The position numbers were made by a program, and so were the translations under genes. Shown piece by piece: positions 1 to 62,769 of a DNA stretch of 62,769 nt. Source of the DNA: Deltaproteobacteria bacterium (GTDB lineage Bacteria; Desulfobacterota; WTBG01; CAIYCZ01; CAIRTM01); contig JAJRXD010000076.1 in the NCBI GenBank assembly GCA_024276465.1, positions 1 through 62,769 on the forward strand, given 5' to 3'. The notes under the pieces were generated by a model. That model saw nothing but the letters and a program-made list of their open reading frames with translations, searched no databases and was not told the DNA's origin. How positions within the stretch are numbered: the stretch's first letter is position 1; every line of letters begins with the position of its first letter.

Positions 1-2
1 GG

Positions 3-157
3 CTGAACGGAAACCCTGTTTTTTGTTAGCGCGGCGTATGTAGGAGCCGGTTTTAGCCGCGAAAAACAGACCTGTTGCTGCGTAATATCGCGCCTGAAGG
101 CGCTCCTACAGAAAATTATTGATAAGATTTTAACCTGAATCAGGGGTTTTCGTTCAG
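3..157. repeat. Nested inverted-repeat element, copy 1
   Basis: Two layers of inverted repeat are visible. The outer arms are CTGAACGGAAACCCTG at 3-18 and its near complement at 141-157. The inner arms are at 39-62 and 88-110; the right inner arm begins TCGCGCCTGAAGGCGCTCCT. A second copy with the same inner and outer arms lies at 53876-54017. It is a dispersed intergenic repeat, REP- or MITE-like. No coding sequence is seen between 1 and 243. Confidence 0.75.
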
Positions 158-243
158 GCACTATATAGAACTGTCACAGCAATTGGCAGACAGTGGCTAT
201 CCTTAGCTTTTAGAAATGATAATATTTACAGGGAACTGCAATA

Positions 244-717
244 ATGAGCAATATGGTAATTACTAAACAGGGATATCATAATTTACGTGAAAAGCTTCGG
301 AAGCTTAAGTCTTTTGACAGGCAGCAGGTTATTAAAGAGATTCAGGTGGCAGCTGCACATGGCGATCTGTCTGAAAATGCGGAATATGATGCTGCAAAGG
401 AAAAGCAGGTATTTGTTGAAAAACAGATAAGGGATCTTGAGCAAAACCTTTCCAATGCAAAAGTAATTGACCCAAGCACGATCTCATCAGACAAAGTGGT
501 GTTTGGCGCTACTGTGATGCTTGAAGATGAAGACAGGGGAGGTGAGGTGTCTTATCAGATTGTTGGTGCTGAAGAATCCGATGTGGCACAGGGGAAAATC
601 TCTATCAGTTCACCTATTGCAAGAGCCCTGATTGGCAGGGAAGTTGGTGATTATGTTGAGGTAAAGACACCTGGTGGCCTGAGAAGTTATTCGGTTCTGG
701 AAATAACTTTTAAGTGA
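244..717 (+). CDS. greA: Transcription elongation factor GreA
   Basis: This 157-residue protein has the GreA/GreB two-part form. The N-terminal coiled coil carries the conserved acidic tip (GDLSENAEYDAAKE, about residues 39-52), and a C-terminal FKBP-like domain ends with the PGG..SY.V.EI pattern. GreA enters the secondary channel of RNA polymerase and stimulates cleavage of backtracked transcripts. Length fits the family (about 158 residues). The ATG at 244 follows GGGA by about ten bases; a second Met at codon 4 is a possible alternative start. It leads a same-strand run into the ruv genes. Identification is firm from the sequence. Confidence 0.95.
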   Translation: MSNMVITKQGYHNLREKLRKLKSFDRQQVIKEIQVAAAHGDLSENAEYDAAKEKQVFVEKQIRDLEQNLSNAKVIDPSTISSDKVVFGATVMLEDEDRGGEVSYQIVGAEESDVAQGKISISSPIARALIGREVGDYVEVKTPGGLRSYSVLEITFK

Positions 718-730
718 GAGGAAGCAAACA

Positions 731-1093
731 ATGAATTATTGTCTAAAATGCGGAGCAGAATTTTTTGATGATATTGACAGATGTTCTGAATGTGATGAAG
801 CTCTTGTCAGCGAGCAGGTCTGGCAAAAGAGTGTTGCCAAGAAAAAAACAGAGGACAGGGAATTCTTTGTAAAAGTAAAAACAGTTGAGAACCAGTTCGA
901 GGCTGATACTGTGAAGGATGCGCTTGAAAAAGAAGGCATTCCTGTTCTGGTGCGGAGCTTCCACGATACTTCTTTTAATGGTATATTTATTCCTCAAAAA
1001 GGCTGGGGAATTATACTTGTTCCTGACGAACACCTCAAAAAAGCAGAGGGAGTTATAGAAGAATTTTATCGGCAGGGCGATCTGACAACGTAA
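731..1093 (+). CDS. Zinc-ribbon plus DUF2007-type small protein
   Basis: The 120-residue product starts with a CxxC...CxxC zinc ribbon (CLKC at 4-7, CSEC at 18-21). A short ferredoxin-like fold of the DUF2007 kind (putative signal-transducing protein) follows from about residue 47, with a typical F.A...K..LE.EGI pattern. The function of this family is not established. The gene begins 13 bases after greA on the same strand, preceded by GAGGAAG, so it is probably co-transcribed with greA and ruvC. It is clearly a real gene, but the role is unknown. Confidence 0.7.
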   Translation: MNYCLKCGAEFFDDIDRCSECDEALVSEQVWQKSVAKKKTEDREFFVKVKTVENQFEADTVKDALEKEGIPVLVRSFHDTSFNGIFIPQKGWGIILVPDEHLKKAEGVIEEFYRQGDLTT

Positions 1094-1125
1094 CTTCTGT
1101 TTCTGAAAAGATTAACAGATAAAAG

Positions 1126-1647
1126 GTGATCACTGAAAAAGAATGGGATATGGAATACAGTCATATCGGACTTGGAATTGATCCGGGGCTTGCAGCAACC
1201 GGTTATGCTGTTATTGGTACAACTGCAAGAGGAGGAGCCCTTGTTGACTGGGGCTCTTTCAAAACATCAAAAAAGTTTTCCCTGCCGAAAAGACTTCAGA
1301 TTATTTTTAACAATGTTGATGAATTGATCATAAAATGTCAGCCTGTTATGATTGTTATGGAGGATGTATATGTCCTTGACAAGTTTCCCAAAGCAGCCAT
1401 ACAGCTGGGTGAAGTCAGGGGAGTGATCTGTCTTGCTGCCCAGAATAATAGCATTGAAGTAATCAAAATCAGTCCGACTGAAGTCAAAAGCTGTCTTACC
1501 GGTAATGGCAGGGCAACAAAAGTCCAGCTGAACATGGCAGTAAAAAGAGTTTTAGGTGTAAAGGAGGAGATAAAACCCGACCATGCATCAGATGCCGCGG
1601 CTCTTGCGGTTATTGGTCTCTCCAGAAAAGGTTACTATGTGTGGTGA
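1126..1647 (+). CDS. ruvC: Holliday junction resolvase RuvC
   Basis: RuvC is the endonuclease that cuts Holliday junctions symmetrically in concert with the RuvAB helicase. The RNase H-like catalytic residues are visible: Asp19 in GIDPGLAATGYAV, Glu79 in MED, and His153/Asp156 in PDHASDAAAL. The His variant of the third ligand is known from Thermus RuvC. The start is uncertain. GTG at 1126 overlaps an AGGTGATC ribosome-binding-like sequence with no spacing, and the in-frame ATG at 1150 would give a 165-residue protein closer to the usual N-terminus. It lies upstream of ruvA and ruvB, the classical ruvCAB order. Confidence 0.92.
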   Translation: MITEKEWDMEYSHIGLGIDPGLAATGYAVIGTTARGGALVDWGSFKTSKKFSLPKRLQIIFNNVDELIIKCQPVMIVMEDVYVLDKFPKAAIQLGEVRGVICLAAQNNSIEVIKISPTEVKSCLTGNGRATKVQLNMAVKRVLGVKEEIKPDHASDAAALAVIGLSRKGYYVW

Positions 1648-1875
1648 GAACAGAGGGACAAAGGATTAGAGCAAAACAGAATGTAGGAGCGCATTCATGC
1701 GCGAGAGGAATTGGATAAGGCACAGAGGAAAACGGGTTGATGGGTTACGAGTTGCGGGTTGCGAGTTAAAAAATATTTCAACCCGTAACGTTTGGCTAAC
1801 AAAAGATGATATGAAGTAAATATTATTATTTTTTATAAGAAAAGTCTTTGCAACAATAAACCAGGCACAGAGGCA
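1648..1875. other. Intergenic region with degenerate repeat fragments
   Basis: No gene is seen here. The stretch holds half of a REP-like motif (TAGGAGCGC...GCGCGA, about 1683-1704) and a GTTACGAGTT/GCGGGTT tract near 1743-1790 that resembles sequence near 17100-17145. Both look like decayed dispersed repeats. The ruvA ribosome site (GAGG) lies at the right end. Confidence 0.4.
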
Positions 1876-2502
1876 ATGATAAGGTACATTAAGGGCCGGC
1901 TGATGAGGGCGCATGAAGGGCGGATTGTTGTTCTTACCGATGGAATCGGATATGAGATACTACTGCCGGAAATTGTATGGCAGGCTTTTCAGCAGAGAGG
2001 AAAAAACGAGGACTCTGTTGAACTGTTTATTTCCTATCATCAAACCGTCCAGCAGCCCAAACCATCGCTTATTGGTTTTACAACTGAAATCGAACAGGAA
2101 TTCTTTGAGCTTCTGCTCAAAGTGAAGGATATTGGTCCTGTTATGGCCTCGCGGGCTTTTACCCTGCCTGTGCCTGTAATTGCCCGTGCCATAGAAGAAC
2201 GTGATGTTGAGACAATTAAAAAATTAAAGGGGGTCGGCAACCGCAAAGCAAACATGATTATTTCAGAGCTTAATGGCAAGGTCGGTAAATTTGCCTTGAT
2301 GATGGAAGCCGGGAATGAACCTGCCGGAGCACCGGAAAATTTCAGCAAACAGGTCATTGACGTCCTGGTAAAACAGTTAGGGCATGGAAGATCCGAAGCA
2401 GTGAAAATGGTTTCAGCTGCTTTGGAACGAAACAGGGCACTTTCTACCCCTGAGGAGCTTTTTGAAGAGGTTTACCGTGGGACCAAAAAACCGGGCAATT
2501 AA
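1876..2502 (+). CDS. ruvA: Holliday junction branch-migration protein RuvA
   Basis: RuvA binds the four-way junction as a tetramer and loads RuvB. The N-terminal OB fold opens MIRYIKGRL. The middle domain holds the helix-hairpin-helix pair ([13 protein letters not shown] and [12 protein letters not shown]), and the C-terminal three-helix domain that contacts RuvB ends with EELFEEVYR. The length of 208 residues is normal. The ATG at 1876 follows GAGG. The C-terminus is separated from ruvB by only a few bases, which suggests coupled expression. Confidence is high from domain order and context. Confidence 0.94.
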
Positions 2503-2509
2503 TAAAACA

Positions 2510-3544
2510 ATGGATGATAAAAACCAGTCAGGTCCTGAAGATGATACTGAAGAAAAACACCTGTTTTTTGACTTAAGACCCAGGAATTTTTCTGAGTATA
2601 TAGGGCAAAAACAGGTGGTGGAGACTCTTCAGATTGCGGTTGAAGCAACAGGGAAAAGGCAGGATGTTCTTGATCATGTGCTTCTCTATGGTCCCCCCGG
2701 TCTTGGAAAAACCACCATGGCCCACATAATTTCAAATGAGCTTGATGTTCCCCTCATTCACACTTCAGGTCCAGCCCTTGAAAAGGGGGGGGACCTGATA
2801 AGCATATTAACTCATATTAAACATGGCAACGTGCTTTTTATTGACGAGATACACAGGCTGCCAAAGGTAGTGGAGGAGTTCCTGTATTCAGCCATGGAGG
2901 ATTATGCAGTTGATATAATTTTTGATAAGGGGATGAATGCGAGGAGCTATCGGGCAAAATTAGATCAATTTACCCTTGTGGGTGCTACTACGAGAGCCGG
3001 GCTGCTTTCCCCTCCTCTCAGAGAGAGGTTTGGGATACAACGCTCACTTGACTTCTATTCTGAAGAGGATATTCAGTTTGTTATACAGAGGTCAGCTGCA
3101 ATCCTTAATGTGGAAATAGAATGCGATGCTGCACGTGAAATTGCGCGCAGAGCACGGGGAACCCCAAGGATTGCAAACCAGCTGCTGAGAAGAGTAAGGG
3201 ACTATGCCCAGGTTCGTGCTGATGGAAGGATAACGGTTGAGGTCAGCAGGGAGGCACTTGCACTTGAAGGAATAGATGAAATGGGGCTTAACCTGTTAGA
3301 TGTACGGTTTTTGAAGATAATTATTGACTTTTATAATGGGGGGCCCGCAGGGCTTGAGGCAATTGCTGCCACAATGCAGGAAGAGCCTGATACGCTGATT
3401 GATATGGTGGAGCCTTTTTTGCTGAAAGCAGGGCTTCTGGTAAGAACATCATCCGGAAGGAAGGCAACTGAGCTTGCGTACAGACACCTCAGAAAAACCG
3501 GCAGGGCAACTTCATCAGGGCAGTTGAAGTTGCCAGCAATTTAA
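2510..3544 (+). CDS. ruvB: Holliday junction helicase RuvB
   Basis: RuvB is the hexameric AAA+ motor of branch migration. Counting from the ATG at 2510, Walker A is GPPGLGKT (61-68), Walker B is FIDEIH (110-115), sensor 1 is GATTRAG, and the arginine finger sits in PLRERFG. A winged-helix domain follows at the C-terminus. An in-frame TTG at 2462 would overlap ruvA. The ATG just after the ruvA stop gives 344 residues, matching the family, so I use it although no strong ribosome site is visible. Translational coupling to ruvA would explain this. Confidence 0.95.
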
Positions 3545-3563
3545 TCCCGGGGGAAAGAGAAAG

Positions 3564-4637
3564 TTGAAAGAAAGACAAAAAGTCCTTGTTGCTGATGACA
3601 ACATTTCTATCGTTGATATTATTGAGAAAATACTCCGGAAAAATGGTTATCAGATCATAAGGGCATATGACGGGGAAGAGGCTTTGAACATGGTTTTCAG
3701 CGATCCCCCTGACCTTATTATTTTAGATGTAATAATGCCTAAAATTAACGGGCTGGAGGTCTTGAGGAGACTGAAAAGCAGTGAAGAAACCCGCCTGATT
3801 CCTGTGGTGATGTTGACATCAAAAGATTATGTGGAGGACAGGGTTGCAGGCTATGAGACAGGGGCTGACGATTATATAGCAAAACCTTTTCTTGCTAAAG
3901 AGTTGACAGTGCGCATTAATGGTTTGCTTGAAAAAAAGACATATCTTAATAAAAAAGTTGAGCTTGAAAAACGTGAAGCTCTTGAAAGCATAGTAGACGG
4001 TGTTGCTCATGAAATCAGAAATCCCGTTCTTGCCATTGGAGGATTTGCCAGAAGACTCAGGGACAAACTTTCTCCGGGAGATGATTTGAAGATATATGCC
4101 GATCATATTATTCACGAGGTTGAGCGGCTTGAAAACATGGTGGAAAAAATAATCAATCTTAAAACAATTGCTGTTTCAATCCATGAGCATGTAGATTTGA
4201 AGAAAATATTAGCCGGGGCATTGAGTAAATTTAATCCGGTTATAGCTGAAAAAAAAATAACAGTAAAGCAGCAGTATCCCGATAAGATACCGGAAATAAC
4301 CGGAGACAGTAAAAATCTGCGTGAAGCATTTTCAAATATAATTGAAAATTCCATTGAGGCTGTGAATGATGAGGGCGTAATAACGCTGACAATAAAAGTC
4401 AGTGAGAAGAGGGTTATAATAAGTTTTACTGACTCAGGAAGGGGTATCCCCAAAAGCCAGTTGCCGCATGTTTTTCGCCCTTTTTATACGTCAAAAATGA
4501 CGGGGGCAGGCATGGGGCTTGCTTTGGCGAATCATATTGTTTCACTTCATGGTGGTGATATTGATATATCAAGCACACCAGGCATGGAAACCAGGGTTGA
4601 CATTATCCTGCATGTCACAAGCAGCAATTTAACATAA
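3564..4637 (+). CDS. Receiver-histidine kinase signalling protein
   Basis: A 357-residue soluble protein with an N-terminal receiver domain (acidic pair DD at 11-12, phospho-acceptor Asp55 in ILDVIMPK, Lys near 107 in YIAKPF). A histidine kinase core follows: H-box HEIRNP with His149, an N-box around NIIENSIEAV, G1 DSGRGIP, F-box FRPFYTSK and G2 GAGMGLALA. There is no transmembrane sensor, so the input is probably phosphorylation of its own receiver by another kinase. The start is TTG at 3564 after GGGGGAAAGAGAAAG. It lies 19 bases after ruvB but is unlikely to be functionally tied to it. The partner is unknown. Confidence 0.85.
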   Translation: MKERQKVLVADDNISIVDIIEKILRKNGYQIIRAYDGEEALNMVFSDPPDLIILDVIMPKINGLEVLRRLKSSEETRLIPVVMLTSKDYVEDRVAGYETGADDYIAKPFLAKELTVRINGLLEKKTYLNKKVELEKREALESIVDGVAHEIRNPVLAIGGFARRLRDKLSPGDDLKIYADHIIHEVERLENMVEKIINLKTIAVSIHEHVDLKKILAGALSKFNPVIAEKKITVKQQYPDKIPEITGDSKNLREAFSNIIENSIEAVNDEGVITLTIKVSEKRVIISFTDSGRGIPKSQLPHVFRPFYTSKMTGAGMGLALANHIVSLHGGDIDISSTPGMETRVDIILHVTSSNLT

Positions 4638-4645
4638 ATATTTTA

Positions 4646-4673
4646 TTGAAAAAAAGCTTGTTAAAGTTATAAT
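4646..4673 (+). promoter_or_regulatory. Candidate sigma-70 promoter for the cold-shock gene
   Basis: TTGAAA (4646-4651) and TATAAT (4668-4673) are 16 bases apart. The predicted start near 4680 gives a leader of about 175 bases before the cold-shock gene. A long leader is typical of cspA-type mRNAs, whose structure controls translation with temperature. Confidence 0.5.
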
Positions 4674-4854
4674 TATCGTATAAATAAATTTTTAGTATGG
4701 ATTCAAACTGTTTGAATCATGCAAAGTAGGTTTGATATTTTGAAGTAACTTGATACCGGCCTCTATCGCTCTATCTATGTACAAGCAGGTTTCAAACAAG
4801 CTTCCAAAGTAACAATCCTGCAGGTTATAAAATTAGGAAAGGAGGTATTTGAGC

Positions 4855-5055
4855 ATGGCTGAAGGTCGGGTAAAATGGTTTAATGACAAAAAAGGTTATG
4901 GCTTTATAGAATCCGATGAGCATGGAGATGTATTTGTTCATTACTCAGCTATTGATGGTAGTGGATTTCGAACATTAAGCGAAGGTGAACCTGTAACCTT
5001 TGAGGTTGAGGAGGGTAATAAGGGACTCCAGGCTGTTAAAGTAAAAACAAAATAA
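4855..5055 (+). CDS. Cold-shock domain protein (CspA family)
   Basis: The 66-residue protein is a single cold-shock OB fold with both RNA-binding motifs: RNP1 KGYGFIE and RNP2 VFVHYSAI. Family members bind single-stranded nucleic acid and act as RNA chaperones. ATG at 4855 is chosen because GGAGGT at 4841-4846 lies eight bases upstream; a TTG two codons earlier is poorly placed. The gene stands alone, with its own candidate promoter, a long leader and a strong terminator just downstream. Whether it is cold-induced cannot be read from sequence. Confidence 0.93.
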
Positions 5056-5072
5056 CAATTTAACATTCAGGT

Positions 5073-5106
5073 AAAAAAGCACCCCGGAAAACCGGGGTGC
5101 TTTTTT
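5073..5106 (+). terminator. Rho-independent terminator after the cold-shock gene
   Basis: A perfect stem GCACCCCGG / CCGGGGTGC with an AAAA loop is flanked by an A-run and a T-run (TTTTTT). It sits 18 bases after the cold-shock stop codon and just before the RND gene. The symmetrical A and T tracts would let it work in both directions. Confidence 0.93.
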
Positions 5107-5111
5107 AATAA

Positions 5112-7613
5112 ATGTTAGCAGATCTGACTGATATTATGAACAGTTTTTCGAAGTTCTATGAGAATACAGTTTTAAAGCACCCCATCATCGTTCTTGCTGT
5201 ACATGCACTGCTGCTTTTGTTTTTTTCCTGTCATGTCAGGAATTTTAAACTTGATGCTTCTCCGGACACCCTGTTGTTAGAAGATGATAAGGACCTGAAG
5301 GCTTATCGCGAGATATGTGAGCGCTATTCAGTAAAATCATTTTTAGTTGTTACGTTTAGCCCTTATGATGATCTGTTCTCTGAAAAATCTTTGGATCTAT
5401 TAAAAAAACTGCGGGATGAGCTGAAGCATTTAGATAGAATCGATTCTATAACAACTCTTCTTGACATACCTTTATTAAAAACTTCCGGTGTCAAACTTAC
5501 GGAGATTACAGCTAACAACATAAAAACGCTTGCTGACCCTTCAGTTGACAGGCAGATGGCAAAACAGGAGATTCTGGATAGCCCCATTTATCAGAATTTA
5601 ATTCTCAGCCCGGACGGTCAAACCACTGCAATAATAATTAACCTCAAGACAGACAGCCACTTTTTTGAACTTTTAAATAAAAGAAATGATCTGTTAGCAA
5701 AAAAACGTGCCGCAAAATTAACCAAAAGTGAAAAGGCCCAACTTAAAAAAACTGTGGCTGAATATGAGGATTACTATGCCTTTTTAAATAATCAGCAGCA
5801 CAGTGACATCGGGAAAATTCGATCTGTTATACAGCCATATAAGGAATATGGCGTTGTTTACTTAGGCGGAATGCCGATGATCGCTGATGATATGGTTTCA
5901 TTCATTAAGAATGATCTGATGTTGTTCGGCTTTGGTGTGTTTATTTTTATAGTAATAACACTGATAATTATATTCCGCGAAACGCGATGGGTGTTTTTGC
6001 CCCTGTTATGCTGTTTTTTCTCGGTTCTTATCATGATAGGCATGCTGGGCCTTCTCAACTGGAAAGTGACGATCATATCATCCAATTTTATATCATTAAT
6101 GCTGATCCTTACCATGTCCATGAACATTCATCTTGCTGTACGGTACAGGCAGCTTTGCAGGGAGATGTCCACTGAAACTCAGCTCAGTATTGTTACTGTC
6201 ATGGTCAGGAAAATGGTACTGCCCTGTCTTTATACTGCCTTGACAACTATTCTGGCCTTCAGTTCACTGGTCTTCAGCGGTATTAAACCGGTTATTGATT
6301 TTGGATGGATGATGACCATTGGACTGGCTGTCACTTTTTTAACTTCATTTTTACTGTTTCCTGCTGTCCTGCTGTTACTTAAAAAGTCTCCCCCATTGAC
6401 GGATGAGAAAACACACTCGGCGTTTACATCCATGCTTGCAGAACTTGCCAGGTCACATGGTGGAAAAGTAATTTTTATATCACTTTTGTTTGCAGTTGTC
6501 AGCGCAATTGGCATTACAAAACTGAAGGTCGAAAACAGTTTTATCAATTATTTTCGTGAAAAAACCGAAATATATCAGGGGTTAAAGCTGATAGATGACA
6601 AATTAGGAGGCACTGCGCCCCTTGACATAATACTTAAGTTTGGAGAAAAGCAGAAAGACAGGATGCCGGATAAAAACCTGTCTGAAACTGATGAGGATGA
6701 TTTTGACTGGGTTGTTGATTATGACCCGAGTGATTACTGGATTACCCCTTTTAAGGTTAAAAGAATTGAAGAGGTTCAGGATTATTTAGAATCATTTCCC
6801 GCTGTTGGAAAGGTTTTGTCTCTGGCATCTGTTGTCAGAGCAGCAGAGCAGTTGAATGGGGGGAAAGAATTTGATGGTCTTGAGCTTGGCGTACTGTATA
6901 AAAAAATACCTGAGGAAATTAAAACTGAGATACTTGATCATTATGTTTCAGTTGAATATAATGAAGCCAGAATTTCTCTGTTTGTTTTAGACTCATTAAA
7001 AAATCTTCGCAGAAAAGAACTTTTAGAAAAAATCAGAAATGGTCTTGTTAACAAGCTTGGATTTTCAGAAAACAGATTTACAATAGCCGGCATGTTAGTG
7101 CTATACAATAACATGCTGCAAAGCCTGTTCAGATCCCAGATTTTAACTCTCGGCATCGTGCTGGCAGGCATAGCACTCATGTTGTTCATCCTGTTCAGAT
7201 CCATTATTCTCTCCATAATCGGTATAATTCCAAATTTGTTAGCAGTAGGCATTGTGCTTGGGATAATGGGGTTGTTAAACATACCTCTTGATTTGATGAC
7301 AATCACCATTGCGGCCATTACAATGGGGATAGCAATTGACAACAGTATTCACTATATATACAGGTTTAAAGAAGAATTCGCTGAAAATGGCAATTATGCT
7401 GAAACCCTGCAACTATGTCATGAGAATGTGGGAAAAGCTATTCTTAATACTTCTGTAACGATAATATTTGGTTTCTCCATACTGATTTTATCAAACTTTA
7501 TTCCGACTTTATACTTTGGCATTTTTACAGGGCTTGCCATGTTTATGGCAATGCTGGCAATTTTGATATTGTTGCCAAGGCTGATTCTGATTTGGCAACC
7601 ATTTAAGAATTAG
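5112..7613 (+). CDS. RND/MMPL-family exporter, HpnN-like
   Basis: An 833-residue inner-membrane protein with the two-fold RND layout. A first membrane helix at about 22-40 precedes a large periplasmic loop and then a block of helices at about 268-430. This pattern repeats with a helix near 453, a second loop and a helix block at about 680-825. The acidic relay-like sequence GIAIDNSIHYIYRF is in the second block. Together with the downstream MlaC-like gene it resembles the hopanoid-associated HpnN/HpnM pair, but no hopanoid genes are present here, so a lipid-export role is inference. The start is uncertain: ATG 5112 lacks a ribosome site and ATG 5136 is an alternative. Confidence 0.8.
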   Translation: MLADLTDIMNSFSKFYENTVLKHPIIVLAVHALLLLFFSCHVRNFKLDASPDTLLLEDDKDLKAYREICERYSVKSFLVVTFSPYDDLFSEKSLDLLKKLRDELKHLDRIDSITTLLDIPLLKTSGVKLTEITANNIKTLADPSVDRQMAKQEILDSPIYQNLILSPDGQTTAIIINLKTDSHFFELLNKRNDLLAKKRAAKLTKSEKAQLKKTVAEYEDYYAFLNNQQHSDIGKIRSVIQPYKEYGVVYLGGMPMIADDMVSFIKNDLMLFGFGVFIFIVITLIIIFRETRWVFLPLLCCFFSVLIMIGMLGLLNWKVTIISSNFISLMLILTMSMNIHLAVRYRQLCREMSTETQLSIVTVMVRKMVLPCLYTALTTILAFSSLVFSGIKPVIDFGWMMTIGLAVTFLTSFLLFPAVLLLLKKSPPLTDEKTHSAFTSMLAELARSHGGKVIFISLLFAVVSAIGITKLKVENSFINYFREKTEIYQGLKLIDDKLGGTAPLDIILKFGEKQKDRMPDKNLSETDEDDFDWVVDYDPSDYWITPFKVKRIEEVQDYLESFPAVGKVLSLASVVRAAEQLNGGKEFDGLELGVLYKKIPEEIKTEILDHYVSVEYNEARISLFVLDSLKNLRRKELLEKIRNGLVNKLGFSENRFTIAGMLVLYNNMLQSLFRSQILTLGIVLAGIALMLFILFRSIILSIIGIIPNLLAVGIVLGIMGLLNIPLDLMTITIAAITMGIAIDNSIHYIYRFKEEFAENGNYAETLQLCHENVGKAILNTSVTIIFGFSILILSNFIPTLYFGIFTGLAMFMAMLAILILLPRLILIWQPFKN

Positions 7614-7649
7614 AACGATTTTATAATTTTAATGAAACCTGGAGGAATA

Positions 7650-8303
7650 ATGAGAAAAAACCGGAATAAATTTTATATTACTGCTGCTTTTCTTGTATTG
7701 GTGGTTTTGCTGTTTGTGGCTTCTGAAGTATCTGCAGGACCTGCCACTGATCAACTTAAAGGAACCCTTGAACAGATTATTAAAGTTCTTAATGACCCGT
7801 CCCTTAAAAGCCCTGAGAAAGTGGGAACAAGACGTGATCTGCTCCTCAAGCTGATAAAAGGAAGATTTCAGGAGGAGGAGTTTTCTAAAAGGGTTTTGGG
7901 GTCTTACTGGAAGGAAAGGACTGAAGAAGAAAAAAAGGAGTTTATCAAAATATTCATTGAGCTTCTTGCACGTACATATTTTGATAAAATAGATATGTAT
8001 CTTGCAAAAGCAAAGAATTTGTCCAATAACAACATTCATTATCTGAACGAAACCGTGAAGGGAGATTATGCTGTAGTTGCGACAAAGGTGATTATCAGTC
8101 AGGACAACGAACTGCCTGTTTATTATCGTCTTATAAACAATAACAACAACTGGCTTGTCTGTGACATAGCAATTGAAGGGGTCAGCCTTGTAAAAAATTA
8201 TCGTGCCCAATTCACTGAGATGTTAGCTGATTCGTCTTTCAAGGATGTTATTGCAAAACTGGAAGCCAAGCTGAAGACCGGTAATGCAGCTATAAAGAAA
8301 TAA
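7650..8303 (+). CDS. MlaC/Ttg2D-family periplasmic lipid-binding protein
   Basis: A 217-residue protein with an N-terminal signal peptide (about residues 1-30) and the MlaC (toluene tolerance Ttg2/HpnM) pattern. It has the early LK.TLEQIIKVL segment, KRVLGSYWKERTEEEKKEFIKIF in the middle (split here across the core), and a C-terminal NNWLVCDIAIEGVSLVKNYR stretch. Family members carry phospholipid or related lipid across the periplasm. ATG 7650 follows GGAGG and is preferred over ATG 7632. It starts 36 bases after the RND gene, so the two are probably one operon. Confidence 0.86.
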   Translation: MRKNRNKFYITAAFLVLVVLLFVASEVSAGPATDQLKGTLEQIIKVLNDPSLKSPEKVGTRRDLLLKLIKGRFQEEEFSKRVLGSYWKERTEEEKKEFIKIFIELLARTYFDKIDMYLAKAKNLSNNNIHYLNETVKGDYAVVATKVIISQDNELPVYYRLINNNNNWLVCDIAIEGVSLVKNYRAQFTEMLADSSFKDVIAKLEAKLKTGNAAIKK

Positions 8304-8348
8304 TTTAAAAAATTTTTTATTGACAAAACAGTAATAAGTCTAAATTGC

Positions 8349-8473
8349 GATGGCAAAGTAAAAAGCTTCAAATTCAAGGCGCGCAAATCCTGAGGAATGA
8401 AGCGTACTTACTGTACGTTGCAATGACGAAGAATGTAGCACAACGCCGAAGTTGGACTTTTTACGAAGCCATC
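8349..8473. repeat. 125-bp imperfect palindromic repeat between convergent genes
   Basis: The ends are inverted: GATGGCAAAGTAAAAAG at the left and CTTTTTACGAAGCCATC at the right (14 of 17 match). The centre is the palindrome CGTACTTACTGTACG. The arms match loosely throughout, so the whole element can fold into one long hairpin. It fills the gap between the MlaC-like and MlaA-like genes and could act as a transcription barrier. It looks like a dispersed, MITE-like element. Confidence 0.7.
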
Positions 8474-8474
8474 T

Positions 8475-9248
8475 TTATTTTTTTTTGATGATACTCAGCC
8501 TGTGCTGAAAGTAGGCGTTTCTTAAGGAAACATACGGGTCAAGAGCCATCTCTTTCAAGCTTTCATACTCTCCTATTCTAAGTGAAGTATCATTCATTAT
8601 CTCATACCCTCCGATAAGAATCTGTTTCCACGTTTTAATTTTTACGTAATATAACGGGTCGAGCAGCGTATCAAGGACTGTACCGGCTGTACCCCGGATG
8701 CTGGATGGGCCCAAAAAAGGCCACACGACATAAAACCCGGGACCTACCCCGTAAATGCCAATTGTCTGCGCAAAGTCAGCACTGTGATGCTCCAGAGCAA
8801 AGTGTTTTTTTGCAGGATCAAAAAATCCTGCAATGCCAATTGTTGTATTTATTAACAGGCGTGAAAGACTGATGCCGGCTTTCCTGATTTTTCCCTGAAA
8901 AAAAAAGTTTATAATTCTTGCTGGTGATGACAAATTCAGGAAGAAACGATTAACAGATTTTCTGACTGGTTCAGGAACAACGAATTTATAGGCTTTTGCA
9001 GTTGGTTTCAGAGAATAGAAATAGAGCTTGTCATTAAAGGCGAACATGACACGGTTAAAACCTTCAATCGGGTCAGGAATATGTCTCTGGATATGATTCA
9101 GGGGGAAAATTTCATCTGTTTCTTCAAAAGGATTGGGAAACGGGTCATTGTTCCTGGTAAATTCTTTTTCAGCTGACATGGATGTTGCAATCATCCCTGA
9201 ACAGGTTAAGATAAAAAACAAGGTTGTTAATGCAACATGCTTTGTCAT
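8475..9248 (-). CDS. MlaA/VacJ-family outer-membrane lipid-asymmetry protein
   Basis: The 257-residue product carries a signal sequence and then the VacJ domain: DPIEGFNRVMFAFNDKLY near 60, followed by RKSVNRFFLNL and the GFYVVWPFLGPSS signature. MlaA sits in the outer membrane and removes misplaced phospholipid. ATG 9248 is used because the longer upstream reading lacks a signal-peptide-like start. It faces the RND/MlaC-like pair, so the three genes together suggest a Mla-like route in which an RND pump replaces the usual ABC transporter. The family call is firm; the shared pathway is inference. Confidence 0.87.
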   Translation of the reverse strand: MTKHVALTTLFFILTCSGMIATSMSAEKEFTRNNDPFPNPFEETDEIFPLNHIQRHIPDPIEGFNRVMFAFNDKLYFYSLKPTAKAYKFVVPEPVRKSVNRFFLNLSSPARIINFFFQGKIRKAGISLSRLLINTTIGIAGFFDPAKKHFALEHHSADFAQTIGIYGVGPGFYVVWPFLGPSSIRGTAGTVLDTLLDPLYYVKIKTWKQILIGGYEIMNDTSLRIGEYESLKEMALDPYVSLRNAYFQHRLSIIKKK

Positions 9249-9366
9249 AAGCTGTATTCTTTCCAAGCTAATCCCTTTAAAATATTGTTCTATAATTAAA
9301 TTTAAGGCAATGCAATATCTTTCGGAATTTATATGAAAAAATAAAGGTTCCTGCACAAAAAAATTT

Positions 9367-10338
9367 TCATGTTATGGCTTGGGACTCTATACGATAAAAA
9401 GCATAACACAAACCACCAATTGCTCCTGAGATTATGTTTACGCTGTACCACAGGAGGGCAAGGGCAATGGCACTTGATCCTGCGACGCCATATTGGCTGA
9501 AGACAACGTAAAACGCTGTTTCCCTTACTCCGACTCCCCCGAATGAAACCGGCAGCATGGTAGTTATTGTGATTATGGGAATGGTGTAAAGAAATACGTA
9601 AAAAGGAATATCCCAGGACAGAGACAGTGAGAAACAGTAACCGATAATAATTGTTGATGCAGAAGTCAGAACCGACAGCAGAAAACCGTACAAAAGGGCT
9701 TTTTTATTTTCAGCATATCCCCTGAAGGAGCTGTAAACTCTTTCCATCCTGTTCCAAACAGTTTTTAAACCCACTTTATAAAGCAATTGTGAAATCATTT
9801 TATGCATGGTTGTCGAGATTAAAAGAATCATTATGATAACAGCAGTAAGGCATAATGAAAAGCTGGTATTTATAAAAGGCAATTGTCCGAATTTAACAAG
9901 CCAGTAAAAGCTTGATATTAATCCGATTATAAACAGGGTAAAAAGACCGCAGAATCTTTCAATAATCACGGAGGTGGCCGGGATTTTTTTTGAATGATAC
10001 TCTTTGTATATGTAATAGGAACGTATTGCATCGCCGGCAAAAATGGTGGGAAGGAATGTGTTGAAAAACATCCCGATAAAATAAAGCACAAGAAGTTTTG
10101 TCTGAGAAACAAAGACATGTTTTTCTCTTAAAAAGATTCCCCATCTGATGGTTTTCAGAGGCTGTGACAGGAAGAAGATACTGATGGCATAAAAATAATA
10201 TTCCATGTCAACGTTTTTCAGAGTTTTAAAAACAGAGTCCATGTCAGCCTTAAGGACTATATATGCAAGCAGGCCAATACTCAGTGATGCTTTATATAAT
10301 GTGAGTTTTACTTTTTTACGGTTTAAAAGAAAATTCAT
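9367..10338 (-). CDS. Flippase-like membrane protein (LPG synthase TM family)
   Basis: A 323-residue integral membrane protein with about eight hydrophobic segments and the signatures of the UPF0104/lysylphosphatidylglycerol synthase TM family. These are KTIRWGIFL near 65, the NTFLPTIFAGDAIRSYYIYKE stretch near 95-115, ERFCGLF, and a late LPVSFGGVGVRETAFYVVF segment. Members of this family are proposed to move lipids or lipid-linked intermediates; the substrate here is unknown. It lies next to the MlaA-like gene on the same strand, which is a reasonable hint of an envelope-lipid role. Confidence 0.8.
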   Translation of the reverse strand: MNFLLNRKKVKLTLYKASLSIGLLAYIVLKADMDSVFKTLKNVDMEYYFYAISIFFLSQPLKTIRWGIFLREKHVFVSQTKLLVLYFIGMFFNTFLPTIFAGDAIRSYYIYKEYHSKKIPATSVIIERFCGLFTLFIIGLISSFYWLVKFGQLPFINTSFSLCLTAVIIMILLISTTMHKMISQLLYKVGLKTVWNRMERVYSSFRGYAENKKALLYGFLLSVLTSASTIIIGYCFSLSLSWDIPFYVFLYTIPIITITTMLPVSFGGVGVRETAFYVVFSQYGVAGSSAIALALLWYSVNIISGAIGGLCYAFYRIESQAIT

Positions 10339-10642
10339 GATGTTATTTTTGCAATGTTGTGTTATATAATAACAGATTTGGTATCAGACTGTATCCAGGG
10401 AACTTACGGTGGACATCTGCTGAGGGGAAAAACCTTTTGTTGTAATGCACGTATCATGATTTTGCTCCCCAACATATCTATCAGATATGCCTGCGATGCT
10501 GAGTAGCGCCAACAACGCGTATCGGGAAGGCGTTATGCATCATTGATACTATGCTTACCGTAAAATCCGGGTAGATTATACCTGTTACCTCCTTTTGAGT
10601 TCAATAGAAAAATTTTTAAAGAAAAGGATTTTTGAGTTTGTA
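10339..10642. other. Intergenic region, about 300 bases
   Basis: No gene is supported. The region between the divergent flippase-like and gatB genes holds an ATATCT-ATC-AGATAT palindrome near 10484-10498. TTACGGT and ACCGTAA, about 155 bases apart, form a weak outer inverted repeat. This may be a decayed repeat element; promoters for both flanking genes presumably lie here, but I could not fix them. Confidence 0.3.
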
Positions 10643-12085
10643 ATGGAATTTGAGACAATCATAGGGCTTGAAGTGCATGCCCAGATGTTAACTGAAACCA
10701 AAATATTCTGCGGCTGTTCTACAGAATTCGGACAGAAGCCCAACAGCCTTTCCTGTCCGGTTTGCCTTGGCATGCCTGGAGTGTTGCCGGTTTTGAACAG
10801 AAAAGTAGTTGAACATGCCTTGAAAACAGCAATTGCAACCAACTGCAGTATTAATAAATATAACAGGTTTGCAAGAAAAAACTATTTTTATCCTGATCTG
10901 CCAAAAGGATACCAGATATCTCAGTTTGAGTTGCCGATTGCCGTAGATGGGTTTGTGGATATTGAGGTTAAAAACAAAAAAATCCTGAAACGGATTGGTA
11001 TTACCCGTATACATATGGAAGAAGATGCTGGAAAACTTCTCCATCAGCTTGATGGCATATCCTCTGAAAGCAGCTACGTGGACTATAATCGAACAGGAGT
11101 TCCCTTGATGGAAATTGTGAGTGAACCGGACATGAGATCTCCCGAGGAAGCTGGAGAGTATTTAAGGATACTCAGGTCTGTTCTGCAGTATCTTGATGTA
11201 TGTGATGGCAATATGGAGCAGGGGAGCTTTCGTTGCGATGCAAACGTATCCCTTCGGCCAAAAGGCAGAGAGGAGTTAGGGACCAAGGTTGAGCTGAAGA
11301 ACATGAACTCCTTCCGCCATGTGGAGAAGGCTCTTGAGTATGAAATTCAGAGGCAGCAGGATATGTTAGAGGAGGGAGAAACAATTGTGCAGGAAACACG
11401 TTTATGGGATGAATCCGGGGGTGTAACCTTTTCAATGAGAAGCAAGGAGGAGGCTCATGACTACAGATATTTTCCGGACCCGGATCTTGTACCAATTGTG
11501 ATTGAGGATTCCTGGCTTCAGGAAATAAAAGGTCAGCTGCCCGAGCTGCCTAAGGAGAAAGTTGAACGATTTATCAAACAGTATGGCATACCTGAATATG
11601 ATGCAGGGATACTCTCCTCTAACCGGCAGATTGCCGACTATTTTGAACAATGTACAGGGATTTATCACAAGCCAAAGAGCATTAGCAACTGGATTATGGG
11701 CGATATACTGCGCAACCTTGGGGACACACGTGAGATTGATAATTTCCCTGTTACACCAAAGCACCTTGCAGGCATGTTAGAGCTCATTGATAAAGGGACA
11801 ATCAGCGGTAAGATAGCCAAGACTGTTTTTGAAGAGATGTTTACCTCAGGTAAAATGCCTGAAGAGATAATCAGGAAAAAGGGCCTTGTCCAGATGTCGG
11901 ATCAGAATGAGATCGAGAAGGTGATCGGGGAAATTATAGACCGAAACGCTGAAGCGGTTGAGGAATACAGACAGGGAAAAGAAAAAATATTTGGTTTCTT
12001 TGTTGGGCTGGTTATGAAAGCAACACAGGGCAGGGCCAATCCTAAAATTGTTAATGAGATACTGAGGAGAAAACTTGCAGGATAG
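10643..12085 (+). CDS. gatB: Asp-tRNA(Asn)/Glu-tRNA(Gln) amidotransferase subunit B
   Basis: GatB is the kinase/tRNA-binding subunit of the GatCAB complex, which converts misacylated Glu-tRNA(Gln) or Asp-tRNA(Asn) to the correct amide form. The protein opens [14 protein letters not shown], has the zinc-binding CGCS and CPVC pairs, the [15 protein letters not shown] signature, and the C-terminal YqeY-like tail domain ending [16 protein letters not shown] 10643 (480 residues) matches known N-termini; a TTG at 10595 has no ribosome site. gatA and gatC are not in the window. The stop overlaps the start of mtnA by 11 bases. Confidence 0.95.
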
Positions 12086-13151
12086 CAGCATTAAAGCCAT
12101 AACATGGGAAGGCGACCATATACGCATACTTGATCAGACGAAGCTCCCTGTTCAGGAAGTTTATCTTGAATGCAGGAACATTGAAGATGTGGCGTGTGCA
12201 ATTGAAAGGCTTTCTGTTCGTGGGGCTCCGGCAATAGGCGTTGCTGCTGCCATGGCACTGGCAATGGAATGTCAAAAGGTAAACGCCGGCACCCCTGAAG
12301 AGCTGATGCCGCACCTTGAGCAGATGAGCATACGCCTGATGAATACGCGGCCCACGGCTGTTAACCTGAAATGGGCACTTAAAAAGATGATGGACAAGGC
12401 CCTTAACAGCAGGACGTCGGATGTGGAAGCACTTAAGGATGCTTTAAAACAGGAAGCAATCAGAATTTATCATGATGACATAAAAATCAATATGGCGATA
12501 GGCGGGCACGGGCAGGCAGCTGTTCCGCAGGAGGCAACCGTTATTACAATTTGCAATACAGGATCGCTTGCTACGGGCGGATATGGAACAGCTTTAGGTG
12601 TTATCAGAACTGCAGTGAAAAATGGTAAAAGTGTATTTGTTGTGTCCAGTGAAACACGTCCTCTTATGCAGGGTTCCCGACTTACTGCATGGGAGCTTCA
12701 GAAGGACGGGATACCATTTGTGCTGATAGCTGACAGTATGGCCGGTTATTACATGAAGAAAAAGGGGGCGGACCTTGTAATAACAGGAGCAGACCGCATC
12801 GCTGCAAATGGTGACTCGGCAAACAAGATTGGCACATATTCACTTTCCGTTCTGGCAAAAGAGCATAATATACCTTTTTATGTTGCTGCCCCGTTTTCAA
12901 CAATTGATATGTCGGTTAAGAGTGGTGAAGATATACCGATAGAGGAAAGACCTTCTGAAGAAATTACCAGCATTGCAGGAAAGCCGGTGGCGCCTGAATC
13001 CGTTAATGTCTGGAACCCTGCTTTTGATGTTGTGCCCAACAGCTACATTGCGGGAATAATTACAGAAGGGGGTATAATAAGACAACCTTTTAATGAGAAC
13101 ATTAAGAAGGCTTTCGATGAAAAAGGAGAAGAAATTAATGGAAAAAGTTGA
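12075..13151 (+). CDS. mtnA: Methylthioribose-1-phosphate isomerase
   Basis: The enzyme isomerises S-methyl-5-thioribose 1-phosphate to the ribulose form in methionine salvage. It belongs to the eIF2B-like family. The signatures are [10 protein letters not shown] near 49, [19 protein letters not shown] with the catalytic Cys, and [18 protein letters not shown] with the catalytic Asp. The start is TTG 12075: GAGGAG sits five bases upstream, inside the end of gatB. Other salvage genes are not adjacent. Some members act on related sugar phosphates, so the exact substrate is slightly open. Confidence 0.92.
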
Positions 13152-14052
13152 TAAAATCTGGATGGATGGCAAACTCATTGACTGGGATGAAGCCAGAGTG
13201 CATGTTCTTACCCATACCCTGCACTACGGCCTCGGGGTTTTCGAAGGTATCAGATGCTATAATTGCCATGACGGTTCATCCTCTGTGCTTAAGCTGAGAG
13301 AGCATGTCGATCGTCTTTTTATGTCTGCAACCATTGGGCTTTTAGAGATTCCTTATACAAGGCAGGATGTCTGCAATGCAGTGCTTGAGACTCTGAGGGT
13401 GAACAAACTTAAGGAAGGTTATATCAGGCCAATTGTTTATATCGGAGACGGGGAGATGGGCCTGTACGTAAAGACACCTTCTGTACAGCTGGTAGTTGCA
13501 TGCTGGCCATGGGGGGCATACCTTGGAGAAGATGGTGTGCTGAATGGAATTCGTGCAAAGATTTCTTCTTTTACACGGCATCACGTCAATGTTGGAATGA
13601 CAAAGGCGAAAATCTGCGGTAACTATGTTAATTCTATTCTGGCAAAAAGGGAAGTAGTTATCTCCGGATACGATGAAGCGATTCTGCTGGATGCTGAAGG
13701 GTATGTTTCGGAAGCAAGCGGTGAAAATATTTTTATTGTTAAGGATGGTATCCTTAAAACTACACCTCCGACATCTATCCTTAAGGGAATTACGCGTGAT
13801 GCTGTTATGAAGATTGCAGGAGATGAGAACATGAAAGTTGTTGAACAGCGGTTTACAAGGGATGAACTCTATTCAGCTGATGAATGTTTTTTTACCGGAA
13901 CTGCAGCTGAAGTAACTCCGGTAATAGAAGTTGATGACAGGTGCATTGGTTCAGGAAAGCCTGGTTCCATTACACAGCAATTGCAGTCAATTTATTTTGA
14001 TGCAGTTCAGGGTAAAGTGGATAAATACAGGTCGTGGCTGACACCGTTTTGA
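13138..14052 (+). CDS. ilvE: Branched-chain amino acid aminotransferase
   Basis: A class IV PLP aminotransferase that interconverts branched-chain amino acids and their 2-oxo acids. The N-terminus WMDGKLIDWDEARVHVL and LHYGLGVFEGIRCY are typical. The PLP lysine lies in GNYVNSILAK, followed by GYDEAILLD and the SGENIFIV phosphate-binding region; the FFTGTAAEVTPV signature is near the end. ATG 13138 has GGAG upstream and overlaps the end of mtnA by 14 bases. At 304 residues it matches the family. D-amino acid aminotransferases are related, but the motif set favours IlvE. Confidence 0.92.
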   Translation: MEKVDKIWMDGKLIDWDEARVHVLTHTLHYGLGVFEGIRCYNCHDGSSSVLKLREHVDRLFMSATIGLLEIPYTRQDVCNAVLETLRVNKLKEGYIRPIVYIGDGEMGLYVKTPSVQLVVACWPWGAYLGEDGVLNGIRAKISSFTRHHVNVGMTKAKICGNYVNSILAKREVVISGYDEAILLDAEGYVSEASGENIFIVKDGILKTTPPTSILKGITRDAVMKIAGDENMKVVEQRFTRDELYSADECFFTGTAAEVTPVIEVDDRCIGSGKPGSITQQLQSIYFDAVQGKVDKYRSWLTPF

Positions 14053-14066
14053 TAAAAGATTAAATA

Positions 14067-14723
14067 ATGTTTAACACAGGACGAGGCATCCGATTTGCGG
14101 ATGACGCTTTACATCCGAAAAAAACCATGGACTGCATTGTCGAGAAAAAGAACCTTCTCAGGTCAAAAATACTTCGTTTGAGGAATGCCCTTTCGACCCG
14201 GGAGAGACAGGATAAAAGCCGCTGTATACAGACTTGCCTTTTCAGGATTCCTGACATAATTGAAGCACAAAACATCTTTATTTATGTGTCATTCAAAAGC
14301 GAAGTTCAGACTCATGAAATGATTAAGGCTTTGCTTTTGGAAGGTAAAAATATTATAGTTCCTGTTACGGACATGGTGAATAAAAGACTTATGCTGTCCC
14401 GTATTTCTGATTTTGATGCTGACCTTAAACCTGGCGTGATGGGGATCCTGGAGCCGGTCAGGGAAAAGATGAAAACAGTTTCTCAGGATTCAGTTGACAT
14501 AGTAATTGCCCCGGGAGTTGCTTTCAGCAGGGAGGGCTGGAGAATTGGTTATGGCGGAGGTTTTTATGACAGGTTTTTCAGGGAGACCCCGAAGAGGTCG
14601 TATGCACTTGCTTTTGAGTTGCAGATTGTTTCTGATCTCCCATATGACCCAAAGTACGATGTGCCTGTTGACTGCATTGTAACGGAAGAAAGAGTAATCT
14701 GTTGCAGTAAAAATGAAAGTTGA
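14067..14723 (+). CDS. 5-formyltetrahydrofolate cyclo-ligase family protein
   Basis: The family converts 5-formyl-THF to 5,10-methenyl-THF with ATP. The key segments are KNLLRSKILRLRNALS at the start of the domain, IFIYVSFKSEVQT in the middle, and the GRIGYGGGFYDR-type loop (here WRIGYGGGFYDRFF) near residue 155. The start is uncertain: ATG 14067 adds 20 unusual residues, and ATG 14127 gives a more normal N-terminus; neither has a clear ribosome site. The gene is 15 bases after ilvE and 40 bases before etfB, so this may be one long transcription unit. Confidence 0.87.
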   Translation: MFNTGRGIRFADDALHPKKTMDCIVEKKNLLRSKILRLRNALSTRERQDKSRCIQTCLFRIPDIIEAQNIFIYVSFKSEVQTHEMIKALLLEGKNIIVPVTDMVNKRLMLSRISDFDADLKPGVMGILEPVREKMKTVSQDSVDIVIAPGVAFSREGWRIGYGGGFYDRFFRETPKRSYALAFELQIVSDLPYDPKYDVPVDCIVTEERVICCSKNES

Positions 14724-14762
14724 CGACTTCAACAAAATATATATTTCAATAAGGGGGAATGC

Positions 14763-15575
14763 ATGCATATAGTTGTCTGTGTAAAGATGGTACCTGACAC
14801 AACACAGGTAAGTATTGATCCAAAGACCAATACCCTTGTCCGCGAAGGGGTTCCTTTCATAACAAATCCTTTTGACACTAATGCAGTTGAAGAGGCAATA
14901 CGGTTTAAGGACAGGTACGGGGCTTATATTACGGCTGTTTCGATGGGACCTCCTGCTGCTGAAGCTGTTTTAAAAAAGGCACTTTCCGTGGGAGCTGATG
15001 AGGGAGTTTTGTTAAGTGACAGGGCATTTGGTGGTGCTGACACGCTGGCAACAAGCACGGTTCTTGGTGCAGCTATAAAAAAAATCAATGAGAAGAGGCA
15101 GGTAGATATTATTTTGTGCGGGAAGCAGACAATTGATGGTGACACTGCCCAGGTTGGACCTGGTATTGCACGGCGAATGGATATTTCCCAACTCACCCTT
15201 GTTGATGAGATAATATCCGTTAATCAGAATCAGAGAACAATTAAAGTCCGGCGTAAGCTTGAAGGTTATCATGAAATAGTTGAATCAGGGATGCCGGTGA
15301 TGATTACAGTTGAAAGAGAAATTAATACCCCGCGCTATCCAACAGTGCCTGGAAGAATAGATGCCGAAGAGTCAGGGATTCAGGTATGGACAAATGGTTT
15401 TTTAAAGCTTGAACCCGGCACTATTGGACTCATGGGTTCACCCACACAGGTCAGAAGAATCTTTGCACCTGAAAGGAAAAAGGGCGAAATTGTTTTTGGA
15501 GAAGGGGATAAGAAGGATCTTGCAGTTGAAACAACTTTTGAGAAACTGTCCGAGTGGGACTTTATTTCCACCTGA
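14763..15575 (+). CDS. etfB: Electron transfer flavoprotein subunit beta
   Basis: EtfB and EtfA form the FAD/AMP (or bifurcating two-FAD) flavoprotein that accepts electrons from acyl-CoA dehydrogenases. The 270-residue product begins MHIVVCVKMVPDT and carries the nucleotide loop ILCGKQTIDGDTAQVGP, the ETF-beta signature, near 120-137. ATG 14763 follows AAGGGGGA. Together with etfA and the membrane oxidoreductase downstream it forms a fatty- or aromatic-acid oxidation electron route to the quinone pool. Whether this ETF bifurcates cannot be decided here. Confidence 0.93.
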   Translation: MHIVVCVKMVPDTTQVSIDPKTNTLVREGVPFITNPFDTNAVEEAIRFKDRYGAYITAVSMGPPAAEAVLKKALSVGADEGVLLSDRAFGGADTLATSTVLGAAIKKINEKRQVDIILCGKQTIDGDTAQVGPGIARRMDISQLTLVDEIISVNQNQRTIKVRRKLEGYHEIVESGMPVMITVEREINTPRYPTVPGRIDAEESGIQVWTNGFLKLEPGTIGLMGSPTQVRRIFAPERKKGEIVFGEGDKKDLAVETTFEKLSEWDFIST

Positions 15576-15685
15576 ATTGAGAAATTTGCTGAATCAGTTT
15601 AAATCTATTGCGGTAATAATTTTATAAAACAGCTTTTTTGTAAATCCCTCAATTCAAGTCAAAATGATTATATCCTGGAGGTTAA

Positions 15686-17020
15686 ATGGAGCAAAAGTCT
15701 GAAAAAAGAAAGAAACCACGGGGTAAGGCCCGGCTTATAGAAGGGAAGTGCATTGCCTGCGGTGCCCGTTGCCAGATTTCCTGTCCTGTGGATGCAATTG
15801 AGATGAATGAGAAGGAAGAACCGGTAATAGATATTGAAAAATGCATTGGCTGCAGGAAATGTATCAAGGTTTGTCCTGCTGATGCTCTGGAAATTTTCTT
15901 CACACCGGAGGAGAAGAAGCTTCTTGAAGATATTGAAGCTTCGGATGAACCTGACGTTGAAACAGATGAGGAGGAAAATGAAGATAAAACCAGACTGAAA
16001 ACAGATATTAAAAAATGGAATGGGGTCTGGGTCTTTGTGGAACAGGTTCAGGGGAAGGCGCATGAAGTTTCCTGGGAGCTTCTCGGTGTGGGGAGGACCC
16101 TTGCAAATGATCTGGGGGTTGAACTTGCTGCTTTTGTCCTGGGGGATAGTGTCAAGCCCCTGGCTCACGAGGCTTTCTGCTATGGCGCTGACAAGGTATA
16201 TTTAATTGATCACCCAACACTGAAGTTTTACAGGACAATCTCTTACCTTAAGGGTACGGTTGATCTTATTAACAAATTCAAGCCTGAAATTGTGCTTATG
16301 GGTGCAACAGGTCTTGGCAGGGATCTTGCCGGTGCTGTTGCAACAGAATTAAAAACCGGTCTGACTGCAGACTGCACGGGCCTGACTATTGATACCAGGA
16401 TGAGACTTCTGGAGCAGACCCGCCCGGCTTTTGGCGGCAATATCATGGCCACAATTCTGACGGAAACAAAGCGGCCTCAGATGGCATCAGTCAGGCCGCA
16501 TGTCATGCCAAAACCCGAATATAATTCCGGGCTGAAAGGAGAACTGATAGAGGAGCCTTTTGCCTTGTCTGAGGAAGATATTCCAACCAGGGTCCTTGAA
16601 ATTATTTCAACAGTATCAGAAAGTGCTGTAAACATAGCTGGTGCGAAAATACTGGTCTCGGGTGGCAGAGGGATGCTCAGCAGGGATAACTTTAAAATGC
16701 TTGATGAATTAGCTGAAATTATTGGTGGAGTTGTAACAGGTTCCCGCTGTGCAGTAGATGAAGGCTGGATAGATCATGTAAGGCAGGTAGGCCAGACAGG
16801 GAAAACCGTAAGGCCGAAGCTTTATATTGCATGTGCTATTTCAGGTGCAATTCAGCACCTGGTTGGAATGCAGGATTCGGATTATATTATTGCAATAAAT
16901 AAAGACAAAACAGCCCCTATTTTTGAAGTGGCACACCTTGGTATTGTTGGGGATGTTTTTGAAATTATTCCTTCACTTATTGAAAAACTGAGACAGGCTG
17001 GTGTAAAAGCTGTCGAATAA
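15686..17020 (+). CDS. etfA: Electron transfer flavoprotein subunit alpha with N-terminal ferredoxin domain
   Basis: A 444-residue fusion. Residues about 18-75 are a 2[4Fe-4S] ferredoxin domain: a first cluster CIACGARCQISCP with CX2CX3CX3C spacing, then CIGCRKCIKVCP with the standard CX2CX2CX3C. A charged linker follows, then the ETF-alpha domain with the FAD-binding C-terminal part (LVSGGRGM, VGQTGKTVRPKLYIACAISGAIQHL). The ferredoxin head likely extends electron transfer to or from another FeS partner. Downstream of etfB by 110 bases with its own GGAGG site. The extra residue in the first cluster spacing is notable. Confidence 0.93.
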   Translation: MEQKSEKRKKPRGKARLIEGKCIACGARCQISCPVDAIEMNEKEEPVIDIEKCIGCRKCIKVCPADALEIFFTPEEKKLLEDIEASDEPDVETDEEENEDKTRLKTDIKKWNGVWVFVEQVQGKAHEVSWELLGVGRTLANDLGVELAAFVLGDSVKPLAHEAFCYGADKVYLIDHPTLKFYRTISYLKGTVDLINKFKPEIVLMGATGLGRDLAGAVATELKTGLTADCTGLTIDTRMRLLEQTRPAFGGNIMATILTETKRPQMASVRPHVMPKPEYNSGLKGELIEEPFALSEEDIPTRVLEIISTVSESAVNIAGAKILVSGGRGMLSRDNFKMLDELAEIIGGVVTGSRCAVDEGWIDHVRQVGQTGKTVRPKLYIACAISGAIQHLVGMQDSDYIIAINKDKTAPIFEVAHLGIVGDVFEIIPSLIEKLRQAGVKAVE

Positions 17021-17230
17021 TATAATTGTCTCTTTGAAGTTGTTTTTTTGTTTTTAAATAAATTGGAGAAATGTTTGAGACTATCAGGTTTAATAAGTGT
17101 TACGAGTTACAGGTTGGGGGATACGGGTTTTGAGACTGTTTTAACCCGCAATATACTGATTTTGCACCAGGTTACAATTAAGGATTAACGAATTATAGTT
17201 TGATGGTCCCTTAAAAAGAAAGGAGTTCCC
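17021..17230. other. Intergenic region with degenerate repeat fragment
   Basis: No gene is seen. A GTTACGAGTTACAGGTT tract near 17100 resembles one near 1743-1765, so a dispersed repeat fragment separates etfA from the oxidoreductase gene. Confidence 0.3.
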
Positions 17231-19222
17231 TTGAGCAGCTTAGAACGATTGATTTTTGCCATTATATTTACCGGTTCTATTGTCTTTTTTTTGAAGAACA
17301 TATTCCGTCTGATTGCTACAATCTGTCTGGGTCGATGGGATAACAGGTTTGATAATTTATGGGCCAGGTTTGGCGGGATGCTTAAATATGGATTCGGTCA
17401 GTTCAGAGTTGTAAGCGAAAAGTTCGGGATTAACCACTTTCTTCTGTTCTGGGGCTTTATGGTCCTTGCATTTGCAAATTTAGAATTTCTTGTTGCCGGT
17501 GTGTTTCCCAGGTTCAGCCTGAACTTTATTGGAGAATATCCATACGGGATTTTACTCTTTATGGCAGACATTATGTCTCTTGTTGTTCTGATCTGTGTTG
17601 TTGTTGCTGTTGTACGAAGAACACTATTCCGTCCTGATCACATTGATCCCACACTTGATTCATATTTTATCCTTGCTCTTGTTGCAATACTCATGATTGC
17701 TTTTTTTGGTATGCATGCATGTGAAGCAGGAATTGACACCAGGCTTGCATGGATGCCGGTTTCAAAAATACTGTCTTCAATTGCAGGACATGAAGGATCC
17801 CACACTGCAGCAAGAGCGTTCTGGTGGATTCATGCATTAGTGCTTCTGTTTTTCATGAATTATCTTCCCTACAGCAAGCACCTTCATGTTCTGACCGCTA
17901 TTCCCAGCTGTTTTTTCAGAAGCCCGTCTCTTGTTTCCACGGTTCCCAGGCTTAAGTTTAAAAAGGGGAAACGGTTCGGCGTTTCCAAAGTTGTTCAATT
18001 CAAGTGGACTGACCTCCTTGATTTCATGTCATGTACGGAATGTGGAAGATGCCAGTCTGTATGTCCTGCAACCAATACGGACAAACCTTTAAATCCAAAG
18101 CAGGTTATACATGAGGGCAAGCTTAATATTTTTAAAAATTCCAGAACTATTTTTTCCGCTCGGCCAAAAGACATGTTAGCCTCAGCTCCTGAGGACTCTG
18201 AAATGGTTGTCCCTTTAATAAATGGATCCGATGAAAGTGTTTCAACAGACGCAATCTGGTCCTGCACAACATGCGGAGCATGCATGCAGGTATGCCCTGT
18301 TTTTATTGAACATGTACCCAAGATAGTTGAGATGAGGCAGCATCTTGTCATGGAGAAGGCCGAATTTCCTGAAGAGCTCATTACCTTTTTTGAAAATTCA
18401 GAACAACGGTCCAATCCATGGGGAATTGCCCCATCCGATCGTACAAAATGGGCCAGTGAACTTAACGTTCCTCTGCTTTCTGATGGTGTGAAGGCTGAAT
18501 ATCTTTTTTATGTTGGCTGTTCAGGAGCTTTTGATTCAAGGGTGCGGCAGGTAACCATTGCTGTCACCAGAATACTGAATGCTGCCGGTGTATCATGGGC
18601 AATACTTGGAACCGAAGAAAAGTGCTGTGGTGATTCCCTCAGGCGTCTTGGGAATGAATATGTTTTTGATAAAATGGCAAGGGAAAACATTGAGACAATA
18701 GAGAAGTACGATATAAAGAAGATTATAACTTTCTGTCCACACTGTTTCACAACATTAAAAAATGACTATAAGCAGTTTGGAACCTCTTTCGAGGTGATTC
18801 ATCATACTCAGTTCATCAACAGCCTGATAAAAAAGGGTAAAATCAGGCCTCTGTCAGTTAGCAACGGAAGAACTGTTTATCATGATTCATGCTATTTGTG
18901 CAGATACAGTGAAATATACTCTGAGCCCAGGGAAATAATCAGTTCATGCTCAGGCGGCGAAGGTCCTGTTGAAATGGAACGTTCTGGAGAGAAGAGCTTT
19001 TGTTGTGGTGCCGGAGGCGGGCGAATGTGGATGGAGGAACTTATTGGCAAGAGAATCTACCTTGAGAGGACACGGGAAGCACTTAAAACGAATCCTTCCA
19101 CCATAGCAGTTGCCTGCCCATACTGTATGACAATGTTTGAGGATGGTGTAAAAGACGAAAAAGCGTCTGAAAATGTTAAAGTAAAAGATATTGCAGAGAT
19201 TGTTGCTGAGTCAATAAAATGA
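17231..19222 (+). CDS. Membrane FeS oxidoreductase, ETF:(mena)quinone oxidoreductase type
   Basis: A 663-residue protein in three parts. The N-terminal half has about five membrane helices like the NarI/HdrE cytochrome b type. Two [4Fe-4S] sites follow (CTECGRCQSVCP near 265 and CTTCGACMQVCP near 345). Two CCG domains then hold the HdrD-like cysteines (EKCCGDSLR, CPHC, then FCCGAGGGRMW and CPYC). Proteins of this design beside etfBA are known as EMO, passing electrons between ETF and menaquinone. TTG 17231 is preceded by AGGAG five bases away. The location right after etfBA supports the assignment. Confidence 0.87.
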   Translation: MSSLERLIFAIIFTGSIVFFLKNIFRLIATICLGRWDNRFDNLWARFGGMLKYGFGQFRVVSEKFGINHFLLFWGFMVLAFANLEFLVAGVFPRFSLNFIGEYPYGILLFMADIMSLVVLICVVVAVVRRTLFRPDHIDPTLDSYFILALVAILMIAFFGMHACEAGIDTRLAWMPVSKILSSIAGHEGSHTAARAFWWIHALVLLFFMNYLPYSKHLHVLTAIPSCFFRSPSLVSTVPRLKFKKGKRFGVSKVVQFKWTDLLDFMSCTECGRCQSVCPATNTDKPLNPKQVIHEGKLNIFKNSRTIFSARPKDMLASAPEDSEMVVPLINGSDESVSTDAIWSCTTCGACMQVCPVFIEHVPKIVEMRQHLVMEKAEFPEELITFFENSEQRSNPWGIAPSDRTKWASELNVPLLSDGVKAEYLFYVGCSGAFDSRVRQVTIAVTRILNAAGVSWAILGTEEKCCGDSLRRLGNEYVFDKMARENIETIEKYDIKKIITFCPHCFTTLKNDYKQFGTSFEVIHHTQFINSLIKKGKIRPLSVSNGRTVYHDSCYLCRYSEIYSEPREIISSCSGGEGPVEMERSGEKSFCCGAGGGRMWMEELIGKRIYLERTREALKTNPSTIAVACPYCMTMFEDGVKDEKASENVKVKDIAEIVAESIK

Positions 19223-19289
19223 GCTTTGCACTTGAAGTTTTCAGCACACCTGGGTACAGGCTGTGCCCTGCACAGTAAAGATATATCCC

Positions 19290-20699
19290 CTACATTTTAT
19301 TTACAATGTCTCTGATTGTGTCTAATACCTTATCAATTTCAGCATAACTGTTAAATATGTGTGTGGAAGCCCTCAGTACAAACGTATCCTGCCTGTCAGA
19401 CTCATGATCCCTGAACCAGATATTTCTGATATTGGTTTTATGCTCTTTTTTTAAGGTCCTGCTGATGTGTGAAAATTTTTGTCTGGCATACCGGTCGCTG
19501 TAGTCTTTAAATGGTATGAAAGATGCGATTCCGGAGGAAAGCTCATTGTTGCCAATTGGTGAAAGAAGGCTTCTGCTTCCCCAGAGTTCAACAACTTTTT
19601 CTTTCAGGTAGTTGTTTAATGAATGAATCCTGTCCTGGATCCTGCTTTTTCCTATTACGTTCTGCATCTCCATGGCATCAATCATAGCGCAAAGCGCAGG
19701 AGTATTCATCTGGCCCCTCATCTGGAGAAGTTTTGAAACAGGAAAAGATTTTTTTACAGCATATACTTCAGTTAAAACAGGCCACAGTCCATGTGGATTT
19801 TCTTTTGCGTTCCGGATATATAAAATGCCGGTGCCGGGTGGTCCGTTTAACCACTTATGGCCTGAACAGGCAAAAAAGTCACATCCCAGTTCCTGCAGGT
19901 CCAGATCAATCATCCCAATGGAATGTGCCCCGTCAACAATGGTGATAATGCCCCTGGCTCTTGCAATCTCGCATAACTCTTTTACAGGCATTCGAAGTCC
20001 GGTTGTGTAGTTAATGTGGCAAAAACATAACACCCTTGTTTTATTAGTGATAGCACGTTCAAATATATCTACGATCAGTTGTTTGTTGTTTGCGGGACTG
20101 GGAAGTGCAAGTTCTCTGACACTTATGCCACCCCTGTCTTTCAAAATATGGAGGGGAGAATACAGAGAGCCATGTTCATGAAGGGTTGTAATTATCTCAT
20201 CGCCCCTGTTCAGGGCCAGCCCGTTTATGGCGATGTGCAACCCCTCTGTAGTGTTTGATGTGAGCACGATGTCCCCGGGATCAGCACCAAGGAATTGAGC
20301 GGATTTTAAACAGTTTTTTTTCTGTTTTATTTCAAAATTTTCATTGCTGATGCAGGCCTCAATAGGATCTTCTGCAAATTTCATTGAATAATTATATAAG
20401 CCGGAAATAACAGAGCGGGGCATGGCTCCTTCCGTGCTCGTATTCATCTGGATAATATCAGGATTTAAAACAAATTGTGAGCGCACACCAGACCAGAAAA
20501 GATCATTGTCCGGACTGCTAATGTTTTTTAAATCCGAAAGTTTTTCTGTTTCAAAAGATGCATTTGAAGAAAAGGGAAGGGCAAACGATGCTATTCCGGT
20601 TATTGCAGCCTTGCCGGATGTTTTAATGAAATCTCTTCTTGAGTTTTTGAAATTCAACAATGTCCTGTTGAAAAAATTTGCCTTATAATCAGCTTTCAT
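19290..20699 (-). CDS. Tat-exported class V aminotransferase / desulfurase-like protein
   Basis: The 469-residue product has a twin-arginine signal: NSRRDFIKTSG near 19-29 followed by a hydrophobic stretch ending around FALPFSSNA. The rest is a class V PLP fold related to isopenicillin N epimerase and cysteine desulfurases. It has TSNTTEGLHIAINGL, VDGAHSIGMIDLDLQELG, and SGHKWLNGPPGTGILY with the PLP lysine. Tat export would place an already-folded PLP enzyme in the periplasm. The substrate is unknown. No SufS-like partner genes are near. The fold is firm; the reaction is not. Confidence 0.82.
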   Translation of the reverse strand: MKADYKANFFNRTLLNFKNSRRDFIKTSGKAAITGIASFALPFSSNASFETEKLSDLKNISSPDNDLFWSGVRSQFVLNPDIIQMNTSTEGAMPRSVISGLYNYSMKFAEDPIEACISNENFEIKQKKNCLKSAQFLGADPGDIVLTSNTTEGLHIAINGLALNRGDEIITTLHEHGSLYSPLHILKDRGGISVRELALPSPANNKQLIVDIFERAITNKTRVLCFCHINYTTGLRMPVKELCEIARARGIITIVDGAHSIGMIDLDLQELGCDFFACSGHKWLNGPPGTGILYIRNAKENPHGLWPVLTEVYAVKKSFPVSKLLQMRGQMNTPALCAMIDAMEMQNVIGKSRIQDRIHSLNNYLKEKVVELWGSRSLLSPIGNNELSSGIASFIPFKDYSDRYARQKFSHISRTLKKEHKTNIRNIWFRDHESDRQDTFVLRASTHIFNSYAEIDKVLDTIRDIVNKM

Positions 20700-20859
20700 T
20701 TCACGCCCCTTTTTATATTACGCACATTGTCAAAAACAAACCACAGTATGCAGAGTATTTTTCTGAGAGCTCTGTGGTTCATACCCCCCTTTTTTTCATT
20801 AAATTTTTGTCAGTACCTTATTGAAAGGTATTGGCAAAAAATATTTGTCCCCGCAGCCA

Positions 20860-21921
20860 TCAAGTTTCAATGTTCAATGCTCTTCGTATTTCCTGAAGAA
20901 AGCTGGTTTTTGCATGTTCAATTGTGCCGTCAAAACTGCCCCCACCAGCATTACGGTGTCCACCGGCACTGAAACCTGCTCTGTGCGCTACTTCAGCAAT
21001 GCTTATATAGTTTCCGAAATTGCGGGTCCGCCAGCCAAATCTTATGGTTCCGTCCATATTATCAATAAGAATTATACCGTAATTGTAGCCTTTTATCTGT
21101 CGCTCAATTGTTTCTTTATAAAGACCATCAAAATCCATCCAGTTCTCACCCAGTTTTTTTTGCAATTCAATGTTTAACCCGGCATCAATAACAAGCATGG
21201 TCAACTGCAATGCTGGAATAAATTCCGTATGTTCAACAGCCCAGACAGTAAAATCAATTTCTTTCAGATCATAACTTTTATCAACAGCTTTCAGGTGATC
21301 TGCCCCTAAAGTCAGCAAGTCATGGGCAAACAGATACATGCCAGGAAACATCTCATTTTTGAACATCCTCGTATCATAAAGAAGTGCCAGATAAAGATAG
21401 TGAGCAATTTCCGGAGGAAGTTTTAAATTGAAAGGCCTGATGAAATAATCAAAAAGAAGCTGGGCAGTGGAGGATGTTTCAGCAACAAGACACCTTTCGG
21501 GAACAGCCATTTGTATTTGACCGGGATCATGATGGTCAAGGTTTATAATTTTTGAAGCAGGGAATTTTTTAAGTGTTTGTTTCCAGTTTCTTCCAAAAAA
21601 CTGGTCCCAGGAACTCCCGTCAATCAGAATAATTAAGTTATACGGGCTGAAACTAAATGAATCAGTCCCTGCAGCATCAACTCTTCGAATGCATGGAAAA
21701 TCGGCCATGTTAGAGGGGATGCGGGTAAAACTCACTACATGAACCTGCTTTGAAGCCAGAGTCAGCAACCATTCAAGAGCAAAGGCAGTTCCTACGGTGT
21801 CAGGGTCAACAGGTCTGGAAATTACAATAAGTATGTTTTTAGACTGCTGGATTAAAGCATGAATATTACTGAAGATACTGCCCGGGTTTTTTATTGGTTT
21901 CCTGTTTGTTGAAGCTGTCAT
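20860..21921 (-). CDS. DHH-family phosphoesterase
   Basis: A 353-residue protein of the DHH/DHHA1 superfamily, which holds nanoRNases, pAp phosphatases and cyclic dinucleotide phosphodiesterases. Visible features are the N-terminal SRPVDPDTVGTAFAL motif (in place of the common DADAIGS), the metal-binding NLDHHDPGQ near 130, YLALLYDTRMF, and the C-terminal DHHA1 loop GHRNAGGGSFDG. The T in DPDTVG is a change from the usual motif. It diverges from rlpA. Substrate cannot be fixed, NrnA-like activity being the simplest guess. Confidence 0.82.
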   Translation of the reverse strand: MTASTNRKPIKNPGSIFSNIHALIQQSKNILIVISRPVDPDTVGTAFALEWLLTLASKQVHVVSFTRIPSNMADFPCIRRVDAAGTDSFSFSPYNLIILIDGSSWDQFFGRNWKQTLKKFPASKIINLDHHDPGQIQMAVPERCLVAETSSTAQLLFDYFIRPFNLKLPPEIAHYLYLALLYDTRMFKNEMFPGMYLFAHDLLTLGADHLKAVDKSYDLKEIDFTVWAVEHTEFIPALQLTMLVIDAGLNIELQKKLGENWMDFDGLYKETIERQIKGYNYGIILIDNMDGTIRFGWRTRNFGNYISIAEVAHRAGFSAGGHRNAGGGSFDGTIEHAKTSFLQEIRRALNIET

Positions 21922-22008
21922 ATTGTAAATACAAAATATATTGTCAAGAAAACTCTATTAATGTTATATCAATTGTAAATATTTTATTGAAGGATTATTT
22001 TATTACTC

Positions 22009-22809
22009 ATGCAGATATGTTTTCAAATTCCGTCAAGAGTTATAGCAGTTTTACTGGCAGTGTGCTTGCCAGCTGTTTTTTCATGTGTCAGACATACTGT
22101 ACCGCAACCCGAACTGCCTCCGGGAAATATGGCTTCTGAATATCCCCTGGGACAGAAGCCCTATGAGATTAACGGTAAATGGTTTGCTCCAATTCCTTCT
22201 GCCAGGGGTTACATTGAAGAAGGGCAGGCAAGCTGGTATGGTAGTGAATTTCATAGGCGTCCGACATCAAGCGGTGAACCCTATAATATGCACGCCTTGA
22301 CTGCTGCACACAAAATACTACCTTTGGGAACTTTTGTCAAAGTCACACGATTTGATAATGACAGAAGTGTTGTGTTGAGGATTAACGACAGAGGCCCTTT
22401 TGTTTCAGGGCGTATCATTGATCTTTCTCTGAGAGCTGCTGAGTTGCTTGACATGATCCAGCCTGGTACAGCCCTTGTGAGAATAGAAGCTGTTCAGCAG
22501 GTTTCAGAACAGACTGTGAATGGAGAAACATTATGGAAACATGAACCCCTGCCTGATTTCAGGCATGGCATTTTCAGCATTCAGATAGGTGCTTTTGAAG
22601 AGCTGGAAAATGCTTTTAAGCTGAAAAAAAATATTTCAAAGGATTTTAAAAATATTTTCATTAAGCCTTCAGTTTACATGGGCAGGGGATTTTATCGCGT
22701 TCATGTCGGAAAATTTCATGACCTGTTTTTAGCAAACAAAAAAGCTCTGCATTTAATAGACAGGGGCTTCAAGGATGCCTTTGTTGTTGCAATGGATGGT
22801 GGTGAATAG
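22009..22809 (+). CDS. rlpA: RlpA-family lytic transglycosylase with SPOR domain
   Basis: RlpA is a septal-ring peptidoglycan lytic transglycosylase acting on stem-free glycan. The 266-residue protein has a probable lipoprotein signal (Cys26 in AVFSC). A double-psi beta-barrel with GQASWYGSEFHRRPTSSGE near 78 is followed by the RINDRGPFVSGRIIDLS signature, and a C-terminal SPOR domain from about 185 (FSIQIGAFEELENAFKLK) binds denuded peptidoglycan at division sites. It diverges from the DHH gene and is followed by a methyltransferase gene. Confidence 0.9.
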   Translation: MQICFQIPSRVIAVLLAVCLPAVFSCVRHTVPQPELPPGNMASEYPLGQKPYEINGKWFAPIPSARGYIEEGQASWYGSEFHRRPTSSGEPYNMHALTAAHKILPLGTFVKVTRFDNDRSVVLRINDRGPFVSGRIIDLSLRAAELLDMIQPGTALVRIEAVQQVSEQTVNGETLWKHEPLPDFRHGIFSIQIGAFEELENAFKLKKNISKDFKNIFIKPSVYMGRGFYRVHVGKFHDLFLANKKALHLIDRGFKDAFVVAMDGGE

Positions 22810-22856
22810 CACAGGAGGCTGTCCGGGAATAGCTTCCTAATACTGGAAATTGTGTA

Positions 22857-23471
22857 ATGTTAACCGGCAAAGAATATTTTTATCCATACTTCAGGAAATC
22901 TGTTTTGCGCCTGTCTGAAGAAAGATTAGTCGTTGATATTGGAACAACGTGTAAATTCCGGAAAGAACTGGCTCCGTTTAGAAAATATTTTAAAAAAAAT
23001 TATTTTGCCCTTGATTACAAATCAAATGCTGAATCTCCGGGTGACAACGTTGACATTGACTCCAGCATCTACTGCCTGCCGTTTAAAGATAATTTCATTG
23101 ATGCGGTTTTATGTCTGTCTGTTTTTGAACATTTACATGATCCTTTTAAAGCAGCTTTTGAGATTTTCAGGGTTCTAAAGCCTGCAGGAAAAGCGTTTAT
23201 TACAATCCCCTTTATTTCAGGGGAGCATGCCAAAAAGGGAGACTACGGTGATTTTTACAGGTTTACTGAGCAGGGAATAAAGTATCTTTTCAGGGGTTTT
23301 TCATTTGTTGAGGCTGAGCCTCAGGGCAGGGGTGTCTATTACAGGCTTTCCCTGTTTCCGGGCCTGCTGAGGATTTTTCAAAACAGGCTGGGTATGCGTA
23401 TTGTCAGGTCCCTGGATTTAAAAACAACTGGAAGAACAACAGCAGCCTGGATGATTAATCTGCGCAAATAG
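22857..23471 (+). CDS. Class I SAM-dependent methyltransferase
   Basis: The 204-residue product has a Methyltransf_11-like layout. There is a modified motif I (VVDIGTTCKFR rather than the usual glycine-rich loop), an acidic VDIDSS after strand 2, the motif FIDAVLCLSVFEHLHDP, and RVLKPAGKAFITIP. These match methyltransferases acting on small molecules or sugars. The substrate is unknown. The altered glycine loop could weaken SAM binding. It lies 47 bases after rlpA on the same strand, perhaps as a read-through unit. Confidence 0.75.
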   Translation: MLTGKEYFYPYFRKSVLRLSEERLVVDIGTTCKFRKELAPFRKYFKKNYFALDYKSNAESPGDNVDIDSSIYCLPFKDNFIDAVLCLSVFEHLHDPFKAAFEIFRVLKPAGKAFITIPFISGEHAKKGDYGDFYRFTEQGIKYLFRGFSFVEAEPQGRGVYYRLSLFPGLLRIFQNRLGMRIVRSLDLKTTGRTTAAWMINLRK

Positions 23472-23489
23472 CCTTTGTATTAGACTGGA

Positions 23490-23522
23490 AGACCTGGGTC
23501 GGAGCAGGCTAACCTGTTGAGT
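23490..23522 (+). repeat. Left copy of imperfect direct repeat around the TA island
   Basis: The sequence around CAGGCTAACCTGTTGA is repeated at 24493-24525 (about 26 of 32 bases match, with the core CAGGCTAACCT identical). The two copies bracket the hicB remnant and higBA. Confidence 0.6.
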
Positions 23523-23594
23523 GATGTGCCATACCATACCATACATGGTTTGGTATAACGCCTGTTTGTTCGTGCCATCCTTTTTGATGAATAC

Positions 23595-23768
23595 TCACAC
23601 CGCCACCTCAACTACTTCCTCGTTTATAGATGGAGGAACAGGCTCATCGTGTGCTTTTAAGCTTTCCAGATAAACTGCTATGGCTTCTTGAATGTTCTTT
23701 GGCGCTTCAGCCCTTGTAGTTCCTTCAGAAAACGGCTGGAAAAGATAGAAAGCATGATATACAAGAGT
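23595..23768 (-). pseudogene. hicB antitoxin remnant
   Basis: Reading the minus strand to the TGA at 23595 gives the C-terminal part of a HicB antitoxin: SEGTTRAEAPKNIQEAIAVY then ESLKAHDEPVPPS. This is the usual TRAEA..NI.EAI.LYLE...EPIP pattern. The normal N-terminus with its CPALPGC-type strand is missing: upstream residues are unlike the family and there is no start codon. No intact hicA is seen. It is a decayed toxin-antitoxin gene beside an intact higBA pair. Confidence 0.6.
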
Positions 23769-23837
23769 CAAACGGAGATTTGACCCCTCAGTCCTCAGTG
23801 CATGAGATGGTTATGTGATTTTTTTATCAACAACCGG

Positions 23838-24143
23838 TTAAACTGCAGATGCGTAAACATGAACTTCTTCATCAAGTCGAGTTTTTAATCTATCCTTTTC
23901 CTTTTCCAGGTCGTATCTAACCTGAAGATTTATCCAGAACCTTTCTGAAAAACCAAAATATCGTGATAATCTGAGAGCTGTATCCGGAGTTATGGAACGT
24001 TTCCCCTGAACAATTTCATTTATTCGGCGTGCAGGAACATTAATATCCTTAGCTAACCTGTACTGACTAATACCCATAGGCTTCAGAAACTCTTCCATCA
24101 GAATTTCCCCTGGATGAATTGGTTCCAATATTTTTTTTGCCAT
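23838..24143 (-). CDS. higA: HigA-family antitoxin
   Basis: A 101-residue protein of the HigA/VapI group. It begins with IHPGEILMEEFLKPMGISQYRLAKDI (split here in part), continues with the helix-turn-helix VPARRINEIVQGKRSITPDTALRLSRYFG, and ends FWINLQVRYDLE, all characteristic of the family. HigA neutralises HigB and represses the operon. It follows higB by nine bases, the toxin-first order typical of higBA. The ribosome site GGAGGCAATA is strong, which fits higher translation of the antitoxin. Confidence 0.93.
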   Translation of the reverse strand: MAKKILEPIHPGEILMEEFLKPMGISQYRLAKDINVPARRINEIVQGKRSITPDTALRLSRYFGFSERFWINLQVRYDLEKEKDRLKTRLDEEVHVYASAV

Positions 24144-24152
24144 TATTGCCTC

Positions 24153-24434
24153 CTAATGATAATCTATAATTTCAACCCTGTGAGCAACCCCTCCACGCCA
24201 TTCAAAACAAATACGCCATTGATCATTAATACGAATACTGTATTGTCCCTTTCTGTCTTTCGATAGTTTTTCAAGACGATTATTCGGCGGTATGCGCAGG
24301 TCATGTATAATTTCAGCACCCTCTATTATTTCAAGCTTTCTGCGTGCAATTTTCTGTATATCCCGTGGAAGTTTGCGTGATGCTTGACGATTAAATATTT
24401 TCTCTGTTTCTTGGCAAGCAAAGCTTTTTATCAT
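24153..24434 (-). CDS. higB: HigB-family toxin
   Basis: The 93-residue product has the RelE/HigB fold pattern: [15 protein letters not shown], then a helix with [47 protein letters not shown] and a C-terminal VEIIDYH. The basic residues and the terminal YH agree with the ribosome-dependent mRNA interferases. The gene has no ribosome-binding site, and its promoter suggests a leaderless transcript (see 24442-24470). Toxin and antitoxin are co-transcribed. Confidence 0.92.
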
Positions 24435-24441
24435 GAATTAA

Positions 24442-24470
24442 ATAATATCGCTATTCGTTAATAATGTCAA
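24442..24470 (-). promoter_or_regulatory. higBA promoter, probably leaderless
   Basis: On the minus strand, TTGACA (24465-24470) and TATTAT (24442-24447) are separated by 17 bases. Initiation about seven bases downstream of the -10 falls at 24435, next to the ATG of higB at 24432-24434, and no Shine-Dalgarno sequence is present. The HigA operator is probably in this AT-rich stretch. Confidence 0.7.
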
Positions 24471-24492
24471 GCGTTATTATTGTTTTAGGGAC

Positions 24493-24525
24493 AAGACCGG
24501 GGCAGGACCAGGCTAACCTATTGAA
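24493..24525 (+). repeat. Right copy of imperfect direct repeat around the TA island
   Basis: This copy holds CAGGCTAACCTATTGA and pairs with 23490-23522. About 1 kb separates the two copies. See the finding on the toxin-antitoxin island. Confidence 0.6.
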
Positions 24526-24713
24526 TTAATATTATTTTCATCCTAATGATACATGTTTCCAGCGCTTACAGGGCCCTTTTCAGGGGCAAAATAAGGGCTG
24601 TAAGGAACTTGCTTCTTGAGATTTATCCGCCGGAAATAAGTTTGACTGTAACATAGTGCTGATTTGCTTTATTGCAGGGTTTTAAGTGACTGCCAGCAAT
24701 AAATAAAAAAGGC
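24526..24713. other. Intergenic region upstream of the Fur/PerR gene
   Basis: No gene is seen. The stretch contains a GGGCCCTTTTCAGGGGC segment and AT-rich sequence; no clear function could be assigned. Confidence 0.3.
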
Positions 24714-24746
24714 TTGCAAATCGTAATTATTCTTATATAATAATTA
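24714..24746 (+). promoter_or_regulatory. Promoter and autoregulatory operator of the Fur/PerR-type gene
   Basis: TTGCAA (24714-24719), a 16-base spacer and TATAAT (24736-24741) form a sigma-70 promoter. A perfect inverted repeat TAATTATT / AATAATTA (24724-24731, 24739-24746, 7-base spacer) covers the -10, like a Fur/Per box. The predicted start falls on the ATG at 24749. Confidence 0.72.
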
Positions 24747-24748
24747 GT

Positions 24749-25189
24749 ATGAAAAACATAAATGATTCAATTGTTCTTTTGAAAGAAAAATGCAAAGAGC
24801 ATAACCTGAAGCTGACCCCGCAGCGGATTGCCATATATGAAGCAATATGGGACACAAAGAAGCATCCTTCAGCAGATCATGTTTATAAAAAAATAAAAAG
24901 AAAATTTCAAAGCATCTCTTTTGACACGGTTAACAGGACATTGCAGACATTCTCCCGGATTGGATTACTGAAAGTTGTTGAAGGTCAGGGTGACCCAAAA
25001 CGTTTTGACCCGAACCTGAAAAAGCATCACCACGTGCGATGTCTTAAATGTGGCCTTATAGCTGATTTTTATTACGAAGAATATGACAATATAAAAGTCC
25101 CTAATATTGTAAAAAAACAATTTACCGTGATTGATAAAAAAGTCCTGATAGAGGGAATATGTGCTGATTGTCGGACAAAAGAGAAATAA
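24749..25189 (+). CDS. Fur-family regulator, PerR-like
   Basis: A 146-residue Fur-family repressor. The winged helix is at about 18-80 (LTPQRIAIYEAIWDTKKHPSA, FDTVNRTLQTFSRIGLL). The dimerisation domain holds the metal-binding KKHHHVRC run and the structural zinc pairs CLKC and CADC. The lack of a long C-terminal His tail and the HHH run fit PerR-type peroxide sensors more than iron Fur, but this cannot be proven by eye. It lies 287 bases before a dihaem peroxidase-like gene, a plausible target. It is probably autoregulated by the palindrome over its own promoter. Confidence 0.88.
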   Translation: MKNINDSIVLLKEKCKEHNLKLTPQRIAIYEAIWDTKKHPSADHVYKKIKRKFQSISFDTVNRTLQTFSRIGLLKVVEGQGDPKRFDPNLKKHHHVRCLKCGLIADFYYEEYDNIKVPNIVKKQFTVIDKKVLIEGICADCRTKEK

Positions 25190-25208
25190 TATTTTTTTAA
25201 AATTAGCA

Positions 25209-25223
25209 TAGTAGTGACTACTA
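25209..25223. promoter_or_regulatory. 15-base perfect palindrome downstream of the PerR-like gene
   Basis: TAGTAGTGACTACTA is a perfect palindrome in the intergenic region ahead of the peroxidase-like gene. It may be an operator. Its sequence differs from the AT-only box over the regulator promoter, so a different protein could bind. Confidence 0.35.
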
Positions 25224-25475
25224 AATAGTATAATGATCTAATTTGTAACAACTATGTATTATTAAGAAAAGGTTTTTTTAACTGCATATAGCCCGGTAAA
25301 TATCATTAACGCAAATTGTCAAAGCGAACATTTTTTATTATTCAACATTTAAATTCCATGTTGATGATTAAAAAGTCGTCAATGTTGTAGAAAAGGGGGT
25401 GGTAGATTATGATTGTAAAAAGCTGAATAAATTTTTATTCAAAACAAAACAGAACAAATGAAAGGAAGATACGTT

Positions 25476-26876
25476 ATGAAAAAGAAAAATTTTATACGCA
25501 CATTTTTTTTAGTGTGCACAACAATCATCTCGATTTCAGCAATCAGTATATCCCATGCTGCTGAAAAAGTAATAAGCAGTTATTCGCCTGTGGTTATCAC
25601 AAAACCCTTTTCTGAGACAATGTCTGAGATGAAGTCCAGGAAACCCGGGGTTATGAAAAGGCAGATGAAACTGCTTAATGAGCGATACGACTTGAGTAAT
25701 AAACCTGCAAAAGATGTTAAGATGTCGAGGGGCAAGCCTGTTCAGCAAGGTGTGAGGGCAAGGCTGCCAGAAGGCATGGCATGGCAGAAGCTTGCCAGCA
25801 TGACACCAGAGGAAATTCAGAAAAAAGGTCTGTTTCCAAAGGGTTTTATGCCGCTGCCACATCCCAACCATCCTGAAGGGGGCATGGTATTCCCTGAGTT
25901 TCATATTAAGGAGATAAAAAAGCAGACCGGACGTGATTTAACCCGTTTTGATCTTGACTATGATCTGCCCGACCATTTTCTGCCTGAATATCCCCCCCCC
26001 ATCTATCTGACAACGCGGCCTGATCTTGGCGATGTTTCCCAGGGGAAAGTTATTACAACTGATAACTATTTTGAGCTTTTTAACGGTATTCTGAATCCCA
26101 AACAACTTGAAGGGCTTCGACTTCTGGTTACACCGTTTCCCCAGCAACAGTTTAATACAACCGAAGATCGACGCTCGGAAAAGCCCAGCCTTGGGGTTAC
26201 CTGTTTTGACTGTCATGTGAATGGACATTCAAACGGTGCTACCCATCTTGTAGGCGATATCCGCCCACAGGAATTCAGGCATCGTCTTGATGTGCCAAGC
26301 CTCAGGGGTGTCAATATCCAGAGGCTTTTCGGTTCTCAGCGCGGGATGAAAACAATTGAAGATTTTACTGAATTTGAACAGCGCGCAGCTTATTTTGACG
26401 GGGATCCGGTTATTGCCACCAAAAAAGGGGTAAATATTCTGGAGCGTGGCAGTCAGGCTCATTTTATGGGTGAGGTACAGAATATCCTTGATTTTCCACC
26501 TGCACCAAAACTTAACATTTATGGAAAACTGGACCCTGGAAAGGCTACTGAAACATAAAAGCTTGGTGAAGTACTCTTTAATGGCAAAGCAAAGTGCGCG
26601 GTCTGTCACCCGGCACCTTATTATACTGATAACCTGATGCATAATTTGAAAACCGAGCGCTTTTACAAGCCCCAAATGATTAACGGAAGAATGGCATCAG
26701 CAGATGGACCTATCAAAACATTTCCGCTGCGCGGCATAAAAGATTCTCCACCTTATCTGCACGACGGCCGGCTGCTGACACTTGAGGATACTGTTGAGTT
26801 TTTTAATTTAATACAGGGGATAAAGCTTACTGAAGATGAAAAAAAAGCTTTGGTTGCCTTTATGAGAATACTTTAA
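25476..26876 (+). pseudogene. Dihaem cytochrome c peroxidase-like gene with in-frame TAA
   Basis: Reading from ATG 25476 (GGAAG seven bases upstream) gives a signal peptide and a long protein often annotated as a dihaem CCP/MauG-like or cytochrome B6 family protein. The first haem motif is CFDCH near residue 247. A TAA at 26556-26558 stops the frame, and the same frame continues at once with LGEVLFNGKAKCAVCHPAPYY, which holds the second haem motif CAVCH. It then runs to a stop at 26876. The two parts together make one family-length protein. Either a nonsense mutation, an assembly error or read-through explains this. Without the second haem the upstream product is unlikely to be active. Confidence 0.8.
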
Positions 26877-26906
26877 ACATGAAAACCGGGGTTGTAACTT
26901 TACAGG

Positions 26907-26959
26907 AGCAGGAGCTGCTTCAGCTGCTGTAATTTCGCGGTCAGAGGCCAGCTCCTGCT
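26907..26959. repeat. 11-bp inverted repeat (hairpin) between convergent genes
   Basis: AGCAGGAGCTG at 26907-26917 pairs with CAGCTCCTGCT at 26949-26959, with 31 bases between. There is no T-run, so it may be a weak terminator or a REP-like remnant. Confidence 0.45.
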
Positions 26960-26996
26960 GCGTTTTGGTCCAGGTTTTGCTGAGAAGTCTGTCCGC

Positions 26997-27986
26997 TCAT
27001 TTGAAATTGATGTCTGTTCCCATGCTGTCTGCATTGCTCAGGGGGCAGGTTTTGCAGAGCTGGAACTGTTTTAGCAGCCCCTGCTTTTTCTTTTTTGTGA
27101 CATGATCAGAAAAAAGCGTATTAATGAAACCGGATTTTGTGATGTTTGGCAGGTCAATGCAGTTTTCATAATCAATACAGCACAAACCCAGGTCTCCGTT
27201 CCAGTAAACTACTGTTTGAAAAACCGGTGTGCGGCACAGGGTTTTTCTTATGCTGGTTGTTTTTCTTCTGAATGATTTTTCTGAAGGAAGCAGGTAGGCA
27301 TGCTTTGTTTTTGCCACCTGTGAACCGAATTCGCCCATGTGCAGTGATTTCAGGTTAATGCTGTCAGCCCCAATGTCCTGTGCCCAGAGTGTAATCTGTT
27401 CGGTTTCCTTTTCTGAAAAGGAGGTAAGAAGTGTCTGGATGGAGCAGAATGGGGTTTCAGAGTCAAGCTTTTTTTTAACTGCAATAAAGTTTTCAATATT
27501 TTCTTTTACCTTTTCAAAATCAGAACCAACCCGGTATGCCTCATGGGACTGGCGTGTTATTCCATCAATGCACAAATGAATTTTATTCAGCCCTGCATTT
27601 ATCAGTTCTCCGGACAGTTGTTTTGTCAGCATTGTTGCATTTGTGCTTATGAATGTTCTGTGCCCTCTGTTTGCAGCATAGTTGACAAACTCTGCAATAT
27701 CCTTGTGCAGCAGGGGCTCGCCGGCAAAGTTCATGGAAATGCGGGGTTTCATGTTAAATGGTTTGAGCTCGTCGATAATAGATTTAAAAAGGCTTATTTC
27801 CATAAACCCTTTTTTTCTTTTCATGAAAGAGTGGGTGGGACAAACAGGACACCGCAGGTTACAGGCATTGGTGGTTTCAACAACCAGGTCTTTCGGGATA
27901 TTTTTAAGCATTTTACGGGGATAAAGCCTTGCTCCCAGGGTTGCCATATCCCATATAATTTGCAGCTGCTTAAGATTCATCAGCAT
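26997..27986 (-). CDS. Radical SAM/SPASM protein
   Basis: The 329-residue product has the radical SAM cluster motif CNLRCPVC near 41-48 with the ETTNACN lead-in. The C-terminal SPASM-like cysteines include the GLCCIDYENC and CKTCPLS segments. Such proteins act as AdoMet-dependent enzymes on peptides, sugars or other small substrates. It overlaps the upstream membrane glycosyltransferase-like gene by 17 bases. It lies with GT2 and GT39-type genes, so modification of a cell-surface glycan is a reasonable guess. No peptide precursor was seen. Confidence 0.82.
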   Translation of the reverse strand: MLMNLKQLQIIWDMATLGARLYPRKMLKNIPKDLVVETTNACNLRCPVCPTHSFMKRKKGFMEISLFKSIIDELKPFNMKPRISMNFAGEPLLHKDIAEFVNYAANRGHRTFISTNATMLTKQLSGELINAGLNKIHLCIDGITRQSHEAYRVGSDFEKVKENIENFIAVKKKLDSETPFCSIQTLLTSFSEKETEQITLWAQDIGADSINLKSLHMGEFGSQVAKTKHAYLLPSEKSFRRKTTSIRKTLCRTPVFQTVVYWNGDLGLCCIDYENCIDLPNITKSGFINTLFSDHVTKKKKQGLLKQFQLCKTCPLSNADSMGTDINFK

Positions 27987-29553
27987 AGGAATAAAAAGTT
28001 GTATTGCCTATTGAGGTAACTTTAAAATATTTCTTCCTGATCCAGTTCCGCACATTTTGCATTGTTTGAAAATCAGTAAGGAATTTTTTTTCAACACTGC
28101 GCCGTTGTGAAGAAAGGTCTGGTGATTCGTCAAGGGGGCTGAAACGTCCATTGTGAGTATCCACTATTAAGGAAGGTGGATTTTTTTGAAGGGAACTTAA
28201 AAATTCATTGACTTTTTCAGGCGATGAATAGCCATTCATAATAAGTGGATATAGATAAACATACCGGGTAGGGGACCTGCGCCCGGCTAAAAAATTCAGT
28301 GTGGCAGAAGCACCATAGACAAGAACACTGTCCCCATGTTCAGTATGCTGTTTAATGTAGTTAACAATTTTGTCCTGGTATGATTTTTCTGATTGTTCCT
28401 GCAGTAAATGAAACAGATGCTTTCCAGCCAAAACAGATGGGATAAGGAGCAAAACCACTATCAGGGCTGATGATATCAGGGGAGAATTTTTTTTGTTTAA
28501 AAGTGCATGGGCTACTGTTTCCAGGGTTATTCCGATAAGGATTGTGCTGATGGCTATTAATGCAATTACATAATGTGCCCAGTGATAAAGTGACAGCATG
28601 TTTAAGAGCATTTCCGTGGCAAATGCAAAAATAATAACTGTAGAGACAGCAGCGCGGCCTTTTTCTGAAAACTTTTTCAGAATTCCGGGAAGAGGGTGGC
28701 AGCTGCCGCTGATTACAATTGTGAACAGTGCAGCAATACCAATGAGAGCAATGGGAACTACCCCTATCTCAGTCATGAAGGAAAAAAGTGCTGCGCACGC
28801 CTTAACCCTGTCAAACAAAGAAACGCTGCTGAGTGACAGATTGTAAACAATCAACTGGTCAAATGCGTCAGCAATGGCAGCCTTTGAAAAAAGAAACAGC
28901 AGAATCGGACAAAACAGGGTCAAAGCACCTGCAACAACACAGAAGCATGATTTCAGTGCTTTTTTTGTGCGGGTTCTTATATCAATCATAAAAATACCTG
29001 CAGACAAAACAATTGGCAGTCCAATCAGGTTGGGTCGCAGCAGGCCGCACCATGAAAGGCTGAACCCGATGATCAGGCAGTATCTGTACAGGCCTGTATC
29101 AAGATACCTGAAAAATGCAAAAAGACACATGGCCTGGCCGAAAAAAGCAAAGTTTTCTTCAAAGTTGCCAAAGGTGTGCAGCTGGAAATATGCTGTCAAG
29201 GCTATTAAAACCGCAGTAAGTGAAAACCTGCAGAAAACATGGTTGGCAAGGACAATATAGAGAAGATAAAAAGCAATGCTGCAAAGTATTATTTCCACTA
29301 AAACAGTACCATAGGCAGACTGCGGGGTCAGCCATACCCCGAGGGCATTGATAAGGTAAAGGAGGGGGCCCTTGTGATCCCACACATCCCTGTAAGGGGC
29401 ATTGCCGGAGAGTATCTCGCTGCCGGTATAAAGAAACACCCCGCTGTCGCGGTTAACAGGACTATACAGAAACGCAGTATGGTAAAGTATTGCAGTTAAT
29501 GAAAAAATAATTACAAATGACAGTATTGGTTTGTGCTTGTTAATGGATTGCAC
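27970..29553 (-). CDS. GT39/ArnT-like polytopic glycosyltransferase
   Basis: A 527-residue membrane protein with about a dozen hydrophobic segments. It has the early acidic motif VNRDSGVFLYTG near 33-44 in the first periplasmic loop and DVWDHKGPLLYL, both typical of the dolichyl-phosphate-mannose/ArnT (PMT_2) family. These enzymes transfer sugars from polyprenyl-phosphate donors to lipids or proteins outside the cytoplasm. It overlaps the GT2 gene upstream and the radical SAM gene downstream. The acceptor and sugar are unknown. Confidence 0.8.
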   Translation of the reverse strand: MQSINKHKPILSFVIIFSLTAILYHTAFLYSPVNRDSGVFLYTGSEILSGNAPYRDVWDHKGPLLYLINALGVWLTPQSAYGTVLVEIILCSIAFYLLYIVLANHVFCRFSLTAVLIALTAYFQLHTFGNFEENFAFFGQAMCLFAFFRYLDTGLYRYCLIIGFSLSWCGLLRPNLIGLPIVLSAGIFMIDIRTRTKKALKSCFCVVAGALTLFCPILLFLFSKAAIADAFDQLIVYNLSLSSVSLFDRVKACAALFSFMTEIGVVPIALIGIAALFTIVISGSCHPLPGILKKFSEKGRAAVSTVIIFAFATEMLLNMLSLYHWAHYVIALIAISTILIGITLETVAHALLNKKNSPLISSALIVVLLLIPSVLAGKHLFHLLQEQSEKSYQDKIVNYIKQHTEHGDSVLVYGASATLNFLAGRRSPTRYVYLYPLIMNGYSSPEKVNEFLSSLQKNPPSLIVDTHNGRFSPLDESPDLSSQRRSVEKKFLTDFQTMQNVRNWIRKKYFKVTSIGNTTFYSYADES

Positions 29554-30261
29554 CCGGGAACCTGTTAAGAGATTTTTTAAGTTCTTTGATAATGTTTATA
29601 ACCTTTGGCATTCGTTTTTTAATGGAAACACTGGTTGATCTCTGTTCTTCAATGTGTATGGGCATTTCAATAACCCTGTATCCAAGGCAGTGTGCAAGAA
29701 GTACAAGTTCTGTCTGAAAAACCTCTTCATCTGTAATTGACAGGCGACATAATTTTTTTGCAATATCTGTCCGGATTGTTTTCAGGCCATGGGTGTCGGT
29801 TCCGGGAAAATTGAAAAATAATTTTAAATAAGTATTGAACAAAAGGGTCAGCAAACGCCTTTTAAAAGGCCTGCGGTCAACGGATTCGGGATGGCGCTTG
29901 GAGGCAACTACAAAATCAGCCTTTGACCCTTCAACTGCAGACAGAGAATTTGATAAAAATTCAACATTCATGGCATCACATTCAAGAATAGAGACCATAT
30001 CAGCCTGAGCAGCAAGCAGGCCTTTTTTAACAGCTTCTCCGTAGGATGGCAGGGCAGCATGAGAAGCTTTTATTATGTCAGGAAATTTTTGTTCAAGGTT
30101 TTTACATACATCAAAAGTGTTGTCTGTGCTCCCGTTTTCCATGAGCATGATTTCAGTAATTTTTTTTTCAGCGGACCCATGTTGTTAAGAAATTCAAGGA
30201 CAAAACCTCCAATGTCCTTAGCCTCATTGTGTACTGGGATGACTACAGTGCATTTAGCCAA
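29540..30261 (-). pseudogene. GT2 glycosyltransferase with frameshift at an A9 tract
   Basis: TTG 30261 (GGAG eight bases upstream) starts MAKCTVVIPVHNEAKDIGGF, the beginning of a GT2 family enzyme. At a run of nine A (minus strand, 30160-30168) the reading frame breaks. Another frame then carries on with ITEIMLMENGSTDNTFDV and runs to 29540 through ILECDAMNV and a C-terminal DEEVFQTEL segment. One added A would restore a single frame of about 240 residues, a DPM1/ArnC-like GT2 size. It is phase variation, transcriptional slippage or a sequencing error. Partner of the GT39-type gene. Confidence 0.75.
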
Positions 30262-30401
30262 TTGTTTTACTCCGGGCTGTATTGCCTCAATAAATTATTG
30301 CTTAGGTGTTATATTTTCATTATATTAGAATGTCTTCTGCCGGACAAATAATATTTTACTATATCTTAACAGCTAAAAGCCGTAAAGGATTCATTGAAAG
30401 T

Positions 30402-31406
30402 ATGTCTCTTGGATCAAAAAAGGATTATATATATCCGGGAAATCTGAAATTATCGAAGCTGGTCAACCTGCTCAAAAGTTTTCTTTCCGGCAGATCCGGC
30501 AGGATTGTTTATTATCCCAGAAGGTACAGAATTGAACCCACCACCATCTGCAATCTGAAATGTCCTTACTGTATCCACGGCAGTTATGACGAGAATGTAC
30601 ATCTGAAAAATGAGCATATGGGTTTTAAAGAGTTTAAAGCTATCCTTGAGAAAATAAAAAACTATGCACTTTTAATAGGATTTTATAATTTTGGCGAGCC
30701 TTTTTTACACAGCCAGACCCCTGAAATGATAGCCTGGGCAGCAAAACACGGCATAAGGTCTCGTATATCCTCAAACATGAGCATTAAAATGAGCGATGAT
30801 TATGCCAGGCGATTGGTGGAATCAGGGCTTTACAGGCTGACCTGTTCTATTGACGGGCACACACAGGATGTATATGAGAAATACAGGGCAGGTGGAAAAT
30901 TAGAGTATATTCTGGAAAGTGTTGAAAAAATAAAATATTACAGAAACAGATTAAAGACAAAATACCCGCTTCTGATCTTTAGAATGTTAGTGTTTGAGTG
31001 GAATCATGCTTTTGTCAGTGAGACAGAACAGTTAGCCCGTGAGTACAAATTCGATGAGTTTTATGCTGATTCTGGAAGTTACATGCTTAATGGCAAAACC
31101 GTGATATGGGATATCAAACACAAGGAATGGAAAGAAAAGTCTCCTAAAATAGTGGATTATATTCCCGGCAAATCGAGTACCCCATGCCAGTGGCTGTTTA
31201 CAGGTATGGTAATAAATTCCAACGGCATGGTTATGCCCTGCTGTTTTTCAAACACAAAACAGGCAGAACATATGTCCCTTATCGATTGCAGTCTGGATGA
31301 AGTATGGAATTCCGAACAGTACATCAACAGCAGGCTGTATACACTTGGCATGAGTGATGACAGGAGCAGTGTCCTGGGTGTCTGTAAACATTGCAGGCTT
31401 CTATAA
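30402..31406 (+). CDS. Radical SAM/SPASM protein
   Basis: The radical SAM motif CNLKCPYC is present with lead-in EPTTICN. A C-terminal SPASM-like region follows with NSNGMVMPCCFS and a CKHC ending, for two more clusters. The start is uncertain: an open frame extends to 30306, but Met at 30402 (MSLGSKKDYIYPG) gives the usual length of about 334 residues, with AAAGGA upstream. Its 3' end overlaps the convergent radical SAM gene by six bases. Its role may parallel that of the radical SAM gene at 26997; a sugar- or peptide-modifying task is inference. Confidence 0.8.
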   Translation: MSLGSKKDYIYPGNLKLSKLVNLLKSFLSGRSGRIVYYPRRYRIEPTTICNLKCPYCIHGSYDENVHLKNEHMGFKEFKAILEKIKNYALLIGFYNFGEPFLHSQTPEMIAWAAKHGIRSRISSNMSIKMSDDYARRLVESGLYRLTCSIDGHTQDVYEKYRAGGKLEYILESVEKIKYYRNRLKTKYPLLIFRMLVFEWNHAFVSETEQLAREYKFDEFYADSGSYMLNGKTVIWDIKHKEWKEKSPKIVDYIPGKSSTPCQWLFTGMVINSNGMVMPCCFSNTKQAEHMSLIDCSLDEVWNSEQYINSRLYTLGMSDDRSSVLGVCKHCRLL

Positions 31407-32585
31407 AGCAAGAGACCCGGGTTGTTTCCAGACGCCCGGGATCGGGTGTCCGCATTCAGAACATTTCCCTTCCCTGATTTTATTCTCTACGATTGAATAG
31501 CCTATTCTCCTTATAACAACCCTGCTGCATCCCGGGCAGTAGGTACTTTCTGCCGGATGCCCCGGAATATTGCCAAGGTAAACATAATGCAGCCCGGCAT
31601 TTGCTGCAATTGCGAGGCAGGTTTCAAGTGTTTTCAAAGGTGTGGGGGGGAGGTTCCTGATTTTGTACATTGGGTGAAAACGGGAAAAATGCAGGGGCAC
31701 GTCTTTTCCTAAATTTTCAGCTATCCATCTGCACATATTCTTTATTTCAGCAGGGCTGTCGTTAAGGGTTGGAATAATTAAAACAACTATCTCAAACCAT
31801 ATCCCGGTTCTTTTGAGAACCCTCAAGGTATTCAGTACAGGTTCAAGCTCTCCGCTGCATTGATCTTTGTAAAATTTATCAGTGAAACCCTTCAGGTCAA
31901 TTTTAACAGCAGTCAGATATTTGCATAATTCGGCAAGGGGCTTTTCGTTTATGAAACCGTTTGAAATCATAATACTGCCTACTCCCTTTAGCCTTCCCAT
32001 TTTGGCACAGTCAAACATGTATCCATAAAAAACAACGGGTTCAGAATATGTGTAAGCAATTGTGGGAGCATTTTTTTCAATACTCATCCGGATAATCTTT
32101 TCAGGCGGGGTGAAGCTGCTTTGAATCTGTTCAGGCCGGTACTGTGCAATCCTCCAGTTCTGGCAGAACCGGCATTCAAAATTGCATCCGGCTGTTGCAA
32201 TAGAAAATGCCATTGTAGAAGGCAGGTAGTGAAAAAGAGGTTTTTTTTCTACAGGGTCCACATGAATAGCACATGGACGGGAATGAACCAGGCTGTAGTA
32301 GGTGCCCCCCCTGTTTTCCTTGTTGCCGCAGTAACCTCTTTCAAGGTCGGATATGCGGCATTTTTTTGGACATATGCCACATTCTATTTTCAGGCCCTCA
32401 AGTTTTTTGTAGTACATCACTTCCTTGACAGAGCCATGCTCAGGAGGATTCGAAGCATGAGCAATGGAAGGCCTCAGCATTTTTTTTAAAGCAGAGCAAA
32501 GACCTGAAGTTCCTGTTAAACAGATGGAACATGAAGCAGCTCTGACAAAATCCCTTCGGGTTATGTCAGGTGGTTGGTGGTTCAT
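31401..32585 (-). CDS. AmmeMemoRadiSam-type radical SAM enzyme with Tat signal
   Basis: A 394-residue protein starting with a twin-arginine motif (TRRDFVRAAS, about 9-18), followed by a short hydrophobic stretch. The rest matches the AmmeMemoRadiSam radical SAM family. It has an N-terminal CGICPKKCRI...GYCG region, KKPLFHYLPST, and the radical SAM motif CNFECRFCQNW near 147. A C-terminal zinc ribbon (CPGC, CSEC) closes it. Relatives are usually cytoplasmic, so a Tat signal is unusual. A DUF362 protein that also has a Tat motif lies just upstream. Function unknown. Confidence 0.85.
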   Translation of the reverse strand: MNHQPPDITRRDFVRAASCSICLTGTSGLCSALKKMLRPSIAHASNPPEHGSVKEVMYYKKLEGLKIECGICPKKCRISDLERGYCGNKENRGGTYYSLVHSRPCAIHVDPVEKKPLFHYLPSTMAFSIATAGCNFECRFCQNWRIAQYRPEQIQSSFTPPEKIIRMSIEKNAPTIAYTYSEPVVFYGYMFDCAKMGRLKGVGSIMISNGFINEKPLAELCKYLTAVKIDLKGFTDKFYKDQCSGELEPVLNTLRVLKRTGIWFEIVVLIIPTLNDSPAEIKNMCRWIAENLGKDVPLHFSRFHPMYKIRNLPPTPLKTLETCLAIAANAGLHYVYLGNIPGHPAESTYCPGCSRVVIRRIGYSIVENKIREGKCSECGHPIPGVWKQPGSLAL

Positions 32586-32643
32586 AAATATTTCTCAGCA
32601 AACAGCAGTTATTGTTTTGCAGCATCACTGGTATCTGTTTGAT

Positions 32644-33648
32644 TTACAGTTCAAGTACCTCTATTTTATTCAGATTACCTGTTCCAAGCTTTCTTTTTGC
32701 AGCACTTTGTATGTGTATTGGTTCACGGCCTGCTTCTTTCAATGTAGGAAGCCCATTCTGCTTTCGCTTCTGCTCAATTACCCTGGAACCCACAAGGTCA
32801 ACTGCAACCGGATCACGGCCCAGAATAAGTCCGCTGTATGGCCATGCCCACTGCGATTTGAAGGCTGGCCCGCCATTGTACTGGCCGGTTATAGCGTCAA
32901 TTATCACCAGACGAAGTTTGTTTTTTATGAATGGATGACAGTTGAGATCAGCAATAAAAGGATCACATCCATTATCATGATATTTGTTGGGGTTGTGAAT
33001 AACTCCATAAAAGTTTTTCAGGCTGAGCGACACACCGGAAAGGTCATGGTCTTTTAGCACGGGAATGCTTATGATGGCATCACAGTTTTGTGTAAGTATG
33101 CGGCTGAAACAGGTTCCAATTGTGCCAGAAAACTCAGGCGTCAGTTCATAATCACTGTCCGTACCGAAACAATTAACAGAACTGCTGTTTTTTTGAATTT
33201 TATAGCCGGCCCTTTTCAGTTCGTTTGTCAGCCTGTCAAATATTATTATATTATCAGGTCGTATGCCAATATTTGTCAAGTGTTTTGCAACACCATATGC
33301 AAGCTCCGGGTGGGTACAGATTTTCCTGCCTCCAAGGCTGTTTATTTTTATTCCGATCCTTTCATTTAATTTAAAAAGACTTCTCCACGCATCTTCAGGG
33401 GTTTTGCAGCCGGTAAGAAGGCATATTCCGTCACTCAACATTGAATTAACAATTTCAGGAGAAACAATGGTTGGAGAACTGAAAACCCCGGGTCTTTTTG
33501 TAATTACCACTCTGTTGCCTGTTTCTTTTGCAAATACTGTTTTGTCAGCAATTGAAAAAATTGATGGCAAAGGGGGTATTGCAGATGTAAGGCTGGCAAT
33601 ATATTTTAGAAAATCTCTTCTTTTAAAAATCATTTTGTAATGTACCAT
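32644..33648 (-). CDS. DUF362-family protein with Tat signal
   Basis: The 334-residue product begins with a Tat-type motif FKRRDFLKYIAS (about residues 8-19). A DUF362-like body follows with a GIKINSLGG loop, KDHDLSGVSLSLKNFYGVI near 205-225 and GRDPVAVDLVG. DUF362 proteins are often linked to FeS or unknown redox roles. The first ATG at 33648 and a second at 33633 are both possible. The gene is 59 bases upstream of the radical SAM Tat gene and on the same strand, so the two are probably co-transcribed and exported together. Confidence 0.82.
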   Translation of the reverse strand: MVHYKMIFKRRDFLKYIASLTSAIPPLPSIFSIADKTVFAKETGNRVVITKRPGVFSSPTIVSPEIVNSMLSDGICLLTGCKTPEDAWRSLFKLNERIGIKINSLGGRKICTHPELAYGVAKHLTNIGIRPDNIIIFDRLTNELKRAGYKIQKNSSSVNCFGTDSDYELTPEFSGTIGTCFSRILTQNCDAIISIPVLKDHDLSGVSLSLKNFYGVIHNPNKYHDNGCDPFIADLNCHPFIKNKLRLVIIDAITGQYNGGPAFKSQWAWPYSGLILGRDPVAVDLVGSRVIEQKRKQNGLPTLKEAGREPIHIQSAAKRKLGTGNLNKIEVLEL

Positions 33649-33756
33649 GGATAAAGGTAATCAGAGATAAACAGATCATTGCAAATTATTATATATTATG
33701 CTATATAACAAATAAGGTATAAGTAAAGATTTTTTTCATATTGACCATTATAAAAT

Positions 33757-34137
33757 ATGAGCATTTCTATATCTTCTGACATTGGGGTTAAACCCACCGG
33801 AATTTCACAGGCCAAACTGGTAAGCTGGAGAAGCAAAAACGGAAGCACTGTCGGCGTTAAAATCAACAGTGAAACAGGGAATTCATCTGATGTTGATGCT
33901 TATGTCAGCAGGAATTTTTCCCCCAGCACACAGAAACTGGCTTTTGGATCAGATATTATCAGAATGTCGGCAAACTCAAGCAGCCCGTCTCAAATCAAAA
34001 GTAACGGGACTGCATATTCAGGTGATTTAGAGAGAGATGTCCTGGCACCGAAAACCTCAGAAAAACAGAGATCCTTCCTGAAAAGCCAGGTGCTGACTGA
34101 TGGGGGTACAGGTAAGAACATTGACATTTCAGTGTAA
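33757..34137 (+). CDS. Small Ser-rich hypothetical protein
   Basis: I do not recognise this 126-residue protein. It is rich in Ser, Asn and Lys, has no signal peptide, no membrane segment and no cysteine. It starts MSISISSDIGVKPTGIS and ends IDISV. It lies between the divergent DUF362 gene and the convergent outer-membrane barrel gene, ending nine bases from the end of the latter. The codon use does not look odd by eye. It could be secreted by a non-classical route, but nothing in the sequence shows that. Confidence 0.45.
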   Translation: MSISISSDIGVKPTGISQAKLVSWRSKNGSTVGVKINSETGNSSDVDAYVSRNFSPSTQKLAFGSDIIRMSANSSSPSQIKSNGTAYSGDLERDVLAPKTSEKQRSFLKSQVLTDGGTGKNIDISV

Positions 34138-34146
34138 CAGCTGTCT

Positions 34147-35982
34147 CTAAAAAGTCCAGTTCATACCAAAACTAAGGAGCGTGAACTGGCCGTCAAGGTA
34201 GTTATTCTCCCTGTCATCATATTCCCTGAACATGTATTTTGCATATAGTGATACCTTTTGGCTGTAAAGATATGTCAGGCCAAGAGAGGTTTCGAACTTG
34301 TCTATCTCAAGGTCGGAAAGCTCGCCCACATTGTTTGAATCAAGCTGGTTGTCAAAATCAGCATTGCTTTTTGTATAAGTAAAATCTCCGGTCAATGATA
34401 CTGTTGGTTTCACCTGATAGGTTGCAGACAGGGCATAGCTCTGGCTTCGGTCGTCGTATGGCACCTCGTCAAACACAAAAAGGCTTTCAGTTCCTCTCAT
34501 ATGATATGTTTTGTATGAAGCAGGGGTGTCAATCTCATTGTCAATCAGGCTGAATGAACTGGTGAGGGTTAGTCGCTCAAATGGAATATACCATGCGTTT
34601 ATGGAAATTTCATACCTGTCTTCATCGACATTATAGTTGGGGTGCTCACCTTTATAATAACTTAAGTTTGTGTTGAGAGAAAAGTTGGACCTGGGACTCC
34701 AGCTTACTGATACATTAACTTCATCTGCATCTTTTGGAATCAATGTCTGAACAAGACTCCTGAACGTGTTGTCCTGGTTCACAAAAGGATCATCAACCTT
34801 TATCTTCTGGTATTTAAGATGCAGCCTGAGCCTCCTGGAAATTCTATGATTCGCGGTAATCCGGTATGTTTTTTTATATGTTGATCCTTCATTGAAATTA
34901 TCTCTGTCAATATTTTCCCACTGATACATAAGCCTGAAACTGGTTCGTTTCATGGGCCGAACATTGATATTAAGCCCCCCCCTTTCTATGTCCCTTTTAA
35001 AACCTCCAGGGGAGTTGTTGTCCATGTGGTACTTATTGTAAAAAATATCCGTGGAAATATGGCGAGATATGTATTTACTGAAGCGTGCTGCAAAATTATT
35101 AAAATCAATATTATTGCGGGTGTCTCTGTTTGTTTTTGAACCCCACTGAAAACTTGCAAAAAGAGATGATGCAAAAGGAAGTTCAGAGGTTAAGTTTATT
35201 TTATGTATCCTCGTTTTACTGTCAGGAACCCTGCTGTACGGGGCCTGTCCTTTTACCAGAAAAAAGGTTGCCCCTGTTCCATAATTATTTACAGGAGCAG
35301 AAGCATCCTCCATGAAACTGCGCCAGAGGTGTTGATACTGGATGGTAACCGGTCCGATACTGCCTTCAACACCAAGGGTTACATCATCTGTGTTTGAATT
35401 TATTCTTTTGTTTTTTGATGTCACATGGCATGTCGAGCATTTTGAAACAGTTGTCGCCTGCCTGTGACCCCTTTTGCTGTATCTCCTGTAATCACCTTTA
35501 AACTTCAAGAACGGGATGGCTGGCACGCGTAATGTATTTTCTGATCTTATTTCTTCAAGTGTTATACTGTTATACTTATCAGGATCGAAATCATCGAATG
35601 AGTCCTGGTTCGTCAGAGGGTCGTGATCGAGATAATGGCGGTAGCGACGATAAAAAAAGGAGGACTGAAATTTTCTATTTGAATCAAAATTCAGTATATA
35701 CGTCTGATCATGTTTATCCAGGATATCACCTTTTGCTTTAAAAAATTTTCTTCCTGAAAGCCCCTCAATCATAAATTTTGCTTCCGCACCCGAATCGAGA
35801 GTTTCATATTCACCCACTTTGCCACGGTATCCTTTCACGTTGTAGTGATGGTAACCAACAGATGCTTCGGAATTAAGTTCCAGCGGAATCCCTGTTTTTT
35901 CTTTTTTGTCCTGTGCGTATATCGCAGTTGAAGCAATTAAGATAACAAACAGTTGAATAATATGTCTTTTAAATATTAACAT
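34147..35982 (-). CDS. MtrB/PioB-like outer-membrane beta-barrel of the cytochrome conduit
   Basis: A 611-residue protein with a signal peptide (to about AQ at 23-24), then alternating polar/aromatic strands typical of a large beta-barrel. It ends MNWTF, with the C-terminal Phe used for outer-membrane insertion. This fits the decahaem-associated MtrB/PioB family, which wraps a decahaem protein to move electrons across the outer membrane. An unusual CSTCH haem-binding motif lies at residues 182-186. It starts three bases after the MtrA/DmsE-like gene stop, so they are coupled. Family call is from fold and neighbour, not close motifs. Confidence 0.82.
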   Translation of the reverse strand: MLIFKRHIIQLFVILIASTAIYAQDKKEKTGIPLELNSEASVGYHHYNVKGYRGKVGEYETLDSGAEAKFMIEGLSGRKFFKAKGDILDKHDQTYILNFDSNRKFQSSFFYRRYRHYLDHDPLTNQDSFDDFDPDKYNSITLEEIRSENTLRVPAIPFLKFKGDYRRYSKRGHRQATTVSKCSTCHVTSKNKRINSNTDDVTLGVEGSIGPVTIQYQHLWRSFMEDASAPVNNYGTGATFFLVKGQAPYSRVPDSKTRIHKINLTSELPFASSLFASFQWGSKTNRDTRNNIDFNNFAARFSKYISRHISTDIFYNKYHMDNNSPGGFKRDIERGGLNINVRPMKRTSFRLMYQWENIDRDNFNEGSTYKKTYRITANHRISRRLRLHLKYQKIKVDDPFVNQDNTFRSLVQTLIPKDADEVNVSVSWSPRSNFSLNTNLSYYKGEHPNYNVDEDRYEISINAWYIPFERLTLTSSFSLIDNEIDTPASYKTYHMRGTESLFVFDEVPYDDRSQSYALSATYQVKPTVSLTGDFTYTKSNADFDNQLDSNNVGELSDLEIDKFETSLGLTYLYSQKVSLYAKYMFREYDDRENNYLDGQFTLLSFGMNWTF

Positions 35983-35985
35983 TGT

Positions 35986-36897
35986 CTATCTGGTTAAGCT
36001 GCTTCCATTAAGTTGAGACGGCAGATCACTTCCATGCACCTGTGAATGGCACTGTGTACAGGATGTGAGAAACGAAGCAACTGTGGGATGTGAACCTGTT
36101 TTTGGGTTTTTTCTGTGTCCTTTGTGGCAACGGAGACATATAAAGGGATCGTTCTGTTTCAACAGATTGTCTGCTATAGTTCCGTGTGGATCGTGGCAAA
36201 TGGAACAGTCCTCAAACACAGGCTCGTGTTCATAGATAAATGGGCCCTGATATTCGGCATGACACTCAAAACAAAGGTCATTCAGTACAGGTTGGTTAAG
36301 GCTGTTATTTTCAGAGCCATGACTGGTATGACAGTCACCGCACTTCATCTTTTTTTCCTGTACAGGATGATGAGAAGGAAGAAGATTTCGTGCTTTTTTA
36401 TCCTGATGGCACGAAAAACAGATCTCCGGATCCCCGGGATACAGCATCTTGTCTGCTGTTTCTTTGTGCGGTTTGTGGCATTCGTTGCAGGCTATGCCAT
36501 TGAGCAAATGAGCATTTGCACGCCAGTCCATCATGGAACCTTTTCTGTGGCATCCAAGGCATATCTCTGAGCTGACTTCAGGGGAAAGCCTTAAAAAACT
36601 TATAATGTTTCCGGTCCCGCCTTTTTCTTTTACGTGGATGCTTGCCGGACCATGGCATATCTCACAACCTTTTCCGGGCTGATCAGACTCAAAAAAAGCA
36701 AGCCTTGAGTGAACGGTTTTTTTGTAGTGGCCATAAATATCACCGTGGCATGGAATACAAACATCGGTTCCAGTATAATAGGCACCATCAATTACCGGTA
36801 TTTCCGGCTGCAACACATCAGTATTGTAAAGAATTTGACAGGCAGCAAAAGATATTAAACAGAGAGCAGGAAACAAAATTATAGCTTTTTTTAACAT
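35986..36897 (-). CDS. Decahaem cytochrome c, MtrA/DmsE-like
   Basis: The 303-residue protein has a signal sequence, possibly a lipoprotein one (Cys20 in SFAAC), and ten CXXCH motifs by eye. They include CIPCH, CEICH, CLGCH, CNECH, CFSCH, CGDCH, CFECH, CSICH, CLRCH and CTQCH. Length, haem number and its place next to the barrel gene match the periplasmic MtrA/DmsE/PioA component. That component is a haem wire inserted in the barrel. It begins 45 bases after the cytochrome b-c fusion gene ends. In this model it takes electrons from the inner-membrane modules and hands them outward. Confidence 0.9.
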   Translation of the reverse strand: MLKKAIILFPALCLISFAACQILYNTDVLQPEIPVIDGAYYTGTDVCIPCHGDIYGHYKKTVHSRLAFFESDQPGKGCEICHGPASIHVKEKGGTGNIISFLRLSPEVSSEICLGCHRKGSMMDWRANAHLLNGIACNECHKPHKETADKMLYPGDPEICFSCHQDKKARNLLPSHHPVQEKKMKCGDCHTSHGSENNSLNQPVLNDLCFECHAEYQGPFIYEHEPVFEDCSICHDPHGTIADNLLKQNDPFICLRCHKGHRKNPKTGSHPTVASFLTSCTQCHSQVHGSDLPSQLNGSSLTR

Positions 36898-36941
36898 AGT
36901 TCAGTTCTTTCAGATAATTGCACAAACGCCTGCAGATCTCT

Positions 36942-38603
36942 TTAATAACTGCCGGGCTGAAGAAATGATGGAGTGTGAAACTCTTTATACTCATTAATCA
37001 TTTTGGTAATCTGATCATTTGCTACCATGGTTATCCTGTGCTCAGGATAACCCACCTCTGCCAGACGGAGAAATGGCTTTTTCCTGTTGTGACATTCATT
37101 ACAGTAAACAGGGTGCTTGGAAATATTTGCGTGGATTTTTTCCACTATCTTTTTCTTCTCTTCCAGGCCGATCTTCTTATCATTAATTTCTTTCATAATC
37201 TGTTTTATAAGCTTTCTCTCAGCTTCAATTTCTTTTCTGTCAGGCTTGCTGTCGCAGGTTTCACATGGTGTCAGCTTTATGCCCAGGGAGTCAATCTGGT
37301 GGTTGTTAATCTCAGGGTTAAAAACAATATTACCGGTTGAACGTTTATACCAGTAATAATAGAGCTGTTCACCTGGTTTTTTGGGACGCACATGACATGT
37401 CTGGCAGGCAAAATACAGATTATGCATATTAAGAAATGCTCTGACATGTACGGATTTGCCGTGTGGCAGATCACCATGACATTTTATGCAGTGTGATGTG
37501 TTGTCAGGGCCAATACCTAATTCTATTCGATGATAATGATCTTTAATCTCTTTTTCCTGCACAAAACGATAGCCATGATAAAAAGTCTTTTCCTCATTGT
37601 TTTCTAAAAGTATTTCCTCAATAAAGTTTGGTTCTATTAAAGGCATCTTTTCAGCGTGTGGCTCAGTACTTACAATCTGGTACCCGAAAACAAACACTGA
37701 CTCATATATTACTTTTGAAATTACAACAGTTGCAACCATGACTGCTGCAATCATAAGAAGCATATATGCTTTCATGAAAATTCTTTTGAACATGCCCCCT
37801 TTAAAATCATCAGTTACATACAGGTCCCGAATTCTGTGTTTCAGTCCTGCATCTTCCATTGCCTTTACATATTGTACATAATGATACTGCATTATTTCCC
37901 TTTCCCCCATGAAACCATTCAACCATGATTTACCCATGGGAAAAACTGCAGGTGTCAGATGAACATTATATAAATGCCATATGAAAATGACGATACTTGC
38001 AAGAAATGCCTCATCACTGTGGGCAATATAGGCAAAATTCAAAACATTTCCTGAGAAAAATTTTGTAAAAAAAGTTTCACCCCACAAAAAATATCCTGAA
38101 ATGCCGATAACCGGGATACCCCAGAAAACAGCAAGATAGCCGAACTTTTCCTTTAATCCATGGGCCACAAGTGCCGGGCGTTCACTGGTAATAAAGAAAA
38201 AATATTTTAAAGCAGCAATGAGCTCCTTAATGTCCGTTAAATTAGGAACCATTGGCAGAGTTCCCAATGTTTTTATAAAGGTTTTCAGGTTCAGGCTGCC
38301 TTCATCCTTAAGGGGTTTAAGATAGTATTTCCAGGCGCAAACAATCACATAAAACATATGATAAATAAAAACAGCTGTAATAATGATGGCAGCTGTACGG
38401 TGAATCAGAGGGGCAAAACTGATACCACCAACAAATGGATAGAGTTTTTCACCCCACCATGTGTGATGAAACTTTAAAGGCAGTCCTGTTGCTGCAAGAA
38501 GGGTAAAAGAGATGAACATTACAATATGCTGAATTCTCTGATTTAATGTAAGCCGGTAAAAATAAAGCTGGCCGTCTTTTTCAATAACCTTGACATTTTT
38601 CAT
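36942..38603 (-). CDS. Cytochrome b - trihaem cytochrome c fusion, quinol oxidoreductase type
   Basis: Starting at ATG 38603 (GAGG upstream; one base after the previous stop) the protein has 553 residues. Residues 1-220 are a cytochrome b561-like four-helix unit with likely haem ligands among His26, His68, His195, His210 and His215. A further helix is at 277-298. The C-terminal part has CXXCH at 372-376, 400-404 and 501-505, and a CETCD at 447-451 that lacks His. The same parts exist as two separate genes at 42012 and 41200. CbcL of Geobacter is a comparable fusion. It likely oxidises menaquinol. Confidence 0.85.
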   Translation of the reverse strand: MKNVKVIEKDGQLYFYRLTLNQRIQHIVMFISFTLLAATGLPLKFHHTWWGEKLYPFVGGISFAPLIHRTAAIIITAVFIYHMFYVIVCAWKYYLKPLKDEGSLNLKTFIKTLGTLPMVPNLTDIKELIAALKYFFFITSERPALVAHGLKEKFGYLAVFWGIPVIGISGYFLWGETFFTKFFSGNVLNFAYIAHSDEAFLASIVIFIWHLYNVHLTPAVFPMGKSWLNGFMGEREIMQYHYVQYVKAMEDAGLKHRIRDLYVTDDFKGGMFKRIFMKAYMLLMIAAVMVATVVISKVIYESVFVFGYQIVSTEPHAEKMPLIEPNFIEEILLENNEEKTFYHGYRFVQEKEIKDHYHRIELGIGPDNTSHCIKCHGDLPHGKSVHVRAFLNMHNLYFACQTCHVRPKKPGEQLYYYWYKRSTGNIVFNPEINNHQIDSLGIKLTPCETCDSKPDRKEIEAERKLIKQIMKEINDKKIGLEEKKKIVEKIHANISKHPVYCNECHNRKKPFLRLAEVGYPEHRITMVANDQITKMINEYKEFHTPSFLQPGSY

Positions 38604-38604
38604 G

Positions 38605-39705
38605 TTACTTTTTTCCTCTTTTATTAAACAAAGCAAAGTTTGGAAAAGCATTTCTTGCCATATCAAGCACTGTAAAAATCATTACCGGAATAAAACTGCC
38701 CAGTGTCAATAACACAAAAAAAACACATACGTAAAATTCCACCGGGTTTCTGTCTGATGAAAGAATAACATGGGCTTTATACCCGGCAAGGTTCATCTCG
38801 GCATCAGGGTGGCAATCAATGTCAGAGCATGTTTTGTAAATGTTATCTTTATAGGATGCAGATTTAGGGTCATTCATGGATCGTATGGCATGGACTGATT
38901 CTCCGGGCATTACGTGGCAGTCCGTACATTCTGCAGCAGATTCATCGTTAAAAAAAACGGCCTTTCCATGGTATGTTTCCATATAGGATTTACCCACATT
39001 CGGCATATTGTGCCGTTTCATCATCTCATTATTTTCATGACAGGTTCCGCACATTTCGATAACTTCAAGAGGCGTACGAAGCTTTTGCATCCGGGATGTG
39101 AAGTGCTTGTAAAATTTTCTCAAAAAATCTTTTTCCTCATGACATATGGAACACCTTGTTATGGTTTTTTCTTTAAGCCCCGGCTTTGCTTTTTTTAAAA
39201 AAGCAAGTGGCCGGTAAAGAGGGTCAGTATGACAGGTTACGCATTCAGGATAATCATCAGGATATTCTTTAAGATTACCGTCTTTGTCAAACCTGCTGTG
39301 AACACTTTGTGACAAATACTCGCCTACTTTCTGGTGTGAAAAGGGAAGCCCTGATGAGGGCTCATCCATATGGCACACGATAAGACAGTTTACTTTTACC
39401 GGTTTGCCGTGGGGAAATTTATCAATGTTTGTGTGACAGTCAGAGCATTTTATATTGCCGTGCGGGCTGTTTAAATAAAGATCTTCAGTTACATACAGAA
39501 GTCTGAATTTTCCCTGATTTCCGGTTTTCTGGATATAACTCAATCCCCTGTATTGATGGCAAAAAAGACAGTTTTCCTCATCAACAGCCACTGATTCTGA
39601 AGCAGTACAAAGTATTAATGTAAACATCATAAACAGCATCAATGTTCTTTGTTTGCCTTCCGCATTTAAGCAGACACATTTGACAACTTCATCAATATTA
39701 ATCAT
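38605..39705 (-). CDS. Membrane-anchored multihaem cytochrome c (6 CXXCH + CX3CH + CX4CH)
   Basis: A 366-residue periplasmic protein with an N-terminal signal-like helix and a C-terminal membrane helix (about 325-350). There are six normal haem motifs (CLFCH, CSDCH, CVTCH, CSICH, CGTCH, CTDCH), one CLIVCH (CX3CH) and one CSDIDCH (CX4CH). Its paralogue at 42722 keeps the same order. ATG 39705 has AGGTGA at good spacing. It sits one base before the cytochrome b-c fusion gene, so the two make one coupled inner-membrane unit, probably the periplasmic electron acceptor from cytochrome b. Confidence 0.87.
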   Translation of the reverse strand: MINIDEVVKCVCLNAEGKQRTLMLFMMFTLILCTASESVAVDEENCLFCHQYRGLSYIQKTGNQGKFRLLYVTEDLYLNSPHGNIKCSDCHTNIDKFPHGKPVKVNCLIVCHMDEPSSGLPFSHQKVGEYLSQSVHSRFDKDGNLKEYPDDYPECVTCHTDPLYRPLAFLKKAKPGLKEKTITRCSICHEEKDFLRKFYKHFTSRMQKLRTPLEVIEMCGTCHENNEMMKRHNMPNVGKSYMETYHGKAVFFNDESAAECTDCHVMPGESVHAIRSMNDPKSASYKDNIYKTCSDIDCHPDAEMNLAGYKAHVILSSDRNPVEFYVCVFFVLLTLGSFIPVMIFTVLDMARNAFPNFALFNKRGKK

Positions 39706-39868
39706 TTATCACCTGCCTTCAATAACCCTCAGCCCTTCGACCCTTTATCCCCTGGTTTTTTCGTTTCTTCCGGGGTATAGCGCAGCACCCCTTCAGGAAT
39801 CAAATCCTCACCCTTCCCCGATAAAGACGGGATCTTCGACTGTTGAGGAATATGCTGTCGCTGGTGGT

Positions 39869-40810
39869 TCATTTTAACGACAGAACACTAACCCTGTTGG
39901 CTGACATTTCCACAACATACAGCCTTTTTTGGCTGTCAATACAAAGACCGGTTGGGGTTACGAATTTCAGGATATTGCCGTTATCATCTCCAATAACAGA
40001 CAGAAATCTTCCGTCAGTGTCAAAAACCTGTATAACCCCAAGGTAACTGTCACTGACAAACACCCTGTTGTCAGAATAAACAGCAACTCCTTTTGGCCGG
40101 TAAAATTCGCCCTTTTCCACCCCCCAGCCGCCAATATTAGTCAAATAGTTCCCATCAGGATCAAGCACTTTTACTCTTGTGTTAATTACCTCAACAATAT
40201 AAACATTTCCATGGCTGTCGATATCAAGAAAAAATGGAAATCTGAACTCCTTTTTTTCCATTCCCATGGTCCCAACAGTTTTCAAAAGAGACTTTTTCTC
40301 AATATCATAAACAAGGATACAGTGGTTGTCATTATCAACCACGTAGCATCTTTTCAACTTGCTGTTTACAGCCACATCAGTCGGGTCCGAAGGTTTTTTT
40401 CCGCTATGGGTGTTTCCGGTTTTAAACTGGGAAATGTATGCTCCCTCCGGGCTGAAAATCTGCACTCTATGGTTTCCTGAATCTGCCACATAAATTTTTC
40501 CTGTTTCATCCAGTCCCAATCCCAGCGGAAAGTTAAATTCCCCGTTGTTCCGGCCTGTTTTTCCAATGGAAAAAAGATATTTACCCCTAATGTCAAACAC
40601 CTTTACTTTATTGTTTACCCCATCCATAACATAGATTTCACCGTTTTTCCCAACCGCAACATCACTGGGTTGTGTAAAATCTGATTCAATTGTGAAGAGG
40701 TGCCCTGCCGTGAGAATGTTGAGAGCTTTATCCCCGGCATTTACACCCCGGGCTAATAGAAAAAAAACTGCTGTTAGAATAAAATAGGTTTTTCGCTGTA
40801 TATGGTTCAA
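39869..40810 (-). CDS. Secreted NHL-repeat beta-propeller protein
   Basis: The 313-residue product has a signal peptide (to about NAGDK) and about six NHL-type blades, with repeated V.D.GNH..VFD and G..G.F..P.G.A motifs such as FNFPLGLGLDETGKIYVADS. NHL propellers bind proteins or other ligands and are common next to multihaem cytochrome genes. The TTG start at 40810 has AAGGAGG six bases upstream. It lies between the two inner-membrane modules and could help assemble the complex, but this is inference. Confidence 0.85.
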   Translation of the reverse strand: MNHIQRKTYFILTAVFFLLARGVNAGDKALNILTAGHLFTIESDFTQPSDVAVGKNGEIYVMDGVNNKVKVFDIRGKYLFSIGKTGRNNGEFNFPLGLGLDETGKIYVADSGNHRVQIFSPEGAYISQFKTGNTHSGKKPSDPTDVAVNSKLKRCYVVDNDNHCILVYDIEKKSLLKTVGTMGMEKKEFRFPFFLDIDSHGNVYIVEVINTRVKVLDPDGNYLTNIGGWGVEKGEFYRPKGVAVYSDNRVFVSDSYLGVIQVFDTDGRFLSVIGDDNGNILKFVTPTGLCIDSQKRLYVVEMSANRVSVLSLK

Positions 40811-40851
40811 GATAAACCTCCTTAAAAGTCATGTTTTTAAATTTAAACTTT

Positions 40852-41046
40852 GACTACTTCATAAAAAGTCCTGAAAGTCATCGTCGTGTCATTCCCGCCC
40901 CGAAAACATCGGGATGAATTACAACGGGAATCCAGTATTACAAAGCAGTTATGTCTTTCCTGGATACCCGCTGTAGTTATCCCGAAAATATCGGGGAGGG
41001 TATGACAATTTTTTACGGATCATCAAACTTTTATGACTTCATCATC
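40852..41046. repeat. Nested inverted-repeat element inside the cytochrome cluster
   Basis: Outer ends GACTACTTCATAAAAAGTC (40852-40870) and CTTTTATGACTTCATCATC (41028-41046) are inverted. Inner arms match GTCATTCCCGCCCCGA, found near 40888, and its complement TCGGGGAGGGTATGAC near 40993-41006. No gene is inside. It is a dispersed non-coding repeat. Confidence 0.65.
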
Positions 41047-41052
41047 TTTAGC

Positions 41053-41195
41053 TACTGTTGTGTCAAACCTGTAACGGCGTAACAAAGATAGTCATTGCGA
41101 GGCCGAAGGCCGCGGCAATCTTTTTGGCAAAAAGCACAAGATTGCTTCGCTAAGCTCGCAATGACATGCGACTTTATATTGTTGACACGACACTA
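41053..41195. repeat. Second nested inverted-repeat element inside the cytochrome cluster
   Basis: Outer arms TACTGTTGTGTCAA (41053-41066) and TTGACACGACACTA (41182-41195); inner arms GTCATTGCGAG (41091-41101) and CTCGCAATGAC (41155-41165). It lies directly before the end of the trihaem cytochrome gene and, with the element at 40852, breaks the operon between the trihaem and NHL genes. Confidence 0.65.
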
Positions 41196-41199
41196 CTCT

Positions 41200-41991
41200 T
41201 CAGTTACCTTTACCTTCCATGGTCTGAGACCTTTTTTTGCCAGGGTACAGCATGGTTGGAAGATAAAATTCGCTATACTCATCTACAAGTTTCAATACAG
41301 AAAGTTGTGTAAGCCTGTTAATACGCCTGGAATCGTAGCCGAGGTATTTTAAGTCAAGATACCCGTTTTTAGTATGACATTCTTCACAGGTAACGGGTTT
41401 CTTGGATATGTGTTTCATGAGTTCATCCCGGGTTTTTCTTTTTTTCTCCTCAGAATAGGTGTCTTTAAGGTTCATGTACTGCATTGCCAGTTCTTTGTTT
41501 GGGAAATTGTCTAATCTCTCACCATCCTTAACCGGTACGATTTTTGCTCCGTAACTTCCCTTATTTCCCTTGACCTTATTGAGAGGCTCTCCTGTTACAT
41601 CATCAAACCATTGAAAGACAATCTTTCCCCCATCCTTTTTTCTGATGTGACAGGTCTCGCAGGCAATGTAAAATGTATGCATGTTATAAAATGATCTCAG
41701 TTCCTCTGAATTTGAATGGCAGAAATTCCCGTGGCAACGAAGGCACATTGTAGAGTTTTCATCATCACTGTAACCCGTATCAGGGAGGATGTGGAAATGA
41801 CCGGTTTCCATTGTCCGCTCAATTGTCTTTGAAAATTTGTCAATGTTAGAATCATCTGAAACAGGCTTTGTTATTGTAGGACAATAGAGGAATTTTCCAA
41901 GGCACACTAAGCTCACAATAATAAAAGCAAGAAAAAAAACTCCAAATAAAACAGAGCTGAACTCACGCAACATATCAATAAATTTTTTCAT
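41200..41991 (-). CDS. Membrane-anchored trihaem cytochrome c
   Basis: Starting at ATG 41991 the protein has 263 residues, an N-terminal membrane helix (about 10-33) and three CXXCH motifs: CLRCH, CETCH and CEECH. The motif order and the spacing of the surrounding segments (FYNMHTFYIACETCHIRKK) match the C-terminal part of the fusion at 36942, including the final YLPTMLYPG. A TTG 18 bases earlier is also open. It is coupled to the cytochrome b gene, 2-20 bases upstream depending on the start, and is probably its c-type partner. Confidence 0.87.
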   Translation of the reverse strand: MKKFIDMLREFSSVLFGVFFLAFIIVSLVCLGKFLYCPTITKPVSDDSNIDKFSKTIERTMETGHFHILPDTGYSDDENSTMCLRCHGNFCHSNSEELRSFYNMHTFYIACETCHIRKKDGGKIVFQWFDDVTGEPLNKVKGNKGSYGAKIVPVKDGERLDNFPNKELAMQYMNLKDTYSEEKKRKTRDELMKHISKKPVTCEECHTKNGYLDLKYLGYDSRRINRLTQLSVLKLVDEYSEFYLPTMLYPGKKRSQTMEGKGN

Positions 41992-42011
41992 TAACTGAAT
42001 CCAAAACAAGA

Positions 42012-42722
42012 TTATAAATCAGTGTTGACAGAAACTCTTTCGGCCTGTTGAATGCGCTGATACTGTAAGGGGTGTTCCTCTTCTAATTCATGTGCTGAAA
42101 TTTTTCCATCCAGCCAGATTCTCGACATGGGAAACTTGCCTGGCTTCAGGTGTACTTCATAAAAATGCCATACCATAATGGCACTGGATGCAAGTATTGC
42201 TTCCATGGTATGCACAAGAATCGAAACATCAAGAAAAAATTTAGGGAAATACTGTTCAAACCACAAAAAGAATCCTGTAAAAGTTATAATTATATTACCT
42301 ATCCACCCGGTCCAGTACTCCATCTTTTCCTTGTAGTTAAACCTGTCAAATAATGGCTTTCGGTTGCTTATTCTCAGGTAATAGAGCATGTTACGAAGAA
42401 AATCTTTTGCATCCTTAAATCCCGGAACCATATCGAAAAAAAGGCTTCTTCCCGGTTTTGTCAGAGACAGATACAATGCCTGATAAATAAGATTAAGGAT
42501 CATGATTACAGCAGCAATTCTGTGTGTAATACCCCGCAGGAAAAAAATATTCTCTTTGTATTGCCCGAAGACAGTTAACATCTCTTCAGGCAGTTCCACC
42601 ATAAATCCTGTTATGGCAAGGATAAAAAAAGTTGACCAGGTTATATGATGCTGAATTCTTTCATGGAGGTTGAGCCTTGTGTAATATTTACCTTCATCAG
42701 ATATTTTATTACTTTCGTTCAT
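42012..42722 (-). CDS. Cytochrome b561-like membrane subunit
   Basis: A 236-residue protein with about four membrane helices and conserved His in RIQHH, GITHRIAA, VHTMEA and WHFYEVHLKPG. These match the first 220 residues of the fusion at 36942 and suggest two b haems. Quinol dehydrogenases of the FdnI/PhsC/CbcL type have this design. Its first base overlaps the last base of the 42722-43909 gene, and it is followed by the trihaem gene. It is the cytochrome b part of the split module. Confidence 0.87.
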   Translation of the reverse strand: MNESNKISDEGKYYTRLNLHERIQHHITWSTFFILAITGFMVELPEEMLTVFGQYKENIFFLRGITHRIAAVIMILNLIYQALYLSLTKPGRSLFFDMVPGFKDAKDFLRNMLYYLRISNRKPLFDRFNYKEKMEYWTGWIGNIIITFTGFFLWFEQYFPKFFLDVSILVHTMEAILASSAIMVWHFYEVHLKPGKFPMSRIWLDGKISAHELEEEHPLQYQRIQQAERVSVNTDL

Positions 42723-43909
42723 TAATGCCTTCCTTTCTTAATTTCCCGTCTCGTCGAAAAAAAGTCCAGTATTTGATGCATTATCATAAAGCTGATTAAT
42801 CCTCCGATCAGAAACATGTAAAAATACTTTATCAATTGAAGAATAATAGCTTGATAGTATTCTGTAGCTGTCAGCTTGTTTCTGACATTTTCGGTTAACA
42901 CCGTTTGAAATGGTTTGAGTTCACCCCTTTTAATCATTTCCTGCCTTTCAAATGAAGCCAGCTTAATGTCAAAAAAACCGGCTTTTTCTCCTGAAGGGTG
43001 AATTTTCCCCTGAGCAAAAGCAGGAGTGGCCTCTGGATGACACTTCTGAAGCCCGAATGGATTGCTGCAGGTTTGAACAAGGTTGTCTTTATGTACAGCA
43101 GAACCCGGGTCGGTTTTTGGCATAATATGATGAGAAAAATAGCCTACAGGTGCATGACAATCAATGCAGGTAGGAGCATTTTCATTGTCATATTTAATAG
43201 CCTGCCAGTGAAATGTATCACGGTAAGTTCCGGTGGCTTCAAGGCCATGCCTTTTCATTTTTTCTTTATCTTCGTGGCACGATGCGCACAGTTCAACCAT
43301 TTTTTTTGCAGAGCGGCGTTGTTTTAGCCTGTGGGTCAGATGATAGTAATAAGTTCTGGTCCATTTCTCATCCTCATGGCATCCAAGGCACCGGTCAAGA
43401 ATTTCCCTGGCAATTCCCTGCACGTCGCCACTTGTACCATGTGGCGGCACAAGGATGCGGTTTTGATGACAATAAGTACAGGTGGGAAGATCTTCAGGAA
43501 ATTTTTTAGGGTTTTTTTCTGACCCTCTGCCGTGTACGCTTTTTTCAAAATCATCAATCATCCTTGCATGAGAAAATTTCCTGTCAACTGATGGCTCTGC
43601 AATATGACATTCAGTGGCGCAGTCAACTCGTTCGATACCAACATGAGGGAATTTTTCAACGCTTTTATGACAGTCTTTACATCGAATCCTGCCGTGTACT
43701 GAATGATTGTATGATGATTCATCCACATAGAAAAGCCGTTTAACCCCGTTGCTGTCTATCCTTCCAAGCCCGGAATATTGATGACACATCAGACAGTTTT
43801 CTTCATCTGCAGCCATCAAATCCGGAATAGAAAAAAAGCACAACAGCAGGACAGCTGAAATCACTAACGAGTTAAGGGACAGAATGTTTTTTTTTATTTT
43901 TTTCTCCAT
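42722..43909 (-). CDS. Membrane-anchored multihaem cytochrome c (6 CXXCH + CX3CH + CX8CH)
   Basis: A 395-residue paralogue of the gene at 38605. It has a signal peptide, six CXXCH motifs (CLMCH, CKDCH, CTYCH, CLGCH, CASCH, CIDCH), a CATECH (CX3CH), and a C-terminal membrane helix at about 360-385. In place of the paralogue's CSDIDCH it has CSNPFGLQKCHPEA, a CX8CH spacing. The neighbourhood order is the same as in the other copy: anchored cytochrome, then cytochrome b, then trihaem. Whether the CX8CH site binds haem is unknown. Confidence 0.87.
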   Translation of the reverse strand: MEKKIKKNILSLNSLVISAVLLLCFFSIPDLMAADEENCLMCHQYSGLGRIDSNGVKRLFYVDESSYNHSVHGRIRCKDCHKSVEKFPHVGIERVDCATECHIAEPSVDRKFSHARMIDDFEKSVHGRGSEKNPKKFPEDLPTCTYCHQNRILVPPHGTSGDVQGIAREILDRCLGCHEDEKWTRTYYYHLTHRLKQRRSAKKMVELCASCHEDKEKMKRHGLEATGTYRDTFHWQAIKYDNENAPTCIDCHAPVGYFSHHIMPKTDPGSAVHKDNLVQTCSNPFGLQKCHPEATPAFAQGKIHPSGEKAGFFDIKLASFERQEMIKRGELKPFQTVLTENVRNKLTATEYYQAIILQLIKYFYMFLIGGLISFMIMHQILDFFSTRREIKKGRH

Positions 43910-43912
43910 GTC

Positions 43913-45520
43913 TTAAGAGTCCGGTTGCAGATATGATTCAGGTTCCTGTTTTAAAAGCTGGGGAAAAGGACTGCTGTGAGGTTCATGACATTCAACACAG
44001 CGCTTTATTTTAAAGGTTTCATGAATATCCTTTGGCTTATTCGCTTTCCCCTGTATTAACTTTTTAATAAAATTGTGGCATTCATAACAGGGCACAATCC
44101 CTGTCTCGTTTATTTTTTCAGTATGATCCTCGCCATGGCAGTAACTGCATGTTATTTTCTGGTCAGGAACAAGTTTTATCATTAATGCAAGATAGTAATC
44201 ATGGAGGTCTTCACTATCCTTGCCCTCAGTTCCCACGTCTCTTTTTCCTAACAATGGGTGGCATGCCGTGCACAACCTTTGCTGATCATTAAGAATATGT
44301 GCCCCGTATTGACTGCCGTGTGCATTATGACAGATGAGGCAATAGCCTTTTTGTGCATCCCTGTGCTTAAATTCCTGTTTCACAATCGAGGTATTATGAC
44401 AATCTGCCTGAAAACACATCTTTATGACAGGGGGCCGTTCAGGAGACTGCCGCGTTATACTGTGGCATGCCCTGCATTTTTTTTCCAAAAATGATTTGTG
44501 ATAAGAGGGGAGAGGTTCATCGCTGGAAGAAACAAGCAGATCTTCATTATTAATGTCAATGCTGACCTCTCTAACAGACAAATCTTCTTTCTCAGCATGA
44601 CATGCAACGCAGAGATCATAAGACCAGTCAAGCCTTAATTCAAGCTTTTCTGCAGATCCCTTTGCAGCTGGTCCTCTGATGATTACACCCTTGTCATGGG
44701 GGTTATGGCAGGTTCCACAGAACACCTCCCCGTTAAACAGGGGTAAAATCACATCAAATTTTTTTTCCGATTTCCTGATTGCTGTCAGGATTTTCCGGGA
44801 TGGTTCAAGCATGTGATTTGCCCTGGCCGGGTGTAAAGGCAACTGTTCCCAGTGACAGACAGAACAGAATGCGGGGTTGCATGCCTTGAAATTTACATCT
44901 TTAATATCCAGAGCAGTTTCAGGGTCTGGCAGGGTCTGGTGACAGTAAAGGCATTTATCAGTCAGCACTTCTCCTTTTTTGTCAATCTGATGGTGAGGGT
45001 TGATCTTGACATAATAATCACTGTTGTGGCACCGGAAACAAAAATCTGAAATCTTTTTGAAAGGGGGCCCCCTTAAAAAAGAGATGTTTTTAAGTTGTTC
45101 TGAAGCGTCAGATTTGCACTGCAGAAACACATCGTGGCATGTTCTGCAGGTAACTTTCCCATCATAAAGCGGCATCTCTTCCGGGATACAAATTGACAAA
45201 TTATCAGGCGGAACAATATCAGAGTCATGCAGGTCACCCTGCACATATTCCGTTTGATGGCATGAATTACACATTTCAATATCATTTTTAAACTTCAATT
45301 TAAAATCTTTCCGGCCAGGCACTGGAACGCCATCATGGCAGACATCGCAGTCTTTACCGGTAAAGTGGGGGTCTATAATTTTATCATTTGCCTTAACTTT
45401 ATCTGAAGAATTAACTTCCCGGCTTTCCGTGGCAGTTATGTCTATTGCCCACAGACACCCTAATATTACAGTTAGAGTCAGCACAATAAATCCTTTACCG
45501 GTCATCGAGGGAAGCAGCAT
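43913..45520 (-). CDS. Periplasmic or outer-surface 14-15 haem cytochrome c
   Basis: A 535-residue protein from ATG 45520 (eight bases after GAGG; GTG 45523 is also possible), with a signal peptide. I count 14 CXXCH motifs and one CFQADCH (CX4CH). The haem sites run from about residue 58 to 512. No close motif family is recognised beyond multihaem cytochromes. It begins right after the 20-haem gene stop and ends three bases before the 42722-43909 gene, so translation is coupled. It could link the conduit with extracellular acceptors or partner cells. Confidence 0.85.
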   Translation of the reverse strand: MLLPSMTGKGFIVLTLTVILGCLWAIDITATESREVNSSDKVKANDKIIDPHFTGKDCDVCHDGVPVPGRKDFKLKFKNDIEMCNSCHQTEYVQGDLHDSDIVPPDNLSICIPEEMPLYDGKVTCRTCHDVFLQCKSDASEQLKNISFLRGPPFKKISDFCFRCHNSDYYVKINPHHQIDKKGEVLTDKCLYCHQTLPDPETALDIKDVNFKACNPAFCSVCHWEQLPLHPARANHMLEPSRKILTAIRKSEKKFDVILPLFNGEVFCGTCHNPHDKGVIIRGPAAKGSAEKLELRLDWSYDLCVACHAEKEDLSVREVSIDINNEDLLVSSSDEPLPSYHKSFLEKKCRACHSITRQSPERPPVIKMCFQADCHNTSIVKQEFKHRDAQKGYCLICHNAHGSQYGAHILNDQQRLCTACHPLLGKRDVGTEGKDSEDLHDYYLALMIKLVPDQKITCSYCHGEDHTEKINETGIVPCYECHNFIKKLIQGKANKPKDIHETFKIKRCVECHEPHSSPFPQLLKQEPESYLQPDS

Positions 45521-45523
45521 CAC

Positions 45524-48058
45524 TTAATCCTCTCTTACAGTCAATTCATCAGTTTTTTTACGGCTTTTGATCCTGTGAAAAAATTTAAATTTGTAAAGCG
45601 CATCCTCACCATGACATTTTGCACAGAAAATGTATTCGATGTCTTTCCTGAGAAAACTGCTTATAGAGTTTCCTTCTGTTTCTTCCCCGCTTCCTTTGCC
45701 TGGATAATGAGAATTCCAGAGATGAGTTTCGTGACACGTTGTGCAAACTATGCTTCCCTTAACGGACTTCTCGCCATTATCAGTAAACAGAGGAAATTGA
45801 CCAATAAATTCATCGAACTGGCGAGGGTCCATCGAGCCATTTTTTTTCAGGATTAAAGTCATGAATGGACTCGAAGGATGCAGGCCGTATTCCGGGAGTT
45901 TAACTTCTGCACACTGGCCTTTCTGGTGACAACAGGTGCAAAGTCCTGTCATAAAATTTTTCTCTGCAGTAAATTCAGTATTCCAGTCTAAAATTACAGA
46001 AGGTCCCAACTGCCTGTTCATAAGAAAAACCGGAGTTAAGGCATTATGAACAGCATGGCACTGTTGACACAGCCCGGCTTCAGGAGGCAGTAACCCCTGA
46101 TTACCGGTTTCATCCGGAGCAGTTACGCGCAGGTCATGATCAGTGCCTTCAATAAAAGCTTTGTCCTGGTGGCATTCAACACAAAGAGGTGAATTTGCAG
46201 CGCTTTCATAGCGCAGAAAACTGTCGGAAAGTGTGCCGTCCCCGCCCTTCTTTTCAGGGTTGTCAGGATCCCACTGGTGCGGGTTATGACAGGTAGAGCA
46301 GTAAATCATTCCAGTTGCCGGATCTTTTTTACCATCCTGTGTATAAAGCGGCAGTCTGATTTTTGACGAGTTTTTCAGGTTTATATTGATTGGGTGAAAG
46401 TTGTCCCCGATTTTTTTTTCGTCAGCGCAGCTGTTTTCCCTGTGGCATTCAAGACAAATCATGGCCATAAGTTGCCCTTCTTCCGGATCAAGTTTTCTGC
46501 CGAACATGAACAGATCAGATCCGCCGTGAGCCAGATGGCAGCTTCCGCACAATCCTGATTCTGCAGGGCTCTGTCCTGAAATGTTTTTCTCTTCAGGCAG
46601 GGAAAGAGAAAGATCGTGATCTGTCCCTGCTATTGTTTCCTGTTCTTTATGACACCCCAGGCAGAGAACTGAACCATTGTTAGAAACCCTTAAAAAACTG
46701 TTGTTTAAATCACCTTTCAGATCTTTTGAGCCTTTATTGCCAGGATCCTTTGGATCCCACTGGTGGCTGTTATGGCAGGTTGAACAATAGATTTCTCCAT
46801 GCTCACTCCTTTTGCCATCTGATGTAAAAAAAGGAAATCGAACAGGTTTTTCTTCATTATCGGGTTTTATGCCAACAGGATGACCGGTTTCAGGAATAAG
46901 AGCTTTTTCTGCACATTCTGCTTTTTTATGACAGCTTGTACATATTTCAACAGAGGCTTTTTCTTTACCCACAAAAGGCCTGGCCCACGTATAAGGGCCT
47001 GTTCCATTGTGGGCAAGATGACAGGAGCTGCAAAGCCCTGATTCGGAGACGGTTTTGCCGGAAACATTAACTGTGTCAGGAGAAATCAGATTAAGGTCAT
47101 GTTTGGTCTCCCTTATGCTTTCCCCCTGTGTCTGGTGGCATTGCGTACAGAGAGAGCTGGTATTGCTTCGTTCACTGAGAAGGGCATTATTAACAGCAGG
47201 GTTGTGAACTGTGTGGCATGAGACACAGATCAGATGTCCTTTTTTCCCTAACCTGACTAAATTACCATTTTTCCATTTTACCGGAATTTCAGCATTTTTC
47301 GGCATAACATCAACACTGTGTGAATAGATTGTTGTTTTACCTTTCTCACTGTTAAGACCAGCTGTTTTACCATGACATTGCTCGCAAAGCACAGGAAATT
47401 CAGAAGGACGGTCTGCAGGCATTACAAGCCGGTTGTCAGTAAATCCTCCATGCGCAACATGACATGATTCGCAAATCACCTGATTGGGCTTATCCCCTGC
47501 AAGCCCGCCATATCTGTTTATCTGATCGGACATTTTCAAAGAGGTTTTGTCAATGGGGTGGTTGCCATTTTCAGGACCACCAACTTTGTCCTGATGACAC
47601 ATTTTGCACATCCTGGAGTTTTTATTTGATGTTCTCAGAAATACTGTTTTTTCGATTCTGTAATCTCTTGATTCAGCATGGGCACTGTGGCAGGTTGCGC
47701 AGTCCATCCTGCCTTCCTCATCAAGGGGAAAAATTTCGGGAACCTTTATCTTTTCAGACGGAGTGACACCAACCTGATGTCTTCTGTCATTCATGACTTT
47801 TTTTCTTGAATCTACTGTTGATCCATCGTGGCAGGAAAAACACATCTCAATAGAAGCTGCAACTGGTTTGTCAGGCAGGGCAGCAAACACAGAGCTTTTT
47901 TTGTCCACAAAAAAGGTATCAACCCAGCTAAAGTGGCAGATGGAACATTGTTTTGCAGAATCCGGTTTTAAGGATTCCTCGGATGATGTTATTAAAGCAT
48001 TTGAAGCTGTGACTGTAAATAATATAATAAATAAGGTTATTAAAGCAGCTTTCGTCAT
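45524..48058 (-). CDS. 20-haem cytochrome c made of five tetrahaem modules
   Basis: An 844-residue secreted protein with 20 CXXCH motifs in five successive groups of four: 38/73/120/151, 197/225/278/304, 343/373/425/466, 504/535/587/626 and 664/707/772/812. The modules share a CxxCHxAH...CxxCH...CSTCHNxHQW pattern ending in TDHDL in the better copies. In modules 3-5 the second site has an added Cys, CXXCHX4C (as in CTSCHKKAEC). This suggests growth by internal duplication and a long haem wire. It may be periplasmic or displayed outside; no lipobox is evident. Confidence 0.88.
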   Translation of the reverse strand: MTKAALITLFIILFTVTASNALITSSEESLKPDSAKQCSICHFSWVDTFFVDKKSSVFAALPDKPVAASIEMCFSCHDGSTVDSRKKVMNDRRHQVGVTPSEKIKVPEIFPLDEEGRMDCATCHSAHAESRDYRIEKTVFLRTSNKNSRMCKMCHQDKVGGPENGNHPIDKTSLKMSDQINRYGGLAGDKPNQVICESCHVAHGGFTDNRLVMPADRPSEFPVLCEQCHGKTAGLNSEKGKTTIYSHSVDVMPKNAEIPVKWKNGNLVRLGKKGHLICVSCHTVHNPAVNNALLSERSNTSSLCTQCHQTQGESIRETKHDLNLISPDTVNVSGKTVSESGLCSSCHLAHNGTGPYTWARPFVGKEKASVEICTSCHKKAECAEKALIPETGHPVGIKPDNEEKPVRFPFFTSDGKRSEHGEIYCSTCHNSHQWDPKDPGNKGSKDLKGDLNNSFLRVSNNGSVLCLGCHKEQETIAGTDHDLSLSLPEEKNISGQSPAESGLCGSCHLAHGGSDLFMFGRKLDPEEGQLMAMICLECHRENSCADEKKIGDNFHPININLKNSSKIRLPLYTQDGKKDPATGMIYCSTCHNPHQWDPDNPEKKGGDGTLSDSFLRYESAANSPLCVECHQDKAFIEGTDHDLRVTAPDETGNQGLLPPEAGLCQQCHAVHNALTPVFLMNRQLGPSVILDWNTEFTAEKNFMTGLCTCCHQKGQCAEVKLPEYGLHPSSPFMTLILKKNGSMDPRQFDEFIGQFPLFTDNGEKSVKGSIVCTTCHETHLWNSHYPGKGSGEETEGNSISSFLRKDIEYIFCAKCHGEDALYKFKFFHRIKSRKKTDELTVRED

Positions 48059-48171
48059 ATTTTAGTCAACCCATAATCCACACAACAGAGGATCAGAAGC
48101 AAGAAATTTGAAATTAAACGCTGAGTTAAGTACACCTGATCTTCAATCCATGATGACTTTTTGCGAATGCA

Positions 48172-49026
48172 TCAATCATTAAATCCTGAATTCAGCTTCA
48201 TTACATTATCTGCTGACACTGCGCACCTGAACCCTATATTGAAGCTCCTGTGCAGGGGTTCATGCTTGTGCCGGTTAGATACGCTTAACGTTACATCACT
48301 GCTGCACCAGGCGCCGCCCCTCACAACTTTTTTTGCCCCATTTACCGGGCCAGTGGGGTTTTTGCGCGGGGCAAAACTGTAATATTCAGGGTCATACCAA
48401 TCATAACACCATTCCCAGACATTACCAATAATATCATAAATCCCGTAATTATTGGGCGCATAGCTTTTAACAGGTGTAGTTCCGAAGGAATTATAATTTG
48501 CCCTGTCCCGGTCTATTTGATCGCCCCACGGGAATTTATTTTTTTCAAGGCCACCACGTGCTGCCTTTTCCCATTCAGCCTCGGTTGGAAGCCTTTTCCC
48601 CGCCCACATGGCAAAAGCAGATGCATCATACCAGCTCACACCAACAACAGGGTCGTCAGGACGGTCAAATTCAGGATTCCACAGTTTGTGAGGAGGGTGG
48701 CCTGTTTCTTTTAAAAACTTTGCGAAACGGTTACAAGTTACCTCAGCAGAATCAATATAAAAAGCATCAAGATAAACACTACGTTCGGGTTGCTCATCAA
48801 TGTTTCCATCCTCACTGCCCATCAAAAAATAACCGGCAGGGATAAGAACCATTATTTCAGGGTCCATGTCAGCAGTAAAGGTTAGCGGACAACTCTGCTT
48901 TGCTGTATCACTGGTGCTTATACCGTCTGTCTGATAAAAACTGCACCCTGAAAAAGCAGTGATTATCAGGATAAACAGCCCGGATATTTTCAATGCAGTT
49001 ACACCTGCTGATGTTTGTGAAATCAT
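48172..49026 (-). CDS. FGE/SUMF-domain lipoprotein in the cytochrome cluster
   Basis: The 284-residue product has a lipoprotein-like signal (Cys28 in AFSGC) and a formylglycine-generating-enzyme fold: VLIPAGYFLMGSEDG, PVVGVSWYDASAFAMWAGKRLPTEAEWE, GNVWEWCYDWYD and VVRGGAWCSSD, ending NIGFRCAV. The active FGE Cys pair is not intact: only one Cys is near GGAWC. It may be a binding or maturation protein rather than an oxygen-using enzyme. It is between the 20-haem and 7-haem genes on the same strand, with about 115 bases on each side. Confidence 0.8.
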   Translation of the reverse strand: MISQTSAGVTALKISGLFILIITAFSGCSFYQTDGISTSDTAKQSCPLTFTADMDPEIMVLIPAGYFLMGSEDGNIDEQPERSVYLDAFYIDSAEVTCNRFAKFLKETGHPPHKLWNPEFDRPDDPVVGVSWYDASAFAMWAGKRLPTEAEWEKAARGGLEKNKFPWGDQIDRDRANYNSFGTTPVKSYAPNNYGIYDIIGNVWEWCYDWYDPEYYSFAPRKNPTGPVNGAKKVVRGGAWCSSDVTLSVSNRHKHEPLHRSFNIGFRCAVSADNVMKLNSGFND

Positions 49027-49143
49027 GTTTTTTTAGAATTGCTTATTTCTGGTAAATCTGTTTCCAATGACATTTCTATCGTTCGGAAGGGTGTTTGCCT
49101 GACAGGGATAATGTTGCCTTTGGTCACCCTGGATTTGCTTCCC

Positions 49144-50241
49144 TTAATGTATCAGCGTAAAAGTCTGTTGCATAGCTTCAAAATCCTCGTAAACCGAATT
49201 TTGACCATTATGACATCCAAGACAGGAAAAGTTAAGTGTAAGAAACGGTCCTCCTGAGTCCCTTGTCAGTTCATTTCCAGTACTGTTGAACATCTCACCG
49301 GGTTCAGCATCCCCTTTTATCCTCCATACGTGTGATCGCATATCAGCTTTCCTGTAAAGGCCATCGCCCCTGGACTCTGATTTTAAAACAGCAAAAGGCA
49401 TGTGACAATCCTCACACAAAAGGGCCTGCATGTTGAGATAAATGGTCTTATCCTTGTGACAGTCCCTGCATTCAGCCTTTATGGATTTTTGCCTGTCAGC
49501 AGCAAGGCTGAAATGTGTATTATGGCAGGAATTGCATACAGTATCCTTTCCATGCGCTGTTTCTCTCCATTCATTAAACTGCTGCTGGTTTCTGATAAAT
49601 CCGTTTTTAGCTTCTATAACAGTGCTGTCATTTCTGATGTGGCATTTTCCGCAAAGCTCTGGCGATCTGTCAATAACTATATAATCTCTTGACTGGGTGA
49701 TTGAATGTTCACTGCCAGGACCATGGCATGTTTCACAACCTGCTATTGGTGAATGGCGGGTTGCATTCCAGCTGTCATAAATTTCCTGATGGCAGAACCT
49801 GCAGGCGTATGACCCTGTAAAATCAGCATCTATTGAAAGAATCGAAAAAAAAGCTGCCCGCACAACCCGTTCCCTGAAAGGGCGAAGCATCACAATATCA
49901 ACCCGTGCCTGGCCTTTAGCATCTGCCGGCATTGTTTGTTCCCATGAGATGTTATTTTCACCTTTCAGCACAAAGTGGATTTTTGGCCTGAGGGTATCAG
50001 ACCAGTTTTCTCCGGACACAGTTCCATGTAAAACAGCTACACCTGATCTTTCCATGGAAAAAGAGGCCTCGTATTTAAGTGTTTCACCGGGGGGGTACTC
50101 TGTTCTTACGTTGCCGTCCGAATCATAAATTGTTATTCCATGAAAATCATATGTCTCTATTGCGTATGCATTTAAAGCATACCCGAAAATTACAGCAGAA
50201 AATATGTTTAAACATGCAATGATGACAAAAATATGTTTCAT
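49144..50241 (-). CDS. Heptahaem c554-like cytochrome with N-terminal Ig-like domain
   Basis: From ATG 50241 the protein starts MKHIFVI, with a signal peptide, then about 130 residues of a beta-rich (Ig/fibronectin-like) domain without haem sites. Seven CXXCH motifs follow from about residue 145: CRFCH, CETCH, CGKCH, CNSCH, CRDCH, CEDCH and CLGCH. GCETCHGPGSEH and the following order resemble the c554/MtrA-like group. The upstream ATG at 50301 overlaps the next gene and is less likely. It is a paralogue of 50282-51796. It may stick out from the membrane on its beta-domain. Confidence 0.85.
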   Translation of the reverse strand: MKHIFVIIACLNIFSAVIFGYALNAYAIETYDFHGITIYDSDGNVRTEYPPGETLKYEASFSMERSGVAVLHGTVSGENWSDTLRPKIHFVLKGENNISWEQTMPADAKGQARVDIVMLRPFRERVVRAAFFSILSIDADFTGSYACRFCHQEIYDSWNATRHSPIAGCETCHGPGSEHSITQSRDYIVIDRSPELCGKCHIRNDSTVIEAKNGFIRNQQQFNEWRETAHGKDTVCNSCHNTHFSLAADRQKSIKAECRDCHKDKTIYLNMQALLCEDCHMPFAVLKSESRGDGLYRKADMRSHVWRIKGDAEPGEMFNSTGNELTRDSGGPFLTLNFSCLGCHNGQNSVYEDFEAMQQTFTLIH

Positions 50242-50281
50242 TTTTATAATCTGCAGCAGATGTGAATGCTTCGTTGAAGCG

Positions 50282-51796
50282 TCAATGTATAAGACTGGCA
50301 AACGCCTTTACCTGTTCAAAAGTATATGCTCTTTGTGCGGATCCGCCCTCCCTGTGGCAATTCAGACAGACAAAGTTCAAGGTCAGGCCTGTCACCTTTC
50401 CATCACTTCCGCGGGCGACACTCTTTCCGTCTGAAGAAAACATTTCTGACGGGCTGTCAGCCCCGGAATTAATTGTAAATATATGTGATCGCATATTGCC
50501 TGCTTCAAGGTTGTTTCCGTCAAGGTCTGTAAAGCTTATATGTGCACCAGAGGTTACTGCAAATGGCATATGACAATCATAGCAACTGAGATCCTGCATT
50601 CCCCCAAAGGCAATGGTCTTATCCTTGTGGCATGAAATACAGTCCTGAACAATCGCTTCACCTGCAGCGCTCCGGCTGAAGTGAGCAGATGCATGGGGGT
50701 TATGGCAGGTATTGCATTTAAAAAAACTTTTACTGCCCGAGGTAAGCTCCTCATATTGCTGTCTGTGCAGAATAAGTCCGCCTTCTGCCTCTAACACTTC
50801 ATTGTCATCGCGAACATGGCATCTGCTGCATGACTTTTCTGCGTTGGGTTTTAATTTTACATTGGATGGGTCGCGCTGGTGTCGGCTTCCCGGACCATGG
50901 CATGCTTCGCAGGCAACCATTGCTTCTTTCCAGGCACCCACGATCAGGGAGCCATCCTGAGTGCCATTGTCTGAATAGCCAGTGGTGTGACAGGAAGCAC
51001 AATCAAAGGGAGTAGGTGTTGTCAAATCAATACCATAGGGGATAAACCTGCCGGAAGTTTCCAGAAAGCTGCTTGGCAAATTGTATTGTGTGTCTGTTCC
51101 ATCAAAGCCGGTGGTAAGAATTCGGCCTTCATGATTTACAAACATGGAGTTCCAGGCATAACCGCCAACTACATAATCCATATCTTCCCAGCGAAAAGCA
51201 GCCGGTGGTTCAGGAACACCCGGTGAGAAATCAGGATAGGAGGGTGAGTCCCCGGTCAGAAAACTCAGTGCAAAGTTGTGACCTGATTCCTGAAATGCTT
51301 CCACAATATCACTGTTAAGGTCTTTGTGACACACTATACAGGCTTTGCTTCCTATAAAGTCTGCATCTCCTTCCGTTCCGTTTCCCTCGTTTACCTCAAC
51401 AATGAATGATGCAGAGGTCTTTCCAGATAACCCGGGGATGTTCAATGATCTGATTTCAACTGAAGCGTTTCCGTTTGCCCCCTGCGGTACAATGCTGTCC
51501 CAGAACAAACTGTGATCCCCTGGACGCAGGGTCTTAAACTGCGGTTTAAGGGTTTCATTTTCTGCACCGTTATATACTACTTTACCACTTGCAAGTACAA
51601 CTGATGGCAGTGAAACGGAAAATGATAAATTATACCTGATTTTATCACCGTCTTTGTAAGTTTTTTTTGATCTTCCAAAAAGGTCCGTTATACTAACTTC
51701 ATTTATGGTCAGGATGCTGTTTGATGCATCTGTTTTAAGGGCTGCAGAAAAGATTAACACTATAAGGGTTGGAATTAATATATCCTTTCTTATCAT
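50282..51796 (-). CDS. Octahaem c554-like cytochrome with N-terminal Ig-like domain
   Basis: A 504-residue protein, the first of the cluster. It has a signal peptide, a beta-rich domain to about 140, then eight CXXCH motifs: CIVCH, CASCH, CEACH, CSRCH, CNTCH, CISCH, CYDCH and CLNCH. An extra segment with DYVVGGYAWNSMFVNHEGR sits between the first and second, absent from the 7-haem paralogue. The order after that (CEACHGPGSRH onward) aligns with the paralogue. A candidate promoter lies at 51880-51908. Possible role: terminal or exposed electron transfer. Confidence 0.87.
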   Translation of the reverse strand: MIRKDILIPTLIVLIFSAALKTDASNSILTINEVSITDLFGRSKKTYKDGDKIRYNLSFSVSLPSVVLASGKVVYNGAENETLKPQFKTLRPGDHSLFWDSIVPQGANGNASVEIRSLNIPGLSGKTSASFIVEVNEGNGTEGDADFIGSKACIVCHKDLNSDIVEAFQESGHNFALSFLTGDSPSYPDFSPGVPEPPAAFRWEDMDYVVGGYAWNSMFVNHEGRILTTGFDGTDTQYNLPSSFLETSGRFIPYGIDLTTPTPFDCASCHTTGYSDNGTQDGSLIVGAWKEAMVACEACHGPGSRHQRDPSNVKLKPNAEKSCSRCHVRDDNEVLEAEGGLILHRQQYEELTSGSKSFFKCNTCHNPHASAHFSRSAAGEAIVQDCISCHKDKTIAFGGMQDLSCYDCHMPFAVTSGAHISFTDLDGNNLEAGNMRSHIFTINSGADSPSEMFSSDGKSVARGSDGKVTGLTLNFVCLNCHREGGSAQRAYTFEQVKAFASLIH

Positions 51797-52050
51797 AATC
51801 AGGTCTAATGTGTTTCTTAAATAGATTGTATTTCAGAAAGCCTTTTAAAAAAGAGCATTCTGTGAGCAGTTGCATATTCATGGTATGCCAGGCAGTTAAA
51901 CTGGTCAAGATTATATATTTAACTTGCATATCCACTATATATAATTTATATCAAATATAGTACAAACAGTCAATTAAATTCCATTATACCTGAATATTAC
52001 TTTACTGATTATTTAGCATATATTACAGGTGAAAGGGAGGTTTACACAAA
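51797..52050. other. Divergent intergenic region, AT-rich
   Basis: Between the cytochrome cluster and yjbQ there is no gene. The region is AT-rich and holds the candidate cluster promoter (51880-51908). GGGAGG at 52036-52041 is the yjbQ ribosome site. Confidence 0.4.
51880..51908 (-). promoter_or_regulatory. Candidate promoter of the cytochrome cluster
   Basis: On the minus strand TTGACC (51903-51908), a 17-base spacer and TACCAT (51880-51885) match a sigma-70 promoter at moderate strength. The 5' leader would be about 75 bases. Confidence 0.45.
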
Positions 52051-52470
52051 ATGAAAAATTTCCGCAGGGAACTCTGGTTTGATGTGCCAACACGCAGAGC
52101 TTTTATAAATATTACCTCGCAGATTAACAAGTGCTTAAGTGAAAGCCGAATCACTGAGGGACTGTTACTTGTAAACGCCATGCACATTACAGCTTCTGTT
52201 TTTATTAATGATGATGAATCAGGACTGCATCAGGACTATGAAAAATGGCTTGAAGAACTTGCTCCCCATGAACCCCTGTCAAAGTACATGCACAACCGCA
52301 CAGGTGAAGACAACGGTGATGCACATCTCAAGAGACAGGTTATGGGCCGTGAAGTTGTTGTTGCAGTTACTGACGGCAAGCTTGATTTCGGTCCATGGGA
52401 ACAGATTTTTTACGGTGAGTTTGACGGCCGGAGAAAGAAGAGAGTGCTCGTTAAGATTATTGGTGAATAG
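52051..52470 (+). CDS. YjbQ (UPF0047) family protein
   Basis: The 139-residue protein has the YjbQ signatures: a central [19 protein letters not shown] stretch, [45 protein letters not shown] and the final VLVKIIGE. The family is often described as a secondary thiamine-phosphate synthase-like group, but its true role is uncertain. GGGAGGT about nine bases before the ATG is a strong ribosome site. It diverges from the cytochrome cluster and ends before a bidirectional hairpin. Confidence 0.9.
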
Positions 52471-52575
52471 GCACCCTGGGGGATCTCCCCGGATTCTGTT
52501 TCAATAAGCCTTAATGCGTTAACAGCAATAGCTGTTCCCCCTGCTGATAACGCAACTTATAAAATTTTTCGGACA

Positions 52576-52614
52576 ATAAAAAGCCCTGTTGCTTTTGCTT
52601 CCAGGGCTTTATTG
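52576..52614. terminator. Bidirectional terminator between yjbQ and the HU/IHF gene
   Basis: AAAGCCCTG (52580-52588) pairs with CAGGGCTTT (52602-52610), with a 13-base loop and A/T tracts on both sides. It sits between two convergent genes. Confidence 0.75.
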
Positions 52615-52647
52615 GTAATATGTTATTTATGTAAATGGTCGAATGTT

Positions 52648-52938
52648 CTAATCATCCGAAGATTTTTTATTAATTCTTTCCCGCAGCTCTTTTCCCACTT
52701 TGAAAAACGGTCGCCTCTTGGGTTCTATTTCAATGGTTGTCCCTGTGCGTGGATGATTCCCTTTTCTTCCTTCGTATTTTCTGACCTTGAAGCTTCCAAA
52801 GCCACGTATCTCAATTCCCTCACCCCGAACCATGGCATCTGTCATGCTTTTAAAAACTGTGTTAACAGCAATTTCAGCTATTTTTGGCGGCAGGTTGGCT
52901 TTTTCGGACAATTTCTGAATAAGTTCAGATTTAACCAT
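52648..52938 (-). CDS. HU/IHF-family DNA-binding protein
   Basis: The 96-residue product is a bacterial histone-like protein with MVKSELIQKLSEKAN at the start, the IEIRGFGSFKVRKYEGRKG DNA-binding arm entry, NPRTG-like HPRTG and the P..F...KELRERIN tail. Such proteins bend or compact DNA as dimers. Its arm (GEGIEIRGFGSF) is closer to the IHF-beta type than to HU, but the subtype cannot be settled by eye. It converges with yjbQ at the terminator. Confidence 0.9.
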   Translation of the reverse strand: MVKSELIQKLSEKANLPPKIAEIAVNTVFKSMTDAMVRGEGIEIRGFGSFKVRKYEGRKGNHPRTGTTIEIEPKRRPFFKVGKELRERINKKSSDD

Positions 52939-53042
52939 TAATAATAATCCTCGTTTTAAAGTATAAAGTTAGAAATAAATCAGTAGGCTATTTACATACT
53001 TATCTTTTATAGCCAATTGCAAATCTGTTGTCAAATAAAAGT

Positions 53043-53606
53043 TTACAGTTTTTTGCCTTTATTTTTTACCTCATTGAAATAGTTCTGAAGGTTTTTCGCA
53101 GACTCACAATCATGTATTACTGCACTTACTTCATGGTTTTCTGTAAGCGCATTATAAGTCCAGTTTGTGCTGCCGCATATAATTATAGTGCTGTCAATTA
53201 TGAGCAGCTTAGTATGTGTTGTAATCTGTTTTGAATCCAGGATGACTTCAACCCCGGCATTTTTCAGGATCTCTCCTGTCACAAGATTTCTTTTTGTAGT
53301 TCTTTCATTATTTTTGCGAAGATCAAGAATAACCTCGACTTTCAACCCTCTTTTTGCTGCATTCATCAACGCCTCTATGAGCTGGTTGCTGGGACTGTCC
53401 GGATATTTTTTATAGTAGCTTGCTTCAAACATCATTACCTGAACAGATTTTTCCGCACTGTCAATAAGCTGCTTTACTCTGGGGAAATACCTGTTATCCA
53501 TCAGAAATTCAACTTTTTCTGCTTTAAATCCACATGAAACAGATGTGTTTATAACTATAAGAACAAGAAGTGCATTATGACGAATAATGTTTCTGCATGA
53601 CCACAT
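53043..53606 (-). CDS. Phospholipase D-like exported protein
   Basis: A 187-residue protein with an N-terminal membrane/signal segment (about 11-26, TSVSCGFK) and a single PLD domain. The catalytic HKD motif is HTKLLIIDS, followed by CGSTNWTYNAL, typical of the Nuc-type single-domain phospholipase D/nuclease that works as a dimer. VQVMMFEASYYKK near 55 is the beta-strand start. Likely a periplasmic or membrane-linked phosphodiesterase or nuclease; the substrate is not shown. It stands alone, downstream of no obvious operon. Confidence 0.85.
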   Translation of the reverse strand: MWSCRNIIRHNALLVLIVINTSVSCGFKAEKVEFLMDNRYFPRVKQLIDSAEKSVQVMMFEASYYKKYPDSPSNQLIEALMNAAKRGLKVEVILDLRKNNERTTKRNLVTGEILKNAGVEVILDSKQITTHTKLLIIDSTIIICGSTNWTYNALTENHEVSAVIHDCESAKNLQNYFNEVKNKGKKL

Positions 53607-53671
53607 AACAGCATCTCTCCTGTTAACCCGGGATTTGCAGTCCCGATTTCAGCGTGACTGCAAATTCTTGG

Positions 53672-53851
53672 TTAATGCTCCTGGTTATAATCATCATCTG
53701 CCTGAGCATCATCAGGAATACAATAATCTCCTTCAAACCATTGTCCCAGATCAATAAGCCTGCATTTTTCTGAGCAAAACGGCCTGTGAGGATTCTGCAC
53801 TGAATACAGAACAGTTTTTTTACATATAGGGCATTTTATAATTCTATCCAT
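53672..53851 (-). CDS. yacG: DNA gyrase inhibitor YacG-type zinc protein
   Basis: A 59-residue minus-strand frame starts at 53851 and ends with TAA at 53672. It reads MDRIIKCPICKKTVLY, then NPHRPFCSEKCRLIDLGQWFEGDYCIP. CPIC and CSEKC are the four zinc ligands, and the CRLIDLGQW segment is the family signature. YacG inhibits DNA gyrase by binding GyrB. It falls below the usual ORF length cut-off. GGAAA is upstream. The function is well known in the family; here it is assigned by motif. Confidence 0.88.
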   Translation of the reverse strand: MDRIIKCPICKKTVLYSVQNPHRPFCSEKCRLIDLGQWFEGDYCIPDDAQADDDYNQEH

Positions 53852-53875
53852 TTTCCAACCTGTTTGTTAAGTATT

Positions 53876-54017
53876 GCCTGAACGAAAACCCTGAGTCCCT
53901 CTGAAAACCGAAAAATAATTTTCTGCAGGAGCGCCTTCAGGCGCGATATCAGTTCTGTTTTTCGCGCCTGAAGGCGCTCCTGCAGCATAGAATCGGGACT
54001 TTCCGTTCAGACACTAT
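53876..54017. repeat. Nested inverted-repeat element, copy 2
   Basis: Outer arms are GCCTGAACGAAAACCCTGA (from 53876) and the complement-like TTTCCGTTCAGACACTAT (54000-54017, approximate). The inner arms are a perfect 24-bp inverted repeat at 53923-53946 and 53962-53985 with a 15-base loop. The 20 bases TCGCGCCTGAAGGCGCTCCT are identical to copy 1 at 88-107. It overlaps the last bases of glgA. Confidence 0.8.
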
Positions 54018-55600
54018 GTATACAGTTTTGCAATATACTGCCTGGCAGAATCTTTCCACAGGAACCTTGACTGCAATGCCTCATTACAGATTTTTTTCCA
54101 CACTGCAGGTTTATTCAGTTTAATCTCAACAGCTTCCAGACACCCCTTTATCAGACTGTCAACTTTTACATCAACAGTTTTACCATCGAATGTGAAACCA
54201 TTAATTTTGTTTCTTACGGTATCCTTTAATCCTCCGGTTTCATGAACGAGACACGGCTGTCCATATCGCATGGAGATCATCTGGCTTATTCCACATGGCT
54301 CGTATAAACTGGGCATGAGAAAAAGATGTCCACTGGCGTACAGGGCTTGAGCGCATTTATCCGAATAATTGTTCAAAAAAACAAAATTTTCAAAATCACA
54401 ACTCATTTCCATAAAAAATTTTTCATAGTTTTTATCACCTGTCCCAAGCAGGATGTAGATGCCCTTACCTTTAAGTCCTTCAAGTATCCTCTGAAGTGCA
54501 GAGGTGTCAGAGCCGCCATGTGATTTCATCAAATAGAACTTCTGTTCAACAACCCTGCTGACACTTGTAAGGATTATGCGCTTTCCGGTTTTTTTTGTGC
54601 GAAGATCAGACAGGCGTGCATGGGCCAGAAAGTATGAACTGGCAGGTGTTTGCTGACAGGTTGACCATCTTAAAACATTTTTTTTTAAAAAATCCAGCAA
54701 TCCATCAACCCTGAATTTTTTTGTATCAATTTCTGCTGAATAGTCGCATCCGTTCAGGATGCCAAAAAGACGGCCATGGCATTTGGCGTCAGACAGGTCT
54801 TTTTCAAGTCCCTCACCCCCATAAAATGCGGGCTTTTCCCCTGGCCTGATAATTTCATCAGCATAGGAAGGTGAAACAGTATGCACTTTATCAGAAAGGC
54901 GAATGCCTGTGGCCATGGGGTTAATACAGTCAGGCCATTTTGAATCAGCAAGTGCTTTCCTGTCATATCTGTGCAGATCAGGATACCATTTTTCAAGTGA
55001 GGACCCGGTGTTTGAAAAGGGTCGGACACCCTGAATGGACAGGTTATGTATAGTGAATACAGTCCTGTATTTTTTTAAAAAACTGTAATTTTTATGGAAC
55101 CTTCTCAGAACCAGTAGAAAAGCAGAATGCCAGTCATGGAGGTGTATGCAGTCAATGTCGAAAAATATTTTTTTTACGGATTCAGCCACTGCTCTGCAAA
55201 AAAAAGCATATTTTGTTGCATCTGTTTCAAAAGGTTTTCCGGGCGGGTCATTACAGTAAATCTGATAGCGATCACCTGTTTTTTTCTGTTCAAAAACATC
55301 CGGGTTGTCAATTACAAAAAAAGATACTTTTGAGTCACAGGACCTGTTCCCGAAGACTTTAAAAATATCTGCCTCGAACCTCTTTTTGCCGAATAAAAAG
55401 TTAACACTATCCACAAAAAGAGTTCCATCAAGCTCTTTGTGAAGAAAACCATATGATGGTGTCACTACAATTACATTACAGCCCTGCTGTGCAAGTGCCG
55501 GAGGCAGGTCCCGGACAGCATCACCAATTCCGCCAACTTTGCAGTTTGGCAAAGCATCATTTTCTGCAGCCACCATTAATATTTTTATTTTTTTCTTCAA
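54014..55600 (-). CDS. glgA: Glycogen/starch synthase
   Basis: A GT5 family enzyme that elongates alpha-1,4-glucan from ADP-glucose. The 528-residue protein has the KVGGIGDAVRDLP nucleotide-sugar loop near 21-33 (usual KVGGLADVVGALP), HLHDWHSAF, GILNGCDY, and PSLYEPCGISQM near the end. The length is a little more than the usual 480. The small motif changes suggest a divergent branch, so donor choice (ADP or UDP) is open. Its last codon overlaps the palindrome element. No glgB or glgC is adjacent. Confidence 0.88.
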   Translation of the reverse strand: MKKKIKILMVAAENDALPNCKVGGIGDAVRDLPPALAQQGCNVIVVTPSYGFLHKELDGTLFVDSVNFLFGKKRFEADIFKVFGNRSCDSKVSFFVIDNPDVFEQKKTGDRYQIYCNDPPGKPFETDATKYAFFCRAVAESVKKIFFDIDCIHLHDWHSAFLLVLRRFHKNYSFLKKYRTVFTIHNLSIQGVRPFSNTGSSLEKWYPDLHRYDRKALADSKWPDCINPMATGIRLSDKVHTVSPSYADEIIRPGEKPAFYGGEGLEKDLSDAKCHGRLFGILNGCDYSAEIDTKKFRVDGLLDFLKKNVLRWSTCQQTPASSYFLAHARLSDLRTKKTGKRIILTSVSRVVEQKFYLMKSHGGSDTSALQRILEGLKGKGIYILLGTGDKNYEKFFMEMSCDFENFVFLNNYSDKCAQALYASGHLFLMPSLYEPCGISQMISMRYGQPCLVHETGGLKDTVRNKINGFTFDGKTVDVKVDSLIKGCLEAVEIKLNKPAVWKKICNEALQSRFLWKDSARQYIAKLYT

Positions 55601-55750
55601 AACTGATTTACACCTCTGTAAAGCCTGGTTTAACGTGTCACAATGAAAACCCGTAACACGCTGTTACGGAAACCATGGAATTAATGTATATCTATATTTA
55701 AATATGTATTATTACTATGTTCCATTAAAAATTGGCAGCACAGCTTATGG

Positions 55751-55840
55751 CGGAAGAGGGGGGATTCGAACCCCCGAAACGGGTTGAGTCCGTTTAACGG
55801 TTTTCGAGACCGCCGCCTTAAACCACTCGGCCACCCTTCC
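55751..55840 (-). tRNA. tRNA-Ser (anticodon CGA)
   Basis: On the minus strand, GGAAGGGTGGCCGAGTGG begins a 90-nt class II tRNA with a long variable arm. The anticodon loop CTCGAAA sits between paired CGGT/ACCG and gives anticodon CGA (Ser, UCG codon). The T arm is GGGGGTTCGAATCCCCC. The acceptor stem pairs with one G-T wobble. No CCA is encoded. Confidence 0.95.
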
Positions 55841-55992
55841 ATACACATTTCCTCAAATTTGGGCAGAACAGCTGCCTTCTGCTGAATTATTTATCATTAT
55901 TTTTGAAAAACATCCGAAAATATATATTAAGCAAAAAAAACAAAAGAGTAAGAAGCCACCCGAAAAACCTCTTTTATTTATAATTGGAACAA

Positions 55993-56442
55993 ATGAGTAA
56001 ATCACCTTTTTTTGCATTTTCCGGTTTTGTATTAATAACCATTATAGTATCTGTGATCTGTTTTTCTTTATTTAATGCGAACAGGAACTGGATTATTAAT
56101 ATGCGCAGCAAAACTGAAAAAATCATAACCTGTGATACCACCGGATATGTCCATGTTCCAAATATAATTGTTAACATTCCCGGCAGATATGATCATTATT
56201 GTGAAGCTGGTTTTACACTTGCTGTTAACAAAAAGAGTTCTGATTTTCTGAAAAAGAACACTGAATATGTTGATGTTATAAAAGCTTCCATTACAGAGCT
56301 TCTTTCATCCTACAGCTATGAAAAACTGTTGAGTTATGATGGAAAAATGCGCTTAAAACGCCACATCAGATCAAGGATAAACAGTGATTTTTCCTCAAAC
56401 CTGATAAAGGAGGTTTATTTCAGAAAGTTATTATTTCAATAG
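55993..56442 (+). CDS. FliL-like membrane protein, orphan
   Basis: From ATG 55993 the 149-residue protein has one N-terminal membrane helix (about 8-27) and a periplasmic FliL-type domain: VPNIIVNIPGRYDHYCEAGFTLAV, then YVDVIKASITELLSSYSYEKLLSYDGKMRLKRHI, closing KEVYFRKLLFQ. FliL supports the flagellar motor, and relatives exist outside flagellar operons. The window has no other flagellar gene, so a motor role is not supported by context. Alternative start TTG at 55984. Confidence 0.7.
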   Translation: MSKSPFFAFSGFVLITIIVSVICFSLFNANRNWIINMRSKTEKIITCDTTGYVHVPNIIVNIPGRYDHYCEAGFTLAVNKKSSDFLKKNTEYVDVIKASITELLSSYSYEKLLSYDGKMRLKRHIRSRINSDFSSNLIKEVYFRKLLFQ

Positions 56443-56451
56443 TATTTTTTT

Positions 56452-57327
56452 CTATAATCCCCTCATAAATTCAAAACGCATGGCCCCCTCATTCTTTGAT
56501 GAAATAATGGAGTCAAGTGCACCTATAATTTTTTGCTTGTCTTTTGAAAGCCGGGCTTTCACTGGGAAGTAGTTTGAAGCGTGGTTTGAAAAAAACAGAC
56601 AGTTTTCAAGCCGGGAGTCTTTAATCATGTTTCTCAATTCTTCCAACAGCTCAAACTTGTCGGGCATAATAAACTCTCCTTTTTCAAGCTCATTATAAAT
56701 CTGTGTTCCCGGAACAGTCATGAGTGTAAGTACTCCAACATGGTTCGGTCCCATCAGATTTAAGACCCGCATTGTTTCAGCCGCATGCACCACGGCTCTG
56801 TCCCTGCCACCAATCCCTAAAAGAACGGTCACATTAAGTTTAATGCCTGCCTGTTTCACTCTAAGTGCTGCCTCTATCATCTGTTCCGGGCTGGCTCCCT
56901 TGTTGATCCTGTCCAGTGTAACACGGTCTCCGGATTCAAGGCCAAGATAAACAATACCTAATTTCCTGCTTTTCAGTTCAGTCAGTTCTGCAACTGATTT
57001 TGCTAAAATGCTTTGGGCATTTCCATATATGCCAATCCGTTTGAGTCTGTGAAATTTTTTGTTAAGAGAATCAAGAATAGCGAGGAGTTTTTTCTGTTCA
57101 ATAATCAGCGCATCTCCATCACACAGAAAAACTTTTCTGATGTCAGCTGCACAGCCTGTAGCCTGATCAATGTCTTTGAGGATTTCTCCTGTTTCCTTAA
57201 CCCTGAAATTTTTCTCCTTGTAGGCAGGGCAAAAGGTGCACCTGTTGTGAGAGCATCCAACAGTTACCTGGAGAATAAGGCTGTCTGCCTCATTAGGTGG
57301 CCTGATAATTCTTCCTTCATACTTCAT
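56452..57327 (-). CDS. Radical SAM protein with CX4CX2C motif
   Basis: The 291-residue product has a radical SAM domain with TVGCSHNRCTFCPAY near 22-36, a CX4CX2C form rather than CX3CX2C. GLESGDRVTLDRINKGAS and a TVPGTQIYNELEKGEF segment follow, as in the Elp3/MiaB/NifB-like branch. The function is unknown. Its start overlaps the hisS stop by four bases (ATGA-type), so translation is coupled. It may act on a translation-related substrate, which is a guess from position only. Confidence 0.82.
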   Translation of the reverse strand: MKYEGRIIRPPNEADSLILQVTVGCSHNRCTFCPAYKEKNFRVKETGEILKDIDQATGCAADIRKVFLCDGDALIIEQKKLLAILDSLNKKFHRLKRIGIYGNAQSILAKSVAELTELKSRKLGIVYLGLESGDRVTLDRINKGASPEQMIEAALRVKQAGIKLNVTVLLGIGGRDRAVVHAAETMRVLNLMGPNHVGVLTLMTVPGTQIYNELEKGEFIMPDKFELLEELRNMIKDSRLENCLFFSNHASNYFPVKARLSKDKQKIIGALDSIISSKNEGAMRFEFMRGL

Positions 57328-58640
57328 TGCAAAACACTGTTTTTTACTGTGCTGATCAGATCCCCCAGGGATAATACTTCCTGAGTTCCTTTATTCATAT
57401 TTCTAAGGGTAATAGTGCCCTGACTTATTTCATCAGGGCCCTGAATAACCACAAATGGAATTCCCCGGTTTGCAGCATAGCTGAGCTGTTTTTTTAGCTT
57501 CTGCGGGCTGAAATAAACTTCAACGTTCAGGTCAGCCTCCCTCATGGTTTTTGCAATTCTCAGGTTGTCTGCCATCAGATCAGCATCAAAAAGTGTAACA
57601 AGAATCCGGGTCATTGTTCCATCAGATCCCCCGATACCCATCTCATCAAGCACTGTTACTATTCTTTCAAGACCGAATGAGGTTCCGGTTGCAGGGACAG
57701 GGTTTCTGCTGAACAACCCTATCAGATTGTCATATCTCCCTCCGCCAGTGATACTTCCAATCCTTGGCTCAGTGACGATGGTCTCAAATATTGGTCCGGT
57801 ATAATAATCAAGCCCCCTGGCAAGTGAAAAATCAAACATGTAATATTTTTCCGGAACCCCGTAGGCTGAAAAAGAATCACGAATAGTCTCAAGTTCCCTT
57901 AAGCCCTCATCGCCGGCAGGCATCCCTTCAACAAGTTTTGCAATTTCACTCAAACCAGTCTGCTTTCTGTTTTCTTCTGAAAAAATATAATCATCAAGCT
58001 TTGTTTCAAGGCTTTTGCTGACAGTGAAATTGTTCTGCAGCTCCTTCATAACCCCGTCCCTGCCAATCTTATCATATTTATCAATTGACCTGAAAAAAGA
58101 TGGAACTTGCCTGTCATTTATCCCTTCCTTTACTGCAAAAGCATTTAAAAGCTTTCTGTTGTTTATGCGTATTAAAAAATTATCAAACCCTATTTTTTTT
58201 AATACAAGGTATGTAATAATTACAAGTTCTCCGTCAGCATAAGCGCTTTCAGTACCGATAATATCAATATCACACTGGTAAAATTCCCTGAACCTTCCTT
58301 TCTGTGGCTTGTCAGCCCTCCAGACAGGCGCAATCTGATAACGTTTAAAAGGCCTTGTCAGCTCAGGGTAAGTTGCAACAACGCGGCTTAAAGGAATAGT
58401 AAGATCATATCTGAGAGCAACAGAACGTCCTCCCCTGTCCTGAAATTTGTATATGAGCCTGTCACCTTCCTCACCATATTTACCCTCAAGTGTTTCTGCA
58501 TATTCTAAACACGGGGTATCCATCGGCTCAAAGCCAAAAGATTCAAATACTTCTGTTACAGCCCCTATTATTTTTTTTCGGAGGTTCATTTTCCCGGGCA
58601 AAAAGTCCCTGAAGCCTTTTGGAATCTGTGGAATAATCAT
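57324..58640 (-). CDS. hisS: Histidyl-tRNA synthetase
   Basis: A class II aminoacyl-tRNA synthetase of 438 residues. Motif 1 is in FEPMDTPCLEYAE. Motif 2 has FRE-FYQCDIDIIG (GRFREFYQCDIDIIG). The HisA motif is LARGLDYYTGPIFE near 285, and motif 3 contains GLERI. The C-terminal anticodon-binding domain ends before residue 438. The length is normal (about 420-430). It is followed by a coupled radical SAM gene and preceded by a 549-residue unknown gene, 14 bases away. Confidence 0.95.
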   Translation of the reverse strand: MIIPQIPKGFRDFLPGKMNLRKKIIGAVTEVFESFGFEPMDTPCLEYAETLEGKYGEEGDRLIYKFQDRGGRSVALRYDLTIPLSRVVATYPELTRPFKRYQIAPVWRADKPQKGRFREFYQCDIDIIGTESAYADGELVIITYLVLKKIGFDNFLIRINNRKLLNAFAVKEGINDRQVPSFFRSIDKYDKIGRDGVMKELQNNFTVSKSLETKLDDYIFSEENRKQTGLSEIAKLVEGMPAGDEGLRELETIRDSFSAYGVPEKYYMFDFSLARGLDYYTGPIFETIVTEPRIGSITGGGRYDNLIGLFSRNPVPATGTSFGLERIVTVLDEMGIGGSDGTMTRILVTLFDADLMADNLRIAKTMREADLNVEVYFSPQKLKKQLSYAANRGIPFVVIQGPDEISQGTITLRNMNKGTQEVLSLGDLISTVKNSVLQ

Positions 58641-58653
58641 TTTTTATGTTCAC

Positions 58654-60300
58654 CTACATCAACTGAGATAAATTGCTGGGGCCGGCAATAAGCCCGTTTT
58701 GTTTTTCGCCGGTATTTTTATATGTTGATTTAATAATTTCAAACCCTTTCTTGATCAGACACGAGCAGAACAGGTCACTTTCCGGTCGTATCTCCGGGTC
58801 ACCAAGAGAGCATGCAGCGGAAAGCGCTGTTTCAGCCAGATCTGTCTTTCCTTTTTTATATAGAAAAAAGGCGATTTCTTCCAGTCTTCTTTTATAAACC
58901 TTTATTCTTGATTTATCAAAGAACAGGGTCACTGTATTTCTGTGAAATTCTGAAATCCTTTCCTGTTTTTGCACATCGCTCAATACAAGAGGGCTGTACA
59001 GAATATTTGTCATTTTCATCCACTGTTCTTTTGCTTCTTTGGAAATTACAAACCATAAAGCAATATCAGTTTTATTAAGAAGATCTTCCATCTGACTGAG
59101 AAGATATTCCTTAGAAGCTATTTTCTCTTTATTTAAACAGCCATATATCATCGGACCCTTCTTTGCTGCGATCAGGTCTGAAAACATGGTTTTCCACTGT
59201 GAAATATTAGCTGAAATAATGTTGTTGTTTTCCTGTGTTATTCTGCACGCCTCTTCCACAAGAAACGCTGCGCTTTCAGGGGGTATTTCAAGAAAATCTG
59301 TTTTTTCACTGGAAAACAGCTTGTCAACAAAATGCTGGCATTCCTTCCTGAATGCATTTATTACCTCGATCTCATGTATACCCTTCATATCATTTGTAAT
59401 TATGTTAAAAACCTTAAACTCATAGGTAGTCACAGGCTTTACCATAAATATCAGTCTGAAACCTTCCGGGTCAACAGAGGAGATAACAGCGCTGGGTTCA
59501 GGCAGCGAGACTGTCTTGAATACTGAACCTGTCTGCGGTTCAGCACCCAGTGTAACAGGCACTTCCAGTCCTTTCTGTTTGAGTGAATGAGTCAGTTTTT
59601 TTATTATCTTGGATATCTCTTTCATACCTGTCTGTTGATAAACCTTTTCAAGGATTTTTACAGAATCAACTTCTGAATAATCAGTTACGAATTTCAGAAT
59701 AATTCTGGCTTCATCACCATCCCTTTCAACTATTTTTATTATAAAGGCTGAAAAGTTAACCCCTTCATCCTCTATTAACTGGTGAATCAATCCCTCTTTT
59801 TCATTCTCACTCCTTTTTGTGAATTCTTCAACAAGACTTTCAGCAATATCCTGGCCCTCCCCGGACAGACCATCAAGAAGCCAGTTTTTAATCCTTTGAG
59901 CTAAATGGTCAAAGTCCAGAAGCCTGCTTGCCATTCCCTCTTCTAAAATCGCATCACTTTTGTTCAAAACCTCAAGTATTGTTATTCCGGTGCGGGGCAG
60001 AAAAGTCTCTCTCTTAATAAACTCCTGAAGGAACTTGATGTGCTCTATGCCCTGATAGTGTTTAAACATCTGCAAAAGTATTTCTCTGTCTTTGTGGTCA
60101 GCTCTTTGAAACCTTTTAGCAACAATCGGGAAAAAATTTTTATCAATTTCACACATCTCTTCTGTTTTATCCCTGAAAAAGGAATCAAGCTGCTGCAAAT
60201 TTTTTGATTGTTCTATTATCTGGTCTAATATTATATTAATTTTATTTTTTGAGTTGCTGATTGTTTTTTCTGGTTTCTGCCTGCTTTTATGTGAACTCAT
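58654..60300 (-). CDS. Large helical hypothetical protein upstream of hisS
   Basis: I do not recognise this protein of about 549 residues (from ATG 60300, AGGA upstream; a longer frame starts at 60339). It is predicted soluble and helical. It has many Leu/Ile/Lys-rich stretches like HEAT- or TPR-type repeats, a Ser/Lys-rich N-terminus and no signal peptide. A central beta-like region (about 270-300) follows a long helical half. Its only context is the 14-base gap before hisS. A role in translation or stress is a guess. Confidence 0.6.
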   Translation of the reverse strand: MSSHKSRQKPEKTISNSKNKINIILDQIIEQSKNLQQLDSFFRDKTEEMCEIDKNFFPIVAKRFQRADHKDREILLQMFKHYQGIEHIKFLQEFIKRETFLPRTGITILEVLNKSDAILEEGMASRLLDFDHLAQRIKNWLLDGLSGEGQDIAESLVEEFTKRSENEKEGLIHQLIEDEGVNFSAFIIKIVERDGDEARIILKFVTDYSEVDSVKILEKVYQQTGMKEISKIIKKLTHSLKQKGLEVPVTLGAEPQTGSVFKTVSLPEPSAVISSVDPEGFRLIFMVKPVTTYEFKVFNIITNDMKGIHEIEVINAFRKECQHFVDKLFSSEKTDFLEIPPESAAFLVEEACRITQENNNIISANISQWKTMFSDLIAAKKGPMIYGCLNKEKIASKEYLLSQMEDLLNKTDIALWFVISKEAKEQWMKMTNILYSPLVLSDVQKQERISEFHRNTVTLFFDKSRIKVYKRRLEEIAFFLYKKGKTDLAETALSAACSLGDPEIRPESDLFCSCLIKKGFEIIKSTYKNTGEKQNGLIAGPSNLSQLM

Positions 60301-60774
60301 TTTTGTTAATTCCTGTGTTTGATAACTGTTTAAGGGCAATTTCCCCGCAGTTTGTTTTGTCTGTTATTCACTTTTGAAACTGTTCTCTGCACCAGGCAGA
60401 TCATGACAAATGATGCCTGGGAAACAGCAATACTTGTGGTGGTCTGGTAATGTTGCTGAAAAGTTTAGAATTATAGGGAAATATTACGGGCAAGTCAAAA
60501 GCAATTTATGAAAATGCAAAATTGATTAAGTCGTAAAAAGTAAAAAAGCAGGCGAAAAAGTAAAATGTTCAGATACTTAGACATGCAATTTCGAAGGTAT
60601 GATACATACTTATTCGTACCCTGCAATTATTGAGGATGCACTGATTTTAGGGATAGAAGGACTTTCTGCAAAGTTGTAAAAATTATCTTGACTGACACAG
60701 AAGATTATAATATTCATGTCTGGAGTACCGAATCTGCCTTTTCTGTTCAATCCCTGCAAACCGTATAATTATAC
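60301..60774. other. Intergenic region with tRNA promoter
   Basis: No gene was seen over most of this stretch. TTGACT (60688-60693), 17 bases and TATTCA (60711-60716) form a promoter ahead of the tRNA pair. A closer TATAAT-like hexamer (60706-60711) is too near the -35. A second TATAAT is at 60763-60768 just before tRNA-Gln. Confidence 0.45.
60688..60716 (+). promoter_or_regulatory. Candidate promoter for the tRNA-Gln/tRNA-Glu pair
   Basis: TTGACT with 17-base spacing to TATTCA. The tRNA-Gln begins about 58 bases after the -10. Confidence 0.45.
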
Positions 60775-60848
60775 TGGGGGATCGTATAGGGGCAATACAC
60801 CAGACTCTGGATCTGGATACCCAGGTTCGAATCCTGGTCCCCCAGCCA
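60775..60848 (+). tRNA. tRNA-Gln (anticodon CTG)
   Basis: The acceptor pair is TGGGGGA / TCCCCCA. The anticodon stem CCAGA/TCTGG holds loop CTCTGGA with anticodon CTG. The T arm is CCAGGTTCGAATCCTGG, and a CCA end is encoded at 60846-60848. It is followed six bases later by tRNA-Glu. Confidence 0.95.
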
Positions 60849-60854
60849 AAAAAG

Positions 60855-60927
60855 GGTCCCATCGTCTAGTGGCCTAGGACGCCGGCCTCTCACGCCGGAA
60901 ACGCGGGTTCGATTCCCGCTGGGACCA
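60855..60927 (+). tRNA. tRNA-Glu (anticodon CTC)
   Basis: The acceptor GGTCCCA pairs with TGGGACC at 60920-60926. The anticodon stem CCGGC/GCCGG carries the loop CTCTCAC and anticodon CTC. The T arm is GCGGGTTCGATTCCCGC. CCA is not encoded. A strong hairpin follows. Confidence 0.95.
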
Positions 60928-60940
60928 TACAAAGTAATTT

Positions 60941-60971
60941 CAAGGGTTTAGCTGATACAGCTAAACCCTTT
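60941..60971 (+). terminator. Hairpin terminator of the tRNA pair
   Basis: AAGGGTTTAGCT (60942-60953) pairs perfectly with AGCTAAACCCTT (60959-60970), with a five-base loop. A short T-run follows (TTTGC), so efficiency may be moderate. Confidence 0.75.
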
Positions 60972-61258
60972 GCAATTGGCCGAATATGTAATTCCAACCA
61001 TATTTCCAGCCTTTGTTTTGTGTTTCAAAATAAATTCCTGAGCTTTTTTGCGATTTCTTGTTTTATTCCCGCTGACTTTTCACATCATGCAGATATTGCA
61101 ATCAGCAGTAATGCTGCAAGTCTTGTCCATGCTTTGCTTTTTTTAAAAAAAGGCTTTTTTTGTTTTCGGTTTTACAGAATTTTTTTCATTATTGGCTGTA
61201 CTTAATATTAAGGAATTATTAAGGTTTTTTTTTGCGCAAACGCCTTAAAATATTTATA
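60972..61258. other. Intergenic region after the tRNA pair
   Basis: No gene is supported here. The stretch is T-rich in places and contains A/T-run pairs (TTTTTTTAAAAAAA near 61138-61151). Confidence 0.3.
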
Positions 61259-61287
61259 TTGACTTTTTTGTCTGTATTATGTATAAT
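61259..61287 (+). promoter_or_regulatory. Sigma-70 promoter of the beta-helix gene
   Basis: TTGACT (61259-61264), a 17-base spacer and TATAAT (61282-61287) are nearly consensus. A start near 61295 would give a leader of about 200 bases before the TTG at 61494. Confidence 0.72.
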
Positions 61288-61493
61288 ATATCAGCGCTTT
61301 TTTATTATTATTCCCCTTTTTACGTATATTAACGAAAACCTTCTGTTCGTTTACAGAACCGTAAAGTTGGTACCTGTTTATTACTGAGGAGTATTGCGTC
61401 TATCAATAATGCTGCATTGACGGGTTGGTTAAACAGGGCAGGGCAAAGAAGAAACCGCCCGAAAAAATAATTTCAATTTTGAGAGGAGGAATT

Positions 61494-62769
61494 TTGAGAA
61501 AAAATATGCATTGTTTCAGTATAAGAATATTGATGAGCATTCTGCTTATGGCTTGTTTGTTGTTTTCTTTCGATGTATATGCAGCCACAATTCATGTGGA
61601 CAGCAGTGTCTGCCCCAACTCCGGCAATGGTGCTCCGGACCGGCCTTTCTGCTCCCTGTGGGATGCCATCAATGCTGCCTTGGACGGTGATACGGTCCTG
61701 GTTCACGACGGAACCTACAACAGAATTAATTTCATGGGAAAGGCGATTATTGTCAGATCAGAAAACGGGCCATCATCAACCATTTTAGACGCTAATGGTG
61801 GTGGCCGGTCAGTAACATTTACAAGCGGTGAAGGCCCGGACTCGGTTTTGGATGGTTTTACCATAACACATGGCAACACCCGGGACGGAGCAGGTATTTT
61901 ATGCAGCAACTCTTCTTCGCCTCTGATAACAAACTGTATTATCACAGACAATACTGGTGCAGACTTTAATGGTGTGGGTGGAGGAATTCTTTGCAGCAAC
62001 ATCTCTTCTCCTGTTATTGATAACTGCACTTTCACCGGTAACTTCAGCAACTGGGGCGGGGCAATTGCTGCCACACAAAACTCAGAACCGGTGATTACCA
62101 ATTGCCTTATTGCCGGCAACTCGGCTACCCATGGCGGCGGTATGAGTATATCATCTGCAAAGATTTCCAATTGTATTATCAGGGAAAATTCAGCTTTGTT
62201 GTCAGGTGGTGGAATTTCTTTTAACGGTGTTGATGTTCCGCCGACAATGACCAGCTGTATTATTACCGGCAATATTGCCACTGGTATCGGGTCCAACCCT
62301 GGAAAAGGGGGAGGCATAGCTCTTTCCGGCAGAACAGCACCCATAATCACCAACTGCATCATCAGCGACAACCTGGCAACCCATGGTGGAGGATTCTATG
62401 TGTGGGACTCTCAGCTGATAATCACCCATTGTACCATCAGCAGCAATTCAGTAAATAATTTAACAGATCCTGAGCCTGATATTATGGCAAGAGGCGGAGG
62501 GATTTATAATTATTCCAATTATTTAACGATTATGCTCAACTGCATTGTCTGGGGCAATAAAGCCAACGGGATACCAGATGAAATTTATTTAGACCCTGAA
62601 CGAAACCGTATGGATATTAACTATTCCGATATCCGGGGAGGTTATGCTGGAAACAACATTGATCAGGATCCAATGTTTGTGGATTCATCCAGTGGCGATT
62701 ACCACCTGCAATCCGGCTCACCCTGCATTGATGCAGGAACTGAAGACACAACAGATGCTTATCTTTTTA
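61494..62769 (+). CDS. Secreted right-handed parallel beta-helix protein (partial, runs off the window)
   Basis: The frame starts at TTG 61494 with AGGAGG four bases upstream (the in-frame ATG at 61506 is 16 away) and has no stop before the end. After a signal peptide ending at VYAATIHVD there are many repeats of a right-handed beta-helix type, with GGGI/GGGG turns and NCIITDN or NCIISDN strands. A DPMFVD...LQSGSPCIDAG motif near the end is typical of surface DUF1565/choice-of-anchor proteins. It may be an adhesin or a polysaccharide-acting protein. The C-terminus is missing, so any anchor or extra domain cannot be seen. Confidence 0.85.
   Translation, partial: MRKNMHCFSIRILMSILLMACLLFSFDVYAATIHVDSSVCPNSGNGAPDRPFCSLWDAINAALDGDTVLVHDGTYNRINFMGKAIIVRSENGPSSTILDANGGGRSVTFTSGEGPDSVLDGFTITHGNTRDGAGILCSNSSSPLITNCIITDNTGADFNGVGGGILCSNISSPVIDNCTFTGNFSNWGGAIAATQNSEPVITNCLIAGNSATHGGGMSISSAKISNCIIRENSALLSGGGISFNGVDVPPTMTSCIITGNIATGIGSNPGKGGGIALSGRTAPIITNCIISDNLATHGGGFYVWDSQLIITHCTISSNSVNNLTDPEPDIMARGGGIYNYSNYLTIMLNCIVWGNKANGIPDEIYLDPERNRMDINYSDIRGGYAGNNIDQDPMFVDSSSGDYHLQSGSPCIDAGTEDTTDAYLF

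Follow-up and report, generated by a model that had tools for sequence, protein, structure and literature searches.

How electrons pass from a quinol oxidase across the periplasm to an outer-membrane conduit is poorly understood, and the step is usually ascribed to small shuttling cytochromes. In MtrAB, DmsEF and PioAB the conduit is a decahaem cytochrome within an outer-membrane barrel, as seen in the MtrCAB structure (6R2Q). The OmcK/OmcL conduit is known from Geobacter, HotSeep-1 and Seep-SRB2: transcripts of GSU2203 (OmcK) and GSU2204 increase 2.4-2.7-fold on hematite in G. sulfurreducens and are raised on magnetite too (PMC4070692), and the conduit has been named in ANME partners (PMC10553843). 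From the gene order, we infer that GSU2204 is the OmcL of the latter study. At the inner membrane, the Geobacter systems CbcBA/CbcABCDE, CbcL and ImcH combine cytochrome b with multihaem c cytochromes; CbcA carries 7 haems, and CbcL a dihaem b domain plus nine c haems (PMC10989804, PMC9129911). Large exported multihaem cytochromes are encoded together with a six-bladed propeller in the Oet cluster and in the operon for 16- and 26-haem cytochromes of ANME partners (PMC5539420, PMC10553843).

In this study, we analysed contig JAJRXD010000076.1 of a Deltaproteobacteria bacterium (assembly GCA_024276465.1; 62,769 nt, hereafter the window), in which positions 34147-51796 hold 13 genes, all on the minus strand. 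We consider it likely that this block is an apparently complete trans-envelope kit for menaquinol oxidation and outward extracellular electron transfer.

Results

Gene content of the cluster

The 13 genes, with the evidence for each in brackets, are as follows.

34147..35982, minus strand: OmcL (GSU2204)-like barrel of the outer membrane, MtrB/PioB type; its single CXXCH is at residue 182 (PF11854, NF041027, AF2 model, Foldseek)
35986..36897, minus strand: decahaem c cytochrome of the OmcK (GSU2203)/DmsE/MtrA type with a lipobox-like signal (NF041028, TIGR03508, 6r2q_A match)
36942..38603, minus strand: module A, fusion of a dihaem cytochrome b with a trihaem c domain that carries 3 CXXCH (PF01292; start moved to the ATG at 38603)
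38605..39639, minus strand: module A, exported octahaem c cytochrome with a C-terminal membrane anchor; its sites are 6 CXXCH + CX3CH + CX4CH (alignment, tree)
39869..40810, minus strand: exported NHL six-bladed beta-propeller (PF01436, E 2.6e-33; PF17170)
41200..41991, minus strand: module B, trihaem c cytochrome anchored in the membrane (3 CXXCH; membrane segment at the N terminus)
42012..42722, minus strand: module B, dihaem cytochrome b of the FdnI/b561 type (PF01292, 35.7 bits against a cut-off of 30.1; invariant His)
42722..43909, minus strand: module B, exported octahaem c cytochrome with a C-terminal anchor; its sites are 6 CXXCH + CX3CH + CX8CH (alignment, tree)
43913..45523, minus strand: exported cytochrome with 15 sites, 14 CXXCH + a conserved CX4CH (alignment)
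45524..48058, minus strand: exported 20-haem cytochrome of five tandem tetrahaem modules (module alignment, haem spacings)
48172..49026, minus strand: FGE-domain lipoprotein in which the copper-binding Cys pair lacks its second member (PF03781, 214.6 bits; lipobox-like signals)
49144..50241, minus strand: heptahaem cytochrome with a haem-free N-terminal region (motif count; adjoins the FGE gene in relatives)
50282..51796, minus strand: octahaem cytochrome with a haem-free N-terminal region, paralogue of the heptahaem protein (motif count)

From 34147 upward, the genes encode 1 (barrel), 10, 3, 6, 0 (NHL), 3, 0 (cytochrome b), 6, 14, 20, 0 (FGE), 7 and 8 CXXCH motifs. The first-pass annotation had counted 77 motifs in nine multihaem cytochromes on one strand, plus one in the barrel; the former count is exact to the unit and the latter motif is present. 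Shuffled versions of the same 13 proteins, with composition kept, contain 0.49 CXXCH on average and 3 at most, and among the ORFs of at least 100 aa in the rest of the window just two carry the motif, once each. Five non-standard haem sites (two in each octahaem protein of the modules, one in the 14-motif protein) are backed by alignment, so that the block holds more than 80 haem-binding sites. The domains proposed by the same annotation also hold, namely the NHL propeller, the FGE-like protein, two b561-type subunits of which one is fused to a trihaem domain, the DmsE/MtrA decahaem and the MtrB/PioB barrel. For several genes the likely start lies downstream of that of the longest ORF (38603, 39639, 41991 and 50241). 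Intergenic distances of 229 bp and 389 bp separate the NHL gene from its neighbours, and hence a single transcript for the block is not certain; a promoter and terminator scan of the block gave no meaningful excess over shuffles.

A divergent OmcK/OmcL-type conduit

The decahaem cytochrome passes the cut-offs of both the GSU2203 model NF041028 (347.5 bits, cut-off 325) and the DmsE/MtrA model TIGR03508 (248 bits, cut-off 192). In the PDB it matches 6r2q_A with an E value of 1.4e-48; we take this chain to be MtrA and the molecule name listed in the database to be a mislabel. In most of its homologues a Cys follows the hydrophobic signal stretch. The barrel scores 54 bits against PF11854 (MtrB_PioB; cut-off 23), and thus the profile searches agree with the MtrB_PioB and DmsE assignments made at first reading. 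On the other hand, it falls under the cut-off of the GSU2204 model NF041027 (313.6 bits against 350), which matches over four stretches with most of the score in the N-terminal part, and it does not reach that of the MtrB/PioB subfamily model TIGR03509 (24.7 bits against 240). Barrels from further genomes of the family and order likewise miss the NF041027 cut-off; together with the window barrel they therefore represent a divergent sister group, OmcL-like rather than OmcL. As in OmcK/OmcL, the barrel has a single CXXCH, which is kept in homologues.

A PDB sequence search with the barrel gave no match. With four sequences as input, AF2 gave a model of modest confidence (pLDDT 60, pTM 0.51) that consists entirely of beta structure, in more than 20 strands. 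Using this model, Foldseek retrieved MtrB (6r2q_B) as the best PDB match with an E value of 4.6e-13, six orders of magnitude ahead of the runner-up (6e-7), in keeping with the barrel fold anticipated for this gene. Judged by sequence, the barrel/decahaem pair is a divergent OmcK/OmcL (GSU2203/GSU2204)-type MtrB/MtrA conduit, an already known kind. Unlike MtrCAB, the cluster has no adjacent OmcA/MtrC-type surface decahaem lipoprotein: none of its proteins scores over the TIGR03507 cut-off, and for the 20-haem protein the score is 39.9 bits (cut-off 209), from a short stretch at its C terminus. The window also differs from OmcK/OmcL in that linkage of the conduit to b-type quinone modules was seen only in its own family and class; in three genomes with true OmcKL members (G024, G028 and G048), b-type matches lie on other contigs.

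Two inner-membrane modules

Two parallel inner-membrane modules had been claimed, and each indeed comprises an octahaem, cytochrome b and trihaem set. Both cytochrome b units match PF01292, and their His ligand positions are invariant across ten homologues, as in the FdnI/b561 family. The two extra sites noted earlier in each octahaem protein are also supported, since an alignment of nine sequences shows no variation at any of the three residues of the CX3CH (Cys97/Cys101/His102) or of the second site (Cys281/Cys290/His291); the second site is spaced as CX4CH in module A and as CX8CH in module B. An overlapping CHGNFCH in the trihaem proteins was considered as a further haem site and rejected, because its second Cys is not conserved in the alignment.

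Every adjacent combination of the three subunits occurs as a gene fusion: octahaem with b (621-630 aa) and octahaem with b and trihaem (889-921 aa) in relatives, and b with trihaem in module A of the window. A search of a plasmid collection with the fused cytochrome b gave no match. The predicted topology is compatible with these fusions, as the octahaem chain ends inside, the four b helices begin and finish inside, and the N-terminal anchor of the trihaem protein leads out. The fusions are strong evidence for a single complex, and the octahaem, cytochrome b and trihaem subunits probably form one. By analogy with the architecture of CbcL and CbcBA, this complex would likely transfer electrons from menaquinol to c haems. 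As in the Cbc-type systems, a cytochrome b with predicted sites for two haems and multihaem c cytochromes would share one complex, as indicated by the invariant His and the gene fusions. In contrast to the Cbc sets, the b domain is flanked here by 8 + 3 c haem sites and accompanied by NHL and tetrahaem-array partners; by comparison of descriptions, not of sequences, CbcABCDE has no trihaem subunit or NHL protein listed.

Large exported cytochromes and accessory proteins

The additional CX4CH of the 14-motif protein, suspected at first reading, is conserved in four homologues, which gives 15 sites. Homologues of the 20-haem protein carry 12, 16, 18, 20, 22, 24, 31 or 38 motifs. The 20-haem form has one complete tetrahaem module more than the 16-haem form, and elsewhere the haems of the two are spaced almost alike. 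The 20-haem protein had no match in a sequence search of the PDB, and its AF2 model is of low confidence (pLDDT 29, pTM 0.18). The suggestion that the 20- and 14-haem proteins lead outside was not borne out. Both have signal peptides and lack a conserved lipobox or membrane anchor, so that they are no less likely to sit in the periplasm than outside. The simplest reading of the sequence is that the 20-haem protein would be a periplasmic wire of variable length, and it may alternatively be a secreted filament subunit. The large wires as sole periplasmic electron carriers of the host is an unsupported view, as a 180-aa C7-type cytochrome is encoded on C69.

A role for the FGE-domain protein as a copper formylglycine-generating enzyme was rejected, given that the second Cys is missing in the alignment at the positions that we take to be those of the copper cysteines. 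For the 15-, 20-, 7- and 8-haem proteins localisation is predicted, as are the roles of the NHL and FGE proteins.

Compared with the Oet cluster and the 16- and 26-haem operon, the window shares large exported multihaem cytochromes and a six-bladed propeller gene, but its 13 genes include neither a PPIase nor a 26/16-haem pair. In one relative (L117), a PPIase, 25-haem, 16-haem and propeller block resembling the operon of PMC5539420 lies directly upstream of the cassette.

Conservation and history

A profile search with the octahaem subunit over 395 sampled genomes of the phylum found it in 25. We inspected 42 modules, 20 of which had enough flanking sequence to count neighbours. In all 20, cytochrome b, trihaem and NHL genes lie beside the octahaem gene; a large tetrahaem-array cytochrome is present in 19 and a 15-haem-like cytochrome in up to 18 (an approximate count, since a few array proteins also match). 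An MtrB-type barrel is nearby in seven, all within the family and class of the window, while the other 13, from other lineages, have no recognisable barrel of this type nearby. Extracellular transfer thus need not always be the role of the cassette. The homologous contigs that carry names are MAGs labelled Thermodesulfobacteriota, Deltaproteobacteria or Proteobacteria, with a further one each from an unclassified bacterium and from Sumerlaeota.

The expected synteny of the barrel/decahaem pair with the b-type modules is kept in several other genomes from the window's family and class, with two occurrences in one of them. This linkage extends over several genera and occurs in two orientations, with the order array, 14-haem, decahaem, barrel in several clusters. 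Both modules stand beside one conduit in G001 and G007 as well, in the order heptahaem, FGE, module A, NHL, module B, trihaem, 16-haem, 14-haem, decahaem and barrel. In G004, A and B lie apart as two clusters, and a barrel/decahaem pair accompanies each of them. The window barrel shares 65% identity with the A-cluster barrel of this genome and 43% with the B-cluster barrel, whereas the 14- and 20-haem genes of the window are nearer to the B-cluster counterparts. From these relationships, the window cluster looks like a merger of A and B clusters. In the octahaem tree, module A belongs to a clade (support 100/98) that spans several families across the phylum and module B to another, which indicates that A and B are ancient paralogues and not products of a recent duplication. 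A third clade (100/100) contains further copies from the same family and class, and the host genome has a third module copy on contig C101.

Discussion

The kit for outward electron transfer that we favour would work as follows. The paralogous inner-membrane complexes A and B (b + octahaem + trihaem) would oxidise menaquinol and pass electrons to periplasmic haems, from where two exported proteins would relay them over the periplasm, the 15-haem protein and the 20-haem protein with its five modules in a linear array. The OmcK-type decahaem inside the OmcL-type barrel would then move them through the outer membrane to a mineral, an electrode or a partner cell. A and B may work at different redox potentials, as do ImcH, CbcL and CbcBA in Geobacter. 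In this scheme the quinol substrate, the direction of flow, the order of the carriers, the contacts between partners and the way in which A and B share the work are predictions.

The direction of flow deserves closer consideration. Electrons from a syntrophic partner or a mineral could enter through the same conduit, with the modules reducing quinone; such reverse use has been proposed for CbcBA and for the Oet/OmcKL conduits of sulfate-reducing ANME partners (PMC10553843), and the block adjoining the cassette in L117 resembles an operon of such partners (PMC5539420). However, a sink for incoming electrons was not found: the host genome (95% complete) lacks dsrA (best score 32.5 bits against a cut-off of 392.85) and an intact haem-copper oxidase, of which a broken COX1 fragment only is present. 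Moreover, the window encodes quinone-reducing ETF genes 15 kb from the cluster:

14763..19222, plus strand: EtfB, EtfA carrying a 4Fe-4S (ferredoxin) domain, and an Fe-S oxidoreductase of the HdrD/CCG type in the membrane; together a likely ETF:menaquinone oxidoreductase

Acyl-CoA dehydrogenase genes are also present in the genome. Together with the ETF:quinone genes they point to entry of electrons into the quinone pool, and as no internal sulfate or oxygen sink was found, flow from quinol outward is favoured. As the sink check covered dsrA and haem-copper oxidase, inward flow retains a share of the probability, and we regard it as unlikely. More improbable still is that the modules and the 15/20-haem array store electrons in the periplasm or connect to a reductase there, beside a separate OmcKL pathway, a reading consistent with the 13 cassettes whose function appears independent of an MtrB-type barrel, but opposed by the linkage and gene order kept in several genera and by the second type of barrel-like protein that adjoins the cassette in L033 and L045.

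Returning to outward transfer through a trans-envelope kit, the whole is not categorically new. The first-pass annotation could match the combination to no named system. This does not stand for the conduit, which is of the OmcK/OmcL type, and does stand for the inner-membrane and wire cassette: no published name for the octahaem-b-trihaem/NHL/array set was found in the literature searched, most subscription journals being outside its coverage. A broader proposal, which we put forward tentatively as one possibility, is that the octahaem-b-trihaem unit, the NHL protein and the tetrahaem array represent an unnamed phylum-wide respiratory cassette. In it, a quinol oxidoreductase with 11 c haems would be permanently connected to a haem wire spanning the periplasm; the number of modules would determine how long this wire is, and the wire would dock on varied conduits, OmcKL-type here and other barrels or Oet-like blocks elsewhere.

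In this locus the quinol oxidase, the candidate wire and the conduit are encoded adjacently, and the wire varies by whole tetrahaem modules, which makes the question of wire or shuttle testable. Finally, the octahaem, b, trihaem and NHL genes provide a marker set for possible extracellular electron transfer in uncultured Thermodesulfobacteriota.

Genes around the barrel

Downstream of the barrel, two genes share its strand:

31401-33648, minus strand, AmmeMemoRadiSam radical SAM enzyme and DUF362 protein

The radical SAM enzyme matched TIGR04337 (359.5 bits vs 220). Both proteins have a twin-arginine-like N-terminus, a seemingly unusual feature in a radical SAM enzyme. In seven relatives, the barrel is followed by a conserved protein, about 200 aa long and secreted. 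Pfam gave no match for it where tested, and it is missing from the corresponding place in the window.

Secreted protein after the barrel, by compared locus
L023:14933-15517
L024:11387-11998
L026:253-885
L081:4594-5196
L083:14477-15085
L085:9253-9846
L086:2307-2912

Close to a conduit in G004, a relative with two separate clusters, we also observed:

L024:14744-17672, NiFe hydrogenase small subunit gene, then a possible large subunit gene

Cassette variants and associated genes

Neighbours of other cassettes include:

L033:16679-18709 and L045:489-2504, barrel-like haem-free proteins (671-676 aa)
L117:646-16696, PPIase, 25-haem, 16-haem and propeller genes with the cassette

The two barrel-like proteins, seemingly related to one another, adjoin the cassette together with 5- and 11-haem cytochromes. 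They may represent a different conduit type, present in a Sumerlaeota MAG as well. At L117, the block lies immediately upstream of a cassette with a 38-haem array and resembles the ANME-partner operon, here joined to the cassette.

The source genome encodes a third octahaem/b module, broken by an in-frame TAA that reflects either gene decay or an assembly error:

L032:8542-10539, contig C101

Most clusters of this kind in the family include an FGE-domain lipoprotein; the one in the window lacks the second copper-binding Cys:

48172-49026, FGE-domain lipoprotein

Possible quinol supply

The window also encodes a likely ETF:menaquinone oxidoreductase:

14763-19222, plus strand, EtfB, EtfA with N-terminal 4Fe-4S domain, and membrane CCG/HdrD-like Fe-S oxidoreductase

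This candidate could plausibly supply quinol to the cytochrome cluster.
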